From positions 1,922,001 through 1,986,000 of the forward strand of contig NZ_CP080998.1 of NCBI RefSeq assembly GCF_019645835.1: a stretch of DNA of 64,000 bases. The letters run 5' to 3'. The DNA is from Mycolicibacterium holsaticum DSM 44478 = JCM 12374 (GTDB lineage: Bacteria > Actinomycetota > Actinomycetes > Mycobacteriales > Mycobacteriaceae). Position 1 is the first letter of the stretch. Every line of letters starts with the position of its first letter. Below are positions 1 to 64,000 of this stretch, piece by piece. The notes below the pieces were generated by a model. It was not told the origin of the DNA. It saw nothing but the letters and a program-made list of their open reading frames with translations, and did not search any database. A program made the translations under genes and the position numbers.

Positions 1-600
1 CGGTCGAACGGCCACGGGCTCAACCTCGTCGACTCGGTGTATGAGCGGTTGCTGTCCGAGCGGATCATCTTCTTGGGCTCGCAGGTGGACGACGACATCG
101 CGAACAAGCTGTGCGCGCAGATTCTGCTGCTCGCCGCCGAAGATCCCACCAAGGACATCCACCTCTACATCAACTCGCCCGGCGGTTCGATCAGCGCCGG
201 CATGGCCGTCTACGACACGATGGTGCTGGCGCCGTGCGACATCGCCACCTACGGCATGGGCATGGCCGCGTCGATGGCGCAGTTCCTGCTCGCCGCCGGA
301 ACCAAGGGCAAGCGGTTCGCGCTGCCGCACGCCCGGATCCTGATGCACCAGCCGCTGGGCGGTGTGACGGGCAGCGCCTCGGATATCGCCATCCAGGCCG
401 AGCAGTTCGCGGTCATCAAAAAGGAGATGTTCCGGCTCAACGCCGAGTTCACCGGGCAGACCATCGAACGCATCGAAGCCGATTCCGACCGCGACCGCTG
501 GTTCACCGCGCAGGAAGCGCTCGAATACGGGTTCGTCGACCACATCATCACCAGCGCGTCAGTCAACGGCCAAGGACCGGGAGCAGGACTAGACAAATGA
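1..600 (+). CDS. clpP1: ClpP1, ATP-dependent Clp protease proteolytic subunit 1 (5' end outside window)
   Basis: Serine peptidase subunit of the mycobacterial ClpP1P2 protease, which degrades unfolded and tagged proteins handed over by ClpX or ClpC. The reading frame is open from base 1, and its first residues ([18 protein letters not shown]) match the N-terminus of mycobacterial ClpP1, so the start codon lies upstream and the GTG at 37 is internal. The Ser-His-Asp triad is visible: Ser codon 271-273 in GMAASMA, His codon 346-348 in MHQPLGG, and Asp codon 493-495 in SDRDRW. The stop overlaps the clpP2 start by ATGA, which is translational coupling suited to two subunits that form one mixed tetradecamer. 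Confidence 0.97.
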
Positions 601-1256
601 CCGATCACATCCATCCGTCTCTGGACGCCCGCCTGCAACCCCAGGCCCGCTACATTCTGCCGTCGTTCATCGAGCACTCCAGCTTCGGCGTCAAGGAGTC
701 CAACCCGTACAACAAACTCTTCGAGGAACGCATCATCTTCCTCGGCGTGCAGGTTGACGACGCCTCGGCCAACGACATCATGGCCCAGTTGCTGGTGCTG
801 GAGTCGCTGGATCCCGACCGCGACATCACCATGTACATCAACTCACCGGGCGGCTCGTTCACGTCGCTGATGGCGATCTACGACACCATGCAGTACGTGC
901 GCGCCGACATCCAGACGGTGTGCCTGGGCCAGGCCGCGTCGGCCGCCGCGGTGCTGCTGGCCGCGGGCACCGCGGGCAAGCGACTCGCACTGCCCAACGC
1001 CCGCGTCCTGATCCACCAGCCGGCGCTGTCCGGCGTCATCCAGGGCCAGTTCTCCGACCTGGAGATCCAGGCCGCGGAGGTGGAGCGGATGCGCACCTTG
1101 ATGGAGACGACGCTGGCCCGCCACACCGGTAAGACACCCGAGCAGATCCGCAAGGACACCGACCGCGACAAGATCCTCACCGCCGAGGACGCCAAGGAGT
1201 ACGGGATCATCGACACGGTGCTGGAGTACCGCAAGCTCTCGGCGCAGACCGCCTGA
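597..1256 (+). CDS. clpP2: ClpP2, ATP-dependent Clp protease proteolytic subunit 2
   Basis: Second ring-forming subunit of the ClpP1P2 protease, 219 aa, close to the usual mycobacterial length. The start is the ATG at 597 inside the ATGA shared with the clpP1 stop. An open frame reaches further upstream, but it only shadows clpP1. The catalytic triad is Ser115 (GQAASAAAV), His140 (VLIHQPA) and Asp191 (DRDKILT). The substrate-strand motif NSPGGS lies near residues 82-87. In mycobacteria both ClpP subunits are essential and inactive unless mixed; the gene pairing agrees with that. Transcription is probably driven from upstream of clpP1, outside this window. Confidence 0.98.
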
Positions 1257-1353
1257 GCCCGTCACCAATCGCGTCAATCCGCGCTGCGTCAAACCCCGCG
1301 TATGGCAGGCTTTCACGGCAGCCATTCGGGGGATCAGACGGCAGGAGAGCGTA

Positions 1354-1677
1354 GTGCGGGTGGGCAGACGACTGTGTGCCGTGATGGCCACGGGAGCCAT
1401 GGCGTTGGCGCTTCAGGTGGTTTCGCCGGCGGTGGGTCACGCCGACGAGGTGTGCCCGGCCGGAACCTATTGGGACGTCTACACCGACCAGTGTGTGCCG
1501 TACTCGGCTGTCGACGTGTATTGGAACCCGACCCCGATCCTGGGCCCCAACCCGGTCCTGGGGCCGGCGGGTCCCGTCGGCGTCGGAGGTGTGGTGGGTC
1601 CGGTCGGGCCCGGTCCGGTGGGGCCAGGCCCGGTGGGCCCGGGGCCGGTCGGACCCGGAGGTCCGGGCCGGCGGTAA
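1354..1677 (+). CDS. Small secreted protein with Gly-Pro-Val collagen-like tail
   Basis: A 107-aa protein of unknown function. A GTG start at 1354 is preceded by a good ribosome binding site (AGGAGAG, 1343-1349). Residues 1-30 form a Sec signal peptide: RRLC, then a hydrophobic stretch, then SPAVGHA with cleavage before DEV. The short mature head holds two cysteines (CPAGTYWDVYTDQC) that could form a disulfide. The tail from about residue 65 is almost only Gly, Pro and Val in GPVGPGPVGP units. It sits alone between clpP2 and clpX with no obvious functional link. An alternative start at ATG 1384 would shorten the signal peptide. It is probably real because of RBS, signal peptide and codon pattern, but I do not recognise the family. 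Confidence 0.7.
   Translation: MRVGRRLCAVMATGAMALALQVVSPAVGHADEVCPAGTYWDVYTDQCVPYSAVDVYWNPTPILGPNPVLGPAGPVGVGGVVGPVGPGPVGPGPVGPGPVGPGGPGRR
1590..1668 (+). repeat. Tandem Gly-Pro-Val coding repeat
   Basis: Imperfect tandem units of about 15 bases (ggtccggtggggccagg type) encode PVGPG units in the tail of the small secreted protein. Such repeats tend to vary in copy number between strains. Confidence 0.7.
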
Positions 1678-1994
1678 GCCCGACGCCTGCGCTGCGGGGG
1701 CGGCGCCGCTCGCGGTGGATATCTGCGCAGCGACGGGTACTTTGGTTGCGGACGGCTCCCGAAGCGGTAACGGCGGCGACACGCCAGGGACACAGTGCGC
1801 GTTCCGCACAGTTATCGGGGTTGTCAGACGATATGTTGGCGCGACAGATGAATACCAAAGACGCGATTCGGCATTATCGGTCGCACCGTGTAGTGACAAG
1901 CGGGTAGCGTCGGGACCATCCCTTAGGAAAAGCCCGACGCGAAGCACACAAGAAGATTCAGTACCAACTGCGAGGAAAGTAGGACCCCACCACC
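1678..1994. other. 317-bp intergenic region upstream of clpX
   Basis: No gene is supported here. The stretch is less GC-rich than its surroundings from about 1800 and should contain the clpX promoter and leader. An AG-rich ribosome binding site (gaggaaagtagga, 1972-1984) lies before the ATG at 1995. I could not pick a -35/-10 pair or a ClgR-type dyad with confidence. Confidence 0.5.
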
Positions 1995-3275
<1,281 letters not shown>

Positions 3276-3300
3276 TTTTCCCCGCCTAGTTTCCCCCGGC

Positions 3301-4137
3301 CTAGCGCACCACGCGGTCCGGGCGGGTGTAGACGTTCATCGAGTCGCCACGCAGGAACGCCACCAGCGTGAGCCCGGACTGGCTGGCGAGGTCGACGGCC
3401 AGCGAGGAGGGCGCCGAGACGGCGGCCAGCACCGGGATACCGGCCATCACCGCCTTCTGCGTCAGCTCGAACGACGCGCGTCCGCTCACCAATAGCACCG
3501 TGCCGCCGAGCGGAATGCGGTCGTGCTCCAGCGCCCAGCCGATGACCTTGTCGACGGCGTTGTGCCTGCCGATGTCCTCGCGGACCGCAAGGATGGCACC
3601 GCCGGTGTCGAACAGCGCGGCGCCGTGCAGGCCGCCGGTGGCGGCGAACACCTTTTGCGCGTCCCGCAGCAGCGCGGGCAGGCTCGTCAACGTTTCGGCG
3701 GTGACGGTGGACGGGTCGTCGCCGGGGCCGTGCTTACTGCTCAACTGCACCGCCTCCAGGGAGGCCTTACCGCACACACCGCACGACGAGGTGGTGTAGA
3801 AGTTGCGGGTCACATCGACGTCGGGCGGCGCGACATCGGGCGCCAACGTGACGTCGAGCACGTTGTAGGTGTTGGCCGCGACCCCGGACTCGTCGGGTGT
3901 GGTGCCCTTGCAGTACCGCACGGTCAGCACATCCTCGCGACGCGCGATCACCCCTTCGGTGAGCAGAAAACCTTGCGCCAGTTCGATATCTGAGCCGGGG
4001 GTGCGCATGGTGACGGTGATCGGCGTGCCGTCGACCCGGATTTCCAGCGGCTCTTCGACCACCAGCGTGTCAGGCCGGGCCACCGTGTTTTCGGCGGTGA
4101 CATGCTGAACCCGGCGGCGGGCGGTGACCCGTCCCAT
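3301..4137 (-). CDS. fdhD: FdhD, formate dehydrogenase accessory sulfurtransferase
   Basis: Transfers sulfur from a cysteine desulfurase to the molybdenum cofactor of formate dehydrogenase. The protein is 278 aa from the ATG at 4137 ([10 protein letters not shown]). A longer open frame to 4440 has no supporting family similarity. Family hallmarks are the CxxC sulfur-carrying loop ([11 protein letters not shown]) near residue 130, the EEPLEIRV start of the fold, and the C-terminal GRASFE and LVAFLRGD segments. It is transcribed away from korA and lies close to mobA, so several molybdopterin-related functions cluster here. No formate dehydrogenase gene is in the window. Confidence 0.95.
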
Positions 4138-4256
4138 TACGCCTGCTCCGCTCGGACCACGTCGGTGTTGTCGGGTCCTCGGCTCAACGGCATGTGCCCA
4201 GCCTAGGACGCAGGCCACACTCGTCGAACTCGCCGCGGTCGGGATGGAACGGCACA

Positions 4257-4412
4257 ATGGTGTGCGTGGATCCTGAAACCGAATCGAAAGCCCGGGCCCG
4301 CGCGTGGCGTGATCCGCTTTCGGCCGGGTTCCGTGCACATCAGAACCTGCTGCTGCTGCGGTTGCGCTGGCGCGAACGGCGCGCGGCGGTCGTGGCCGAC
4401 CGGCTCGCATAG
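4257..4412 (+). CDS. Small conserved-looking protein, function unknown
   Basis: A possible 51-aa protein divergent from fdhD, starting at ATG 4257 (GTG 4266 is an alternative). The sequence is strongly basic and probably helical, with an [15 protein letters not shown] stretch. Third-position GC is high over the whole frame, as in neighbouring genes. There are no recognised motifs. The support is codon bias and position only, so it may be non-coding. Confidence 0.4.
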
Positions 4413-4749
4413 CGGCCCGGCGCAGGTCGTCGAGGCGCACCCTCCCGCGTGCTAGCCGGCTGCTACTGCGCAGTAACCATTTCCTTAGAAAACCCGGCGC
4501 CCGGCGGGGTGACGAAAAGCACAGTTTGTCTCACGTCGCACCCCTGCACACACGTGAGCAGGGCGTTTGGGCTACCCTGGACCTCGTGTCCTGCGCGGGT
4601 CCGGTATAGGCCTACCTAAGGAAAGTGCAATAATCGGTACTGGCAGTGACATAAAAAATTTGGGTGTGACGTCTAACGTCGCCGGGTCACGCTGACGGCG
4701 ACGCGGACGACGTTCGTGGGTAACGACCCGCTACTAGAGAGGCAGGCGA
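4413..4749. promoter_or_regulatory. korAB upstream region with a weak iron-box-like sequence
   Basis: A 337-bp non-coding leader with several AT-rich pockets. Bases 4602-4620 fit the IdeR consensus TWAGGTWAGSCTWACCTWA at 13 of 19 positions by hand count. The right half fits 10 of 11 and the left half poorly. A purine-rich ribosome binding site (gaggcaggcga) precedes the GTG at 4750. Iron control of an Fe-S enzyme would make sense but the match is below what I would call a site. Confidence 0.3.
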
Positions 4750-6701
<1,952 letters not shown>

Positions 6702-6705
<4 letters not shown>

Positions 6706-7772
6706 CAGATCTGGTTGGAGCTGACCTCGGCCTGACGTCGGGCACCAGTGGGGTGCCCACGACCGACCAGCCCCAGAAGGGTAAGGATTTCACCAGCGAC
6801 CAGGAGGTCCGGTGGTGCCCGGGTTGCGGTGACTACGTCATCCTCAACACGATCCGCAACTTCCTGCCCGAGCTGGGTCTGCGCCGCGAGAACATCGCGT
6901 TCGTCAGCGGCATCGGCTGCTCGAGCCGCTTCCCGTACTACCTGGACACCTACGGGTTTCACTCCATCCACGGCAGGGCGCCCACCATCGCGACGGGGCT
7001 GGCCCTGGCGCGCAAGGACCTCTCGGTGTGGGTGGTCACCGGTGACGGTGACGCGCTCTCGATCGGCGGTAACCACCTGATCCACGCGCTGCGCCGCAAC
7101 ATCAACATCACGATCCTGCTGTTCAACAACCGGATCTACGGGCTGACCAAGGGCCAGTACTCGCCGACCTCGGAGGTCGGCAAGATCACCAAGTCCACGC
7201 CGATGGGTTCGCTGGACTACCCGTTCAACCCGGTGTCGCTGGCCCTGGGCGCCGACGCCACGTTCGTCGGCCGCGCGTTGGACTCCGACCGCAAGGGGCT
7301 CTCCGAGGTGCTGCGGGCAGCGGCTGCCCACCGCGGTGCCGCGCTGGTCGAAATCCTGCAGGACTGCCCGATCTTCAACGACGGCTCGTTCGACGCGCTG
7401 CGTAAGGAAGGCGCCGAGGAGCGCCTGATCAACCTCACCCACGGTGAGCCGGTCGTCTTCGGCGCCGACGGTGAGTACTGCGTGGTGAAGTCCGGCTACG
7501 GGCTCGAGATCGCCAAGACCGCCGACGTGTCGGCCACCGAGATCGTCGTGCACGACGCACACCTCGAGGACTCGGCGTACGCGTTCGCGCTGTCACGGCT
7601 GTCCGAGCAGAACCTCGAGCACTCGGTGATGGGTGTGTTCCGACAGGTGAGCAAGCCGACCTACGACGACGCCGCACGCCATCAGGTCGCCGCCGCCCGA
7701 GATGCGCAGCCGCACGACACGACGGCGCTGCAGTCGCTGCTTCGGGGCAAAGACACCTGGACTGTCGACTAA
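6702..7772 (+). CDS. korB: KorB, 2-oxoglutarate:ferredoxin oxidoreductase beta subunit
   Basis: Thiamine-pyrophosphate and iron-sulfur subunit of the KorAB complex, 356 aa. It carries the cluster-ligand motif WCPGCGDY near residue 37, a further cysteine in GIGCSSR, and the TPP-binding [12 protein letters not shown] followed by [11 protein letters not shown]. The start is the ATG in the ATGA overlap with korA. The gene ends 10 bp before mobA, so the three are probably one transcript. The paired subunits support anaerobic or fatty-acid-driven TCA flux when the classical dehydrogenase complex is limiting; that role is known from the family and not from this sequence. Confidence 0.96.
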
Positions 7773-7782
7773 CGTCTCACCC

Positions 7783-8373
7783 ATGACGACCACTGTGAGC
7801 CTGGCCGCAATTATTTTGGCGGGCGGAGCTTCTCGCCGAATGGGCCGTGACAAGGCCACGCTGCCCTATGCGGGCTCCACCCTGGTTGAGCACATGGTCG
7901 ACATTCTCAAGCCCCGCTGCGCGCCGGTGTACGTGGTGGCCGCGCCGGGGCAGGCGCTTCCCCAGCTCGACGCCGAGGTGCTACGTGACGAGGTGCGCGG
8001 CGTCGGTCCGCTGCTGGCGACCGGACGTGGGCTGCGCGCGGCCGCAGATGCGGGCATCGAGTTGGCGTTCGTCTCGGCGGTGGACATGCCACTGCTGACC
8101 GTCGACCTCGTCGATCAACTCGTGGGACCCGCGGTGGTGCTGGGCGCCGACGTGGTGCTGCCCTGGGACGGGCGTGACCACTACCTGGCCGGCATCTACC
8201 GGACCTCGCTGGCCGATCGGGTGGAAGCACTGGTGGCCGCGGGGGAGCGCAGCATGCGCGCGTTGGTGGAAACCGTCGACACCCAGCGCATCGTGCTGCC
8301 CGAGCAGCGCGGGTTGACCAACGTCAACACCACCGCTGATCTCGATGCGGTACGCCTCCAGCAAATTGCCTAG
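7783..8373 (+). CDS. mobA: MobA, molybdenum cofactor guanylyltransferase
   Basis: Attaches GMP to molybdopterin to make the bis-MGD-type cofactor used by formate dehydrogenase and nitrate reductase. It has 196 aa starting at ATG 7783. The nucleotide-binding signature [14 protein letters not shown] is at residues 12-25. Residues SAVDMPLLT hold the metal-binding Asp, and the C-terminus has [11 protein letters not shown], as in the family. It follows korB by 10 bp and sits near fdhD, whose product also acts on the molybdenum cofactor. A hairpin follows the stop. Confidence 0.93.
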
Positions 8374-8409
8374 CAAATTCACCAATTATCGGTCGACTAT
8401 TTGCGACTG

Positions 8410-8426
8410 ACGGAATCGAATTCCGT
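8410..8426 (+). terminator. Perfect 7-bp hairpin after mobA
   Basis: Inverted repeat acggaat / attccgt with a 3-base loop, 37 bp past the mobA stop. There is no run of T after it, so it is a weak or mycobacterial-type terminator candidate only. Confidence 0.4.
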
Positions 8427-8927
8427 GTAGCCAATTCTGTCGGTAGTCGGCTGTGATAAGCGTTCACGATCACAACAGTTGTTCTGCGCTATCGCTATGC
8501 CTGCGGGCGCCCAGTGCAGTGTGAATGCCGTTTTGCTGCAGACTATTTCGTGTCCGAAAAGCAACAATGGGTACCAATTCGGTCACCAACCTCACGCGAA
8601 TTTCATTCCGGGACAGGGGCGCACCCGATGCTCCTGCGGGCCATTCGGACAGGCGAGCGGACCGGGGGAGTCGGGTCCGGCAGGGTAATAAGCGTGCTCC
8701 TGGGCTGTGAAGCGTCAAACATGTTGGGGTGCAAAGCCTTCAATGCTGTTCGCGTGGAACCCCCTGAGGTGATCACCCTGCGACGTGTACGCGCCTGCGG
8801 CCCGGGATCATCGTGAAACCGCTTAGGCCGCAACAGTTTCACCGCTGGATGCACACGGTTGGCCGGCGTCGTATTCTCAGCGAACCCGTTCGCCATCTTG
8901 CGGGGCCACCCCCGCGATTTCTGCGCC

Positions 8928-8958
8928 CTGGGAGCAGGTTTCGAGCCTGCCTACCCAG
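8928..8958 (+). other. Two-step hairpin with T-arm-like loop
   Basis: Outer stem ctggg/cccag and inner stem gcagg/cctgc enclose the 7-base loop tttcgag. It sits 12 bases after another 6-bp hairpin (8900-8915, gcgggg/ccccgc). The loop resembles a tRNA T-loop shifted by one base, but no D-arm or anticodon arm can be drawn around it. Confidence 0.35.
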
Positions 8959-8998
8959 TCGGGGCCGCGTCTAGGCGTGCTTCACGTCACAAAACCAT

Positions 8999-9014
8999 GG
9001 TGAGATGGCTCACC
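8999..9014. promoter_or_regulatory. CRP-like operator (GTGA-N6-TCAC)
   Basis: The sequence GGTGAGATGGCTCACC is symmetric and contains the exact core GTGA-N6-TCAC of mycobacterial CRP (Rv3676-type) sites. The dyad extends to 18 bp (8998-9015). It lies about 395 bp upstream of the first rpf start. Rv3676 is known to control rpfA in M. tuberculosis, so control of this rpf pair by a CRP protein is a reasonable inference. Confidence 0.5.
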
Positions 9015-9307
9015 AAAACGCGCGGGCCGGCCGTATTTGGTGCCTCCGTCAAAGCGGTGATTGACCTGCATGGACGCTTGATAAATGTCGCCGTGATCTG
9101 TCCGTGATCATTCCGCGACACGTTCTTCACCGAGATGACTTCCGCGTATCCGGTTTGTACGGTCCCAAAGGGCTTCACCACGGAGCAAATAATTTCAAAA
9201 CCCACGAACCTGCGCGTGAGTGGGGCTGCCGGGAGGGACCTGCGATGGACCAGCCTCCGGTGGCCGCCGGGCTGTGATGTCCGGTGAGGTTTCGGCCTTC
9301 CGCTGCT

Positions 9308-9730
<423 letters not shown>

Positions 9731-9748
9731 CAGGGAAAGACAGCGTAG

Positions 9749-9789
9749 GGGACGGCGCCGCGGTAAACCGGCGCCGTCCCTTCTTTCTC
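9749..9789 (+). terminator. Strong intrinsic terminator between the two rpf genes
   Basis: A perfect 12-bp stem (gggacggcgccg, 9749-9760, with 9769-9780) with loop cggtaaac is followed by ttctttctc. It ends 19 bp past the first rpf stop, so the second rpf gene needs its own promoter. A TTGACA element at 9828-9833 could be its -35 box, but no good -10 is seen at the right spacing. Confidence 0.85.
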
Positions 9790-9938
9790 AGAAGCCTCTT
9801 ACGCCAGTTAAGTAACGAATAAAACTTTTGACACTCGCGTAACAGGTGACCTTCCTCACCCGACACACCGGATAACCGCAGCGGAGAGCAGCTCTTCACG
9901 CGGACCTTGTGTCAAACGGTCGGGGAAGGACCGCAGCG

Positions 9939-10433
9939 ATGAACATTCGTAAGGCAGTCACCAAGGGCCTGTGGGCCATCGCAATCGCCGGGGCGCTCGC
10001 CATCGTGCCGATGGCCGTGTCGACCGCCACCGCGCAGGCCGATTCGGTCAACTGGGACGCCATCGCCGAGTGCGAGTCCGGCGGCAACTGGTCGATCAAC
10101 TCCGGTAACGGGCACTACGGCGGACTGCAGTTCAAGCAGGCGACCTGGAGCTCCAACGGCGGCGTCGGCAACCCCGCCCACGCATCCCGCGCCGAGCAGA
10201 TCCGCGTGGCCGAGAACGTTCTGCGCACCCAGGGCCTGAAGGCATGGCCCAAGTGCGGCCCCCGCGGCGCCACCCCCGCGGTGTGGACCACCGCAGGCAG
10301 CCCGGCCGCCCCGGCTCCCGCCGCCACTGGTTGCGCGGCGATGCCCACCCGCGGCCTGCTCGGATTCGTCAACCCGCGCCAGATGTGCACCGCACTGCTC
10401 AACCCGCTGGGCGCGCTGGGCGCAACACGCTGA
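9939..10433 (+). CDS. rpfE: Resuscitation-promoting factor RpfE-like with C-terminal tail
   Basis: Secreted lytic enzyme of the Rpf family, 164 aa from the ATG at 9939. The signal peptide ends at AQA (34). Catalytic Glu46 is in ECESGGNW, with the Cys45-Cys106 pair, and the domain closes with WPKCGPRG. Unlike the neighbouring copy it has a further 54-residue tail: an Ala-Pro linker (SPAAPAPAA), then a segment with two more cysteines (C132, C150) and no known domain. The two Rpf domains are very alike (both have DSVNWDA and GGNWSIN), so they look like a tandem duplication. The 3' end overlaps the convergent VOC gene by 35 bp. Confidence 0.93.
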   Translation: MNIRKAVTKGLWAIAIAGALAIVPMAVSTATAQADSVNWDAIAECESGGNWSINSGNGHYGGLQFKQATWSSNGGVGNPAHASRAEQIRVAENVLRTQGLKAWPKCGPRGATPAVWTTAGSPAAPAPAATGCAAMPTRGLLGFVNPRQMCTALLNPLGALGATR

Positions 10434-11013
10434 ACTCATTGCCCTGGGGATCGACGAACCCGCCGTCGGGCCCGCGCAGCGCGGTAAACCTGCCGGGTTC
10501 GTCCTGAAGCGTCCACTGCCAGCGGTTGGGCACCACCCGTTCGTCGCTCACCCGGATGAACTTCCAGATCAGCGATTCCCAGCCCGCCGAACCGTACAGC
10601 CAGCGCGGGGTGCCGTCGGGCCCGTTTCGGACGTCTGCGCCGACCAGCGCCGCCCACCACGCGGCGAGCGCCTCAGGACGGTTGCTGTCCGTGCACACCG
10701 CGAACACCCGGGTCGCGGGCCCGGTCGCCGGCTCGGGGTCGGGGAACGCGCAGAACTCATTGCCCTCGACGTCGGCGAGGGTGACCCAGCCGGAGTGCTC
10801 GGCCAGTACCCGCGCGCCGCAGTCCAACAGTGTCGCGACGTCATGGGTGTAGACATCCAGATGCACACGGTTCTTCACGGTCTTGGGCCGCTGTTGGGGT
10901 CGAAACGACACGAGGGCCCGCTGGGCGTCGGCGCCGAGCACCTCGACCCAGAACGCCTGGACCGCGCACGGGTCGGCTGCCTCGACCGATAGGGCGCCCA
11001 GCGCGGTGCTCAC
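10399..11013 (-). CDS. VOC-superfamily (glyoxalase-like) protein
   Basis: A 204-aa protein with two glyoxalase/bleomycin-resistance half-modules. One spans residues 1-95 (ALSVEAADPCAVQAFW to ADVEGNEFCAFPDP) and one spans 100-200 (VFAVCTDSN to VDPQGNEFSVL). Both end in the typical GNEF signature that carries a metal-binding Glu. The substrate is unknown. The GTG start at 11013 overlaps the stop of the FAD monooxygenase (GTGA), so the two are co-translated and may act together. The 3' end runs 35 bp into the rpf gene on the other strand. Confidence 0.85.
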   Translation of the reverse strand: MSTALGALSVEAADPCAVQAFWVEVLGADAQRALVSFRPQQRPKTVKNRVHLDVYTHDVATLLDCGARVLAEHSGWVTLADVEGNEFCAFPDPEPATGPATRVFAVCTDSNRPEALAAWWAALVGADVRNGPDGTPRWLYGSAGWESLIWKFIRVSDERVVPNRWQWTLQDEPGRFTALRGPDGGFVDPQGNEFSVLRPARPAG

Positions 11014-12188
11014 GCCGGTTGCACGTCGCGCTCGTCGGGCAGCCGAAACGCCGACCGCGCGGCGATGCCGGCCAGGTGCCGCGTCAGCGCCCATTCCGGA
11101 ACCAGCGCCGAGGCGCGGCTGGCCAGCGTGCTCAGCACCGCCGGGCGCAGGTTGACCACGGCGCCGATCAGCTTTGACTCGCGCGCCACCGAGTCCACCC
11201 GGGGGCGCCGGAACGCGACGAACCGGGCGAACGCCGCGGAGAGGTCGCCCGCGGCGTCGGTGCCGTCGACGAACCGCGCGAGGATCGCGGCGTCTTCGAG
11301 CCCCTGGCAGCCGCCCTGACCCAGATGGGGCCGCATCGGATGAGCGGCGTCGCCGACGAGTACCACCGGCCCGCGCGACCACTGCCGCGCCTGGTCGCGG
11401 TCGTAGAGATCGTTGCGCAGCACGACGTCGGCGTCGGTGGCGGCCAGCACCTGCGGAATCGGATCGGCCCATGCCGCGAACCTGGACCGCAGGTAGGCCA
11501 GCTCACCCTGTGGTTTCTGGCCGCCTTCAGGGGTGCGTTCGGTGGCGAACCAATAGGTGTGGTCCGCACCGAGTGGGACGAGGCCGAACTCGACGCCGGG
11601 TCCGAGCACCTCACCGGCGACATCGGGGTCGATCGTGCAGTCGGCCACCCCCCGCCAGGCCGTGTAGCCGACGTACCGGTTGCTCAGCGCACCGTTGAGG
11701 TGACGCGCCACCATCGAGTGGGTGCCGTCGGCGCCCACCACAGCGTCGGCGTGCAGGGTGGCGGCGTTCGACAACGTCACCCGCACACCGTCCCCGGTGG
11801 GCAGCAGCGCGTCTGCGGACAGGCCGGTGCGCAGGGTGCCAACGGCCAGGGCGTCGGCCAGCACCGCGGTCAACGCCGACCGGCGGATCACCACCAGCGG
11901 TTCGCCCAGTGCCTTGACGATGCGCTGCGGCGACGGATTCCGCAGCCAGGTGCCGTCACGCCAGCGCATGGCGCCCGCGGTCACCCGGCCGCCGGCCTCG
12001 CGCACCGGGTCGCCAAGGCCCAGCTCGTCGAGCGCGGCCAGCGCGTTAGGCCAGATGGAGATGCCCGCACCCGACGAAGTGTCGGTGCGCTCCTCGACGA
12101 GCGTGACGTCATGGCCCCGTTGCTGCAACGCCACGGCGGTCGCCAAGCCGGCGATGCCGGCCCCGACCACAACGATCCGCTTCGGCAC
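11010..12188 (-). CDS. FAD-dependent aromatic-type monooxygenase
   Basis: Single-component flavin hydroxylase of the PHBH/salicylate-hydroxylase type, 392 aa. N-terminal FAD-binding GAGIAGLATA lies at residues 9-18, with VEER at the end of the second strand. The central DG motif is VVGADGTHS near 155-163, and the second FAD motif is GDAAHPMRPHLGQGG near 285. It is normally NAD(P)H-dependent and acts on small aromatic acids; the substrate here cannot be told. It is the first gene of a two-gene operon with the VOC protein and is divergent from the S9 peptidase, with 101 bp between them. Confidence 0.88.
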   Translation of the reverse strand: MPKRIVVVGAGIAGLATAVALQQRGHDVTLVEERTDTSSGAGISIWPNALAALDELGLGDPVREAGGRVTAGAMRWRDGTWLRNPSPQRIVKALGEPLVVIRRSALTAVLADALAVGTLRTGLSADALLPTGDGVRVTLSNAATLHADAVVGADGTHSMVARHLNGALSNRYVGYTAWRGVADCTIDPDVAGEVLGPGVEFGLVPLGADHTYWFATERTPEGGQKPQGELAYLRSRFAAWADPIPQVLAATDADVVLRNDLYDRDQARQWSRGPVVLVGDAAHPMRPHLGQGGCQGLEDAAILARFVDGTDAAGDLSAAFARFVAFRRPRVDSVARESKLIGAVVNLRPAVLSTLASRASALVPEWALTRHLAGIAARSAFRLPDERDVQPA

Positions 12189-12289
12189 CCGTCGAACCTA
12201 GCGCCGAACGGCGCGTTACGACCCGGCTTCCGGCGTTGACGCGGAACACAACTGGCCATTCGGCGCCGGGGCTGTGCTACCAACAACGC

Positions 12290-14275
12290 ATGACCGCGAC
12301 GCCCTTCGACGACCTCGACGACTATCTCGCGCTGCCGCGCGTCTCCGGCCTTGCGGTGTCACCCGACGGGACACGAGTCGTGACGACCGTCGCCGAACTC
12401 AACGACAAGCGCACCGAATACGTCACCGCGGTGTGGGAGCTGGACCCCGCAGGCGGCCGGCCCGCGCGACGGCTGACCCGCGGCGCCAAGGGGGAGTCGT
12501 CACCGGTCTTCACCGCAGAGGGTGATCTGCTGTTCCTCGCCGCCCGACCCAGCGACGACGACGACAAACCGCCCGCGGCGTTATGGCGCCTACCGGCCGC
12601 GGGCGGCGAGGCGTACGAGGTGTTGGCACTGCCCGGCGGGATAGAGGCGGTCCGCGCGGCCCGCGACACCGCGGTGACGGTGGTGCGCGCGCCGATGCTG
12701 CCGTCGGCGCGCACCGTCGACGACGACCGCCGGCTGCGTGATCTCCGCAAGGACAACAAGGTCAGCGCGGTGTTGCACACCGGCTACCCGATCCGTCGCT
12801 GGGACAAAGACATCGGGCTGAGCCATCCTCATCTGTTCGGCCTGGGTCTCGCTGAAGACGAGCCCACCGACCTCACCGGGTCCCCGGCGGGCGCGCTGCG
12901 CGATGCGCAGTTCGACGTCAGCGCGGACGGTCGGTTCGTGGTGACCACCTGGCAGCAGCCGGCACCGGGCGCGTCGCAGCATTCGGTGCTGATGCGGATC
13001 GACACCGACACCGGCGAGCGCACCGTGATCGCCGATGACCCCGGCGCGGACCTGTGGAACCCGGTGATCGCGCTCGACGGGTCGGCGGTGGCCTATGTCC
13101 GCGAGTCGTATTCGACGCCGGAGAAGGCACCCCGAATGACGTTGGGCTGCTTACGTTTCGGCGGTCAGCACGAAACGGTGGCATCGGAGTGGGACCGCTG
13201 GCCGGCATCGTTGACGTGGTCGCGGGACGGGTCGGCGTTGATCGTCACCGCCGACCAGGACGGGCGCTGCCCGGTGTTTTCCGTCGCCGTGGCCGACGGC
13301 GCGGTGACCCAGTTGACCTTCGACGACTACGCCTACACCGATGTGACGGCGGGCCCCGGCGGCGTTCTGTACGCGCTGCGCACCTCGTATGCCGCGCCGC
13401 CGCATCCGGTGCGGATCGACCCCGAAGGCACGGTGACGCAGATGCCGTGTGTGGCGGCGCCGCGGCTGCCGGGGCGACTGACCGAACTCGATGCGGCCGC
13501 GCCCGACGGCGCCAGGGTGCGGTCCTGGTTGGTGCTGCCCGACGGCGACGCGCCGGCGCCGCTGTTGCTGTGGATTCACGGCGGTCCGCTGTCGAGCTGG
13601 AACTGCTGGTCATGGCGCTGGAACCCGTGGCTGCTCGCCGCCCGCGGTTATGCGGTGCTGTTGCCGGATCCCGGGCTGTCCACCGGCTACGGGCAGGACT
13701 TCGTGCAACGCGGCTGGGGCGCGTGGGGCGGTGCGCCGTTCGACGACCTGATGGCGGCCACCGACGCCGCATGCGCGCACCCGCGCGTCGACGCCGCGCG
13801 CACCGCGGCGATGGGCGGATCCTTCGGCGGCTATATGGCCAACTGGGTCGCGGGCCACACCGACCGGTTCGACGCCATCGTCACCCATGCCAGCCTGTGG
13901 GCGCTCGATCAGTTCGGCGCCACCACGGACTCGTCCTACTACTGGGTGCGCGAGATGACCCGGGAGATGGCCGACACCTACTCCCCGCACCGCTACGTCG
14001 ACCAGATCCGCACACCGATGCTGGTGATCCACGGGGACAAGGACTACCGCGTGCCGATCGGCGAAGCGCTTCGGCTGTGGTACGAGCTGCTCACCGACTC
14101 CGGTCTGCCCGCCGATGAGGACGGCACCAGCGCACACCAGTTCCTGTACTTCCCGTCCGAGAACCATTGGGTGCTCAGCCCGCAACACGCCAAGCTCTGG
14201 TATCAGGTGGTCACGGCGTTTCTGGCCCGCCATGTGCTGGGTGAGGACGTCGAGCGGCCCGCGGCCCTCGGGTAG
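12290..14275 (+). CDS. S9-family prolyl oligopeptidase-like serine peptidase
   Basis: Two-domain peptidase of 661 aa. The N-terminal half is a WD40-like beta-propeller (repeats around SPDGTRVV, SADGRFVV and SRDGSALI). The C-terminal half is an alpha/beta hydrolase with the triad Ser511 (GGSFGGY), Asp585 (GDKDYRVP) and His626 (SENHWVL). The start chosen is ATG 12290 (MTATPFDDLD); a longer frame from 12236 adds only 18 low-quality residues. There is no signal peptide, so it is probably cytosolic and acts on short peptides. It ends 10 bp before the next gene and probably shares its transcript. Confidence 0.92.
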   Translation: MTATPFDDLDDYLALPRVSGLAVSPDGTRVVTTVAELNDKRTEYVTAVWELDPAGGRPARRLTRGAKGESSPVFTAEGDLLFLAARPSDDDDKPPAALWRLPAAGGEAYEVLALPGGIEAVRAARDTAVTVVRAPMLPSARTVDDDRRLRDLRKDNKVSAVLHTGYPIRRWDKDIGLSHPHLFGLGLAEDEPTDLTGSPAGALRDAQFDVSADGRFVVTTWQQPAPGASQHSVLMRIDTDTGERTVIADDPGADLWNPVIALDGSAVAYVRESYSTPEKAPRMTLGCLRFGGQHETVASEWDRWPASLTWSRDGSALIVTADQDGRCPVFSVAVADGAVTQLTFDDYAYTDVTAGPGGVLYALRTSYAAPPHPVRIDPEGTVTQMPCVAAPRLPGRLTELDAAAPDGARVRSWLVLPDGDAPAPLLLWIHGGPLSSWNCWSWRWNPWLLAARGYAVLLPDPGLSTGYGQDFVQRGWGAWGGAPFDDLMAATDAACAHPRVDAARTAAMGGSFGGYMANWVAGHTDRFDAIVTHASLWALDQFGATTDSSYYWVREMTREMADTYSPHRYVDQIRTPMLVIHGDKDYRVPIGEALRLWYELLTDSGLPADEDGTSAHQFLYFPSENHWVLSPQHAKLWYQVVTAFLARHVLGEDVERPAALG

Positions 14276-14285
14276 CGTCGCCGTC

Positions 14286-15542
14286 ATGAGCGCAGCGCAA
14301 CGGGAGTTGGACATCGTCCTATACGGGGCAACTGGATTCGTCGGGAAACTGACGGCCGAGTACCTGGCCCGAGCCGCCGGCGACGCCCGTATCGCGCTGG
14401 CGGGCAGGTCGCAAGAAAAGCTGCTCGCGGTGCGCGACACGCTGCCCGCCGCGGCGCAGTCGTGGCCGCTGATCACCGCCGACGCATCGCAGCCCTCGTC
14501 GCTGAACGCGATGGCGGCGCGCACCCAGGTGGTGGTCACCACCGTGGGGCCCTACATCAAGTACGGGCTGCCGCTGGTGGCCGCCTGCGCGGCCGCAGGC
14601 ACCGACTACGCCGACCTGACCGGCGAACCGATGTTCATCCGGCAAAGCATCGACCTGCACCACAAGCAGGCCATCGACACCGGCGCCCGCATCGTGCACT
14701 CGTGTGGATTCGATTCCATCCCTTCAGATCTCACGGTCTTCGCGTTGTACCGCAGGGTGCAGCAGGACGACGCGGGGCAGCTCGGCGACACCAACCTGGT
14801 GGTGCGGAAGTTCGCCGGTGGAGTGTCGGGGGGCACGGTCGCCTCGATGTTGGAGGTCATGCACACCGCCTCCACCGACCCGGAGGCCAGGCGGTTGATG
14901 GAGGACCCCTACACGCTGTACGACGATCGCGGCGCGGAGCCCGAACTCGGCGCGCAGCCCGACATGAGATGGCGTCGGGGTGCGGAGATCGCGCCGGAGC
15001 TCGACGGATACTGGACCGCCCCGTTCGTCATGGCATCGGTCAACACCCGAATCGTGCGGCGCAGCAACGCATTACTGGACTACGGTTACGGCAGGCGCTT
15101 CGAATACGGTGAGCAGATGAGCGTGGGCCGCTCCATCGCCGCCCCGGTGGCCGCGGCCGTCGCGGCGGCCAGCAACACCGCCGCCATGGCGCTGGGCACC
15201 CGGTTCTTCCACCGGCTGCCGTCCAAGCTCGTCGAGCGCGTGGTGCCCAAGCCGGGCACCGGGCCCAGCGAGCGCGTCCGGGAGCAGGGCCACTACACCG
15301 TGGAGACCTACACCACCACGACCACCGGCGCCCGCTACCAGGCCACCATGTCCCAGCAGGGTGACCCCGGCTACAAGGCCACCTCGGTGCTGCTCGGCGA
15401 GAGCGGGCTGGCGCTCGCGCTGGACCGTGACCGGCTCTCGGATCTGCGCGGTGTGCTGACCCCGGCCGCGGCGATGGGCGACGCGTTGCTGTCCCGATTC
15501 CCCGCCGCGGGGGTGTCGGTGCGGACGGACAAGCTCGCCTGA
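14286..15542 (+). CDS. Saccharopine-dehydrogenase-like trans-acting enoyl reductase family protein
   Basis: NAD(P)-binding protein of 418 aa, ortholog by position and sequence of Rv2449c. The Rossmann motif YGATGFVGKLTAEYL lies near residues 13-27, with AGRSQEKL after it. GPYIKYGLPLV and HSCGFDSIPSD are conserved in the family. A hydrophobic stretch around residues 280-300 (PVAAAVAAASNTAAMALG) suggests membrane contact. Related proteins include the trans-acting enoyl reductase of phthiocerol synthesis, but no polyketide synthase is nearby, so the reaction is unknown. Confidence 0.88.
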   Translation: MSAAQRELDIVLYGATGFVGKLTAEYLARAAGDARIALAGRSQEKLLAVRDTLPAAAQSWPLITADASQPSSLNAMAARTQVVVTTVGPYIKYGLPLVAACAAAGTDYADLTGEPMFIRQSIDLHHKQAIDTGARIVHSCGFDSIPSDLTVFALYRRVQQDDAGQLGDTNLVVRKFAGGVSGGTVASMLEVMHTASTDPEARRLMEDPYTLYDDRGAEPELGAQPDMRWRRGAEIAPELDGYWTAPFVMASVNTRIVRRSNALLDYGYGRRFEYGEQMSVGRSIAAPVAAAVAAASNTAAMALGTRFFHRLPSKLVERVVPKPGTGPSERVREQGHYTVETYTTTTTGARYQATMSQQGDPGYKATSVLLGESGLALALDRDRLSDLRGVLTPAAAMGDALLSRFPAAGVSVRTDKLA

Positions 15543-15565
15543 AGCGCGCCGAGCAGCCCTTACGA

Positions 15566-15588
15566 CGCCGAAAAACCGCTTTTCGGCG
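15566..15588 (+). terminator. Hairpin between the reductase gene and valS
   Basis: A perfect 9-bp stem (cgccgaaaa / ttttcggcg) with loop accgc, 24 bp past the stop and 52 bp before valS. The 3' arm contains four T. It could be a terminator or a valS leader element; no T-box features are visible. Confidence 0.5.
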
Positions 15589-15639
15589 CCCCATAGGCCC
15601 ACTGGCCCCGCAGTGGCGGACCCTTCCTAGAATTGCGGG

Positions 15640-18309
15640 GTGACCTCAACCCCCCGCCGCGCCGTCGATCCCGGCGTCGAAGCCCTGCCCAAGTCGTGGG
15701 ACCCGGGCGCGGTGGAGTCCGACCTCTACGAGGGTTGGGTCGACGCCGGCTACTTCGCCGCCGACGCCACCAGCACCAAGCCCGCCTATTCGATCGTGCT
15801 GCCACCGCCCAACGTCACCGGCAGCCTGCACATGGGGCATGCGCTCGATCACACGCTGATGGACGCGCTCACCCGGCGCAAGCGGATGCAGGGCTACGAG
15901 GTGCTGTGGCTGCCCGGCATGGATCACGCCGGAATCGCCACCCAGTCCGTCGTCGAAAAGCAGTTGGCGATTGACGGCAAGACCAAAGAGGACTTCGGCC
16001 GCGAGCTGTTCGTCGACAAGGTGTGGGACTGGAAACACGAATCCGGCGGCACCATCGAAGGGCAGATGCGCCGCATCGGCGACGGCGTGGACTGGAGCCG
16101 CGACCGGTTCACCATGGACGAGGGGTTGTCGCGGGCCGTCCGCACGATCTTCAAGCGGCTGTTCGACGCCGGGCTGATCTATCGCGCCGAACGGTTGGTG
16201 AACTGGTCACCGGTGCTGGAGACCGCCGTGTCCGACCTCGAGGTCAAATACGAAGACGTGGAAGGCGAGTTGGTGTCCTTCCGCTACGGCTCGCTGTCGG
16301 ACGACGAACCGCACCTGGTGGTGGCCACCACCCGGTTGGAGACGATGCTCGGTGACACCGCGATCGCCGTGCACCCCGACGACGACCGCTACCGCCACCT
16401 GGTCGGTAAGACCTTGGCGCATCCGTTCCTCGACCGCGAAATCGTCGTCGTCGCCGACGACCACGTCGACCCGGAATTCGGCACCGGCGCGGTGAAGGTC
16501 ACCCCGGCCCACGACCCCAACGACTTCGAGATCGGCATGCGGCACGGCCTGCCGATGCCCACCATCATGGACACCAAGGCCCGGATCACCGGCACCGGAA
16601 CACAATTCGACGGTATGGACCGCTTCGAGGCCCGGGTCAAGGTGCGCGAGGCACTGGCCGGTCAGGGCCGCATCGTCGAGGAGAAGCGGCCGTATCTGCA
16701 CAGCGTCGGGCACTCCGAACGCAGCGGGGAGCCGATCGAACCCCGGTTGTCGCTGCAGTGGTGGGTCAAGGTCGAAGGCCTGGCCAAGGCGGCGGGGGAC
16801 GCAGTGCGCAACGGCGACACCGTGATCCACCCCAGGAGCCTGGAGCCGCGATGGTTCGCCTGGGTCGACAACATGCACGACTGGTGCATTTCACGCCAGC
16901 TGTGGTGGGGCCACCGCATCCCGATCTGGCACGGACCCGACGGCGAGATGGTCTGCGTCGGGCCGGACGAGACACCGCCCGCCGGCTGGGAACAAGACCC
17001 CGACGTGCTGGACACCTGGTTCTCCTCGGGGTTGTGGCCGTTCTCCACAATGGGTTGGCCCGATCACACACCTGAGCTCCAGAAGTTCTATCCGACAACG
17101 GTTCTGGTCACCGGATACGACATCCTGTTCTTCTGGGTGGCCAGGATGATGATGTTCGGCACCTTCGTCGCCCACGACGACGCGATCACCGACTACGGCA
17201 AGCGCGGACCGCAGGTGCCGTTCGAGAACGTCTTCTTGCACGGGCTCATCCGCGACGAGTTCGGCCGCAAGATGAGCAAGTCGCGCGGCAACGGCATCGA
17301 CCCGCTGGACTGGGTGGAAAAGTTCGGCGCCGACGCCCTGCGCTTCACGCTGGCCCGCGGCGCCAGCCCCGGCGGTGACCTGTCCATCGGCGAGGACCAC
17401 GCACGCGCATCGCGCAACTTCGCCACCAAACTCTTCAACGCCACCCGGTTCGCGCTGATGAACGGGGCCAGGCCCGCAGCGCTGCCGGACACGGCCGAAC
17501 TCACCGACGCCGACCGCTGGATTCTGGGCCGGATGGAAGTGGTACGCGCGGAAGTCGACGCGGCCTTCGACGGTTACGAGTTCAGCCGGGCCTGCGAATC
17601 GCTCTACCACTTCGCCTGGGACGAGTTCTGCGACTGGTACGTCGAACTCGCCAAAACCCAACTGGGCCAAGAGGAGCACACCGCTCACACGACAGCGGTG
17701 CTGGCCCGGGTGCTGGACACGCTGCTCAAGCTGTTGCATCCGGTGATGCCGTTCGTCACCGAGGTGCTGTGGAAGACGCTGACCGGCCAGGAGTCGTTGG
17801 TGGTGGCCGACTGGCCCGAAGCCTCCGGCTTTGCGCTGGATCCCGTTGCGGCCCAGCGGGTCGCCGATATGCAGAAGTTGATCACCGAGGTGCGCCGGTT
17901 CCGCAGCGACCAGGGGCTCAACGACCGGCAGAAGGTGCCCGCGCGGCTGTCGGACATCGACGACGCCGACCTGACCGCCCAGGTGCCCGCCGTCAGCGCG
18001 TTGGCGTGGCTGACCGACGCCGGGGACGACTTCACCCCGACCGCCGCCATCGAGGTGCGGCTGTCGAAGGGCACCGTCACCGTCGAGGTCGACACCTCGG
18101 GAACCGTGGACGTGGCCGCCGAGCGGCGCCGGCTCGAGAAGGACCTGGCCGCCGCGCAGAAGGAATTGGCAGGCACCACAGGCAAACTCGGCAACGAGGC
18201 GTTTCTGGCCAAGGCGCCCGCCGACGTGGTCGACAAGATCCGGGCGCGCCAGCAGCTGGCGCAGGAGGAAGTCGAGCGCATCACTGCGAGGCTGGCATCG
18301 CTGAAATGA
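15640..18309 (+). CDS. valS: Valyl-tRNA synthetase
   Basis: Class I aminoacyl-tRNA synthetase that charges tRNA-Val and edits misactivated threonine; 889 aa, normal length. The start is GTG 15640. The HIGH-type motif is in [14 protein letters not shown] (residues 50-63) and KMSKS is in [11 protein letters not shown] near 546. The CP1 editing domain lies between, with [15 protein letters not shown]. The anticodon-binding region and the C-terminal coiled coil that contacts tRNA (from about 825, [16 protein letters not shown]) are present. The stop is 17 bp before folC, so they form one operon. Confidence 0.98.
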
Positions 18310-18325
18310 CTTCGGCGCGGCGCTC

Positions 18326-19735
18326 ATGACGGACCCCGCCCCCACCCCTGACGAGGTGGCATCGCTGCTTCAGGTCGAGCACCTGCTTGATCAGCGGTGG
18401 CCGGAAACCAAACTCGAGCCCAGCACCGCACGCATCTCGGCGCTGATGGAGCTGCTCGGGTCACCGCAGCGCAGCTACCCGTCGATCCACATCGCGGGGA
18501 CCAACGGCAAGACGTCGGTAGCCCGCATGGTCGACGCTCTGCTGACCGCGCTGCACCGGCGCACCGGGCGGACCACGAGCCCGCATCTGCAGTCGGCCGT
18601 TGAGCGCATCTCCATCGACGGCAAGCCGATCAGCCCGGCGCAGTATGTGGCGACCTACCGGGAAATCGAGCCGTTCGTGCAGTTGGTCGACCAGCAGTCC
18701 GAAGCCGCCGGCGGGCCGGCCATGAGCAAATTCGAGGTGGTCACGGCCATGGCGTTCGCCGCGTTCGCCGACGCGCCGATCGACGTGGCGGTCGTGGAGG
18801 TCGGCCTGGGCGGCCGCTGGGACGCCACCAACATCGTCAACGCGCCCGTCGCCGTCATCACCCCGATCACGGTGGACCACGTCGACTACCTTGGCGACAC
18901 CGTCGCCGAGATCGCCGGGGAGAAGGCCGGGATCATCACCAAGCAGAACGAGGACCTCGTGCCCACCGACATCGTGGCCGTCATCGCCCGGCAGAGCCCC
19001 GAGGCGATGGAGGTGCTGCTGCGCCAGACGGTGACGGCCGACGCCGCCGTCGCGCGCGAGGACTCCGAGTTCGCCGTGCTCGACCGGCAGATCGCCGTCG
19101 GCGGCCAACTTCTGGAACTGCAGGGTCTGGGCGGCGTGTACTCCGAGATCTTCCTGCCGCTGCACGGTGAACATCAGGCGCACAACGCGGTGCTGGCCCT
19201 TGCCGCCGTGGAGGCGTTCTTCGGCGCGGGTGCCCAGCGCCAACTGGACGTCGACGCGATCCGGGCCGGGTTCGCCGCCGTGGCCAGCCCGGGCCGGCTG
19301 GAGCGCATGCGCAGCGCGCCGACGGTGTTCATCGACGCCGCGCACAACCCGGCCGGAGCCTCGGCGCTGGCGCAGGCGCTCACCGAGGAATTCGACTTCC
19401 GCACCCTTGTCGGCGTCCTCTCGGTGATGGAGGACAAGGACGTCGACGGCATCCTGACCGCGCTCGAGCCGGTTTTCGACCAGATCGTGGTGACGCACAA
19501 CGGTTCGCCGCGCGCGCTCGACGTCGCGGCGTTGGCGTTGCGTGCCGAGGAGCGCTTCGGCCCCGAACGCGTCGTCACCGCAGCCACCCTGCCCGACGCG
19601 ATCGAGACCGCGACCGCGATCGCGGAGGAATCGGCGAGCGAGGGCGAGTTGTTCGGCGGCGCCGGCATCGTGATCACCGGCTCGGTGGTGACCGCGGGCG
19701 CGGCACGCACGCTGTTCGGGAAGGACCCGCAATGA
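18326..19735 (+). CDS. folC: Bifunctional folylpolyglutamate / dihydrofolate synthase
   Basis: Adds glutamates to folates and makes dihydrofolate from dihydropteroate; 469 aa. The Mur-ligase-type P-loop is HIAGTNGKTSVAR (55-67). The SKFEVVTAMAF and VEVGLGGRWDATN segments are FolC signatures, and DAAHNPAG in the C-terminal domain is conserved. The start is ATG 18326 just after valS. The stop overlaps the next gene by ATGA (19732-19735). The order valS-folC-DUF4233-ndk is the usual one in mycobacteria. Confidence 0.97.
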   Translation: MTDPAPTPDEVASLLQVEHLLDQRWPETKLEPSTARISALMELLGSPQRSYPSIHIAGTNGKTSVARMVDALLTALHRRTGRTTSPHLQSAVERISIDGKPISPAQYVATYREIEPFVQLVDQQSEAAGGPAMSKFEVVTAMAFAAFADAPIDVAVVEVGLGGRWDATNIVNAPVAVITPITVDHVDYLGDTVAEIAGEKAGIITKQNEDLVPTDIVAVIARQSPEAMEVLLRQTVTADAAVAREDSEFAVLDRQIAVGGQLLELQGLGGVYSEIFLPLHGEHQAHNAVLALAAVEAFFGAGAQRQLDVDAIRAGFAAVASPGRLERMRSAPTVFIDAAHNPAGASALAQALTEEFDFRTLVGVLSVMEDKDVDGILTALEPVFDQIVVTHNGSPRALDVAALALRAEERFGPERVVTAATLPDAIETATAIAEESASEGELFGGAGIVITGSVVTAGAARTLFGKDPQ

Positions 19736-20112
19736 GCCAGCAGCCGGACCCGTGGAAGAGCTTCCGCGGCGTCATGGCCGGCACGCTGATCCTGGAAGCC
19801 ATCGTGGTGCTGCTGGCGCTGCCGGTGGTGGCGCGCATCGGAGGTGGTCTGACCGCGGCGTCGGGGGCATACCTGATCGGGTTCGCGGCGGTGCTGGTGC
19901 TGATGTGCGGCGTGCAGGGCCGGCCGTGGGCTATCTGGGCGAATCTGGCCGTCCAGGTGGTGTTCATCGCCGGGTTCGTCGTCCATGTCGCGATCGGCCT
20001 GATCGGGGTCGTCTTCCTGGTGGTGTGGGCGGTGATCGCCTACCTGCGCGCCGAGGTGCTGCGCCGGCAGAAACGCGGGCTCCTGCCGGGACAGCAGCAG
20101 CAGCCCGACTAG
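19732..20112 (+). CDS. DUF4233 small membrane protein
   Basis: A 126-aa integral membrane protein (Rv2446c family) with four predicted helices: [50 protein letters not shown] and [19 protein letters not shown]. It ends in a short basic cytoplasmic tail ([14 protein letters not shown]). Coupled to folC by a 4-bp overlap and 10 bp ahead of ndk. Function unknown; the constant folC neighbourhood in actinobacteria is the only hint. Confidence 0.88.
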
Positions 20113-20122
20113 GCTGTCGGCC

Positions 20123-20533
20123 GTGACCGAGCGGACCCTGGTGTTGATCAAGCCCGACGGCGTCAAACGGCGCCTGATCGGAGAAGTCCTCAGCCGGATC
20201 GAGCGGAAGGGCCTGACGATCGCGGCCCTGCAGCTCAAGGACGTCAGCGAGGACCTGGCCCGTCGCCACTACGCCGAACACGAGGGCAAACCGTTCTTCG
20301 ACTCGCTGCTGGAGTTCATCACCTCCGGGCCCGTCGTGGCGGCCATCGTGGAAGGCCCCCGCGCGATCGCGGCGTTCCGCCAGCTCGCCGGCGGAACGGA
20401 CCCGGTGGAGAAGGCCGCGCCCGGCACCATCCGCGGTGACCTGGCCTTGGTCACCCAGGACAACATCGTGCACGGCTCGGATTCCCCCGAGTCGGCCGCC
20501 CGCGAGATCGCGCTCTGGTTTCCAAGCAGCTAA
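20123..20533 (+). CDS. ndk: Nucleoside diphosphate kinase
   Basis: Balances NTP and dNTP pools by moving the gamma-phosphate through a phospho-histidine; 136 aa, standard length. Active-site His117 is in [12 protein letters not shown]. The nucleotide-binding LIKPDGVKR is at residues 8-16. The GTG start at 20123 comes 10 bp after the DUF4233 stop. Last gene of the valS operon. Confidence 0.98.
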
Positions 20534-20844
20534 AAGATTCATATTGCCTGCTCGCGCGGCCTGGTCGGGTGGAGCGGCGTGATGTGGGATACTTGCTTCG
20601 GGTTACCGAGCCGTAATTGGGGTCGGAAACCCGAATGAAGACTTAGACGTGCGCGACCATCGCCACGCGCGGTGCGGCGCCGACCGTCCAGCCATCATTC
20701 GCAACAGGCGCCGGGATGGTTCCACAGTGGAGCCGCTCGGCGCGAGACCATAACAAGCTCGGGAGCGTATACCCGGGCCAATAGCGGAAGCCCTCGCGTG
20801 GCCGCGTCAGAACAGGACGCGCCCGGGGGCTTAGAGGAGACTAC
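20534..20844 (+). promoter_or_regulatory. 311-bp leader region of rne
   Basis: No gene is seen. Mycobacterial rne genes are known for long 5' untranslated leaders, and this gap fits that. A possible -10 element (GATACT near 20586-20591, with an upstream TG) would give a leader of about 250 bases. Several short GC stems can be drawn after it. The ribosome binding site is gaggagac just before GTG 20845. Confidence 0.45.
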
Positions 20845-23712
20845 GTGGCCGACAATGTCCATTCCCAAGACCATTCCCAAGCGCCGACCGAAGAGCTTTC
20901 AGAGCAGAAACCGCATACCGAAGACCCGCAGCCCGAGAAGCTGAGGGTCCATTCGCTGGCGCGGGAGCTGGGCACCACCAGCAAGCGGGTGCTCGACGCG
21001 CTGACCGAACTCGACGGCAGGCCGCGCGGCCCGCACTCCGTGGTCGAGGACGACGAGGCCCAGCGGGTGCGCGACGCGCTCGCCGAAACCCCCGACGGCG
21101 ACGAGCAGCCGCCCGAGCAGGCCGAAGCCGACGAGCCGGCGTCGCAGGACACCGCGCCGGTGCAGGCCGATGAGCCCGCCGCACCCGCACCGGCCAACCC
21201 CGAGCCCGCCGACTACCTGCCGCTGTTCGTCGCGCCCCAACCCGTCACCGTCGAGTACAGCGCCGATGAGGACGACGACGAGGACGACGACGACAGTCCA
21301 GACTCCGACGACGGTGCGGACTCCGACGACGACCAGTTCGAGCGCCCGTCCGGGCGGCGCAGGCGCCGTGGCCGCCGGGGTCGCGGGCGGGGCCGCGGCG
21401 AGCAGAGCGGTGACGAGGACTCCGACGACACCGACAACCAGGGCAGCGACTCCGACGACGACTCCGACGACTCCGACGACTCCGACGAGGACACCAGCGA
21501 CGACAGCACCGGCGGTGAGGGTGCCACCCGGCGTCGCCGCCGCCGTCGTCGTCGCAAATCCGGCTCCGGTGACGACAACGACACCGCGTTGGCCCCCGAC
21601 GATCCGCCCAACACCGTCGTGCACGAACGCGAGCCGCGCAAGGCGACCAAGGCCGACAAGTCCGCGTCCAGCGGTGACGGCGAGATCCAGGGCATCAACG
21701 GATCGACGCGGCTGGAAGCCAAACGTCAGCGTCGCCGCGACGGCCGCGACGCAGGCCGGCGCCGGCCCCCGATCCTGAGCGAGGCCGAATTCCTGGCGCG
21801 CCGTGAGGCCGTCGAGCGGATGATGGTGGTGCGCGACAAGGTCCGCACCGAAGCGCCGCACGAGGGCTCCCGGTACACGCAGATCGCCGTGCTCGAAGAC
21901 GGCGTCGTCGTCGAACACTTCGTCACCTCGGCCGCGTCGGCCTCGCTGGTCGGCAACATCTACCTCGGCATCGTGCAGAACGTGCTGCCGTCGATGGAGG
22001 CCGCCTTCGTCGACATCGGCCGCGGCCGCAACGGCGTGCTCTACGCCGGCGAGGTGAACTGGGAGGCCGCGGGCCTCGGCGGCCAGAACCGCAAGATCGA
22101 ACAGGCGCTCAAGCCGGGCGACTACGTCGTCGTGCAGGTCAGCAAGGACCCCGTCGGGCACAAGGGCGCCCGGCTGACCACCCAGGTGTCGCTGGCCGGG
22201 CGCTATCTCGTGTACGTGCCGGGCGCGTCGTCGACCGGGATCAGCCGCAAGCTGCCCGACACCGAACGCCAGCGGCTCAAGGAGATTCTGCGCGAGGTCG
22301 TGCCGTCGGACGCCGGCGTGATCATCCGCACCGCCTCGGAGGGCGTCAAAGAAGAAGACATCCGCTCCGACGTCGAACGGCTGCAGAAACGCTGGACCGA
22401 GATCGAGGCCAAGGCCGCCGAGATCACCGAGAAGAAGGCCGGCGCCGCGGTGGCGCTCTACGAAGAGCCCGACGTGTTGGTCAAGGTCATCCGCGACCTG
22501 TTCAACGAGGACTTCACCGGCCTGATCGTCTCCGGCGACGACGCGTGGAAGACCATCACCGACTACGTGACAGCGGTTGCGCCCGAACTGCTTCCGCGGA
22601 TGACGCAATACCAGCCCCCTGAGGTTTCGGGGGCCCAGACGGCCCCTGACGTGTTCGCCGTGCACCGCATCGACGAGCAGCTGACCAAGGCGATGGACCG
22701 CAAGGTGTGGCTGCCCTCGGGCGGCACCCTGGTCATCGACCGCACCGAGGCGATGACGGTGATCGACGTCAACACCGGCAAGTTCACCGGCTCGGGCGGC
22801 AACCTCGAACAGACCGTCACCCGCAACAACCTGGAGGCCGCCGAGGAGATCGTGCGCCAACTGCGGTTGCGCGACATCGGCGGCATCGTCGTCATCGACT
22901 TCATCGACATGGTCCTGGAGTCCAACCGTGACCTCGTGCTGCGCAGGCTGACCGAGGCGCTGGCCCGTGACCGCACTCGGCATCAGGTTTCCGAGGTCAC
23001 CTCGCTTGGCCTGGTGCAGTTGACGCGGAAACGGCTGGGCACCGGGCTGGTCGAGGCGTTCTCGACGTCGTGCTCGCACTGCGCGGGGCGGGGAATCGTT
23101 CTGCACACCGATCCCATCGACTCGGCGTCGTCGAACGGACGCAAGTCCGACTCCGGCGGCCGCCGGGGCAAGCGGGGCAAGCGCGGCGCCAAGCCCGACG
23201 ATGTCGAGGTCGCGAAGGTGCCTGCGCATCCGGCCGGTGAGCATCCGATGTTCAAGGCGATGGCCGCGGGTACGGCCCCGACGACCGAGCCTGAGGGTGA
23301 CGAGGAGGGCGAGGAGAAGAAGCCCGCCGAGGAGGTCGCCGAGGCCGACTCCGACAGCATCCGGGAGGCGGTGTCCCCCTCGGAGGACGAAGACGTCGAC
23401 GACGATGCATACGAGCCCGATGAGGACGAAGACGACGACGAGTCGGATGAGGACGAGGACGAGATCGATCTGGATTCCGACGACGAGGACGACGACATCG
23501 ACGATGACATCGAGGTCATCGACGACGACTCCGACGAGGACGACGACTCCGACGATTACGGCTCCGACGACTCCGACGACTCCGACGACTCGGAGGACTC
23601 GGAGGACTCGGACGACTCGGAGGAGCCGGCTGTGGCGGCGACCCGGCCAGCGGGCCGACACCGCCGCCGCGCCGCGGCCCGACCTGCGGGCCCGCCCGCG
23701 CACGGCGGCTGA
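20845..23712 (+). CDS. rne: Ribonuclease E/G
   Basis: Endoribonuclease that starts mRNA decay and matures rRNA; 955 aa, GTG start. Mycobacterial type: the catalytic core sits in the middle (about residues 330-770) between two long disordered arms. The S1 domain begins near 355 (YLGIVQNVLPSMEAAFVDIG). Metal-binding Asp641 is in VIDVNTG and Asp685 in VIDFIDM. The Zn-link cysteines C743 and C746 (CSHC) join subunits. The N-arm has acidic DSDD runs, then arginine-rich RRRRGRRGRGRGRG and RRRRRRRRRK blocks likely to bind RNA. The C-arm is nearly all Asp, Glu and Ser. It is monocistronic, with rplU on its own promoter. Confidence 0.97.
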   Translation: MADNVHSQDHSQAPTEELSEQKPHTEDPQPEKLRVHSLARELGTTSKRVLDALTELDGRPRGPHSVVEDDEAQRVRDALAETPDGDEQPPEQAEADEPASQDTAPVQADEPAAPAPANPEPADYLPLFVAPQPVTVEYSADEDDDEDDDDSPDSDDGADSDDDQFERPSGRRRRRGRRGRGRGRGEQSGDEDSDDTDNQGSDSDDDSDDSDDSDEDTSDDSTGGEGATRRRRRRRRRKSGSGDDNDTALAPDDPPNTVVHEREPRKATKADKSASSGDGEIQGINGSTRLEAKRQRRRDGRDAGRRRPPILSEAEFLARREAVERMMVVRDKVRTEAPHEGSRYTQIAVLEDGVVVEHFVTSAASASLVGNIYLGIVQNVLPSMEAAFVDIGRGRNGVLYAGEVNWEAAGLGGQNRKIEQALKPGDYVVVQVSKDPVGHKGARLTTQVSLAGRYLVYVPGASSTGISRKLPDTERQRLKEILREVVPSDAGVIIRTASEGVKEEDIRSDVERLQKRWTEIEAKAAEITEKKAGAAVALYEEPDVLVKVIRDLFNEDFTGLIVSGDDAWKTITDYVTAVAPELLPRMTQYQPPEVSGAQTAPDVFAVHRIDEQLTKAMDRKVWLPSGGTLVIDRTEAMTVIDVNTGKFTGSGGNLEQTVTRNNLEAAEEIVRQLRLRDIGGIVVIDFIDMVLESNRDLVLRRLTEALARDRTRHQVSEVTSLGLVQLTRKRLGTGLVEAFSTSCSHCAGRGIVLHTDPIDSASSNGRKSDSGGRRGKRGKRGAKPDDVEVAKVPAHPAGEHPMFKAMAAGTAPTTEPEGDEEGEEKKPAEEVAEADSDSIREAVSPSEDEDVDDDAYEPDEDEDDDESDEDEDEIDLDSDDEDDDIDDDIEVIDDDSDEDDDSDDYGSDDSDDSDDSEDSEDSDDSEEPAVAATRPAGRHRRRAAARPAGPPAHGG
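21268..21500 (+). repeat. Acidic DDD/DSD coding repeat in the rne N-arm
   Basis: Repeats of gacgac and ctccgacga units encode runs of Asp and Ser-Asp. They are broken by an Arg/Gly block. The same repeat type returns in the C-terminal arm. Confidence 0.75.
23380..23625 (+). repeat. Acidic DSDD coding repeat in the rne C-arm
   Basis: Tandem 9-base units (ctccgacga type) encode a chain of about 80 residues that is almost only Asp, Glu and Ser, with a few aromatic residues. It is a site prone to length change. Confidence 0.75.
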
Positions 23713-23716
23713 CCAC

Positions 23717-23735
23717 GTCAGGGTCGGCGCCTGAC
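23717..23735 (+). terminator. Short hairpin after rne
   Basis: Stem gtcagg/cctgac with a 7-base loop, 4 bp past the rne stop and just ahead of the rplU promoter. No T-tract follows, so this is a modest candidate. Confidence 0.4.
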
Positions 23736-23745
23736 CTGCGGTGAT

Positions 23746-23775
23746 TTGACCCTCTAGGCCCGGCTCAAGTAGCCT
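23746..23775 (+). promoter_or_regulatory. Promoter of the rplU-rpmA operon
   Basis: TTGACC at 23746-23751, an 18-base spacer, and TAGCCT at 23770-23775. This is a good SigA-type pair located where the ribosomal operon should begin. It would give a leader of about 100 bases before rplU. Confidence 0.65.
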
Positions 23776-23884
23776 TGAGCAGTTGTCGCCAGGCCGTGGC
23801 CGGCGATCGTGGAAGACCCGGAAACCCAGACCCGCGCAGTCGCGAGCAGCGCTGTGTCAGAAACGACGTAGGAGCACGAGCACG

Positions 23885-24208
23885 ATGGCAGCCGATAAGG
23901 CCACGTACGCAATCGTCAAGACCGGCGGCAAGCAGTACAAAGTCGCCGTCGGAGACGTGGTCAAGGTCGAGAAGCTCGACGGCGAACCCGGCTCGAAGGT
24001 GTCGCTGCCCGTGGCCCTCGTCGTCGACGGGGCGAAGGTCACCACCGACGCCAAGGCGCTGGAGAAAGTGGCCGTCACCGGCGAGGTGCTCGAGCACACC
24101 AAAGGCCCCAAGATCCGCATCCACAAGTTCAAGAACAAGACCGGCTACCACAAACGTCAGGGGCACCGTCAGCAAGTGACGGTCCTGAAGGTCACCGGCA
24201 TCGCGTGA
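23885..24208 (+). CDS. rplU: Ribosomal protein L21
   Basis: Large-subunit protein bL21, 107 aa from ATG 23885 ([20 protein letters not shown]). The family signature is the C-terminal [15 protein letters not shown] run, which binds 23S rRNA. First gene of the conserved rplU-rpmA-obg cluster. A longer frame starting at 23783 has no RBS and is not used. Confidence 0.98.
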
Positions 24209-24251
24209 TGAGCCGTCAGGCGACGAACAGAGAGCACTGAGGGAACCAGAC

Positions 24252-24515
24252 ATGGCACACAAGAAGGGCGCTTCCAGCTCACGCAACGGTCGCGACTCCG
24301 CAGCCCAGCGGCTTGGCGTCAAGCGGTTCGGGGGCCAGATCGTGAAGGCCGGCGAAATTTTGGTGCGGCAGCGGGGTACTCATTTCCATCCCGGCACTAA
24401 CGTCGGTCGTGGCGGCGACGACACGCTGTTCGCCACGGCCCCCGGCGCTGTGGAATTCGGCACCAAGCGCGGCCGCAAGACCGTCAACGTCGTGCGACCG
24501 TCCGCGGAGGCCTGA
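24252..24515 (+). CDS. rpmA: Ribosomal protein L27
   Basis: Large-subunit protein bL27, 87 aa. Its N-terminus [16 protein letters not shown] reaches the peptidyl-transferase centre and begins directly with the mature form, without the cleaved leader found in firmicutes. The core [18 protein letters not shown] is typical. It lies 43 bp after rplU. Confidence 0.98.
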
Positions 24516-24522
24516 CTCCCGC

Positions 24523-24540
24523 CGTCGAAATCGACGTTTT
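24523..24540 (+). terminator. Small hairpin with T-run between rpmA and obg
   Basis: Stem cgtcg/cgacg, loop aaat, then tttt. It may partly terminate the ribosomal genes before obg. The short stem keeps confidence low. Confidence 0.35.
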
Positions 24541-24602
24541 GGCGTTAGGCTCTCGCACTTTCGCGCCCAAATGTCCCTTTCGGCGAAGGAGAGGAGTATC
24601 CG

Positions 24603-26048
24603 ATGCCTCGGTTTGTCGACCGCGTGGTGATTCACGCGCGGGCCGGCAACGGCGGTAACGGCTGCGCCTCGGTCCATCGCGAGAAGTTCAAACCGCTCGG
24701 CGGCCCCGACGGCGGCAACGGCGGCCGCGGCGGCAGCGTGGTGCTCGTCGTCGATCCGCAAGTGCACACGCTGCTGGACTTCCACTTCCATCCGCACGTC
24801 GTGGCACCCTCGGGTAAACAGGGCGCCGGCAGCAACCGCGACGGCGCGGCGGGCGCCGACCTGGAAGTCAAGGTGCCCGACGGCACCGTCGTCCTCGACG
24901 AGAACGGCCGGCTGCTCGCCGACCTGGTCGGTGCGGGCACCCGCTTCGAGGCCGCCGCCGGCGGTCGCGGCGGGCTCGGCAACGCCGCGCTGGCCTCACG
25001 GGCCCGCAAGGCACCCGGCTTCGCGCTGCTCGGCGAGAAGGGCGAGGTCCGCGACCTCACGCTGGAACTCAAGACCGTCGCCGACGTCGGCCTGCTCGGG
25101 TTCCCGTCCGCGGGCAAGTCGTCGCTGGTGTCGGTCATCTCGGCGGCCAAACCCAAGATCGCCGACTACCCGTTCACCACCCTGGCGCCCAACCTCGGCG
25201 TCGTGTCCGCAGGCGAGCACACCTTCACCGTCGCCGACGTGCCCGGCCTGATACCCGGCGCATCCGACGGCCGCGGTCTGGGGCTGGACTTCCTGCGCCA
25301 CATCGAGCGATGCGCCGTGCTGGTGCACGTCGTCGACTGCGCGACGCTGGAACCCGGCCGCGACCCGATCTCCGACATCGAAGCACTCGAAGCTGAACTG
25401 GCCGCCTACACCCCGACGTTGCAGGGTGACTCCACGCTCGGTGATCTGGCCGAACGGCCAAGAGCGGTGGTGCTCAACAAGATCGACGTCCCAGAGGCCC
25501 GTGAGCTCGCTGAGTTCGTCCGCGAGGAGATCGCCAAGCGCTTCGGCTGGCCCACCTTCCTGGTGTCCACGGTCACCCGAGAAGGGTTGCGGCCATTGAC
25601 GTTTGCGCTGTGGGAGATGGTTTCGGCGTATCGCGAGGCCCAACCCGCCGTCGTGGCGCGGCGCCCGGTCATCCGGCCCGTCGCCGTGGACGAGAGCGGG
25701 TTCGTCGTCGAACCCGACGGCCACGGCGGTTTCGTGGTGCGCGGGGTACGGCCCGAACGATGGGTCAACCAAACCGATTTCGAGAACGACGAGGCCGTCG
25801 GCTACCTGGCCGACCGGCTGGCGCGGCTGGGCGTCGAGGACGAACTGCTGCGCCTGGGCGCCCGCCCGGGCTGCGCGGTGACCATCGGCGAGGTCACCTT
25901 CGACTGGGAACCCCAGACCCCCGCAGGCGTCGACGTCCCGCTGTCCGGGCGCGGCACCGACGCGCGGCTGGAGCAGACCGACCGGGTGTCGGCGGCCGAC
26001 CGCAAGGCGGCCCGTCGTGAACGCCGTCGGCCCGGTGGGAAGTCGTGA
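24603..26048 (+). CDS. obg: Obg/CgtA GTPase
   Basis: Essential ribosome-associated GTPase involved in 50S assembly and stress signalling; 481 aa. The glycine-rich Obg fold covers residues 1-160 ([27 protein letters not shown]). The G domain has G1 GFPSAGKSS (166-174), G2 YPFTT, G3 DVPGLI and G4 NKID near 290. A C-terminal OCT domain (about 345-430) and a basic tail ending [11 protein letters not shown] follow. A strong RBS, ggagagga, precedes ATG 24603. The stop overlaps the proB start (26045-26048). Confidence 0.97.
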
Positions 26049-27145
26049 GTGCTCATCGCGACGCCGTGCGCACCGCGCGCAGCGTCGTCGTCAAGATCGG
26101 CACCACCGCGCTGACCACGCCGTCGGGGGTGTTCGACGCCAGCCGGCTGGCCACCCTGGCCGACGCGATCGAGGGCCGGATGAAGGCCGGTTCGGACGTG
26201 GTGATCGTGTCCTCGGGTGCGATCGCCGCCGGCATCGAACCGCTCAAGCTGTCCAAGCGGCCGACCGACCTGGCCACCAAACAGGCCGCCGCCAGCGTCG
26301 GGCAGGTGGCGTTGGTCAACGCGTGGAGCACGGCATTCGCCCGCTACCACCGCACCGTCGGGCAGGTGCTGCTGACCGCCCACGACATCTCGATGCGGGT
26401 CCAGCACACCAACGCCCAGCGCACGCTGGACCGGCTGCGCGCGCTGCACGCCGTGGCGATCGTCAACGAGAACGACACCGTGGCCACCAACGAGATCCGG
26501 TTCGGCGACAACGACCGGCTCTCGGCGCTGGTGGCTCATCTGGTCGGCGCCGACGCGCTGGTGCTGCTCTCCGACATCGACGGGCTCTACGACGCGGATC
26601 CGCGCAAGGGTCAGGCGCAGTTCATCCCGGAGGTATCCGGTCCCGCCGACCTCGACGGTGTGGTGGCGGGCCAAAGCAGCCATCTGGGCACCGGCGGGAT
26701 GGCATCCAAGCTGTCCTCGGCGCTGCTGGCCGCCGACGCCGGCGTCCCGGTGCTGCTGGCCGCGGCGTCTGATGCCGCCACCGCGCTGACCGACGCGTCG
26801 GTCGGCACCGTCTTCGCCCCGCGCGCCGAACGGATGTCGGCCCGGCGGTTCTGGGTGCGCTACGCCGCCGATGCGTCGGGTGCGTTGACGCTGGACGACG
26901 GCGCGGTGCGCGCGGTGGTCCGACAACGCCGGTCGCTGCTGCCCGCCGGAATCACTGCGCTGTCCGGGCGCTTCTACGGCGGTGACGTCGTGGAGTTGCG
27001 CGCGCAGGACGCCACGATGGTCGCGCGCGGCGTGGTGGCCTACGACCACGCCGAGCTGGAGACCATGCTGGGCCGCTCGACGTCAGATCTGCCCGCTGAG
27101 ATGCGCCGTCCCGCGGTGCACGCCGACGACCTGGTCGCCGTCTAG
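26045..27145 (+). CDS. proB: Glutamate 5-kinase
   Basis: First step of proline synthesis: phosphorylates glutamate to glutamyl-5-phosphate. It has 366 aa, with an amino-acid-kinase domain to about residue 260 ([10 protein letters not shown] at 14-23, [31 protein letters not shown]). The C-terminal PUA domain (from [14 protein letters not shown]) is present. The GTG start lies in the 4-bp overlap with obg. Its partner proA is 7 kb downstream and not in this operon. Its stop shares CTAG with the convergent sirtuin. Confidence 0.96.
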
Positions 27146-28005
27146 GCGATTTGGGGAGCCGTAACCGCGCTCACCGCGGCTGACGCTCCACAAAGCGCCG
27201 CCGACAGCAGGGTCAGCATCTCCGAACACCCGGCGTCGACCTTGACCGTCGCCAACGCGTCGCCGCGGGTGGGGCCGCGGTTGACGATCGCGATCGGTAT
27301 ACCGGCCGCCGCGGCATGGCGGACGAACCGGTAGCCCGAGTACACCGTCAGCGACGAACCGGCCACCAACAGGGCGTCGGCGTCGTCGACCATCGCAAAA
27401 GCTTGCGCGACACGGTCTTTGGGTACGTTCTCGCCGAAGTAGACGATGTCGGGTTTGAGCATGCCGCCGCATCGCGGACAGTCCACGACGCGAAACGACG
27501 CGGTGTCGTCCACCACCGCGTCGGCGTCGGGAGCCACGGCGATACCGCCGAGCGCCGCGGCCCGGGCGGTGAAACCCGGGTTGGCCGCCTCCAGCAGGTC
27601 GGCGAGCGCCGCACGCGACATGCCGTGCCCGCAGCCCAGACAGACCACCTCGGCGTAGCTGCCGTGCAGGTTCACCACCGCGCGACTGCCCGCCTTGGTG
27701 TGCAGCAGGTCGACGTTCTGGGTGATCAGACCGCAGACGACCCCCGCCTGCTCGAGCCGCGCCAGCGCACGGTGACCGGCGTTGGGCGCGGTGTCGTCCA
27801 TGTGCCGCCAGCCGAGGTGGTTGCGCCCCCAGTACCGCTGCCGAAACGCCGCATCGGAGGTGAACTGTCCAATGGTCATCGGATTGGCCGGCGGCGAGTC
27901 CGGCCCGCGGTAGTCCGGGATGCCGGAGTCGGTGGACATTCCGGCACCGGTCAGCACCGCGGTACGCCGTTCCCGCAGCAGCGCGACAAGTTCGGGGGCG
28001 TCCAT
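27142..28005 (-). CDS. Sir2-family NAD-dependent protein deacylase
   Basis: NAD-dependent lysine deacylase, 287 aa. It has [15 protein letters not shown] at residues 20-34, TQNVDLLH at 95-102, active-site His114 (NLHGSY), and a zinc site C122-x2-C125 paired with the CPRC motif near 177. FGENVP and AGSSL complete the family motifs. It resembles class II sirtuins (SIRT4-like). The target is unknown. It converges on proB with both stop codons inside one CTAG. Confidence 0.93.
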
Positions 28006-28044
28006 ATTGTCGAGGGTACGGCTCAGTTCATCAGCGCCCGGGGC

Positions 28045-28584
<540 letters not shown>

Positions 28585-28628
28585 GGGCACATGCATACCC
28601 GGTTGCGGTATTCGGGCAACAATGAAGC

Positions 28629-30704
28629 ATGGATTTCTACTCGGTCTACCGCCAGGGCTTCGTCCGTGTCGCTGCCTGTACGCACCACACCGCCCTCGCT
28701 GACCCGCAGGCCAACGCCGAATCCGTGCTGCGGTTGGCCCGTGCCTGCCATGACGACGGCGTCGCGCTCGCGGTGTTTCCGGAGTTGACGCTGTCGGGGT
28801 ATTCGATCGAGGACATCGTGATGCAGGACGCCCTGCTGGACGCGGTCGAAGACGCGCTGTTCGACGTCGTCAGCGCGTCCGCCGACCTGCTGCCGGTGCT
28901 GGTGATCGGCGCCCCGCTGCGGTACGCGCACCGGATCTACAACACCGCCGTCGTCGTGCACCGCGGCCGGGTGCTCGGCGTCGTGCCGAAGTCGTATCTG
29001 CCCACCTACCGCGAGTTCTACGAACGCCGCCAGATGGCGCCCGGCGACGACGTGCGCGGCGTAATCCGGATCGGCGATGAGCGCTCGCGCGAAGAGCACA
29101 GACGAGCCGCGGACGTGCCGTTCGGCCCCGACCTGCTGTTCAGCGCCGTCGACATGCCCGGTTTCGTGCTGCATGTCGAGATCTGCGAGGACATGTTCGT
29201 GCCGATCCCGCCGAGCGCGCAGGCCGCGCTGGCCGGCGCGACGGTGCTGGCCAACCTGTCCGGCAGCCCGATCACCGTCGGCCGCGCCGAGGACCGCTGC
29301 CTGTTGGCCCGGTCGGCGTCGTCGCGGTGCCTGGCCGCCTACGTCTACGCCGCGGCCGGCGAGGGCGAATCCACCACCGACCTGGCCTGGGACGGCCAGA
29401 CGATGATCTGGGAGAACGGGGTCTGCCTGGCGCAGTCCGAACGGTTCCCGAAGGGGGAGCGACGCTCGGTCGCCGACGTCGACCTCGAACTGCTGCGTTC
29501 CGAGCGGTTGCGGATGGGCACGTTCGACGACAACCGGCGCCACCACGGCATCGCCGCCGAGACGTTCCGCCGGGTCGAGTTTCGGCTCGACCCGCCGTCG
29601 GGCGACATCGGGTTGCGCCGCGAAGTCGAGCGGTTCCCGTTCGTGCCCTCTGACCCGCAACGGCTGGAACAGGATTGCTACGAGGCCTACAGCATCCAGG
29701 TGTCCGGGCTCGAACAGCGGTTGCGTGCGCTGGACTATCCGAAGATCGTGCTGGGCTTGTCCGGCGGTCTGGACTCGACGCACGCGTTGATCGTCGCCGC
29801 CCGGGCAATGGATCGAGAAGAACGGCCCCGCAGCGACATTCTGGCGTTCACCATGCCGGGGTTCGCCACCGGCGACCGTACCAAGAACAACGCGTTGCGG
29901 CTGGCCGAGGCGCTGGGCGTGACCTTCGCCGAGCTCGACATCAAGTCGACCGCCGAACTGATGCTCAAGAACATGGACCACCCGTTCGGCCGCGGAGAGA
30001 AGGTCTACGACGTCACGTTCGAGAACGTACAGGCCGGTCTGCGCACCGACTATCTGTTCCGGCTGGCCAACCAGCGCGGCGGCATCGTGCTCGGCACCGG
30101 CGACCTGTCCGAGCTTGCGCTCGGCTGGTCCACATACGGTGTCGGCGACCAGATGTCGCACTACAACGTCAACGGCGGGGTGCCCAAGACGCTGATCCAG
30201 CACCTGATCCGCTGGGTCATCGCCTCGGAGCAGTTCGAGGATGCGGTCAACGAGGTGCTGCAGTCGGTGCTGGACACCGAGATCTCCCCCGAACTCGTGC
30301 CCGCCGGTGAGGACGAGGAAATCCAGAGCAGCGAGTCCAAGGTCGGACCCTATGTGCTGCAGGATTTTTCGCTGTTCCAGGTGCTGCGGTACGGGTTCCG
30401 GCCGTCCAAGGTGGCGTTTCTGGCGTGGCACGCCTGGAACGACGTCGAGCGCGGGGATTGGCCCGCCGGGTATCCAGAGAACAAGCGACCGTCCTACTCG
30501 CTCAAGGAGATCCGGCACTGGCTGCAGGTGTTCGCGCAGCGTTTCTACTCGTTCTCCCAGTTCAAGCGTTCGGCATTACCCAACGGGCCCAAGGTGTCTC
30601 ACGGTGGGTCGCTGTCACCGCGCGGTGACTGGCGGGCGCCCTCGGATATGTCGGCGCGGGTCTGGCTCGACGAGATCGAACGCGAAATACCCGACGCTGG
30701 TTAG
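28629..30704 (+). CDS. nadE: Glutamine-dependent NAD+ synthetase
   Basis: Last step of NAD synthesis: amidates nicotinate adenine dinucleotide using ammonia channelled from glutamine. It has 691 aa. The N-terminal glutaminase has Glu52 ([10 protein letters not shown]), Lys121 (PKSYLP) and Cys186 (HVEICEDMF). From memory, the M. tuberculosis cysteine is about ten residues earlier, so an insertion near [10 protein letters not shown] is likely. The synthetase half has the pyrophosphate loop [13 protein letters not shown] near 375 and [14 protein letters not shown]. It ends in TTAG shared with the convergent small membrane protein. Confidence 0.97.
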
Positions 30705-30886
30705 CGCTTGCGGCGCAGCCTAGCGGCGCTGATCGCGCCGACAGCTGCGCCGGCCAGCACCCCGACCGTCGACCACCACCATTGATCGGTCATGGCTGCC
30801 ACGGTCACGCCGATGATCAGACCGATGATCAGCGGCATCCAGAGCCAGTTCGCTTCCTGCTTGGTTGTCAGCTGTTTGCGTGCCAT
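30701..30886 (-). CDS. Small two-helix membrane protein
   Basis: A 61-aa protein from ATG 30886 (MARKQLTTKQEANWLW). Two hydrophobic segments (LIIGLIIGVTVAAM and STVGVLAGAAVGAISA) are separated by DQWWW, and the tail is basic (RLRRKR). No family is recognised. It is last in the minus-strand block after the YbhB gene. Confidence 0.65.
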   Translation of the reverse strand: MARKQLTTKQEANWLWMPLIIGLIIGVTVAAMTDQWWWSTVGVLAGAAVGAISAARLRRKR

Positions 30887-30911
30887 TACGTCCACGCTAG
30901 CGCGCAATTGG

Positions 30912-31451
30912 TCAGCGTTCGTAGGTGCCGGTCAGCGCGCCGCGCGCCAGCACGTGGCCGGCGATGGCGGCGAGGAACGCCTTGTGGTCGGCCACATCTG
31001 CGGGCACCGGTTCGTCGAGTGCGAACAGCAGAAACCGGTAGTGGTGCGCGCCGTGTCCCGGGATGGGCGCCGGACCGACGTAGGCGTCGCCGAACGCCTT
31101 GACGAAACGCACCCCGTCGGCGCCCGGCGTGAGCTCACCCTCGTCGAGGCTGCGGCGGTCCGCTTCGATCAGCGCGATCGTGTGCATCAGCGGTTTTGGC
31201 CCGGGCACGTCGACGTCGTCGATGACGAGCGCCAGCTGTTTGGTCGGTGCGGGCACCCCGCTCCAACGCAGCGGCGGCGACACGTTCTCGCCGACGGCGG
31301 CGCCTGCGTGCTTCTGCGGGATCGGGCCGCCGTCGCCGAACGCGCTGCTGGTGATGTCGATGGTGTCGGCGCCCGCGTACTGCGGTGCGGCCAGCGGGCT
31401 GCGGTGTGCGCCTGCGCGGAATCGGCGCAGCAGCTTCCCAACGATCGGCAT
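30912..31451 (-). CDS. YbhB/YbcL-family (PEBP-like) protein
   Basis: Phosphatidylethanolamine-binding-protein fold, 179 aa from ATG 31451 (MPIVGKLLRRFRAG). Family motifs are NVSPPLRWSGVP, VIDDVDVPGPKP, HTIALI, and YVGPAPIPGHGAHHYRF near the ligand pocket. Bacterial members are cytosolic proteins of unclear role, sometimes tied to lipid or kinase control. It follows the cation transporter by 20 bp, so it is probably in the same transcript. Confidence 0.88.
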   Translation of the reverse strand: MPIVGKLLRRFRAGAHRSPLAAPQYAGADTIDITSSAFGDGGPIPQKHAGAAVGENVSPPLRWSGVPAPTKQLALVIDDVDVPGPKPLMHTIALIEADRRSLDEGELTPGADGVRFVKAFGDAYVGPAPIPGHGAHHYRFLLFALDEPVPADVADHKAFLAAIAGHVLARGALTGTYER

Positions 31452-31471
31452 GCCCGGGAGTCTAGTTCGCT

Positions 31472-32083
31472 TCACGGGCAGCACGGATCCCCGCGCCAGG
31501 CGGTCATGCCTTCGCGCACCGCGATGACCGCGATGCCCAGCGCGGCGACCGGATCGGTCCACGTCCATCCGAGCAGCGCGTTGAGCAGCAGCCCGATCAG
31601 CAGGATCGCGGACAGATACGTGCACAGCAGCGTCTGCTTGGAATCGGCGACCGCCGAACGTGATCCCAGTTCGCGGCCGGCGCGCCGCTGCGCCCACGAC
31701 AACACCGGCATGATCACCAGGCTCAGCGCGGCCAGCGCGATGCCGATGGGCGAGGGCCGGGCCTCCTCGATTCCGAAGAGCTTCAGCACCGCGTCGACGG
31801 TGATGTAGGCCGCCAGAGCAAAGAACGACAACGCGATGAACCGCAGCGCGGTCTTCTCCCGCGCCTCCGGATCCGGGGCGCTGAACTGCCAGGCGACCGC
31901 CGCGGCGGAGGCGACCTCGACGGCCGAATCGAGCCCGAAGCCCACCAGCGCGGCCGAGGACACGCGGCTGCCCTCGGTCAGCGCGACGATCGCCTCGATC
32001 ACGTTGTAGCTGATGGTCGCGGCCACGAACAGTCGGATGCGGCGGACAAGGACGTCGCGCCGCGCGGCCGTCGTCGCCGGCAT
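31472..32083 (-). CDS. Cation-diffusion-facilitator-like efflux protein
   Basis: Metal efflux membrane protein of 203 aa with about five to six helices. It is short for the CDF family because the C-terminal cytoplasmic domain is missing. Acidic residues in helix GLDSAVEVASAAAV and in the WTDPVAALGIAVIAV helix fit the metal path. It ends in GDPCCP, a Cys pair that may pick up metal. The start ATG overlaps the stop of the metal-sensing regulator (ATGA, 32080-32083), so its expression should follow that sensor. Likely ions are cadmium, lead or zinc. Confidence 0.85.
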   Translation of the reverse strand: MPATTAARRDVLVRRIRLFVAATISYNVIEAIVALTEGSRVSSAALVGFGLDSAVEVASAAAVAWQFSAPDPEAREKTALRFIALSFFALAAYITVDAVLKLFGIEEARPSPIGIALAALSLVIMPVLSWAQRRAGRELGSRSAVADSKQTLLCTYLSAILLIGLLLNALLGWTWTDPVAALGIAVIAVREGMTAWRGDPCCP

Positions 32084-32433
32084 CAACAGCAGGCCTGCGA
32101 ATCGGCCGCCGGACAGCAGGCCGGGTCGACGGTCAGCACCAGCCCGACCAGGTCGTCGAGCGCACGGGCGATCCGCGCGTCGGCGAGCTCGTAGCGGCTG
32201 CGCCGGCCCTCCGGCTGCGCGACGACCAGGCCGCAGCCGCGCAAACATGCCAGGTGGTTGGACACGATCTGTCGCGACACCCCGATCTTGTCGGCCAGCT
32301 CCGACGGGTAGCCGGGGCGGTCGCGCAGCATCAGCAGGATTTCGGCGCGCGTCGGGTCGGACAGCGCACAACCGAACCGGGACAACGCGTCACTCTGGGT
32401 GGCCGTCTGCATGCCGACGATAGTACAGCTCAT
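32083..32433 (-). CDS. CmtR-like ArsR/SmtB metal-sensing repressor
   Basis: A 116-aa winged-helix repressor very like M. tuberculosis CmtR, the Cd/Pb sensor. ALSDPTRAEILLML and the recognition helix SRQIVSNHLACLRGCG are present. Cys63 and Cys67 match the CmtR metal ligands C57 and C61, and the third ligand should be Cys106 or Cys107. An extra Cys pair ends the protein (C115, C116). The ATG at 32433 gives an N-terminal Cys3 like CmtR Cys4; ATG 32412 is the alternative. It is co-translated with the efflux gene and has a perfect operator over its start. Confidence 0.9.
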   Translation of the reverse strand: MSCTIVGMQTATQSDALSRFGCALSDPTRAEILLMLRDRPGYPSELADKIGVSRQIVSNHLACLRGCGLVVAQPEGRRSRYELADARIARALDDLVGLVLTVDPACCPAADSQACC

Positions 32434-32441
32434 GCTGTACT
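32422..32441. promoter_or_regulatory. Operator of the CmtR-like repressor
   Basis: A perfect inverted repeat agtacagc / gctgtact with a 4-base spacer, in the 19-bp gap between the enoyl-CoA hydratase stop and the repressor start. It covers the ATG at 32433. This suggests autoregulation, and either a leaderless transcript or use of the second ATG. Confidence 0.75.
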
Positions 32442-32452
32442 GATTTCACCGG

Positions 32453-33271
32453 TTAGAGGCGGCCGTCGACGCGCAGGTCGGGGTGCACCCAGTCCGGTGA
32501 CCGCCGCTCCTTGAACGCCCGGAACCCTTCGATGACCTCGGGCCCGGACAGGTTGGCCTGCATGCCGATGCGGTCGAACAAGCCGAGGTAGTTGTCGATG
32601 CTCGACTTGACCACGCCCCTGGCCGCCGGCGCGGTCCGGGCGCACTGCGCGAGCACCTCGCGGGCCCGCTCGGCCAGCTCGTCATGCGGAACCAGCCTGG
32701 CCACCATGCCCCAGTCCAGCGCCTCCTGCGCGCTCAGCGTACGGCCGGTGAACATCAGGTCACGGGTGCGAACGGGACCGATCAGCCGCGTCAGCATCTG
32801 GCTGTAGTACGTATCGGCGATACCGCGCAGCAGTTCGGGCACCCGAAACGTCGCCCGGTCGCTGACGACGGCCATGTCGCTGCACAGTGCGATCTGCAGC
32901 CCGCCGCCCTGACACAACCCGTTGACCGCCGAGACCACCGGCTTGACCGACTGGCGCAGCGTCTCGAACGGGGTGACGTCCATGCCCAGCGCCGTGCCGA
33001 ACGTCAGCCAGTTGTCGGTGCCGTCGCCGCCGCCCATGTCGCCACCCGGGGCGAAGACGTCGCCCGTGCCAGTGATGAGCAGGCCCGCCAGGTCGGGGTC
33101 GGCGTCGACGTGGCGCACCGCGTGGCGGATACCGAAGTACATCGCCGGCGTCATCGCGTTGCGGGCCTCCGGCCGGTCCAGTGTGCAGACCCCGAACGCG
33201 CCCTCGCGGGTGAAGCGCAGATACGGCGTGCCCAGCCAGTCGCCGTCGGGGGGACGCGGGGTGTCAGTCAT
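32453..33271 (-). CDS. Enoyl-CoA hydratase/isomerase family protein
   Basis: Crotonase-fold protein, 272 aa from ATG 33271 (MTDTPRPPDGDW). The oxyanion-hole segment DVFAPGGDMGGGDG and the second-loop GLCQGGGLQIALCSDM are visible. The two usual catalytic Glu positions are not both obvious, so its reaction (hydration, isomerisation or hydrolysis) is open. The start overlaps the stop of the ribokinase gene by ATGA, an unexpected partnership. Confidence 0.88.
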   Translation of the reverse strand: MTDTPRPPDGDWLGTPYLRFTREGAFGVCTLDRPEARNAMTPAMYFGIRHAVRHVDADPDLAGLLITGTGDVFAPGGDMGGGDGTDNWLTFGTALGMDVTPFETLRQSVKPVVSAVNGLCQGGGLQIALCSDMAVVSDRATFRVPELLRGIADTYYSQMLTRLIGPVRTRDLMFTGRTLSAQEALDWGMVARLVPHDELAERAREVLAQCARTAPAARGVVKSSIDNYLGLFDRIGMQANLSGPEVIEGFRAFKERRSPDWVHPDLRVDGRL

Positions 33272-34146
33272 AACTGCCGTTCTGCCTTTCGGTTGGTTAT
33301 TGCATCGTCGATTGCCTCTGCGTAGGGCGCGCAGTCGCCTGCCCCTGGCACCAGCGTGGACAGCGCGGCGGCCGCGCATGCGCGCCGCATGGCGTCCTCG
33401 TGTCCGGTCAGCCACCCGGCGGCCAGCACACCGGCGAAGACGTCACCGGCGCCGGTGGTGTCGACTGCCTCGACGGCCGGTGTGGGCACGTCGAACCGCT
33501 CGTCGTCGCCCAGGTAGCTGACGCCGCGGGCACCGCGGGTGATCACCAGATGGGCGACCGGCCAGTGCCATTGGCCGGCCTCTGACTCGTTGATCACCAC
33601 GACGTCGGCCAACTCGGAAAGGGTGAGCAGATCGTGCGGTGGCGCGCCCGCCGGCGACGCGTTGACGATGACGACCGCGCCCGCCGCGCGGGCCACCCGC
33701 GCCGCGTCGACTGCGGTGCCGACCGGGATCTCCAACTGCATCAGCACCACGTCGCTGTCGGCGATCACCGCGCGCACGTCGGCGTCGTCGACGCGCAGAT
33801 GCGCGTTCGCGCCCGGCGCCACCACGATCGTGTTCTCGGCCGCGGAGTCGACCACGATCACCGCCGAACCGCTGGGCCCGGGCAGCGTCACCACACCGGC
33901 CAGCCCGACGTCGTTGCCGTCCAGATGGGCGCGTAGCTGCTCGGCCGCCGAATCGGTGCCCAGCGCCGCGACCAGCTGCACCGAGGCACCCGAGCGGGCG
34001 GCGGCCACCGCCTGGTTTCCGCCCTTGCCGCCGGGTGCGGTCGACATCGACGACGCGAGCACCGTCTGACCCGGCCGGGGCAGCGCATCCACCACGAAGG
34101 TGTGGTCGAGGTTGACACTGCCGACCACGCAGACCCGCGCCACCAT
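33268..34146 (-). CDS. rbsK: Ribokinase (PfkB family)
   Basis: Phosphorylates ribose, or a similar sugar, at O5; 292 aa from ATG 34146 (MVARVCVVGSVN). The PfkB signatures are GGKGGNQAVAAARSG near residue 38 and DTTGAGDVFAG near 245, the latter with the catalytic Asp. No sugar transporter lies nearby, so it may salvage ribose from nucleosides. It is divergent from proA with 74 bp between. Position agrees with rbsK near nadE in M. tuberculosis. Confidence 0.9.
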   Translation of the reverse strand: MVARVCVVGSVNLDHTFVVDALPRPGQTVLASSMSTAPGGKGGNQAVAAARSGASVQLVAALGTDSAAEQLRAHLDGNDVGLAGVVTLPGPSGSAVIVVDSAAENTIVVAPGANAHLRVDDADVRAVIADSDVVLMQLEIPVGTAVDAARVARAAGAVVIVNASPAGAPPHDLLTLSELADVVVINESEAGQWHWPVAHLVITRGARGVSYLGDDERFDVPTPAVEAVDTTGAGDVFAGVLAAGWLTGHEDAMRRACAAAALSTLVPGAGDCAPYAEAIDDAITNRKAERQL

Positions 34147-34220
34147 GACTGACAACGCTAGACCAGCCCGGCTACCCGACACGTGTCGAACGGCCCGGAC
34201 CCGTTCGATACGCTGGGGTA

Positions 34221-35468
34221 ATGAGTGTGCAGGCCCCGTCACTACCCGGTTTGCGCGAACACGTGCACGACGCCGCCCGCCGCGCCCGCGTCGCGGCCCG
34301 CGCGCTGGCCACCCTGAGCACCGAGACCAAGAACCGTGCGCTCAACACCGCCGCCGACCACGTGCTGATGCGCGTCGGCGAGGTCCTCGCGGCCAACGAA
34401 CAGGACTTGGCGGCCGCCAGGGCCGCGGGCACACCGGAAGCCATGCTCGACCGGCTCGCGCTGAACCCCAACCGGGTGGAAGGGATCGCCGACGGGCTGC
34501 GCCAGGTCGCCCGGCTGCCTGACCCGCTCGGCGAGGTGCTTCGGGGAAGCACGCTGCCCAACGGGCTGCAGCTGCGCCAGGTGCGGGTACCGCTGGGCGT
34601 GGTCGGCATCGTCTACGAGGGAAGGCCGAACGTCACCGTCGACGCGTTCGGGCTGACGTTGAAATCGGGTAACGCGGTGCTGCTGCGTGGCAGTTCGTCA
34701 GCGGCGCGCTCCAACGCCGCGCTGGTGCAGGCGTTGCGCGCGGCCTTGGCCACCGAACTGCTCGACGCCGACGCCGTGCAGTTGCTGCCCAGCGAGGACC
34801 GGGCCAGCGTCACCCACCTGATCCAGGCCCGCGGGCTGGTCGACGTCGTCATCCCGCGCGGCGGGGCCGGGCTCATCGACGCGGTGGTGCGCGACGCAAC
34901 GGTGCCGACGATCGAGACCGGAGTCGGCAATTGCCATGTCTACGTTGACAAGTCGGCAGACCTCGACGTCGCCGAACGGATCCTGCTGAACGCCAAGACC
35001 CGCAGGCCCAGCGTGTGCAACGCCGCCGAATCGGTGCTGATCGACGCCGCGATCGCCGAGCAGGCGGTGCCGCGGCTCACCAAGGCGCTTCGCGACGCGG
35101 GCGTGGCCGTGCACGAGGACCCGTCGGAGGACGAGCTGCGCGCCGAATTCCTCTCGATGGACATCGCGCTGACGGTGGTCGACGGCGTGGACGCCGCGAT
35201 CGCGCACATCAACGAGTTCGGCACCGGGCACACCGAGGCCATCGTGGCGACCGATCTTGCTGCGGCGCAACGTTTCACCAATCAGGTCGACGCCGCCGCG
35301 GTGATGGTGAACGCGTCGACGGCGTTCACCGACGGTGAGCAGTTCGGGTTCGGCGCCGAGATCGGCATCTCGACGCAGAAGCTGCATGCCCGCGGGCCGA
35401 TGGGGCTGCCCGAGCTGACGTCAACCAAGTGGATTGTGTGGGGAGACGGCCACACCCGCCCGGCCTAA
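34221..35468 (+). CDS. proA: Gamma-glutamyl phosphate reductase
   Basis: Second step of proline synthesis, reducing glutamyl-5-phosphate to the semialdehyde with NADPH. It has 415 aa, normal length. The aldehyde-dehydrogenase fold has catalytic Cys266 in [27 protein letters not shown] and [21 protein letters not shown] are signature segments. ATG 34221. It ends 14 bp before the MoxR gene, so transcripts probably continue. Confidence 0.97.
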
Positions 35469-35482
35469 TAGGAGCTACTACA

Positions 35483-36385
35483 TTGACTGTCCCCGCACGC
35501 CCGGCACCGCTGTTCGCCGACATCGACGACGTGGCGAACAAGCTGGCCGAAACCGGCTATCTGCCCGACACCGCAACGGCCACCGCGGTTTTCCTCGCCG
35601 ACCAGCTGGGCAAGCCGTTGTTGGTGGAAGGGCCCGCCGGGGTCGGTAAGACCGAGCTGGCCCGCGCGGTCGCGCAGGCCACCGGCTCGGGGCTGGTCCG
35701 GCTGCAGTGCTACGAGGGTGTCGACGAGGCGCGCGCGCTCTACGAGTGGAACCACGCCAAGCAGATCCTGCGCATCCAAGCCGGCAGTGCTGGACTTGCC
35801 GGCTCAGCCGGCGGTGGCGACTGGGATGCCACCCGCGACGACGTGTTCAGCGAGGAGTTCCTGCTGTCGCGTCCGCTGCTGACCGCGATCCGGCGCACCG
35901 AGCCGACCGTGCTGCTGATCGACGAAACCGACAAGGCCGACATCGAGATCGAGGGGCTGCTGCTCGAGGTGCTGTCGGACTTCGCGGTGACGGTTCCCGA
36001 GCTGGGCACGATCACCGCTGAACGCGCCCCGTTCGTGCTGCTGACCTCCAACGCCACCCGCGAGCTGTCCGAGGCGCTCAAGCGGCGCTGCCTGTTCCTG
36101 CACATCGACTTTCCCGACGCGGACCTGGAACGGCGCATTTTGCTGTCGCGGGTGCCCGAGCTGCCCGAGCATCTGGCCGCTGAGCTGGTCCGCATCATCG
36201 GGGTGCTGCGCGGGATGCAGCTCAAGAAGTCCCCGTCGGTGGCCGAGACCATCGACTGGGGCCGCACCGTGCTGGCCCTCGGGATGGACACGATCGACGA
36301 CGCGACGATCGCGGCCACGCTCGGCGTGGTGCTCAAACACCAGTCCGATCAGATCAAGGCCAGCGGCGAACTCCGCCTGAACTAG
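35483..36385 (+). CDS. MoxR-family AAA+ ATPase
   Basis: A chaperone-like ATPase of 300 aa (Rv2426c type). Walker A is VEGPAGVGKTEL near residue 50, Walker B is VLLIDETDKAD, and sensor 1 is LLTSNATRE. The start is TTG 35483, supported by the RBS aggag (35471-35475) and by matching family length; the open frame further upstream lies inside proA. It pairs with the VWA gene 9 bp on. MoxR/VWA pairs usually mature or insert metal into partner enzymes such as CO dehydrogenases; the client here is unknown. Confidence 0.93.
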   Translation: MTVPARPAPLFADIDDVANKLAETGYLPDTATATAVFLADQLGKPLLVEGPAGVGKTELARAVAQATGSGLVRLQCYEGVDEARALYEWNHAKQILRIQAGSAGLAGSAGGGDWDATRDDVFSEEFLLSRPLLTAIRRTEPTVLLIDETDKADIEIEGLLLEVLSDFAVTVPELGTITAERAPFVLLTSNATRELSEALKRRCLFLHIDFPDADLERRILLSRVPELPEHLAAELVRIIGVLRGMQLKKSPSVAETIDWGRTVLALGMDTIDDATIAATLGVVLKHQSDQIKASGELRLN

Positions 36386-36394
36386 GAGCCCACG

Positions 36395-37840
36395 ATGGCC
36401 GTCCGCCGCACCCGTCCGCCACAGCCGTTGGCGCCGCACGGTATTCCCGGTCACCTGGTCGGGTTCGTCGAAGCGCTACGCAAACAAGGCATTTCGGTGG
36501 GCCCGTCGGAAACCGTCGATGCCGGCCGGGTGATTTCGGTGCTCGGCCTCGGCAACCGGGAGGCGCTGCGCGAGGGCATCGCCTGCGCGGTGCTGCGCCG
36601 CCCCGATCACCGTGACACCTACGACGCGATGTTCGACCTGTGGTTCCCCGCCGCGCTGGGCGCCAGGACCGTCCTGCTCGACGACGACCAGCCGATCGGC
36701 GACACCGAAGGCTTGCCGCCCGAGGACGTCGAGGCGATGCGGGCCGCGCTGCTGGACCTGCTGGCCGACAACGAGGATTTGGCCAACCTCGACGAGCGGA
36801 TGGCCGCGATGATCGCCCAGATCGTCGAGGCCTACGGCCGCTACAACTCCAGCCGCGGCCCGTCGTATTCGTCGTATCAGGCGCTCAAGGCGATGAACCT
36901 CGACGACCTCGAGGGCCGGCTGCTCGCCGGGTTGCTGGCGCCCTACGGGGACGAGCCCACACCGACGCAGGAGCAGATCGCCAAAGCCATGGCCGCCCAA
37001 CGCATCACGCAGCTGCGCAAGATGGTGGAGGGTGAGACCAAACGTCGCACCGCCGAACAGCTCGGCCGCGACCACGTCCAGATGTACGGCGTGCCGCAGC
37101 TGGCCGAGAACGTCGAGTTCCTGCGCGCCTCCGGGGAGCAGCTGCGCCAGATGCGCCGGGTGGTCGCGCCGCTGGCGCGCACGTTGGCGACCCGGCTGGC
37201 CGCGCGTCGGCGCCGGTCGCGCGCGGGCCAGATCGACCTGCGCAAGACGCTGCGCAAGTCGATGTCCACCGGCGGGGTGCCGATCGACGTGGTGCTCAAG
37301 AAGCCGCACCCGGCCCGTCCGGAGCTGGTGGTGCTGTGCGACGTGTCGGGTTCGGTCGCCGGGTTCAGCCACTTCACGCTGCAGCTGGTGCACGCGCTGC
37401 GCCAGCAGTTCAGCAGGGTTCGCGTCTTTGCTTTCATCGACACCACCGACGAGGTGACCGAGTTGTTCGGCCCGGATGCCGACCTGGCCGTCGCGGTGCA
37501 GCGGATCACCCGCGAGGCCGGGGTGTACACCCGCGACGGGCACTCCGACTACGGCCACGCGTTCGTGTCGTTTCTCGACGGCTGGCCCAATGTGTTGTCG
37601 CCGCGCAGTTCGCTGCTGGTGCTCGGCGACGGCCGCAACAATTACCGGAACCCGGAAACCGAGCTGCTGGCGCACATGGTCAACTCCAGCAGGCATGCGC
37701 ACTGGCTCAACCCCGAGCCGCGGCATCTGTGGGGCAGCGGCGACTCGGCGGTGCCGCGCTACGAGGACGTCATCACCATGCACGAATGCCGCTCGGCCAA
37801 GCAGCTGGCGACGGTCATCGATGCGCTGCTGCCCGTGTAG
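36395..37840 (+). CDS. VWA-domain protein (CoxE-like)
   Basis: A 481-aa partner of the MoxR ATPase (Rv2425c type). The C-terminal von Willebrand A domain has a MIDAS motif, D316-V-S-G-S in LCDVSGSVAG, and the later GDGRNNYRNPE. The N-terminal 300 residues are helical and basic (ARRRRSRAGQIDLRKTLRKS). No signal peptide or membrane segment, so it is cytosolic. The pair is conserved between proA and nadD in mycobacteria. Confidence 0.92.
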   Translation: MAVRRTRPPQPLAPHGIPGHLVGFVEALRKQGISVGPSETVDAGRVISVLGLGNREALREGIACAVLRRPDHRDTYDAMFDLWFPAALGARTVLLDDDQPIGDTEGLPPEDVEAMRAALLDLLADNEDLANLDERMAAMIAQIVEAYGRYNSSRGPSYSSYQALKAMNLDDLEGRLLAGLLAPYGDEPTPTQEQIAKAMAAQRITQLRKMVEGETKRRTAEQLGRDHVQMYGVPQLAENVEFLRASGEQLRQMRRVVAPLARTLATRLAARRRRSRAGQIDLRKTLRKSMSTGGVPIDVVLKKPHPARPELVVLCDVSGSVAGFSHFTLQLVHALRQQFSRVRVFAFIDTTDEVTELFGPDADLAVAVQRITREAGVYTRDGHSDYGHAFVSFLDGWPNVLSPRSSLLVLGDGRNNYRNPETELLAHMVNSSRHAHWLNPEPRHLWGSGDSAVPRYEDVITMHECRSAKQLATVIDALLPV

Positions 37841-37930
37841 GTCCGGCGCGAACGTGGGTTACCCGCACACTGTCGCGGCCGGAACCGTGACACGCGCCCA
37901 CACTCGGCGCGAGAAGTAAGCTGGCTGCTC

Positions 37931-38572
37931 GTGACTTCCGGACGCAGGCTAGGGGTGATGGGTGGGACGTTCGATCCCATCCACAACGGCCACCTGGTCG
38001 CCGCCAGTGAGGTCGCCGACCTGTTCGGGCTCGACGAGGTGGTGTTCGTGCCCACCGGCCAGCCGTGGCAGAAGCATCACCGCGACGTCACCGCGGCCGA
38101 GGACCGCTACCTGATGACCGTGATCGCCACCGCGTCCAATCCCCGGTTCACGGTCAGCCGCGTCGACATCGACCGCGGCGGGCCGACCTACACCAAGGAC
38201 ACGCTCAACGACCTGCACGCCCTCAACCCCGACGCCGAGCTGTACTTCATCACCGGCGCCGACGCGCTGGCCTCCATCCTGTCGTGGCAGAACTGGGAGG
38301 AGATGTTCGCCATCGCGAAGTTCGTCGGCGTCAGCAGGCCCGGCTACGAGTTGGACGGTGAGCACGTCGCCGCCGCGGGCCGACGGTTGCCCGACGACGC
38401 GTTGACCCTCGTCGAGGTGCCCGCGCTGGCGATCTCCTCGACCGACTGCCGTCAGCGCGCCGAGGAGAACCGGCCGATCTGGTATCTGGTGCCCGACGGC
38501 GTGGTCCAGTACGTGGCGAAGCGAAAGCTCTACGCCGCCCCATCATTAGCGACCCAGGGAAAGCAGCGATGA
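37931..38572 (+). CDS. nadD: Nicotinate-mononucleotide adenylyltransferase
   Basis: Makes nicotinate adenine dinucleotide, the substrate of NadE encoded 8 kb upstream. It has 213 aa from GTG 37931. The nucleotidyltransferase motif [12 protein letters not shown], with its HxGH-like element, is near residues 12-23. The C-terminal [10 protein letters not shown] matches the ISSTxIR motif. Its stop overlaps the rsfS start (ATGA, 38569-38572). Confidence 0.96.
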
Positions 38573-38937
38573 GCGCCTCAGACGAAGCGATCCAGATGGC
38601 CACGGTGGCCGCGCGGGCGGCCGCCGCCAAGCTCGCCGACGACGTCGTGGTGATCGACGTGTCGGGGCAGCTGGTGATCACCGACTGTTTCGTCATCGCC
38701 TCGGCGTCCAACGAGCGCCAGGTCAACGCGATCGTCGACGAGGTCGAGGAGAAGATGCGCATCGCCGGGTACAAACCGGCGCGCCGCGAAGGGGCCCGCG
38801 AGGGACGCTGGACGCTGCTCGACTACGTCGACATCGTGGTGCACATCCAGCACCAGGACGAACGCAATTTCTATGCCCTGGACCGGCTTTGGCGGGACTG
38901 CCCGGAAGTACCGGTCGATCTGGACGGCCAGACATGA
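38569..38937 (+). CDS. rsfS: Ribosome silencing factor RsfS
   Basis: Binds ribosomal protein L14 and blocks subunit joining when nutrients are short; 122 aa (Rv2420c family, DUF143). Conserved segments are [40 protein letters not shown] and the terminal [12 protein letters not shown]. Overlaps both neighbours by 4 bp, giving the tight nadD-rsfS-gpgP unit. Confidence 0.96.
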
Positions 38938-39602
38938 GGATCCGCCGCCTGGTCATGCTGCGACACGGGCAGACCGAGTACAACGCGGGCAGCCGGATGC
39001 AGGGGCAGCTTGACACCGACCTGTCGGAGTTGGGCCGCGAACAAGCCGTCGCGGCCGCCGACGTGCTGGCCAAGCGCCAGCCGCTGGTCATCGTGTCCTC
39101 CGATCTGCGGCGCGCCCTGGACACCGCGGTAACTCTGGGCGACCGTGCCGGAATGCCGGTGCTGGTCGATGCCCGGTTGCGGGAGACGCACCTCGGCGAC
39201 TGGCAGGGGATGACGCACCTCGAGGTCGACGACGCCGCGCCCGGCGCGCGGCTGGCCTGGCGCGAGGACGCCCGCTGGGCCCCGCACGGCGGTGAGAGCC
39301 GGGTCGACGTCGCCGCGCGTGCCATGCCGTTGGTGACCGAATTGGTCGCCGGGCAGGCTGAGTGGGGGCTGGATTCACCCGAGCGGCCGGTGGTGCTGGT
39401 GGCCCACGGCGGGCTGATCGCGGCGCTGACGGCGGCGCTGCTGGGGCTGCCGGTGGACAACTGGCCGATCCTGGGCGGGATGGGTAACGCCAGCTGGGTG
39501 CAGCTGTCCGGGCACAGCGACCTCGACGCGCGTGCCGAGGACATCCGCTGGCGCCTCGATGTGTGGAACGCCTCGGCACAGGTTGCCAACGATGTCTTGT
39601 GA
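38934..39602 (+). CDS. gpgP: Glucosyl-3-phosphoglycerate phosphatase
   Basis: Histidine phosphatase that dephosphorylates glucosyl-3-phosphoglycerate to glucosylglycerate, the starter of methylglucose lipopolysaccharides. It has 222 aa. The known catalytic set is present: Arg10 and His11 (LRHGQTEYN), Arg60, Glu84 (LRETHLGDW) and His158 (VAHGGLI). The start is the ATG in the 4-bp overlap with rsfS; upstream in-frame codons lie inside that gene. The next gene overlaps its end by 11 bp. Confidence 0.93.
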
Positions 39603-40323
39603 TACACCGCTCCGCCCCACCCTGCTCGTCTTCTGCGACTCGCTGTCGTATTACGGGCCGGCCGGGGGACTACCCTCAGACGACGCCAGGATCTGGCCTA
39701 ACATCGTTGCGCGCCAGCTGAATTGGGATGTCGAGCTGATCGGGCGGATCGGCTGGACCTGTCGCGACGTGTGGTGGGCGGCCACCCAGGATCCGCGGGC
39801 GTGGGCGGCGTTGCCGCGCGCGGGGGCGGTGATCTTCGCGACCGGCGGCATGGACTCGCTGCCGTCTCCGCTGCCGACCGCGCTGCGCGAGCTGATCCGC
39901 TACGTGCGTCCGCCGTGGCTACGACGGTGGGTGCGCGACGGCTACGGGTGGCTGCAGCCGCGGCTCTCGCCGGTGTCGCGTCCGGCGCTGCCCGGGCGGC
40001 TCTCGGCTGAGTACCTCGAAATGACCCGCGGCGCCATCGATTTCAACCGCCCGGGCATTCCCGTGGTGGCGTGTCTGCCGTCGGTGCACATCGCCGAGAC
40101 CTACGGCAAGGCGCACTCCGGCCGCGAACAGACGGTGCGGGCGATCACCGAATGGGCCGGGCAGCACGACGTCCCGCTTGTCGACCTCAAGGCGGCTGTC
40201 GGCGAATACGTGATGGCCGGCCAGGGCAACCCCGACGGCATTCACTGGAACTTCGAGGGCCATCAGGCCGTTGCCGAACTGATGGTCAAGGCACTGGTGG
40301 AGGCGGGCGTCTCGTGTCCGTAG
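39592..40323 (+). CDS. octT: Diglucosylglycerate octanoyltransferase
   Basis: SGNH-hydrolase-fold acyltransferase that adds octanoate to diglucosylglycerate in methylglucose lipopolysaccharide synthesis (Rv2418c, OctT). It has 243 aa from ATG 39592 ([14 protein letters not shown]). Nucleophile Ser17 is in [10 protein letters not shown]; the Asp-His pair is in [12 protein letters not shown] near residues 220-230. A basic stretch near 105-120 ([15 protein letters not shown]) could touch membrane or sugar. It overlaps gpgP by 11 bp and the DegV gene by 10 bp. Confidence 0.9.
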
Positions 40324-41174
40324 TCGTGGTCACGGACTCGTCGTCGCGGCTGCACCCCGATGAGCTCAAACAGTGGCAGATCCGGCAGGTGCCGCTGCAC
40401 GTGCTGGTCGACGAGGTCGATCTGCGCGACGGCGTCGACGAGGTGCCCTACGACATCCACGAGCTGCCGCGCGCCACCACCGCCGGAGCCACGCCGGCCG
40501 AGCTCGCCGAGGCTTATCGGCACGCGCTGCACGACAGCGGCGGCGACGGCGTTGTGGCCGTGCATCTTTCGGCCGCGCTGTCCAGCTCGTACAGCGCGGC
40601 GGTGCAGGCCGCCCGGGAGTTCGGCCCTGCGGTACGGGTGGTCAACTCGCGATCGGTCGCGATGGGGGTGGGCTTCGTCGCGTTGAGCGCCGCCCGCGCC
40701 GCGGCGTCAGGTGCGGACCTCGACACGGTGGAAGGCGTCGCCCGGTCTGCCGTCGACCGCGGCCGGGTGTTCGTCGTCGTGCATCGCCTCGACAACCTGC
40801 GGCGCAGCGGACGCATCCGGACCGCGGCGTCGTGGCTGGGCACCGCGCTGGCGGTCAAGCCGCTGCTGTGCCTGGACGTCGACGGACGGTTGGTGCTCGA
40901 TCAGCGCATCCGCACGGTCGGCAAGGCCCACGCGGCGATGGTGGATCGGGTGGTGGACGTCGTCGGCGACCATCAAGCCGCGGTCGCGGTGCACCACGTC
41001 GACAACCATGACGGCGCCGACGCGATCGGCGCGGAGTTGACCACGCGGCTGCCGCAGATCGGGTCGCTCACGGTGTCGGACATGGGGCCGGTGTTGTCGG
41101 TGCACGTCGGCGCCGGGGCCGTGGGCGTCGTCGTGCAGATCACCGATCCCGCTACACCGCCGCACGACCGGTGA
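40314..41174 (+). CDS. DegV-family fatty-acid-binding protein
   Basis: DegV proteins bind fatty acids; in firmicutes the homolog FakB presents them to a kinase. It has 286 aa from GTG 40314 ([15 protein letters not shown]). VTDSSS near residue 6, [12 protein letters not shown] and [14 protein letters not shown] are the usual lipid-head contacts. It follows octT with a 10-bp overlap, so a role in handling the octanoyl or other acyl group is possible. Last gene of the conserved block; its end overlaps the convergent oxidoreductase by 23 bp. Confidence 0.92.
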
Positions 41175-42201
41175 CCGGCGGCAGGTCGGCCAGCGTGACG
41201 ATGCCCGGCGCGGCGGCGACGACGGCCGGCACCGCGTTGGTCACCGGCAGCGCGGTGTAGATCATGCCCAGGCCCATGAAGCCGGGTTCGGTCCAGTCCC
41301 TGGGCGCCAGGCAGTGCAGCACGGTGCGCATGTTGGGCAGGCCGAAGACCTGGATGACGTGGCCGTGTTCCAGCGGCTTCGGCGGTGTGACGTGGTTGCC
41401 CATGATCCAGTTGAAGCCGACGCTGACGACGTTCTTGTCGCCCACCCAGCCGCGGTGATAGCCCATGACCCCGGCGACCGTGCCCTTCGGGATCTGCATG
41501 AAGCCCAGGTCGCTGTCGCCGGTCGCGGCGGTGAACGTCACGTCGAACGTCATCTTGTCGAGTTTGGCGCCGATGGCGTCGGCCATCATCGCCGCGGATT
41601 CGGCGAAGACCTCGCTTTCGCGCCGCACGCTTTCGGCCAGGCCCGGGGTATCGGGATCCTGCGAAAAGCCCATCGCCACTTGGGTTCCCGCTGACTCATA
41701 GGTCGAGCAGTCCACCGATTCGGTGATACGGATCTCGTCGACGCGTTCGCAGGCGCCGGACAGCACCATGCCCACCATGTTGGACATGCCCGGATGCGCA
41801 CCGCTGCCGAAGATGGTGGAATTGCCCGTCTCGCAGGCCTTCCGGATGCGATCGAGGTCCTCGGGCGTCTGCTTGCCGCCGGTGATCCATGCCGCGCTGG
41901 AACAGACGTTGACGCCGGTTTCCAGCAGCCGGACCAGCTCGTCGATGTCGGGCCACAGCGGGTTGTAGCAGCACGCGTCGGGTTTCAGAGCCAGCAGCGC
42001 GTCGACGTCGTTGGTGGCGGTGACCCCGGTGGGTTCGGGCCAGCCCGCCAGGTCCGCGGCGTCGACGCCGACCTTGTCGGCGCCGTGGGCGTAGACCCCG
42101 ACGAGCTCCATGTCGTCGCGGCCGAGGATGGCGTGCAGTGACCGCCGGCCGATGTTGCCGGTGGTCCATTGGATGACGCGAAGAGGTCGGGCGGTGTTCA
42201 T
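41152..42201 (-). CDS. NAD(P)-binding DapB/diaminopentanoate-dehydrogenase-like oxidoreductase
   Basis: A 349-aa protein with an N-terminal Rossmann motif (VIQWTTGNIGRRSLHAIL, residues 9-26). This is the dihydrodipicolinate-reductase-like group that is abundant near lipid and steroid genes in mycobacteria. FGSGAHPGMSN and GYHRGWVGDKN are group signatures. Substrate unknown. It is last of four same-strand genes (KstD-like, thioesterase, SDR, this) and marks the start of the catabolic block. Confidence 0.85.
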   Translation of the reverse strand: MNTARPLRVIQWTTGNIGRRSLHAILGRDDMELVGVYAHGADKVGVDAADLAGWPEPTGVTATNDVDALLALKPDACCYNPLWPDIDELVRLLETGVNVCSSAAWITGGKQTPEDLDRIRKACETGNSTIFGSGAHPGMSNMVGMVLSGACERVDEIRITESVDCSTYESAGTQVAMGFSQDPDTPGLAESVRRESEVFAESAAMMADAIGAKLDKMTFDVTFTAATGDSDLGFMQIPKGTVAGVMGYHRGWVGDKNVVSVGFNWIMGNHVTPPKPLEHGHVIQVFGLPNMRTVLHCLAPRDWTEPGFMGLGMIYTALPVTNAVPAVVAAAPGIVTLADLPPVTGRAAV

Positions 42202-42211
42202 CTGCAGGAGG

Positions 42212-43018
42212 TTACATGTGGGTGCCGCCGTCGACGCGGACCTCGGTGCCGGTCACGAAGTAGGCGTCGGTGCTGCCGAGCATGGCGACCACCGCGGCGA
42301 CGGCGTCAGGTTTGGCGAACATCGCCCCGTCGTCGACGGGCAACACCGGCTGCACCTTGCCGAACAGGGTGAAGTCGGTGTCGGCGGGCAGTCCTGGCCC
42401 GACGCTCTGCTTGGACTCGCCCGTGCCGTCGGTCATGCCCGACGAAATCGAGCCCGGCTGCACCGAATTGAACCGGATACCTTCCTTGGCGAACTCCAGG
42501 GCCAACGCGTGCGTCATCGCCTGGATGCCGCCCTTGGACGCCGCGTAGGCCGACATGTACGGGTGGGCGAACGCCGCCGACGTCGAACTGAAGTTCACCA
42601 CAGCGGGTTTGGTGCCCTCGCGCAGCGCGGGGATGGCCTCGCGGGTCACCAGGAAGGTGCCCACCAGGTTGATCCGCAACACCTGTTCGAAGTCGGTGAG
42701 CGTGGTGTCCAGGAAATGCGCCGAGCGCAGCACCCCGGCCGCGTTGACGAGCGTGTCCAGCGCTCCCAGCGCCCTGACCGCGTCGGCGACGCCGGCCTGC
42801 ACCGACGGTTCGCTGCCGATGTCCATGACCACGGTGGTGAGCCGGTCACCGTGCGGTTCGGCCTTGGCGACGGTGTCCTTCAACCCGGCCTCGCTGATGT
42901 CGGCGGCGACCACGCGCCCGCCCTCGTCGAGGATGCGAAGCACGGTCGCCTGCCCGATGCCCGAGCCACCGCCGGTGATCAGAACGCGACGGTCGGTGTA
43001 TCGCTGAAGAGTTGCCAT
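42212..43018 (-). CDS. Short-chain dehydrogenase/reductase (SDR 1)
   Basis: Classical SDR, 268 aa from ATG 43018 (MATLQRYTDRRVLITGG). Cofactor loop TGGGSGIG (residues 15-22), NAAG, catalytic Tyr-Lys in YAASKGG, and a C-terminal VTGTEVRVDGGTH typical of NAD-dependent hydroxy-ketone enzymes. An Asp after strand 2 (AADISEAG) suggests NAD rather than NADP. It is 10 bp ahead of the DapB-like gene, so one transcript. Confidence 0.9.
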   Translation of the reverse strand: MATLQRYTDRRVLITGGGSGIGQATVLRILDEGGRVVAADISEAGLKDTVAKAEPHGDRLTTVVMDIGSEPSVQAGVADAVRALGALDTLVNAAGVLRSAHFLDTTLTDFEQVLRINLVGTFLVTREAIPALREGTKPAVVNFSSTSAAFAHPYMSAYAASKGGIQAMTHALALEFAKEGIRFNSVQPGSISSGMTDGTGESKQSVGPGLPADTDFTLFGKVQPVLPVDDGAMFAKPDAVAAVVAMLGSTDAYFVTGTEVRVDGGTHM

Positions 43019-43077
43019 GGGCCGATACAACACTGTCGGGCAGACGGTGTCAGCCAGATGTCTCGATCGTCGGGATT

Positions 43078-43647
43078 TCAGCGGCGTTTGGGCCGGATGA
43101 AAACGCCGGACGCTTCCACGGTGGCGCCCTCGGCGTCGGCGATGTTTCCCACGACGTAGGTTTTGGCGCCCTCGACGCGGTCGACGCGGGCCTGGGCGCG
43201 CAGCCGGCCCAGCCGGGTCGGGCGGACGTAGCGCACGGTGATGGTCCCGGTGACGGCGGGTTTTCCCGGTTGGTGGGCGGGCGCGGCCAGGACGTGGTCG
43301 AGGATCAGCGCGCAGACCCCGCCGTGCACGTGTCCCGCGGGCCCTTCGTAGGCGGCGCCGAGTTCGAACTCCGTGTGCACGCTGCCGTCGGCTTCGTGGT
43401 GGATCACCAGCGGGGGAGCGACGGCGTTGCGGGCCCCGATCAACACGTTGCCCAGCGCCGTCGGGCGGCCGTCGGCGGTGGCGCGCACCCCGTACGAACC
43501 GGGCATCAACTCCGCCGACAACAGGTCGACGGCCCGGTCGACGTGCGCCCTGGCCTCCGCGGCGACGTTGCCGCCCACTTCGCTGCGGATGGTGGCGTCG
43601 ATGAGGCGGCGCACCGACTGCGTCAGCGATGCGAAGTCGTCGGTCAT
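43078..43647 (-). CDS. PaaI-type hotdog-fold thioesterase
   Basis: A 189-aa acyl-CoA thioesterase. The hotdog core has GPAGHVHGGVCALILDHVLA with the HGG loop near residue 107, and TGTITVRYVRPTRLG. It would free CoA from an intermediate or rescue a stalled one. Its ATG overlaps the stop of the KstD-like flavoprotein (43644-43647), so they are made together. Confidence 0.88.
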   Translation of the reverse strand: MTDDFASLTQSVRRLIDATIRSEVGGNVAAEARAHVDRAVDLLSAELMPGSYGVRATADGRPTALGNVLIGARNAVAPPLVIHHEADGSVHTEFELGAAYEGPAGHVHGGVCALILDHVLAAPAHQPGKPAVTGTITVRYVRPTRLGRLRAQARVDRVEGAKTYVVGNIADAEGATVEASGVFIRPKRR

Positions 43648-45191
43648 CCGTGCGGCCCCCGCGCCGCCATGTCGCGCACCGCGAGATGGCTGAACAGCAT
43701 CGACGCGCCGATCGGGTTGCCGCCTCCCGGATAGGCGGTGCCGCTGACGGCGGCCATGGTGTTACCGGCCGCGTACAGGCCGGGGATCGGCCGGTCCGAC
43801 GTGTCCAGCACCCGGGCCCGGGTGTCGGTGCGCAGGCCGCCCTTGGTGCCGAGATCGGACAGCCCGAACGCCGCGGCGTGGAACGGGGGTGTGTCGATCG
43901 GGACCATCGGCAGCTTTCCGCCCGAAAACGCCCGGTCGTAGGCTTCGTTGCCGCGTCCGAAGTCCTGATCTTCGCCGCCGGCGACCATGTCGTTGAAGCG
44001 CTGCACGGTGCGGATCAGGTTGGCGGCGGGCACGCCGATCAGCTGCGCCAGCGCCTCCAGCGTGTCAGCGGTGTGCCACAGGCCCGCGGCGCGGTAACGC
44101 TCGGTTTCGACCATCGACACGTTGGTCGCCTTGACCGGTGGCACCTCGCCCTCCCGGTCGTCGTAGACCATCCAGCACGGTAACCGCAGCGCGCCACTGT
44201 CGATCTGGCGGATCATCTCCCGGCCCAGCCGGTCGTAAGGCGCGGATTCGTTGACGAAGCGGGCGCCCTCTTGGTTGACGAAGATGCCGCCGGTGAACCA
44301 CAACGCGAACGCCGAACGTCCGTCGGGGTGAGTCAGACCCGGTGACCACCACGCCTGATCCATGAGATCGACCGACGCCCCCGCCTCGACGGCCGCTTGG
44401 TGTGCAGCGCCGGTGTTGCCGGGGGCGCCCATGGTGTCCTCGGCGCGGCCCGGCACACCGTATCGCCTTCGCATCGGCTCGTTCTGTTCGAAACCGCCCG
44501 CCGCCAGCAGCACCCCCCGACGGGCGCCGAGGGTCACCCGCTTGCCCCCGCGGTCCACGACCGCGCCGACGACCGCGCCGTTGTCCGTAATGAGCTCCGC
44601 GAAAGGGGAATTCAGGTGCAACGCGGCGTTGGGCATGCCGTGCAGGGCGGCGATGAACCGCCCGATCAGGGCGCGGCCACCGGTCAACAGATCGGGTCGG
44701 GGTGTGCCGAGCCGCTCGCTGTCGAGCGGTCCGCGCACCGAATCGCTGTACGGCCCGAGTCGACTCGCCGGCAGCGGTTTGGCGACGATGTGACGTAAGC
44801 CGTCGGTTCGCGCGCCGGGTACGGCGCCGAAGTAGTCCGGCCACGGCAGCACGGCGAACTCGAAATGTTCGTCGGCTTCCAGATATTCGATCAGCGCTGC
44901 ACCGCCGCGGACGTAGGCGTCCTGCAGTGCCCGCGGGGTGCGGTCGCCGACGACGGCGTGAAAGTAGGCCAGGGCGTCTTCGACGGTGTCGTCGCTGCCC
45001 GCGCGGTTGAGCACCGGGTTGCACGGAAACCACATCCCACCGCCACCCGAATAGGCCGTGGTTCCACCGAATTTGTCGGTCGCCTCGACCAGCGCCACCG
45101 AAAGACCTTCGCGCGCCGCGGTATAGGCGCCGGTGACACCGCCGCCCGAGCCGACCACCAGGACATCGACGACCTGGTCGAAGGCGGTCAC
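43644..45191 (-). CDS. 3-ketosteroid-delta1-dehydrogenase-like flavoprotein A
   Basis: FAD-dependent dehydrogenase that removes hydrogens next to a ring ketone; 515 aa from GTG 45191. FAD motif VVGSGGGVTGAYTA is at residues 14-27, and LLAAGGFEQN is in the middle. The C-terminal GTAYPGGGNPIGASM holds the Tyr and Gly that activate the ketone in KstD. The match to true KstD is clear in fold but not close enough to name the steroid. It leads a four-gene operon and is divergent from the PadR regulator. Confidence 0.85.
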   Translation of the reverse strand: MTAFDQVVDVLVVGSGGGVTGAYTAAREGLSVALVEATDKFGGTTAYSGGGGMWFPCNPVLNRAGSDDTVEDALAYFHAVVGDRTPRALQDAYVRGGAALIEYLEADEHFEFAVLPWPDYFGAVPGARTDGLRHIVAKPLPASRLGPYSDSVRGPLDSERLGTPRPDLLTGGRALIGRFIAALHGMPNAALHLNSPFAELITDNGAVVGAVVDRGGKRVTLGARRGVLLAAGGFEQNEPMRRRYGVPGRAEDTMGAPGNTGAAHQAAVEAGASVDLMDQAWWSPGLTHPDGRSAFALWFTGGIFVNQEGARFVNESAPYDRLGREMIRQIDSGALRLPCWMVYDDREGEVPPVKATNVSMVETERYRAAGLWHTADTLEALAQLIGVPAANLIRTVQRFNDMVAGGEDQDFGRGNEAYDRAFSGGKLPMVPIDTPPFHAAAFGLSDLGTKGGLRTDTRARVLDTSDRPIPGLYAAGNTMAAVSGTAYPGGGNPIGASMLFSHLAVRDMAARGPHG

Positions 45192-45196
45192 GGGGG

Positions 45197-45222
45197 GGTC
45201 ACCTGCGAAGGACGTGGTGACC
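45197..45222. promoter_or_regulatory. Inverted repeat between KstD-like A and padR
   Basis: ggtcacc / ggtgacc with a 12-base spacer, 6 bp ahead of the GTG start of the flavoprotein and about 170 bp ahead of the PadR gene. It is a candidate operator for PadR, whose family binds such dyads, but the arms are short. Confidence 0.35.
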
Positions 45223-45394
45223 GGGTGGATAGTGCCGACGCTCGCGCGCCCGCCGTCGAGTCGTCCGCAGCCAAATCCGCCTCCATCGCCTGGTGATGAC
45301 CACAGTCTGGCATCGCCCGGTTACCCGGCCACGCGGTGTCCCGGTGAGCGGCAGCTAACAATTTCACCAGCACCGGCATTGATAGCCTGGTTCG

Positions 45395-46063
45395 GTGGAA
45401 CCGACTTCGGCGATGCCGAACCTGACAGCGACCGCATGGGCGCTGCTCGGCATGCTGTCGTACGACACGGAGCTGTCCGGTTACGACATCCGCAAATGGA
45501 TCAGCTGGAGTATGCGGTTCTTCTACGGCAGCCCGGCCTACAGCCAGATCTACTCGGAGCTCAAAAAGCTCGAAGAGCTCGGATTCGTCACCTCGCGGGT
45601 GGAAAACAGCGCGGGCACGCGTAACCGGCGACTGTACAAGATCACCGAATCCGGCATGCAGGCCGTCACCCAGTGGGCGAACGAGGCCCCGCTGGACCCG
45701 CCGGTGCTCAAACACAGCGCGATTCTGCGGGTGACGTTGGGCCATCTGACCAGCCCCGCCCGGCTCAAGGAGATCCTGCAGGAGCACCTGGCCTGGGTGG
45801 AGCAGATGCACAACGAGGCGGCCAAGGATGCGCGCTGGGCCGACGTCGAACCGGCGTGGGCATTCGCCCGCGTCGGATTGCAGTGGGCAGAAAGGCATTA
45901 CGCCGCAGAGCGCGAACTGACCGTGCAGATGATCAAGGATCTCGACGAGGCCCAAGCGGTCTTCGCCAAGGCCACCGGGGGAGCAGAAACCGGAATCCCT
46001 TGGCCCAAACCGGAATACTGGTATGAGATCGAGAAGAAGGCCGACGCGGAAGATTCCGACTAG
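45395..46063 (+). CDS. PadR-family transcriptional regulator
   Basis: A 222-aa repressor-type protein. The winged helix covers residues 10-90 (TAWALLGMLSYDTELSGYDI, then LKKLEELGFVTSR and RRLYKITESG), followed by a long helical dimerisation domain (LKEILQEHLAWVEQMH). GTG start at 45395. It is the only dedicated regulator in the 23-kb catabolic block and lies between the two KstD-like genes, so it probably controls them. The inducer would be a pathway compound. Its stop shares CTAG with the convergent flavoprotein B. Confidence 0.9.
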   Translation: MEPTSAMPNLTATAWALLGMLSYDTELSGYDIRKWISWSMRFFYGSPAYSQIYSELKKLEELGFVTSRVENSAGTRNRRLYKITESGMQAVTQWANEAPLDPPVLKHSAILRVTLGHLTSPARLKEILQEHLAWVEQMHNEAAKDARWADVEPAWAFARVGLQWAERHYAAERELTVQMIKDLDEAQAVFAKATGGAETGIPWPKPEYWYEIEKKADAEDSD

Positions 46064-47766
46064 GACCGGTCTGCCGCGTGCTGGGCGGCGATGTAGCCGA
46101 ACACCAGACCCTGCGCGATCGTCGCTCCCGCACCGGGATAGCTGGCACCGAACGCGTTGGCGGCGGTGTTGCCGATCGCGTAGAGCCCCCCGATCGGGGT
46201 GCCGTCCTCGCGCAGTACCCGGGCACGGTCGTCGGCGCGAAGTCCGCCGCAGGTGCCCAGGTCGCTGAGCACCATTTTGACCGCATAGAACGGCGCCTTG
46301 TCCAGCGCGCGCAGGTTCGGGTTGGGTTTGATGGTCGGGTCGCCGTAGTACCGGTCATACGCGCTGGCGCCGCGGTGAAAATCGGCGTCGTGACCGGTGC
46401 GCGACGCCTCGTTGAACCGTGTCATCGTCGCGCTGAACTGCGACACCGGCACCCCCATCTTGGCGCCGAGGTCGGCGAGGTCATCGGATCGGTGCGCGAT
46501 ACCCGCCTCATACCAGGCGGGTGGAATGGCCATCCGCGGAAACAGTTCAGCGCCGAATACATAGCTGTTGCGGTACTTCTGGTCGAAAACGATCCACATC
46601 TGCTCGACCGGATGGCCGGCGCGTTCCCGCTCGAGCATCCGCTGGCCGAACGACATGTAGTCGGTCGCCTCGTTGACGAACCTGGCGCCGTTCTGGTCGA
46701 CGATCACCGACCCGGGCAGTGACCGTTCGGCCAGCATCACCAACGGGGCCGCCCCGGGCAGCGGTGCGATCGCCGGGAACCACCACGCCTGATCCATCAG
46801 ATCGATTGCGGCGCCGACGTCTTGCGCGCAGCGAATCGCATCACCGGTGTTGGTGTCGGCGCCCAGGCTCATGTTCTCGCCGAGGGCTTCGGACTGAAAC
46901 TTCCACCGCATGTCCATGCTGTGGTCGAATCCGCCGGCGGCCAACACCACACCACGCCGCGCGGTGACGCTCACCTCGCGTCCGCCGTGGTCCACCACGA
47001 CGCCGGTGACCCGGCCGTTCTCGGTGCTCAGGCCGCGCAGCGCGGTGTCGGTCCAGATCGGGATGTTGGCCCGCAGCACCCCGGCGAACAACCCGGCGGC
47101 CAGCGCCTGTCCGCCCGCGACATAGCGGCGGCCCAGCAGCAGTCCGCCGACCCCCTGGCCGAGACGCTTGGCAATCGTCGGCAGCCCTTTGCGCGGCACC
47201 CGCGACATCAGGTTCAGCCACCGGTAGTCGGCTCCGGTGGTGGGCATCGGGATCTTGACTTCCATGACGCCGCCGCGCAACCGGCTCCGGTGGTCGCCGA
47301 GGATCGCCGAGTTCAGCGGCCGGCACTCGCAGGTGCGGCCGGCCGCGGTGCCGCCGGGCCTCTCGGGGTGATAGTCGGAGTAGTCCTTGGCCCAGAACAG
47401 CCGCATCGGTGTGGCCCGGCGCAGCAGGTGCACCGTCGCGCCGACATGGGCGAGAAACGCCGCGGAGCGTTCCCGGGGCGCGGTTCCGGCGACGACGGAG
47501 TCCAGGTAGTCCTGCGCGGCCGCCATCCGGTCACCGGCCCGGTTCTCGGCGAGGATCGGGCTCGCGGGAAACCACAGCGCACCGCCGGAGCGGGCGGTCG
47601 AACCGCCGACCGAGGACGACTTCTCGACCAGCAGGACCGACATCCCAAGCTCCTTGGCCGCCAGCGCAGCGGCCATTCCGGTGCCTGAGCCGACGACCAC
47701 GAGGTCGACGACGGTGTCCTGGACATCCAGTCCGGCAGGGATCGTGCTTGCGTCGGAAGTCGTCAC
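46060..47766 (-). CDS. 3-ketosteroid-delta1-dehydrogenase-like flavoprotein B
   Basis: Second KstD-type enzyme, 568 aa. The FAD motif VVGSGTGMAAALAA is near residue 25, VLLVEKSSSVGGSTARSG follows, and VVLAAGGFDHSMDMR is in the middle. The C-terminal GASYPGAGATIAQ keeps the Tyr of the active site but differs around the Gly. It has a 40-residue longer middle region than flavoprotein A, so the two are not recent duplicates and may act on different ring positions. Divergent from the Rieske gene with a 101-bp gap. Confidence 0.86.
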   Translation of the reverse strand: MTTSDASTIPAGLDVQDTVVDLVVVGSGTGMAAALAAKELGMSVLLVEKSSSVGGSTARSGGALWFPASPILAENRAGDRMAAAQDYLDSVVAGTAPRERSAAFLAHVGATVHLLRRATPMRLFWAKDYSDYHPERPGGTAAGRTCECRPLNSAILGDHRSRLRGGVMEVKIPMPTTGADYRWLNLMSRVPRKGLPTIAKRLGQGVGGLLLGRRYVAGGQALAAGLFAGVLRANIPIWTDTALRGLSTENGRVTGVVVDHGGREVSVTARRGVVLAAGGFDHSMDMRWKFQSEALGENMSLGADTNTGDAIRCAQDVGAAIDLMDQAWWFPAIAPLPGAAPLVMLAERSLPGSVIVDQNGARFVNEATDYMSFGQRMLERERAGHPVEQMWIVFDQKYRNSYVFGAELFPRMAIPPAWYEAGIAHRSDDLADLGAKMGVPVSQFSATMTRFNEASRTGHDADFHRGASAYDRYYGDPTIKPNPNLRALDKAPFYAVKMVLSDLGTCGGLRADDRARVLREDGTPIGGLYAIGNTAANAFGASYPGAGATIAQGLVFGYIAAQHAADRS

Positions 47767-47867
47767 GTTTGTCGACAGTAGATAGCGCTCACCGCACCCC
47801 GGATTCAGCCTCCCTACCAGCGGGACGATCTTCGGCCCTGGCGGGTTTTCCGCGGTACAACCAAGCC

Positions 47868-49001
47868 ATGACGTTGCAGACTGATGTCGAGGTCCGCCAG
47901 ATCGAAACCGACGACGCGCCCACCCGGTTCGCGCGCGGCTGGCACTGCCTGGGCCTGGCCCGCGATCTCGGGGACGGTAAACCGCACACGGTGCACGCCT
48001 TCGGCCAGAAACTGGTGGTGTTCCGTAGCGCGGACGGCAGGATCAACGTGCTCGACGGCTACTGCCGGCACATGGGCGGGGACCTGTCCCAAGGCGAAGT
48101 CAAGGGCAACGAGATCGCGTGCCCGTTTCACGACTGGCGCTGGGGCGGTGACGGCCGGTGCAAGAAGGTGCCCTACAGCAAGCGGGTGCCGCGGCTGGCC
48201 CGCACGGCGACCTGGATAACGCTCGAGCAGGACGGGATGCTGTTCGTGTGGAACGATCCCGAGCGCAACCCGCCGCCCGAGGAGGTGGCGATCCCACGCA
48301 TCGAAGGCGCCGGAAGCGACGAGTGGACCGACTGGCACTGGTACACCACCGTGGTCAACACCAACTGCCGCGAGATCATCGACAACGTCGTCGATATGGC
48401 GCACTTCTTCTACATCCACGGGTCGATGCCGACCTACTTCAAGAACATCTTCGAAGGGCACGTCGCGACCCAGTACATGAACAGCGGTTCCCGTGAGGAC
48501 ATCCCGCATCCTGAGGGCCAACCCAAGATGCTCGGCACCACATCGGCTGCGTCGTATTACGGGCCGTCGTTCATGATCGACGACCTGACCTACCACTTCG
48601 AGCACGAAGACCAGAAGACGATACTGCTCAACTGTCACTATCCGATCGATGCGAATTCCTTTGTGCTGCAGTATGGGATCATCGTCAAGAAGTCCGAGAG
48701 CCTGCCGAAGGACGCCGCGTTGCAGACCGCGGTGGCGCTGGGGGACTGGGTCAAGGTGGGCTTCGAACAGGATGTGGCGATCTGGAAGAACAAGGCCCGC
48801 ATCGACAACCCGTTGCTGTGCGAAGAGGACGGGCCCGTCTATCAGCTGCGACGGTGGTACGAGCAGTTCTATGTCGACGTCGCCGACATCGCCCCCGACA
48901 TGGTGGACCGGTTCGAGTACGAGATCGACGTCACCCGACCGCGGGAGGCGTGGCAGCAGCAGGTCGAGGACAACATCGCCGCACGCGCCGCGCAGGCCTA
49001 G
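47868..49001 (+). CDS. KshA-like Rieske oxygenase (3-ketosteroid 9-alpha-hydroxylase type)
   Basis: Terminal oxygenase of 377 aa, clearly similar along its length to KshA. The Rieske 2Fe-2S ligands are C66, H68, C85 and H88 (YCRHMGGDL; CPFHDW). The mononuclear iron ligands are H179, H184 and D302 (NVVDMAHFFYIHG; EQDVAIW). The start is ATG 47868; an open frame reaching 47409 is antisense to flavoprotein B. KshA with a KstD opens the steroid B ring in known pathways. No KshB-type reductase gene is found in this window; it may be borrowed from elsewhere. Confidence 0.93.
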   Translation: MTLQTDVEVRQIETDDAPTRFARGWHCLGLARDLGDGKPHTVHAFGQKLVVFRSADGRINVLDGYCRHMGGDLSQGEVKGNEIACPFHDWRWGGDGRCKKVPYSKRVPRLARTATWITLEQDGMLFVWNDPERNPPPEEVAIPRIEGAGSDEWTDWHWYTTVVNTNCREIIDNVVDMAHFFYIHGSMPTYFKNIFEGHVATQYMNSGSREDIPHPEGQPKMLGTTSAASYYGPSFMIDDLTYHFEHEDQKTILLNCHYPIDANSFVLQYGIIVKKSESLPKDAALQTAVALGDWVKVGFEQDVAIWKNKARIDNPLLCEEDGPVYQLRRWYEQFYVDVADIAPDMVDRFEYEIDVTRPREAWQQQVEDNIAARAAQA

Positions 49002-49292
49002 ATGGCCGTCCGGACCGACAACCGCCTGCAGGACTCGCCGCTGGTACCGGTGAGTTGCCGGCGCTGCGCGGCCGAAGTGCTGGTCCGCAAGAGCAGTTGG
49101 CAGCAGACCAGCATCCAGTGGAACGCCCACGCAATCGCCAGGTGTCCGCAACGACAGGACGCGGAGCATCTGACCAAGCACAGCGGCGGAGTGTTTCTGG
49201 GCTGCTCGGACCTGCGGAACTCGATCGACGAGGCGGTGGCCAGCGGTGCGCTGCACGTCGTCGACGACACGGTGGACGCATCCTCGACGTGA
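49002..49292 (+). CDS. Small four-cysteine protein linked to the Rieske oxygenase
   Basis: A 96-aa protein that starts at the base after the oxygenase stop, which implies translational coupling. Cysteines at 19, 22 (SCRRC), 48 and 68 could hold a zinc or iron-sulfur site. The spacing is not that of a plant-type 2Fe-2S or bacterial 4Fe-4S ferredoxin. Residues VRKSSWQQTSIQWNA look like a conserved core. I do not know its function; a role in electron supply or cluster assembly for the oxygenase is an inference from position. Confidence 0.8.
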   Translation: MAVRTDNRLQDSPLVPVSCRRCAAEVLVRKSSWQQTSIQWNAHAIARCPQRQDAEHLTKHSGGVFLGCSDLRNSIDEAVASGALHVVDDTVDASST

Positions 49293-49306
49293 CGCAGAAT
49301 CGGACT

Positions 49307-50107
49307 ATGACGGATCTGACGAGATATGGGCCGTGGGCGGTTATCGCGGGCGGATCAGAAGGCGTGGGAGCGGAGTTCGCCCTGCTGCTCGCGCGCGCCG
49401 GGATCAACCTCGTCCTGCTGGCGCGAAAACCCGGCCCGCTCGAGGCCACCGCCGCGGCGTGCCGCGAACTCGGCGTCGAAGTCCGAACCCTGTCAGTGGA
49501 TTTGGTGAGCGAGACGGCTGTGGGGCGTGTCGTGGAGGCCACCGATGGCCTCGAGGTGGGGCTGCTGATCTACAACGCGGGCGCCAACACGTGCAGCGAG
49601 AACTTCCTCGACGGTGACCTCGCGGACTTTCAGCGCGTCATCGACTTGAACATAGGCACCATGCTCGCGCTGGTCCAGCATTTCGGCCGGCCGATGCGGG
49701 ACCGTCGCCGCGGCGGGGTTCTACTCGTCGGGTCGATGGTGGGCTACCTGGGCTCGATGCGCCACACCATCTACGGCGGGGTGAAGGCGTTCGGGCGGAT
49801 CTTCGCCGAGAGTCTGTGGCTGGAACTTCGGGATTTCGACGTGCACGTGCTGGAACTGGTGCTCGGGGTGACACGCACTCCGGCGATGGCCCGCGTCGGG
49901 CTGAACTTCGACGTACCGGGAATGCGCGTCGCCGAGCCGGCGGACGTGGCCCGTGAGGGGCTGCAGAACCTGCCCAACGGTCCGGTGTACGTCGCCGGCG
50001 GCAACGCCCAGGACGTCGAGCAACGCAACCACCCGGACCGGGCGAAGGTGGTGCTCGGGTCGCACCGGGCGATACAAAAGCTCATCGGCGCGGAAGGCAT
50101 CGACTAG
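49307..50107 (+). CDS. Short-chain dehydrogenase/reductase (SDR 2)
   Basis: A 266-aa SDR from ATG 49307 (MTDLTRYGPWAVIAGG). The cofactor loop is AGGSEGVGAEFA, with NAGAN, and the catalytic Tyr-Lys is in YGGVKAFGR. It resembles the subgroup of 17-beta-hydroxysteroid-type or acyl-ketone reductases. An Arg after strand 2 (LLARKPG) suggests NADP. It follows the Rieske partner by 14 bp and precedes an F420-type enzyme by 10 bp, so it belongs to a plus-strand operon running to 52290. Confidence 0.88.
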   Translation: MTDLTRYGPWAVIAGGSEGVGAEFALLLARAGINLVLLARKPGPLEATAAACRELGVEVRTLSVDLVSETAVGRVVEATDGLEVGLLIYNAGANTCSENFLDGDLADFQRVIDLNIGTMLALVQHFGRPMRDRRRGGVLLVGSMVGYLGSMRHTIYGGVKAFGRIFAESLWLELRDFDVHVLELVLGVTRTPAMARVGLNFDVPGMRVAEPADVAREGLQNLPNGPVYVAGGNAQDVEQRNHPDRAKVVLGSHRAIQKLIGAEGID

Positions 50108-50117
50108 AACCGAAGGT

Positions 50118-50969
50118 ATGCGAATCGGATTGTCGACACCGGTGGTCATTCAGATGCCCGCCGCGGCGAACGCATGGGAGCGCGACGCCGGTATCGAGGA
50201 CATCGCCCGGATCGCGCAGGTGGCCGACGAACTCGGGTTCGACTACCTGACGTGTTCAGAGCACGTCGCCGTACCCGCCGACGACGCCGCGGTGCGCGGC
50301 TCGGTGTACTGGGATCCGCTGGCCACATTGGCGTTTCTGGCGGCACGCACCTCCCGCATCCGGCTGGCCACCTCGGTGGTGGTGCTGGGATATCACCACC
50401 CACTGGCGCTCGCGAAGCGGTACGGCACCCTGGACCGGGTCAGCGGGGGACGGCTGGTGCTCGGCGTCGGCGTCGGCTCGCTGTCCGCCGAGTTCGACCT
50501 CCTCGGCGCGTCGTGGGCGGACCGCGGCGCCCGCGCCGACGACGCGATCCGTGCCCTGAGGGCGTCGCTGTCCACCCCGAACCCGGCCTATGCGGGCGAG
50601 TACTACCACTACGAGTCGATGATGGTTGAGCCGTGCGCGGTGCAACCGCGCGTTCCGATCTGGGTGGGTGGCCGCAGCATGCGGTCGCTGCGCCGCGCGG
50701 TCGAGTTGGCCGACGGCTGGATGCCGTTCGGGCTGCGCGGTGCTGACATGGCCAGAATGCTTGCCGCCGTGGAGCGTCCACCGCTGTTCGACGTGGTGTT
50801 ACCGGTCGGGCCGCTTGACCCCTGCGGCGACCGCGACACGACCGCGCAGCGGTTGCGCAAGCTGGCCGATCTCGGTGCCACGGCCGTCACCTGCTCGCTG
50901 ACCGCCGCAACACCCGACGAATACTGTGACCAACTCACCGCGCTACGCACGGTGGCCGACGGCATGTGA
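50118..50969 (+). CDS. LLM-class flavin/F420-dependent oxidoreductase
   Basis: Luciferase-like TIM-barrel enzyme, 283 aa from ATG 50118 (MRIGLSTPVVIQMP). LATSVVVLGYHHPLALAKRYGTL and GGRLVLGVGVGS are the conserved strands and loops; VPIWVGGRS is the late motif. Mycobacterial members mostly use F420, but FMN use cannot be excluded. The substrate is probably a ketone or unsaturated acid of the pathway. Confidence 0.88.
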   Translation: MRIGLSTPVVIQMPAAANAWERDAGIEDIARIAQVADELGFDYLTCSEHVAVPADDAAVRGSVYWDPLATLAFLAARTSRIRLATSVVVLGYHHPLALAKRYGTLDRVSGGRLVLGVGVGSLSAEFDLLGASWADRGARADDAIRALRASLSTPNPAYAGEYYHYESMMVEPCAVQPRVPIWVGGRSMRSLRRAVELADGWMPFGLRGADMARMLAAVERPPLFDVVLPVGPLDPCGDRDTTAQRLRKLADLGATAVTCSLTAATPDEYCDQLTALRTVADGM

Positions 50970-50978
50970 GGAGCCATC

Positions 50979-51467
50979 GTGACCGACGACCGACTGGCAG
51001 AACTCGAAGCGCGACTGCACCGCGTCGAGGACGAACGCGCGATCGAGCGGATGATCGCCTCGTACGGCCCGCTGGTCGACGCGGGCGAGGCCGATGCGGC
51101 CGCCGCGCTGTGGGCGGTCGAGGGCGCCTACGACGTCGAGGGCTGGCCGATGCACAGCCGTGCCGAGGTTGCCGCCATGGTGGCTTCCGACGCTCACCAG
51201 GGCCTGATCGGGCGCGGCTGCGCGCACTTCCTCGGCCCTGCGGTCGCCACCGTGCACGGCGATGAGGCGATCGCGGTGTGCGAGTCGCTGGTGGTGACCC
51301 GGCGCGGCGACGGCTACGTGGTGTGGCGCGCGGCCGCGAACCACTTCCGGCTCAACCGGATCGAGGGGCGCTGGCAGATCGTCGACCGCACCACCCGCAC
51401 CCTCGACGGGCGCGCCGAATCACGCGCGTTGTTGGCGGACGGTGTTGCGGGGCGCCCCGCGCCGTAG
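50979..51467 (+). CDS. SnoaL-like (NTF2-fold) protein 1
   Basis: A 162-aa protein of the nuclear-transport-factor-2/SnoaL fold. The N-terminal helix LEARLHRVEDERAIERMIASY is the common start of this family, and HFLGPAVATV lines the pocket. Members are ketosteroid-isomerase-like hydratases, isomerases or binding proteins. GTG start, 9 bp after the LLM gene, with RBS gagga. Confidence 0.83.
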   Translation: MTDDRLAELEARLHRVEDERAIERMIASYGPLVDAGEADAAAALWAVEGAYDVEGWPMHSRAEVAAMVASDAHQGLIGRGCAHFLGPAVATVHGDEAIAVCESLVVTRRGDGYVVWRAAANHFRLNRIEGRWQIVDRTTRTLDGRAESRALLADGVAGRPAP

Positions 51468-51477
51468 TCTTTCGTGC

Positions 51478-52290
51478 GTGACCGAAATCCTCGACCCGCC
51501 CGTCGCCGTCGTCACGGGCGCCAGCCGCGGCGCGGGCCACGGCATCGCCAGGGCGCTGCAGATGCACGGCTGGCGGGTGTACGCGACGGGCCGCACCGTC
51601 AGCGACACCGGCGACGGTGTCATCGCCGCGCCGCTGGACCACCGCGACGACGCGGCCGTGGCTGCGCTGTTTGACCGGGTGGCCTCCGAGAACGGCCGGC
51701 TGGATCTGCTGGTGAACAACGCCGCCGTCGTGCACGACGCTCTGACGGGCCCGAAACCGTTCTGGGACAAGCCCGTCGAGTTGGCTGAGATCCTCGACGT
51801 GGGCCTGCGATCGGCGTACGTCGCGTCGTATTTCGCCGCGCCGCTGCTGCTTCGCGCCGAGCGCGGGCTGATCGCGTTCACGTCCTCCCCGGGATCGGTG
51901 TGTTACATGCATGGACCCGCCTACGGGGCTCAGAAGGCCGGCGTCGACAAGATGGCCGCCGACATGGCGGTCGACTTCGGCGGGACCACCGTGCACACCG
52001 CGTCGATCTGGATGGGGATCCTGCTGACGGCCAAGTTGCGCAGCGCTTTCGACGGCAACCCCGACGGTCTGGCGGCGATGACGCAGCACGCCGAGACACC
52101 CGAGTTCGTCGGGCACGTGATCGACGCGCTGTACCGCGACCCGCAGCGGGGCGAGCGCAGCGGGCACGCCCTGATCGCCGCCGAACTCGCCCAGCGCTAC
52201 GGCATCACCGACGAGGGCGGCAGACAGCCGCCGTCGCACCGGGACCTGCTTGGCGCGCCGCGCACGCCCAGCGATGTGATCGTGCGCTGA
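51478..52290 (+). CDS. Short-chain dehydrogenase/reductase (SDR 3)
   Basis: A 270-aa SDR from GTG 51478. TGASRGAGHGIARAL is the cofactor loop, NNAAV follows, and YGAQKAGVDKMAADMA carries the catalytic Tyr-Lys. The usual catalytic Ser region is TSSPGSV. It has a longer C-terminal tail (RQPPSHRDLLGAPRTP) than classical SDRs. Last gene of the plus-strand operon that begins with the Rieske oxygenase; it converges on the unknown gene at 52295 with 4 bp between stops. Confidence 0.87.
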   Translation: MTEILDPPVAVVTGASRGAGHGIARALQMHGWRVYATGRTVSDTGDGVIAAPLDHRDDAAVAALFDRVASENGRLDLLVNNAAVVHDALTGPKPFWDKPVELAEILDVGLRSAYVASYFAAPLLLRAERGLIAFTSSPGSVCYMHGPAYGAQKAGVDKMAADMAVDFGGTTVHTASIWMGILLTAKLRSAFDGNPDGLAAMTQHAETPEFVGHVIDALYRDPQRGERSGHALIAAELAQRYGITDEGGRQPPSHRDLLGAPRTPSDVIVR

Positions 52291-52294
52291 AACC

Positions 52295-53371
52295 TCAGGT
52301 CAGCTGGAACGCGCTGATCGGGGCGTCCTCGGGATAGGTTGTCGGACCGCCGAGGTCGTATACCGCGTTGAGCGCGGCGATGAACTGCGGGTCGTGCAGC
52401 GGCTCGCTTGGCACGTCGAGCTTGATGCCCTTCTTGTGCACGTCGTCGACGAGCATGTCGATGGCTTTGTCGACGGTCAGGTCGTCGCTGCCGTCCATGT
52501 TCTTCTTCAGCTCGTCGAAATCGGAGAACACCTCGGCCGACCAGTGCACCAGGAACCGCAACTCGTCGGTGTGATGCCGGGCGATCACGTCGTCGCCGTT
52601 CTTGAGCAGCCAGTGGTCGCGATCGGCGGGATCACCGGTGAACACGGTGTCGAAGGCCAGGCCCGCCGGGGTCTGCAACTCCAGCGGCCCGTTCGCCTCG
52701 CCGCGATGCACCATCATCTCGTTCTGCACCAGCACACCGCGGTTGTAGATCGGCGGCATGATGCGCCGCGGCTCTTTGAGCGGGCCCTCGGGCCAGTAGG
52801 TGAAACCGCTTCCCTCGTCGAGGGAGAACCAGGTGATCACCTGCGCCATCTTGATCAGGTAGTCGCGGAACAAGCCGGACTTGCCCATCACGCTGGTCAG
52901 CCACGTCGGCGCGTTCTCGTGCCGGACGCCGCGGAAGCTCGGGGCATCCAGGTGGCCGGGATCGCGGTTGGCGCACGGACCGTTGATGTTGAACAGCATC
53001 ATCTGCGGCTTGGCGTACTCGGCGTCCCAGTAGCTCTTGGCGTAGTCGACGAAGCGCTGGTTGTAGAAGCAGTCGTGCAACTCGGGGTAGAGCACCGTGC
53101 CGTAGTTGGCCAGATAGCCGCGGAACGTCGCGGTCAAGAACAGGTCCAGCGACGGGGTGAACCCCTCGGGGAACATGCCGCTCATGGTCGCCATCAGCTC
53201 TTCGGCCGACGCGAAGTGCTGGGCGATGATCAGCCGCCACGGCCCCTGCGTGCGGACCACGTCGAGCAGACGCTCGCGTTGATCGTCGGTGTAGATGTTG
53301 TCGAGTTCCCGGGGCGGTGAGGCCGGCCGCAGGACGTCGGAAAGCTCGATCCGCTGCTGTTCGGTAAGCAT
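52295..53371 (-). CDS. Unknown protein, possible non-heme iron oxygenase fold
   Basis: A 358-aa protein from ATG 53371 (MLTEQQRIELSDVLRP) that I do not recognise. It has GHLDAPSFRG (an HxD pattern) near residue 145 and MVHRGEANGP about 100 residues later, an arrangement seen in cupin-type iron(II) dioxygenases such as the phytanoyl-CoA hydroxylases. The typical 2-oxoglutarate-binding Arg is not certain. No signal peptide or membrane segment. It stands alone between the plus-strand operon and the esterase gene, inside the catabolic block. Confidence 0.7.
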   Translation of the reverse strand: MLTEQQRIELSDVLRPASPPRELDNIYTDDQRERLLDVVRTQGPWRLIIAQHFASAEELMATMSGMFPEGFTPSLDLFLTATFRGYLANYGTVLYPELHDCFYNQRFVDYAKSYWDAEYAKPQMMLFNINGPCANRDPGHLDAPSFRGVRHENAPTWLTSVMGKSGLFRDYLIKMAQVITWFSLDEGSGFTYWPEGPLKEPRRIMPPIYNRGVLVQNEMMVHRGEANGPLELQTPAGLAFDTVFTGDPADRDHWLLKNGDDVIARHHTDELRFLVHWSAEVFSDFDELKKNMDGSDDLTVDKAIDMLVDDVHKKGIKLDVPSEPLHDPQFIAALNAVYDLGGPTTYPEDAPISAFQLT

Positions 53372-53452
53372 GGCTTGATTGTGGTGCCGCCGCAGCCCCT
53401 CCGAGCACCACCTGTCCGGTGATCGGGACACCCGTTCCCCGGCGAGCAGACG

Positions 53453-54397
53453 CTAGAAGGGGAGCGGGGTGGCGAATTTGGCGCGCAGCAGCGCACCGAC
53501 CTCGGCCACCGCCAACCGGCCCCTGGCCGTGGCATCCGAACGCATCAAAAACCCGTGGTAAATGCCCGGATAGCGGGTCAGGGTCGTCTGCACCCCGGCG
53601 TCACGCAGCCGCGCCGCGTACCGCTCGCCCCAGTCGCGGATCGGGTCATAGGCGGCGGTGACGACGATGGCCGGCGGCAGCCCGGACAGGTCGGTTGCCA
53701 TTGCGGGGAACCGGTATTCGTCCGGCGCCGTGGTAACCCCCCGGTCGGCGAGTTCGTGCATGTAGTCGATGTCCGCACGGCGCAGCATCGGCGCGTCGGG
53801 CATGCTGCGGATCGACTCACACGTCATATTGCGGTCCAGGCCCGGGTACAGCAGCACCTGACAGCAGATCGACGGGCCGCCGCGATCGCGCGCGGCCAGC
53901 GCGACGGCCGCGGCCAGCGAGCCGCCCGCGCTGTCACCGATGACGGCCAGGCGGCGGGCGTCGACCCGAAGCGCGTCGGCGTTGGCGGCGACGTACGAGG
54001 TGGCCGCACAGGCGTCCTCGAACTGCGCCGGCGCGGGCGCCTCGGGCGCCAGCCGGTACTCGACGGACACCACCGTGGCATCGCTCACCGCGGCCAGTGT
54101 CCGGGCGAGCGGTTCGAACGAGTGGTTGGAGCCCAATACCATTCCGCCGCCGTGGAAGTAGACCAGAACGGGGCAGGGGTTGACGCGCGTCGGCCGATAG
54201 ATCCGGATCGGGACCGATCCGCCAGGGCCGGAGATGACGCGGTCCTCGATGTCGGCCATGTGCGGCATGTCGTCGGGGTGCGGCGCCGATTCGAGCGTCC
54301 GGCGGACTTCGGCCAGACCCCGCTCACGCATCGGTGCGACGGTCCCGAACGCCGCGACGCGCGCGGCGGCATCCGGGTCCAGTCGGTACTGCATCAC
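53453..54397 (-). CDS. Alpha/beta hydrolase, hormone-sensitive-lipase (Lip) family
   Basis: An esterase of 314 aa. The oxyanion HGGG motif is at residues 82-85. The nucleophile is Ser156 in GDSAGG, with Asp251 (AYDPIRDWG) and His281 (YPGIYHGF). No signal peptide. Members split short acyl esters or lactones; with the Baeyer-Villiger enzyme at 60911 it could open the ester or lactone formed there. It shares strand with the run 54465-60807 and probably ends that operon. Confidence 0.88.
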   Translation of the reverse strand: MMQYRLDPDAAARVAAFGTVAPMRERGLAEVRRTLESAPHPDDMPHMADIEDRVISGPGGSVPIRIYRPTRVNPCPVLVYFHGGGMVLGSNHSFEPLARTLAAVSDATVVSVEYRLAPEAPAPAQFEDACAATSYVAANADALRVDARRLAVIGDSAGGSLAAAVALAARDRGGPSICCQVLLYPGLDRNMTCESIRSMPDAPMLRRADIDYMHELADRGVTTAPDEYRFPAMATDLSGLPPAIVVTAAYDPIRDWGERYAARLRDAGVQTTLTRYPGIYHGFLMRSDATARGRLAVAEVGALLRAKFATPLPF

Positions 54398-54464
54398 AGT
54401 GGATCCCGGTCGCCTGATGCCGACCGCAGCGTGGCGGCCGCATGCGCGCCCGCGCGTCGTCCGC

Positions 54465-55316
54465 TCACTGCCGAGCGGGGTCGAATCGCTGCTTGGTGCG
54501 CAGGGCCGGTGCGCGGCGCTCAGCCAGGACCGCGGCCCGTTCGGCCATCGCGTTGCCGACGTACTCGGGCTGGGTCAGCAGGTAGAACTCGCCGGCCGCC
54601 GACTGATCGAACATCACGCGTGCGGCCTGCAGCGGATCCATCGCCGAGTTCCTGATGTCCAACATCGCTGCCCGGTGTGATTCGGCGGCCGCTACGTCGC
54701 CGTCGTCGACCCCGCCGGCCGCCTCGAAGATGTTCGACCTGACCGCGCCGGGGAGCACCGCCTGCACGTGGATCCGGTCGGCGTGTCCGGCCAGTTCCAC
54801 TTCGAGGCGAAGGCACTCTGTCAGCGCCAGCACCGCGTGCTTGCTCATGATGTAGGGCGTCTGCAACGGCATCGCGACGACCCCGCCGATCGACGACAGG
54901 TTCCACACCCACGCCGGGGTGTCGGCGGCCACCATGCGGGGCAAAAATGCGCGGATCCCGTAGAACACCCCGCTGACGTTGATGTCGACCAGCCGGTCCC
55001 AGTTGGCCACGGGGATGTCCCACAGATACCCGAACTGTTCGACGCCCGCGTTGTTGACCAGCAGCCGTACCGGGCCGATATCGGAGTAGACCTGCGCGGC
55101 AACAGCTTCGAGCGCTTCCGGGTCGCGCACGTCGCACACCACGTCCGTCGAGCCGGGCAGTTCCTCGCGCAGCGCGGCGATGGCGTCGGCGTCGACGTCG
55201 ACCAACACCACGGTCATGCCCAGCCCGGCGGCGTGCCGGGCCAGCCCGGCACCGATTCCGTTGCCGGCGCCGGTGATGACCGCGACACCGCCGCCGAATG
55301 TTGCCCGTGCGTCCAC
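54465..55316 (-). CDS. Short-chain dehydrogenase/reductase (SDR 4)
   Basis: A 283-aa SDR. TGAGNGIGAGLARHA is the cofactor loop, VDVDADAI (an Asp after strand 2, NAD preference) follows, then NNAG and YIMSKHAVLALTE with the catalytic Tyr-Lys. The C-terminal 40 residues are longer than usual. It starts 4 bp downstream of the SnoaL-like gene stop, so they are co-expressed. Confidence 0.88.
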   Translation of the reverse strand: MDARATFGGGVAVITGAGNGIGAGLARHAAGLGMTVVLVDVDADAIAALREELPGSTDVVCDVRDPEALEAVAAQVYSDIGPVRLLVNNAGVEQFGYLWDIPVANWDRLVDINVSGVFYGIRAFLPRMVAADTPAWVWNLSSIGGVVAMPLQTPYIMSKHAVLALTECLRLEVELAGHADRIHVQAVLPGAVRSNIFEAAGGVDDGDVAAAESHRAAMLDIRNSAMDPLQAARVMFDQSAAGEFYLLTQPEYVGNAMAERAAVLAERRAPALRTKQRFDPARQ

Positions 55317-55320
55317 GCCG

Positions 55321-55812
55321 TTACGAACCGGCCGAAGCCGTCGCGGCGGTCTTGGCGGCGTGCTCGGCGAACGGGATCGAGTCCTCGGCGTCGAGGATCA
55401 CCGTCATCGACGTGAAGACCAGACCGCCGTCGGCGCGTCGGATGCCCACGTCGACGACCCCGCTGGACACGTCGAACGGGACGTTGTTGGTCACCTGGTT
55501 GACATACAGGTAGAAGCGGGCGGTGGTCACCGCGCCGTCCACGCCGGTGCGGAAGATGTTGGTCGCATGGTGACGCAGCGGGTAGGGGTTCTCGTTGCGG
55601 TGCTGGGTCAGCCACGCCAATGTGTCGTCTTTACCGTGCAGTTCGGCGGCCAGCAGGTCCTCGAACGGGCAGTTGCCCGAGTCGGATCGGCTCAGGTACT
55701 CCATCTCGTCGCCGAGCCGGGCGCCGAGTTCGGCGAAATGGCCCTGGTCGTAGTGGTACCAGAAGGCAGCGATGAACTCCTGGACCTCGGACAGCGTGAT
55801 GTCGTTACTCAT
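55321..55812 (-). CDS. SnoaL-like (NTF2-fold) protein 2
   Basis: A 163-aa protein from ATG 55812 (MSNDITLSEVQEFIAAFW). The fold marker is the initial helix followed by WYHYDQGHFAELGARL, then HHATNIF and the strand-rich end. It is of the scytalone-dehydratase/ketosteroid-isomerase superfamily by pattern; the reaction is unknown. It is different in sequence from SnoaL-like protein 1, so it is not a local copy. Confidence 0.83.
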   Translation of the reverse strand: MSNDITLSEVQEFIAAFWYHYDQGHFAELGARLGDEMEYLSRSDSGNCPFEDLLAAELHGKDDTLAWLTQHRNENPYPLRHHATNIFRTGVDGAVTTARFYLYVNQVTNNVPFDVSSGVVDVGIRRADGGLVFTSMTVILDAEDSIPFAEHAAKTAATASAGS

Positions 55813-55888
55813 GGCAGCAGTCAACCTCCGCCGACCACGATGTGGCACCACGATGCCCGTTGAGTGGAACACCACGCGTCGCGGCGGC

Positions 55889-56899
55889 TCAATCCGTGAT
55901 CAGGCGCCACACGTCGGCGCCCGCGGCCAGCGTCGCGTCGGTGACCTGCTCGTCCCAGTGCCGCACCGACCCGAACTCAGACCGCCATGCCAGTGCGGCG
56001 CGGGTGAACTCATGTAACCGGTGTTCGATGGTGGTGCCGATGGCGCCGTGCACCTGGTGCGCGTTTCGCACCACCACCGACGCGGCGTGGCCGACGCAGG
56101 AGCGGGCGACCGCGATGCGGAAGGGCAGGTTCGGCGCCGTCCAGTCGCTGCCGACCGCCGCGGTCAGTGCGGATTCGGTCGCCGCACGGGCCAGTGCCGC
56201 TTCTGCGGTCAGGTCGGCGATCGCGTGCTGCACCGCCTGGAAGCGCGACAACGTCCGGCCGAACTGGACGCGCGAGCCAGCGTGCTCGATCGAGCGCAGC
56301 GCGGTCTCGTCGAGTACCGCGCACACCTGAATCGCCCGCACCACAGCGGCCTTCATCTGCAACTGCGCGACGAGGTCGGCCCCGATGGGTACTCCGTCGA
56401 GCGCGGTGACATCGGCGGTGACCGTGTCGCGCGGTTCGCCGATCAGGTTGACGCCCGCCGCGATGTCCAGCGCTGCGCGCTCGACGTCCGCGACACGGTG
56501 TTCGTCACCGTCGTGCCACACCACCACCACCCGGTCGCTGCCAGCGGCCCAGGGGACCCCCCGCGCCGTCGCGTCGTCGTCGAGCAGGCACACCGTCCGC
56601 ACCGCGGCATCACCGGGCATCCCGTTCGCGTCCAGCAGCCAACAGGCCAGCAGATCATGCTCGGCCAACGGGATTCGCACCGCATTGCGGGCGGCCGCGG
56701 TGAGCAGCTCGGCCGCCTCGAACCAGCCGGCCCCGCTGCCGCCGGACTCCTCGGCGCCGGTCAACCGGACCAGCCCGAGTTCGTCGAGACGGCGCCACAA
56801 CGCCGGGTCGCGAGCGATCGCCGCCGCCGGCGGGCGGGCTTCGCGGTACTCGGCGAAGACGGCGCCCATCATCTCGGTCAGTGCGGGGTCGACGGTCAC
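55889..56899 (-). CDS. Acyl-CoA dehydrogenase, short partner subunit
   Basis: A 336-aa acyl-CoA-dehydrogenase-like protein, shorter than the usual 380-400. The N-terminal region (MMGAVFAEYREARPP) and C-terminal helical bundle (GRTLSRFQAVQHAIADL; QVHGAIGTTIEHRLHEF) are kept while the middle beta-domain is eroded. In mycobacterial steroid pathways such paired genes form alpha2beta2 enzymes in which one subunit lacks the catalytic base. The ATGA-type overlap with the next gene (56896-56899) fits that. Confidence 0.88.
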   Translation of the reverse strand: MTVDPALTEMMGAVFAEYREARPPAAAIARDPALWRRLDELGLVRLTGAEESGGSGAGWFEAAELLTAAARNAVRIPLAEHDLLACWLLDANGMPGDAAVRTVCLLDDDATARGVPWAAGSDRVVVVWHDGDEHRVADVERAALDIAAGVNLIGEPRDTVTADVTALDGVPIGADLVAQLQMKAAVVRAIQVCAVLDETALRSIEHAGSRVQFGRTLSRFQAVQHAIADLTAEAALARAATESALTAAVGSDWTAPNLPFRIAVARSCVGHAASVVVRNAHQVHGAIGTTIEHRLHEFTRAALAWRSEFGSVRHWDEQVTDATLAAGADVWRLITD

Positions 56900-58050
56900 C
56901 GCAGCCCCAATCCGCGGGCGATCACACCGCGCAGCACCTCGTTGGTCCCGCCGCGCAGCGTGAAGCCGGGCCGCTGGTCGACCGCGTTCGAAACCAGTTG
57001 GGCGAACGCGGGATCGGTTGTGCCGTCGGTGATGGTGTCGGCGAAATCGGCGATGTCGCCCTCGGTGGTGGTGCCCAGGACCTTGACGACCGCCGCGGGG
57101 ACGTCGGCCGGTTCACGTCGCTCCAGCGCACCGGCGACGGCGGTGGACATCTGGTGCAGGGCGGCGATGCGGGCCGTCAGCCGGCCCACATCGGCATCGC
57201 GGGAAACCTGCCGCGCGGCCATCCGCTCGCTGCATGCGGTCAACAGGACGAACGTCGACAGAAACCGCTCGGGCCCGCTGCGCTCGAAGGCCAGTTCGGA
57301 CGTCACCTGTCGCCAGCCCTGGCCGATCTCGCCGAACACCATGTCGTCCGGCACGAACGCCCCGTCGAGGATCACCTCGTTGAAGTGGTGCGCGCCGTTC
57401 ATCGAGACGACGGGACGGATGTCCACTCCCGGTCCGCGCAGATCGACGATGAACTGGCTGAGCCCGGCGTGCCGGTTCTGCGGGTCGACGGGTGCGGTGC
57501 GGGCCAGCGCGATGAACGCATGCGCACGGTGCGCACCCGAGGTCCACACCTTGGTGCCCGACAGCGCCCAACCGCCGTCGACCTGCACCGCCTTGGTGCG
57601 CACGCTGGCCAGATCCGAGCCCGAATCCGGTTCGCTCATACCGATGCCGAAGTAGCACTCGCCCCGGGTGATCCGCGCGAGGAACTTCTTTTTCTGCGCT
57701 TCCGTGCCGTACTTGAGCAGCGACGGCACGATCTGGCGGTCGGCGATCCAATGGGCCGCGACCGGTGCGCCCGCGGCGAGGAGTTCCTCGGTCACGGCGA
57801 ACCGTTCGATGAACGAGCGGCCGTGCCCGCCGTACTCGACGGGCACCGTCATCCCTAGATAGCCCTGTGCGGCAAGTGCTCTCGTGAAATCCTCGTCCCA
57901 TCCCGTCAGCCAGGCGTCGACCGCAGGGGTGTAGGCGCCCGCGGCGAGCTGCTCGGCGAGGAACTCGCGGACCTCGGCGCGCAGCGCCGCTGTCGAGGCG
58001 GCGTCGACAGCCGCGGGTGGGACCAGCCGGGGCACCGTCTGCGTGCTCAT
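56896..58050 (-). CDS. Acyl-CoA dehydrogenase, full-length subunit
   Basis: A 384-aa enzyme that introduces a double bond alpha-beta to a CoA thioester using FAD. YFGIGMSEPDSGSDLAS and LSGTKVWTSGAHRAHAF are the FAD and substrate segments of the family; LRGGTNEVLRGVIARGLG closes the C-terminus. It pairs with the short subunit directly downstream, overlapping by 4 bp. The probable role is side-chain or ring beta-oxidation after activation by the acyl-CoA synthetase at 59218. Confidence 0.92.
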   Translation of the reverse strand: MSTQTVPRLVPPAAVDAASTAALRAEVREFLAEQLAAGAYTPAVDAWLTGWDEDFTRALAAQGYLGMTVPVEYGGHGRSFIERFAVTEELLAAGAPVAAHWIADRQIVPSLLKYGTEAQKKKFLARITRGECYFGIGMSEPDSGSDLASVRTKAVQVDGGWALSGTKVWTSGAHRAHAFIALARTAPVDPQNRHAGLSQFIVDLRGPGVDIRPVVSMNGAHHFNEVILDGAFVPDDMVFGEIGQGWRQVTSELAFERSGPERFLSTFVLLTACSERMAARQVSRDADVGRLTARIAALHQMSTAVAGALERREPADVPAAVVKVLGTTTEGDIADFADTITDGTTDPAFAQLVSNAVDQRPGFTLRGGTNEVLRGVIARGLGLR

Positions 58051-58096
58051 GACGACAACTCTAGAGATTTGGTCTGCAGGAACTCTTCGGACCGTG

Positions 58097-59203
58097 TCAC
58101 AAGACGATGCTGGCGCGCACGTCGCTTCTGCGCTCGGCAGCGGCGAAGGCTTCGTTGATGTCGTCGAGCGGGTACTGCGCGGCGGCGAGGCGGTGCAGCG
58201 GCAGACTGTCGCGGTGCTGTTCGAGGAACGTCAGCGCCCGGGACAGCACGGCGGGGTCATACAGCGACACCCCGACCATCGTCTTGTTGGCGAAGACGAA
58301 CCGCGACGGGTCGAACTCGAACGTCTTGCCGATGTTGATGTTGCCGATTTCGACGTAACGACCGAACTGGCCCAGCATCTTGAGGCCTTCGTCGATCGCG
58401 GCGGGGTGACCGACCACCTCGACCACCACGTCGGCGCCATGCCCGCCGGTCAGGGTCTTGACGATTTTCGTCCGGTCCTTCACCGTGGCGGCCTCGTTGA
58501 TGTCGATCACCGCGTCGGCGCCGAAAGCCGTTGCCAACTCCAGCCGCTCGGGTACACCGTCGATGGCGATGACGCGAGCCGCACCGCGCGCCTTGGCCAC
58601 CGCGACGGCGTACAGCCCCAGCGCGCCAGCGCCCTGCACCACGACGATCTCGCCGAGTTGCTGATCGACGCGTTCGAGGCCGTAGATCACCTGGGACAGT
58701 GCACAGTTGGCGCCCGAAGCGATGTCGTCGGTCACGTTGTCGGGCACTTGGTAGACGACCGCGCCCGCGGGCAGCAGGAAGTAATCGCCGTAGCCTCCGA
58801 CGAAGTAGGGCGGTTCGTCGGCGCGGCCGAGCATCGCCATCTTCAGGTTCAGGCATGCGTTGCGCCGACCGGCCAGGCAGTGACGGCACCGGTGGCAGCT
58901 GAAGAAGTACGGGAACACCACCCGGCTGCCCTTCTCGAGGCGCACACCGTTGGAGTCCGCGCTGACGCCGTCCCCGAGTGCCTCGACCGCGCCGACCATC
59001 TCGTGGCCGAGCACGGTGGGGAGTTGTCCGCCCAGCCCACCGGTGGCGAAGGTGCCGTGCCAGGCGTGCACGTCCGAGCCGCAGATGTTCGTGCGGCTCA
59101 CCTTGATCAGGATCTCGCCGGGTTTCACCTCGGGCAGGCTCACCGTGTCGATCTCGAACGGCTTTCCTGGGCCATCGAATCGTGCGATCCGTCCTGTGAA
59201 CAC
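58097..59203 (-). CDS. Zinc-dependent alcohol dehydrogenase (MDR family)
   Basis: A 368-aa medium-chain dehydrogenase. Catalytic zinc ligands lie in NICGSDVHAWHG and GHEMVG; the structural zinc cysteines are in CHRCRHCLAGRRNAC near residues 103-117. The Rossmann motif is VVQGAGALGLYAVAVAKA. The Asp in AIDGVPERL suggests NAD. It probably oxidises an alcohol intermediate. It lies 14 bp after the acyl-CoA synthetase gene, so both are in the same operon. Confidence 0.9.
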   Translation of the reverse strand: MFTGRIARFDGPGKPFEIDTVSLPEVKPGEILIKVSRTNICGSDVHAWHGTFATGGLGGQLPTVLGHEMVGAVEALGDGVSADSNGVRLEKGSRVVFPYFFSCHRCRHCLAGRRNACLNLKMAMLGRADEPPYFVGGYGDYFLLPAGAVVYQVPDNVTDDIASGANCALSQVIYGLERVDQQLGEIVVVQGAGALGLYAVAVAKARGAARVIAIDGVPERLELATAFGADAVIDINEAATVKDRTKIVKTLTGGHGADVVVEVVGHPAAIDEGLKMLGQFGRYVEIGNINIGKTFEFDPSRFVFANKTMVGVSLYDPAVLSRALTFLEQHRDSLPLHRLAAAQYPLDDINEAFAAAERRSDVRASIVL

Positions 59204-59217
59204 CGGGGCACTTCCTT

Positions 59218-60807
59218 TCAGCGGCTGGGCGCTTCGTTGGCGAAGCGTTCGCGCAGTTGACGTTTGAGCAGTTTGCCGCTCGGATTCTTCGGCAGCGCGT
59301 CGACAAAGAAGACATGCTTGGGGGTCTTGAACCCGGCGAGGTGCTCGCGGCAGTGCGCGATCACGTCGTCCTCGGTCAGGGCACAGCCGGCGCGGGGGAC
59401 GACCGCCGCGACCACGGCCTCGACCCAGGTCGGGTGCGGCAGCCCGAACACGGCGACTTCCTCGATTCCGCTGTGCCGGTACATGACCTCCTCGACCTCG
59501 CGGCTGGCGACGTTCTCCCCGCCGGTTTTGATCATGTCCTTCTTGCGGTCGACCACGTGCAGCAGCCCGTGCTCGTCGTAGTAGCCCAGATCGCCGGAAT
59601 GAAACCAGCCGCCGCGGAACGCTTCTGCGGTCTTCTGCGGGTCGTCGAGGTAGCCGAGCATCAGATGCGGGCTGCGATGGGCGATCTCACCCAGTACGCC
59701 GGCGGGAACCGGGTTTTCGGCTTCGTCGAGGATCGTGGTCTCCACGTTGACCACCGGCCGTCCCGCCGCGCCGGCGTGGGTGTCCTGTTCGTCGGGTCCC
59801 AGCGCGGAGGCCAACGGCGCCAACTCGGTCTGGCCGTAGAAGTTCCACAGCCGCAGCCCCGGCAGCCGCTCGCGGATCTCGGCGAGGATCTCCGTCGGCA
59901 TGGCAGAGGCGCCGTAATAACCCTTGCCCAGGCTGGACAGGTCCACCTCGTCGAAGATCGGCGAGCGCAGCAGCGAGATCCACACCGTCGGCGGGGCGAA
60001 GTAGTTGGTGACCCGGTGGCGCTCGATGGCCCGCAGCACCAGGTCCGGGTCGGGGCCGGGCAGGATGATGCTGGTGGCACCCAGATAGATGTCGGTGGCC
60101 AGAAAATTGTCCAGCTGCGCGCAGTGGTACAGCGGCAGCGAATGGATCTCGACGTCGTCGCCGGTCATCGAGCCCGCGATGATCGTGCTGACGTACTGCC
60201 AGATCAGGCTGCGGCTGGAGTGCATCACCCCTTTGGGACGCGACTCGGTGCCGCTGGTGTACATCAGCCGCAGCAGTTGGTCGTCGTCGATGTGCGGTGT
60301 CGGTGCCGGCGAGCTGGTGGTCAGCCACTGCGCGAAGTCGTCCCAGCCCGGCGGTGCCGGCTGGCCTGGCCGGGTCAGCGCCGCCCTGGTCCTCACGGCA
60401 CCCCCTGACCGCATGGCCTGCTCGGCGGTCGATGTCAGTTGGTCCTCGACGATGAACCCGGTGGCGTTGCAGTGGCCGAGGATGTAGGCGATCTCCTCGG
60501 CGGTGAGCATGAAGTTGATCGGGACCAGTACCACCCCGGCGCGGGCCGTCGCGAACGCCAGCACCGCGTACTGCCAGCAGTTGTGCGACAACAGAGCCAC
60601 CCGGTCGCCGGGCCGAAATCCATTGTCGTGCAACGCGGCGGCCGCCCTGTCGACGACGCTGTCGAACTCGGCGTACGTCAGCTGCAGGTCACCGTCGATG
60701 ATCGCGATCTTGTCGGGCTGTCTACGGGCCGAGCGCCGCGGAATGTCGCCGACGCTATGGCTGCGCGCCCGTGCGATCACGGCGTCGAGATCCTGCAACC
60801 CTTGCAT
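59218..60807 (-). CDS. Acyl-CoA synthetase (FadD-type, AMP-forming)
   Basis: Activates a carboxylic acid to its CoA thioester; 529 aa from ATG 60807 (MQGLQDLDAVIARA). The open frame extends to 61206 but that part is antisense to the monooxygenase gene. The AMP-binding P-loop is YTSGTESRPKG near residue 190. FYGQTE, GWFHSGDLGYYDEHG and the hinge DRKKDMIKTGGENV are present. The C-terminal catalytic Lys is in PKNPSGKLLKRQL. First gene of the minus-strand operon that runs to about 53453. Confidence 0.93.
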   Translation of the reverse strand: MQGLQDLDAVIARARSHSVGDIPRRSARRQPDKIAIIDGDLQLTYAEFDSVVDRAAAALHDNGFRPGDRVALLSHNCWQYAVLAFATARAGVVLVPINFMLTAEEIAYILGHCNATGFIVEDQLTSTAEQAMRSGGAVRTRAALTRPGQPAPPGWDDFAQWLTTSSPAPTPHIDDDQLLRLMYTSGTESRPKGVMHSSRSLIWQYVSTIIAGSMTGDDVEIHSLPLYHCAQLDNFLATDIYLGATSIILPGPDPDLVLRAIERHRVTNYFAPPTVWISLLRSPIFDEVDLSSLGKGYYGASAMPTEILAEIRERLPGLRLWNFYGQTELAPLASALGPDEQDTHAGAAGRPVVNVETTILDEAENPVPAGVLGEIAHRSPHLMLGYLDDPQKTAEAFRGGWFHSGDLGYYDEHGLLHVVDRKKDMIKTGGENVASREVEEVMYRHSGIEEVAVFGLPHPTWVEAVVAAVVPRAGCALTEDDVIAHCREHLAGFKTPKHVFFVDALPKNPSGKLLKRQLRERFANEAPSR

Positions 60808-60910
60808 GACCGGCAGCGTAGGGCCCGGCGGGCCGAACAGGGCGGTTGGTGTCCCGCTCAGTAGGCAACACCATGGCCGGTCGCCGCGTTCGCGCCGATA
60901 CTTCGTCGTT

Positions 60911-62833
60911 GTGACCACTGATGCGCAAGCCACGACGCCCCGGGTGCCGGTCGACGCTGCCGAACTGCGGGCACACCTGCGCCAGGCCGACCCCGGCGTC
61001 CTGGTGGCAGTGCTGGCGCAGTTGACGGGTGACCCAGCGGTCGCCGACCGGTTCGGGCCCAAGATCAGCCACGTTCCCGATCCGCCCGAGCGGGCCGGCG
61101 TCACCGACCCCGACACGATGGAGGAACTGGTAGCCGCGATCGTCGACGGTCTGGACGCTCCGCGGGCCCCGGATGCACTGGCGGCCGACGACCCGGCGTT
61201 GTTCACCCGGGTGCTGCCCGTGGCGCTCGGCTCCGACGTCGACGACGAGTTCGTAGCGCTGCTGCTCGAACAGGGCGGCTTTCAGCTTTCCCAGCCGACG
61301 TTGCCGCGCACGGTGCCGATTCCGGAATCGACGACGGTCGCCATCGTCGGCGCGGGTCTGGCCGGCATCATCACCGCGTTGTCTGCCGCCGACGCCGGGG
61401 TGAACTACCAGATCTTCGATCGCAACGACGAAGTCGGCGGGACGTGGCTGACCACGACCTACCCGGGCATCGGGGTCGACACCCCCTCCGCGTACTACTC
61501 GTTGTCGCGGGACGTGAACCCCGACTGGACGAGCTACTACCCGCAGGGCGGGGAATACCAGGCGTATCTGGTGTCGCTGGCCGACAAGTACGGGCTTCGC
61601 GAGCACACCCGGTTCGGCACCGAGGTGCAGGCGTTGTGGTGGGACGAGGACCGCCACCAGTGGCAGATCCATTCGGTGGACCGTGACGGCAAACGTGAGG
61701 TGAGTTTCGCGCGGGTGGTGGTCACCGCGGCCGGCTATCTGAACCGTCCGCGCTGGCCGGACGTGCCCGGTCGAGACTCCTTCGCGGGCACCAGCATCCA
61801 CTCGGCGCTGTGGGATCCGTCGGTGGATCTGGCCGGTAAGCGGGTAGCGGTGATCGGGGCGGGGTGCACGGCCGTGCAGATCGTCGACGCCTGCGTCGAG
61901 GACGTCGAGCACCTGACCGTGTTCCAACGGCAACCGCACTGGGTGGCACCGCGCAAGCGCCTGTCCGATGATGTGCCCGAGCACCGGCGCTTCCTGGGCC
62001 GGCACCTGCCGTACTACGCCAACTGGCACCGGCTGAAGTCCTATTGGGGTACCGCGGACAACAACTACCCGGTCATCCTGCGCGACCCGGAATGGGCCGA
62101 GAAGAACCTGTCCATCTCCCCGGCCAACGACGTGCTGCTGCAGATGTGCCGCGACTACATCAACCGGACCTTCGGCGAGGGAACGGAACTGGCGAAGAAG
62201 GTCACACCGGACTTCGCGCCGTACGGTAAGCGGATCGTGCGCGATCCCGGTGGCTACTACGCGGCGTTGACCCGCGAACACGTCGACGTGGAGGCCGCCG
62301 AACCGGCCGAGGTGAACCCGAAAGGCATTGTCACCCAGGATGGTCGGCAGATCGACCTGGACGTGATCATCTACGCCACCGGCTATCACCTCGACTTCCT
62401 GTCGACCCTCGACATCCGTGGCCGCGATGGACGCACGCTGCAACAGGAGTGGGGCGACAGCCCGCGGGCGTACCGCGGTGGCACCGTGCCCGGGTTCCCG
62501 AACCTGTTCATCAACTCCGCGCCGAACTACAGTCCCGGGCACGGGGCGGGCGCGAACTTCTCGATGGAGGTGATGGCGCACTTCATCGTCGAGTGCCTGC
62601 AGCTGATGGCGTTGCGCGGCGCCACCACCATGGAGGTGACCCGACAGGCCTACGAGGAGTACGTGGCCGCGATCGACGAGGCGATGTCGCAGACGGTGTG
62701 GTGTCATACCCCTAACGCGCACACCTACTACCGATCGGGTTCTGGCCGTGTGGTGGTGTCGACACCGTACCGGTTGGTCGACGTGTGGCAGCAGCACCGC
62801 GCGCCGGTCGAAGACCACTTCACGCTGCGATGA
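60911..62833 (+). CDS. Baeyer-Villiger monooxygenase, HAPMO type
   Basis: Flavoprotein that inserts oxygen next to a ketone, making an ester or lactone. It has 640 aa from GTG 60911. Two Rossmann motifs, VGAGLAG (146-152) and IGAGCTAVQ, flank the exact Baeyer-Villiger fingerprint FxGxxxHxxxW (FAGTSIHSALW, 291-301). The extra 140 residues at the N-terminus and total length match 4-hydroxyacetophenone monooxygenase. The stop overlaps the SDR 5 start by ATGA. It is divergent from the acyl-CoA synthetase (103-bp gap), which suggests shared control. Confidence 0.93.
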   Translation: MTTDAQATTPRVPVDAAELRAHLRQADPGVLVAVLAQLTGDPAVADRFGPKISHVPDPPERAGVTDPDTMEELVAAIVDGLDAPRAPDALAADDPALFTRVLPVALGSDVDDEFVALLLEQGGFQLSQPTLPRTVPIPESTTVAIVGAGLAGIITALSAADAGVNYQIFDRNDEVGGTWLTTTYPGIGVDTPSAYYSLSRDVNPDWTSYYPQGGEYQAYLVSLADKYGLREHTRFGTEVQALWWDEDRHQWQIHSVDRDGKREVSFARVVVTAAGYLNRPRWPDVPGRDSFAGTSIHSALWDPSVDLAGKRVAVIGAGCTAVQIVDACVEDVEHLTVFQRQPHWVAPRKRLSDDVPEHRRFLGRHLPYYANWHRLKSYWGTADNNYPVILRDPEWAEKNLSISPANDVLLQMCRDYINRTFGEGTELAKKVTPDFAPYGKRIVRDPGGYYAALTREHVDVEAAEPAEVNPKGIVTQDGRQIDLDVIIYATGYHLDFLSTLDIRGRDGRTLQQEWGDSPRAYRGGTVPGFPNLFINSAPNYSPGHGAGANFSMEVMAHFIVECLQLMALRGATTMEVTRQAYEEYVAAIDEAMSQTVWCHTPNAHTYYRSGSGRVVVSTPYRLVDVWQQHRAPVEDHFTLR

Positions 62834-63717
62834 GCGGACTGCTTGCCGGTCGAACGGCGCTGGTCACAGGCAGTAGCCGGGGGATCGGGCGCGCTGTGGC
62901 GCAACGCCTTTCGGCTGAAGGTGCGACGGTTGTGGTGACCGCGCGCTCGTATCGGCCGTCGGCGTCGGTACGGGGCGCGAGGGCTGCGGAACTGCCGGGC
63001 ACCATCGGTGAGACCGTCGAGCTGATCGAGTCGGCCGGCGGTACGGCGATCGGCATCGCCGCCGACCTAGAAGATCCACAGCAGCGCGCCGGCCTGGTGG
63101 ACCAGGTGCTCGAGCGGACCGGACGCATCGACATCCTGGTCAACAACGCGGGTTTCGCCGATTACGCGCTGGTCGAAGACATGGACATGGAGACGTTCGA
63201 CCGGACGGTCGAGCACTACCTGCGGGCGCCGTTCGTGCTGACCCGAGCGGCGATCCCGCACATGCGACAGCAGGGTGCGGGCTGGATCGTCAACATCGGC
63301 TCGGTCACCGGCGTCGCGCCCGTGCGGCCCTACCGCGAGTACAACAAGACCTCCGGGGACGTCGTGTACGCGTCGATGAAGGCTGCGCTGCACCGGTTCA
63401 CCCAGGGGGTGGCGGCCGAACTGCTCGACGCCAACATCGCGGTCAACTGCGTCGGACCCTCGACGGCGATCCGCACACCCGGCGCCGCATCGCTGATCCC
63501 CGAGACATTTCCGACCGAACCGGTGGAGTACCTGGCCGAGACCGTGCTCGCGATGTGCCACCTGCCCGCCGCCGAGCGCACCGGGTTGGTGGCGTTCAGC
63601 CTGCACTACCCGTGGTCGCAGGGCTTGGCGGTGCGCAGCCTCGACGGGGCAACGGTGCTGCCGCCCCGGGAACCGCCGGCCGCCGCGAACCCCAACATCC
63701 TGCCCGCGGGCATGTAA
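62830..63717 (+). CDS. Short-chain dehydrogenase/reductase (SDR 5)
   Basis: A 295-aa SDR co-translated with the Baeyer-Villiger enzyme (4-bp overlap). TGSSRGIGRAVAQRL is the cofactor loop, NNAG follows, then YASMKAALHRFTQG with the catalytic Tyr-Lys. A 12-residue insertion after strand 2 (SYRPSASVRGARA) is typical of a mycobacterial SDR group. It probably makes the ketone on which the partner enzyme acts, oxidising an alcohol. Confidence 0.9.
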   Translation: MSGLLAGRTALVTGSSRGIGRAVAQRLSAEGATVVVTARSYRPSASVRGARAAELPGTIGETVELIESAGGTAIGIAADLEDPQQRAGLVDQVLERTGRIDILVNNAGFADYALVEDMDMETFDRTVEHYLRAPFVLTRAAIPHMRQQGAGWIVNIGSVTGVAPVRPYREYNKTSGDVVYASMKAALHRFTQGVAAELLDANIAVNCVGPSTAIRTPGAASLIPETFPTEPVEYLAETVLAMCHLPAAERTGLVAFSLHYPWSQGLAVRSLDGATVLPPREPPAAANPNILPAGM

Positions 63718-63722
63718 TTGGC

Positions 63723-63771
63723 GATTTCGGCGCGCGCACGCCCCGTGAGGGGGCGTCAGCGCGCCGAAATC
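63723..63771. terminator. Large perfect bidirectional hairpin
   Basis: Outer 13-bp stem gatttcggcgcgc (63723-63735) with 63759-63771, then inner 7-bp stem acgcccc/ggggcgt with loop gtgag. The outer stem starts with AT pairs, so it reads with a short T-run on both strands. It sits between convergent genes and ends on the stop codon of the last gene. Confidence 0.8.
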
Positions 63772-64000
63772 ACTCGGAGGGGCAGAAGCTGTGGCAGATG
63801 CGGTCGCGCACGATGGCCTCGGGGCACTCCGGATCGAACCAGCGGTCCACGTAGGCCCAGTGAATCGGGTGCATGAGGTACGGGCCCATCAGGCCGTCGA
63901 CGTCGGTGAAGTGCTGCTCGAACACATGGGTCCACGGCGAGGCACCGACCGCCGACTCGACGGGGCTCAGCTGCCAGTCGACGATCGAGCGCACGTAGCG
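63770..64000 (-). CDS. Unknown protein, C-terminal part (5' end outside window)
   Basis: Open frame running off the right edge; the last 76 residues are seen (RYVRSIVDWQLSPVES to ICHSFCPSE). It contains several aromatic and acidic residues (HWAYVDRWFDPECPE) and two cysteines near the end. I do not recognise the family. An EthD-like fold is possible but unsupported. Convergent with SDR 5. Confidence 0.6.
   Translation of the reverse strand, partial: RYVRSIVDWQLSPVESAVGASPWTHVFEQHFTDVDGLMGPYLMHPIHWAYVDRWFDPECPEAIVRDRICHSFCPSE

Follow-up and report, generated by a model that had tools for sequence, protein, structure and literature searches.

A C-19+ gene cluster of Mycobacterium smegmatis was reportedly described by Fernandez-Cabezon, Galan and Garcia in 2018; we take MSMEG_2868 to be its PadR gene, and the cluster presumably carries second copies of HsaA, HsaC and HsaD. 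The neighbouring products of MSMEG_2867, MSMEG_2869 and MSMEG_2870 measure 522, 558 and 386 aa in Table 1 of one study, the available part of which reports no induction of the three genes by cholesterol (PMC5270728). Excerpts from an RNA-seq study on cholesterol have MSMEG_2867 and MSMEG_2869 somewhat up and the mce block MSMEG_2854-2865 induced, and the accessible text of another paper gives the mce5 operon as MSMEG_2855-2862 (PMC1810536). According to the sections at hand of a review, M. smegmatis seems to need the C-19+ cluster to use AD, ADD and 9OH-AD efficiently, and the advice given there is to delete it from steroid-production strains. A 2023 research paper states, in the passages available, that phytosterol or C19 steroids do not activate the C-19+ genes and that their natural activation is not established (PMC10672877), and an extract of a further paper has them acting on 'yet unknown steroid compounds' (PMC6593523). 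One paper, citing a personal communication, has M. smegmatis using progesterone once an "ADD+" cluster is activated; as far as the available text goes, its progesterone-use cluster includes MSMEG_4862, not MSMEG_2867-2870. In the pdc cluster of Caenibius tardaugens, a BVMO (and LLM) turns progesterone into testosterone acetate; according to the accessible parts of that report, the cluster comprises four genes in 4.6 kb (two enzymes, two regulators), and its BVMO is 30.4% identical to the steroid monooxygenase (STMO) of Rhodococcus rhodochrous (PMC12239570).

Here we analysed a stretch of 64,000 nucleotides from Mycolicibacterium holsaticum (the window), in which an original prediction had placed an uncharacterised pathway for a steroid- or terpenoid-like cyclic ketone at 41152-64000. 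Pfam/NCBIfam scans found every gene class that it had named in this block (Table 1): two KstD-like flavoproteins, a KshA-like oxygenase with Rieske and KshA_C domains, an FMO-like Baeyer-Villiger enzyme with an N-terminal extension, which we take to be a HAPMO-type feature, exactly five SDRs and, each by domain matches, an HSL esterase, a FadD, an acyl-CoA dehydrogenase pair, an alcohol dehydrogenase and a PadR regulator. Missing from that list were the DapB/DAP-DH-like reductase (82-92% in 3 of 6 compared genomes), the thioesterase, the F420-type luciferase-like oxidoreductase, two SnoaL-like proteins and a 358-aa protein. The proposed end of the block at 64000 proved to be the edge of the window rather than of the cluster, since by the same scans related genes continue to ~88 kb (extended coordinates), which makes the block the left-hand portion of a ~47-kb island flanked by degV on one side and comEC on the other. 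Past 64000 follow an old-yellow-enzyme gene, a second esterase, an IclR gene and a Δ4-(5α)-ketosteroid dehydrogenase; genes of HsaC, HsaA and HsaD type, another Baeyer-Villiger gene, which matches STMO, and a yrbE/mce operon also lie there. In our reading, the island holds a second complement of families for 3-ketosteroid degradation, which is likely of the C-19+ type and, to judge by its genes, likely serves the uptake and degradation of C21/C19 ketosteroids rather than of cholesterol, under predicted PadR/IclR control; we put the probability of this reading at roughly 0.7.

Table 1 Features of the island within the window. Counts out of 80 loci are best matches of at least 50% identity within 10 kb of KstD_b and are lower bounds, as contig ends cut some loci.
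Feature	Position	Strand	Evidence and remarks
DapB/DAP_DH_C-like reductase	41152..42201	-	PF19328 47.6 bits; left edge of the island, adjoins degV
SDR 1	42212..43018	-	PF00106 168 bits; start position chosen
Hotdog thioesterase-like	43078..43647	-	PF03061 39.5 bits
KstD_a, KstD1-like Δ1-dehydrogenase, 515 aa	43644..45191	-	Corresponds in position to MSMEG_2867 (522 aa)
Conserved block upstream of padR, TCCCG-n-CAGyGG type	45339..45352	+	Candidate PadR site
PadR-family regulator	45395..46063	+	PF03551 42.7 bits
KstD_b, 3-ketosteroid Δ1-dehydrogenase, 568 aa	46060..47766	-	Corresponds in position to MSMEG_2869 (558 aa)
KshA-like Rieske oxygenase, 377 aa	47868..49001	+	Corresponds in position to MSMEG_2870 (386 aa); PF19298 309 bits
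SDR 2	49307..50107	+	PF00106 104.5 bits; few relatives, at least 6 of 80 loci
Luciferase-like F420-type oxidoreductase	50118..50969	+	TIGR03619 240 bits, cut-off 167; few relatives, at least 5 of 80 loci
SnoaL-like protein 1	50979..51467	+	PF13577 82 bits; at least 7 of 80 loci
SDR 3	51478..52290	+	PF00106 89.5 bits
Conserved protein of 358 aa with predicted Fe(II)/2-oxoglutarate-dioxygenase fold	52295..53371	-	No Pfam or NCBIfam match
HSL-type esterase 1	53453..54394	-	PF07859 (Abhydrolase_3) 216 bits; HGGG and GDSAG motifs
SDR 4	54465..55316	-	PF00106 136 bits
SnoaL-like protein 2	55321..55812	-	PF13577 29 bits
Acyl-CoA dehydrogenase, small partner	55889..56899	-	PF00441 52 bits
Acyl-CoA dehydrogenase, large partner	56896..58050	-	PF02771 81 bits, PF02770 66 bits
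Zn alcohol dehydrogenase	58097..59203	-	PF00107 103 bits
FadD-type acyl-CoA synthetase	59218..60807	-	PF00501 287 bits; NF006182 823 bits, cut-off 663
BVMO1, Baeyer-Villiger monooxygenase with N-terminal extension	60911..62833 (start approximate)	+	PF00743 60 bits; fingerprint FAGTSIHSALW
SDR 5	62830..63717	+	PF00106 142 bits
Dabb-domain protein	63770..64000, on to 64384	-	PF07876 48 bits (L009:770-1384); crosses the window end

The ring-degradation families point to a steroid substrate. KstD_a aligns with KstD1 (4C3X) over residues 7-509 at 394 bits, and the columns of Tyr119, Tyr318, Tyr487 and Gly491, which we take to be the catalytic residues of KstD1, are conserved in it; the same four are kept in KstD_b, which scores 1064 bits against NF009479 (cut-off 793) and 362 bits against 7P18. 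The KshA-like protein, carrying Rieske and 2-His motifs, matches 4QDF chain B at 628 bits and 2ZYL at 511 bits, and the Δ4-(5α)-ketosteroid dehydrogenase past the window matches 4AT0 at 744 bits over nearly the whole chain. The HsaA-, HsaC- and HsaD-like proteins score 377, 373 and 286 bits, short of the canonical cut-offs of 450, 450 and 400, with another HsaC-like match (47%) elsewhere in the genome at C1:628694, so that we regard the island genes as a second set. Four more KshA_C genes are found elsewhere in the genome, the top-scoring one at C1:684441, and none of the genome's ten PF00970 matches, marking a KshB-type reductase domain, falls in the island. These steroid-enzyme matches (STMO, KstD_a, Δ4-(5α)-dehydrogenase) led us to set aside a terpenoid or aryl-ketone substrate, and the terpenoid option raised in the original prediction finds no support, given the HsaA/C/D-like, Δ4-(5α)-dehydrogenase and steroid monooxygenase families beyond the window. 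That steroid-like enzymes were recruited for such a non-steroid polycyclic or monocyclic ketone, with BVMO1 as the key enzyme, seems to us highly improbable: among solved structures BVMO1 is indeed closest to cyclohexanone monooxygenases (207 bits, with STMO at 178), its neighbours include FadD, the acyl-CoA dehydrogenase pair and HSL1, and the HsaC-like protein also exceeds the cut-off of a biphenyl-diol dioxygenase model (378 bits vs 366), but both KstD-like proteins retain their catalytic columns, the Δ4-(5α)-dehydrogenase and the STMO homologue match steroid enzymes along almost the entire chain, and HsaA- and HsaD-like genes share the same block.

A substrate class is suggested by the second Baeyer-Villiger gene, at 71703-73331 (extended coordinates), whose product bears the BVMO fingerprint and matches STMO (4AOS) at 842 bits over chain residues 13-547 of 549, against 652 bits for phenylacetone monooxygenase; no other solved BVMO comes as near to the protein. 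It had been proposed that Baeyer-Villiger oxidation plus esterase is a second way to break a ring or remove an acyl group. This idea is best understood as removal of the side chain by the STMO homologue, whose gene lies shortly past the window edge. We predict that the island acts on C21 20-ketosteroids, their side chain being removed by Baeyer-Villiger oxidation and an esterase, and, judged by the neighbouring genes, the natural food of the pathway is likely a progesterone-like steroid. Should the substrates of the island instead be confined to C19 steroids (androstenedione, testosterone, 5α-androstanes), the BVMOs would act on the 17-ketone to give a D-ring lactone, or on something else. We consider this unlikely, though a serious alternative, as KstD, KshA and HsaA/C/D require no C17 side chain and the review excerpts have the C-19+ cluster apparently needed for AD, ADD and 9OH-AD use; against it stand the affinity of the second BVMO to STMO, its linkage to ring-degradation genes in some of the loci from other genera (below) and the non-activation of C-19+ genes by phytosterol or C19 steroids in the available text of the 2023 paper (PMC10672877), a finding in keeping with an inducer from a different class.

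Linkage of these genes in other genomes, on which the original prediction had been staked, is kept. A PadR homologue (E<=1e-20) occurs in 252 of 396 genomes of the genus, and among 60 of these 252, hand-picked mostly by high PadR identity and represented by the best match per genome, STMO lies within 60 kb of PadR in 54, HsaC2 in 53 and both in 50, KstD_a in only 18. At E<=1e-180, STMO was not found in 3 of 61 genomes. A yrbE gene lies within 65 kb of PadR in 34 of the 60, in 8 of them only as a more distant copy (65-68%), a count that includes only part of the distant copies and omits those far from PadR. Across 17 STMO loci hand-picked from the 86 non-Mycobacterium genomes with an STMO match, KshA, HsaA and HsaC accompany STMO in 8, PadR, IclR, KshA and STMO fall inside one 20-kb stretch in 8, and in 6 none of the other tested genes lies beside STMO. 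What is new here is the linkage of STMO with HsaC2 near PadR and, in part of the loci of other genera, with KshA-HsaA-HsaC; our literature search found no description of an STMO homologue in the C-19+ cluster, although the main 2018 paper on that cluster may contain one. In genome G298 the KstD_a match is far from PadR, and the nearest yrbE is 52 kb off, unlike the MSMEG numbering.

The island could in principle consist of two adjacent modules with different substrates, a left PadR-flanked one (KstD_b, KshA, dioxygenase-like protein, HSL1) and a right IclR-flanked one (STMO, HsaA/C/D, KstD_c, mce). Its parts can separate, as a close relative (G208) keeps the left part without STMO, HsaA/C/D or mce there, and the padR and IclR genes carry different upstream motifs; set against the 50 of 60 selected genomes with both parts near PadR, and the 8 of 17 foreign loci with both regulators, KshA and STMO in one stretch, such a division is improbable.

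Under the preferred reading of a single ketosteroid island, PadR probably keeps the block repressed in the absence of a steroid ligand. Among 33 aligned regions upstream of padR, 31 contain the pattern of the candidate PadR site. A similar site near KstD_b/KshA was seen in only 7 of 80 loci, vs 54 of 2000 random windows, so that an operator shared by padR and KstD_b/KshA has weak support; a scan for the PadR half-site ATGT-N-ACAT gave four scattered matches. The original prediction, which had seen no KstR or KstR2 box, was right on both for the window (no exact KstR match, 0.17 expected by chance; no KstR2 match at up to one mismatch, 0.30 expected). With so few expected by chance, these absences are weak evidence. 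Past the window, one KstR-type match lies inside a coding gene (L009:14535), and at least one match arose in 9 of 200 shuffles. KstR control of the block was rejected on the absence of both boxes from the window. A cyclic-ketone pathway apart from the KstR regulon and with PadR, as originally proposed, is likely to hold in the form of a 3-ketosteroid pathway.

In the route that we propose, the Mce transporter would import the steroid. On a 20-ketosteroid the STMO homologue would then place an oxygen atom between C17 and C20; an HSL esterase would cleave the resulting 17-acetate, and an SDR would oxidise the 17-hydroxyl set free. The ring-A double bonds would come from the two KstD-like enzymes together with the Δ4-(5α)-dehydrogenase, KshA would hydroxylate C9 with subsequent opening of ring B, and ring A would be hydroxylated by HsaA2, cleaved by HsaC2 and hydrolysed by HsaD2; an acid released later or from a side chain may be handled by FadD with the acyl-CoA dehydrogenase pair.

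A further candidate enzyme is the 358-aa protein, which gave no significant sequence match to solved structures and is predicted to fold like the Fe(II)/2-oxoglutarate dioxygenases, with their double-stranded beta-helix. Its H160, D162 and H242, candidates for an HxD...H iron triad, are invariant in 59 aligned sequences, chosen from 121 (the protein itself and the best 120 of 735 matches), and the family is common to Sphingomonadales at 72-74% identity. This dioxygenase-like family is a new enzyme lead. More tentatively, and with the odds leaning against it, mycobacterial C-19+ clusters may be complete pathways for C21 steroids (progesterone/pregnane, including 5α-reduced forms), each with a dedicated STMO, a ring-degradation set, a dedicated Mce importer and a hydroxylation step by an unrecognised 2-oxoglutarate dioxygenase family, a 20-ketosteroid being the natural PadR inducer. 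Both this proposal and the preferred reading become slightly less likely through the placing of mce at the opposite end from the MSMEG numbering and through the review and RNA-seq statements, which speak against a C21-only, cholesterol-independent pathway. The linked steroid monooxygenase offers a concrete, testable substrate class for the C-19+ genes, of relevance to the removal of progestogens from the environment and to strain design for steroid production.

Compared with known systems, the island is probably not a pathway of a new kind, and the label "uncharacterised" does not stand: by analogy of gene order, protein sizes and family content it would belong with the published C-19+ pathway. 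The KstD-PadR-KstD-KshA arrangement at 43644-49001 resembles MSMEG_2867-2870 (515/568/377 aa here vs 522/558/386 aa), second hsaA, hsaC and hsaD genes are present, and an mce operon lies in the neighbourhood. It differs in that mce lies beyond HsaD, whereas mce5 by MSMEG numbers would adjoin the KstD end at MSMEG_2867, in its insertion between degV and comEC, in the extra SDR2-LLM-SnoaL1 insert and in having no linked KshB-type reductase, for which M. smegmatis has MSMEG_2893 according to the accessible part of one study (PMC5270728); we treat a second kshB copy, known from one reference strain, as an accessory trait of C-19+ clusters. With the KstR/KstR2 cholesterol regulon the island has the ring A/B chemistry families in common (KstD, KshA, HsaA, HsaC, HsaD), but other HsaC-like and KshA_C copies lie elsewhere in the genome and the window holds neither box. 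Like the pdc system, the island has a BVMO and an LLM, but its STMO homologue reaches 842 bits to STMO over 535 residues, and the LLM fits an F420-type model. The near-full-length match and the BVMO fingerprint suggest kinship of this homologue with R. rhodochrous STMO (4AOS), from which it differs in setting, the gene here sitting in a ring-degradation island.

Pfam and NCBIfam models found every gene class named in the original prediction at its expected place in this 5.62-Mb, single-contig genome, including exactly five SDRs. As the original prediction also noted, neither a KstR nor a KstR2 box was found within the 64-kb window (C1:1922001-1986000), although fewer than one would be expected by chance. 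The proposed cyclic-ketone (3-ketosteroid) pathway is likely to be correct, but the term "uncharacterised" is not supported, given the resemblance to the C-19+ steroid cluster of M. smegmatis. When the next 34 kb of the genome were scanned, the cluster was found to extend past the window end, with a Dabb protein, an old yellow enzyme, a second HSL esterase (HSL2), an IclR regulator, a third KstD-like flavoprotein (KstD_c), HsaC-, HsaA- and HsaD-like proteins, a second BVMO (the STMO homologue), an ADH, an SDR, an alkylsulfatase-type MBL protein, a sulfotransferase, two MlaE permeases and mce genes. The island is flanked by GDSL and DegV genes on its left and by a competence (ComEC-type) gene on its right, followed by genes that we take, from sequence, to be holA and rpsT. 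Two compared genomes (G341, G039) carry a related cluster at the same housekeeping position; another (G065) has a nearly full set, including mce, but at a different genome position.

Features of the island, in window numbering carried past 64000 and, where given, in the numbering of the fetched locus L009
Feature	Position	Strand	L009
KstD_a	43644-45191	-	
PadR	45395-46063	+	
KstD_b	46060-47766	-	
Arms in KstD_b/KshA spacer	47811-47824		
KshA	47868-49001	+	
SDR2, F420-type LLM and SnoaL1	49307-51467		
Putative Fe(II)/2-oxoglutarate dioxygenase	52295-53371		
BVMO1	60911-62833	+	
Inverted repeat upstream of iclR	67805		4805-4825
STMO homologue	71703-73331		
Alkylsulfatase/sulfotransferase pair			12124-14615
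yrbE pair	78624-80398		15624-17398

The STMO homologue matched the solved steroid monooxygenase STMO at 842 bits (residues 13-547 of 549), as against 652 bits for phenylacetone monooxygenase, and BVMO1 is farther from all solved BVMOs listed (best 207 bits). KstD_c scored 744 bits against Δ4-(5α)-ketosteroid dehydrogenase and KstD_a 394 bits against KstD1; KstD_a and KstD_b both keep the four catalytic-residue columns, presumably Tyr119, Tyr318, Tyr487 and Gly491, and KstD_b passes the Δ1-dehydrogenase model NF009479. KshA best matched 4QDF chain B, which we take to be KshA5 (628 bits); the genome holds five KshA_C genes in all, and ten PF00970 matches, none of the latter in the island. The island's HsaA, HsaC and HsaD all score below the canonical-model cut-offs, HsaC passes a biphenyl-2,3-diol dioxygenase model, and another HsaC-like match (47%) sits at a distant position, C1:628694. 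The putative dioxygenase, a 358-aa protein so called for its predicted fold, belongs to a family of 735 homologues with no Pfam or NCBIfam model, common to mycobacteria and Proteobacteria at 72-74% identity. The alkylsulfatase-type metallo-beta-lactamase-fold gene adjoins the sulfotransferase gene, a pair that perhaps acts on sulfated substrates. SDR2, the F420-type LLM and SnoaL1 form an insert that few relatives share (at least 5-7 of 80 related loci, some loci ending early).

PadR homologues occur in 252 of 396 genus genomes, and 60 genomes, chosen mostly for high PadR identity, were sampled for linkage. Within 60 kb of PadR these held STMO in 54, HsaC2 in 53, both in 50 and KstD_a in 18; yrbE lay within 65 kb in 34, eight of them through a more distant copy only. 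Among the best 80 of 157 related stretches, KstD_b has its nearest named relative in Mycolicibacterium elephantis DSM 44368 (88%). Around KstD_b in the 80 named loci we found KshA in at least 78 and PadR in at least 75; for HSL1, SDR4 and the 358-aa protein the figure was at least 65 each. The wider family has STMO in 98 of 251 genomes, which fall in 17 of 31 genera. Eight of 17 selected loci from other genera carry KshA, HsaA, HsaC, IclR and PadR beside it; across all 17, PadR is at ten, KstD_a at seven, HSL2 at six and STMO alone at six. The close relative G208 (L099-L101) has the left part of the cluster through the acyl-CoA dehydrogenases, then the ORFs preceding comEC, and its stretch is without FadD, BVMO1, STMO, HsaA/C/D and mce. 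In ten genomes (G315, G138, G349, G180, G114, G300, G102, G221, G338, G043) the PadR match runs across one TGA, which may reflect only a different start.

The perfect 21-base inverted repeat CATATGACTAATAGTCATATG upstream of iclR recurs exactly in G298, and each of the other four compared genomes with iclR has a related form of it at the corresponding position. Of 33 padR upstream regions, 31 carry a TCCCG-type block; a site resembling it lies at 47811 and is shared by few relatives (7/80). By eye, TCCC...GGGA or similar arms can be seen in the divergent KstD_b/KshA spacer here and in the 11 loci, of 80, that were viewed.

The yrbE pair next to HsaD is a near-copy of that in another mce operon of this genome, some 0.2 Mb distant (L137, C1:1788001-1806000), with 95-100% DNA identity per 200-base block (78901-80500) and an identical run of 1261 bases, against about 60-88% per block for the mce genes that follow. 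In seven further two-copy genomes, six gave 95-100% over five core 250-base yrbE blocks and G306 80-89%, with lower identity in the mce genes. This pattern resembles gene conversion acting on the permease while the substrate-binding proteins diverge. Two mce5 copies in M. smegmatis were interpreted as recent duplications in a 2007 survey (PMC1810536).

We propose that Mce would import a steroid, that STMO and an esterase would take off its side chain before C17 is oxidised, and that ring A dehydrogenation would be followed by 9α-hydroxylation and then by HsaA2/C2/D2, the island copies. The sole outside support for a progesterone reading is a personal communication quoted in PMC12239570. It links the use of progesterone by M. 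smegmatis with a cluster containing MSMEG_4862 and supports this reading only loosely, because MSMEG_4862 is far from MSMEG_2867-2870. What is new here is a testable substrate proposal for a known type of cluster.

In the 2018 C-19+ paper, PadR (MSMEG_2868) reportedly represses the cluster, which is also said to hold kshB2, hsaA2, hsaC2 and hsaD2. The M. smegmatis genes are kstD MSMEG_2867 (522 aa), kstD MSMEG_2869 (558 aa) and kshA MSMEG_2870 (386 aa), all three without cholesterol induction in the table (PMC5270728); in an RNA-seq study, cholesterol raised 2867 and 2869 to some extent and induced the mce block MSMEG_2854-2865. A review names the C-19+ cluster, gives kstD2 as MSMEG_2869 and regards the cluster as apparently necessary for C-19 steroids. 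Other papers describe tight regulation, no activation by phytosterol or C19 steroids and a natural activation not established (PMC10672877), or speak of "yet unknown steroid compounds" (PMC6593523). In M. smegmatis, mce5, listed at MSMEG_2855-2862 (PMC1810536), would by MSMEG numbers lie beside the KstD end, whereas in the island the mce genes lie beyond HsaD. On gene order, sizes and family content, the window is taken to contain the left-hand portion of a cluster of the C-19+ type.
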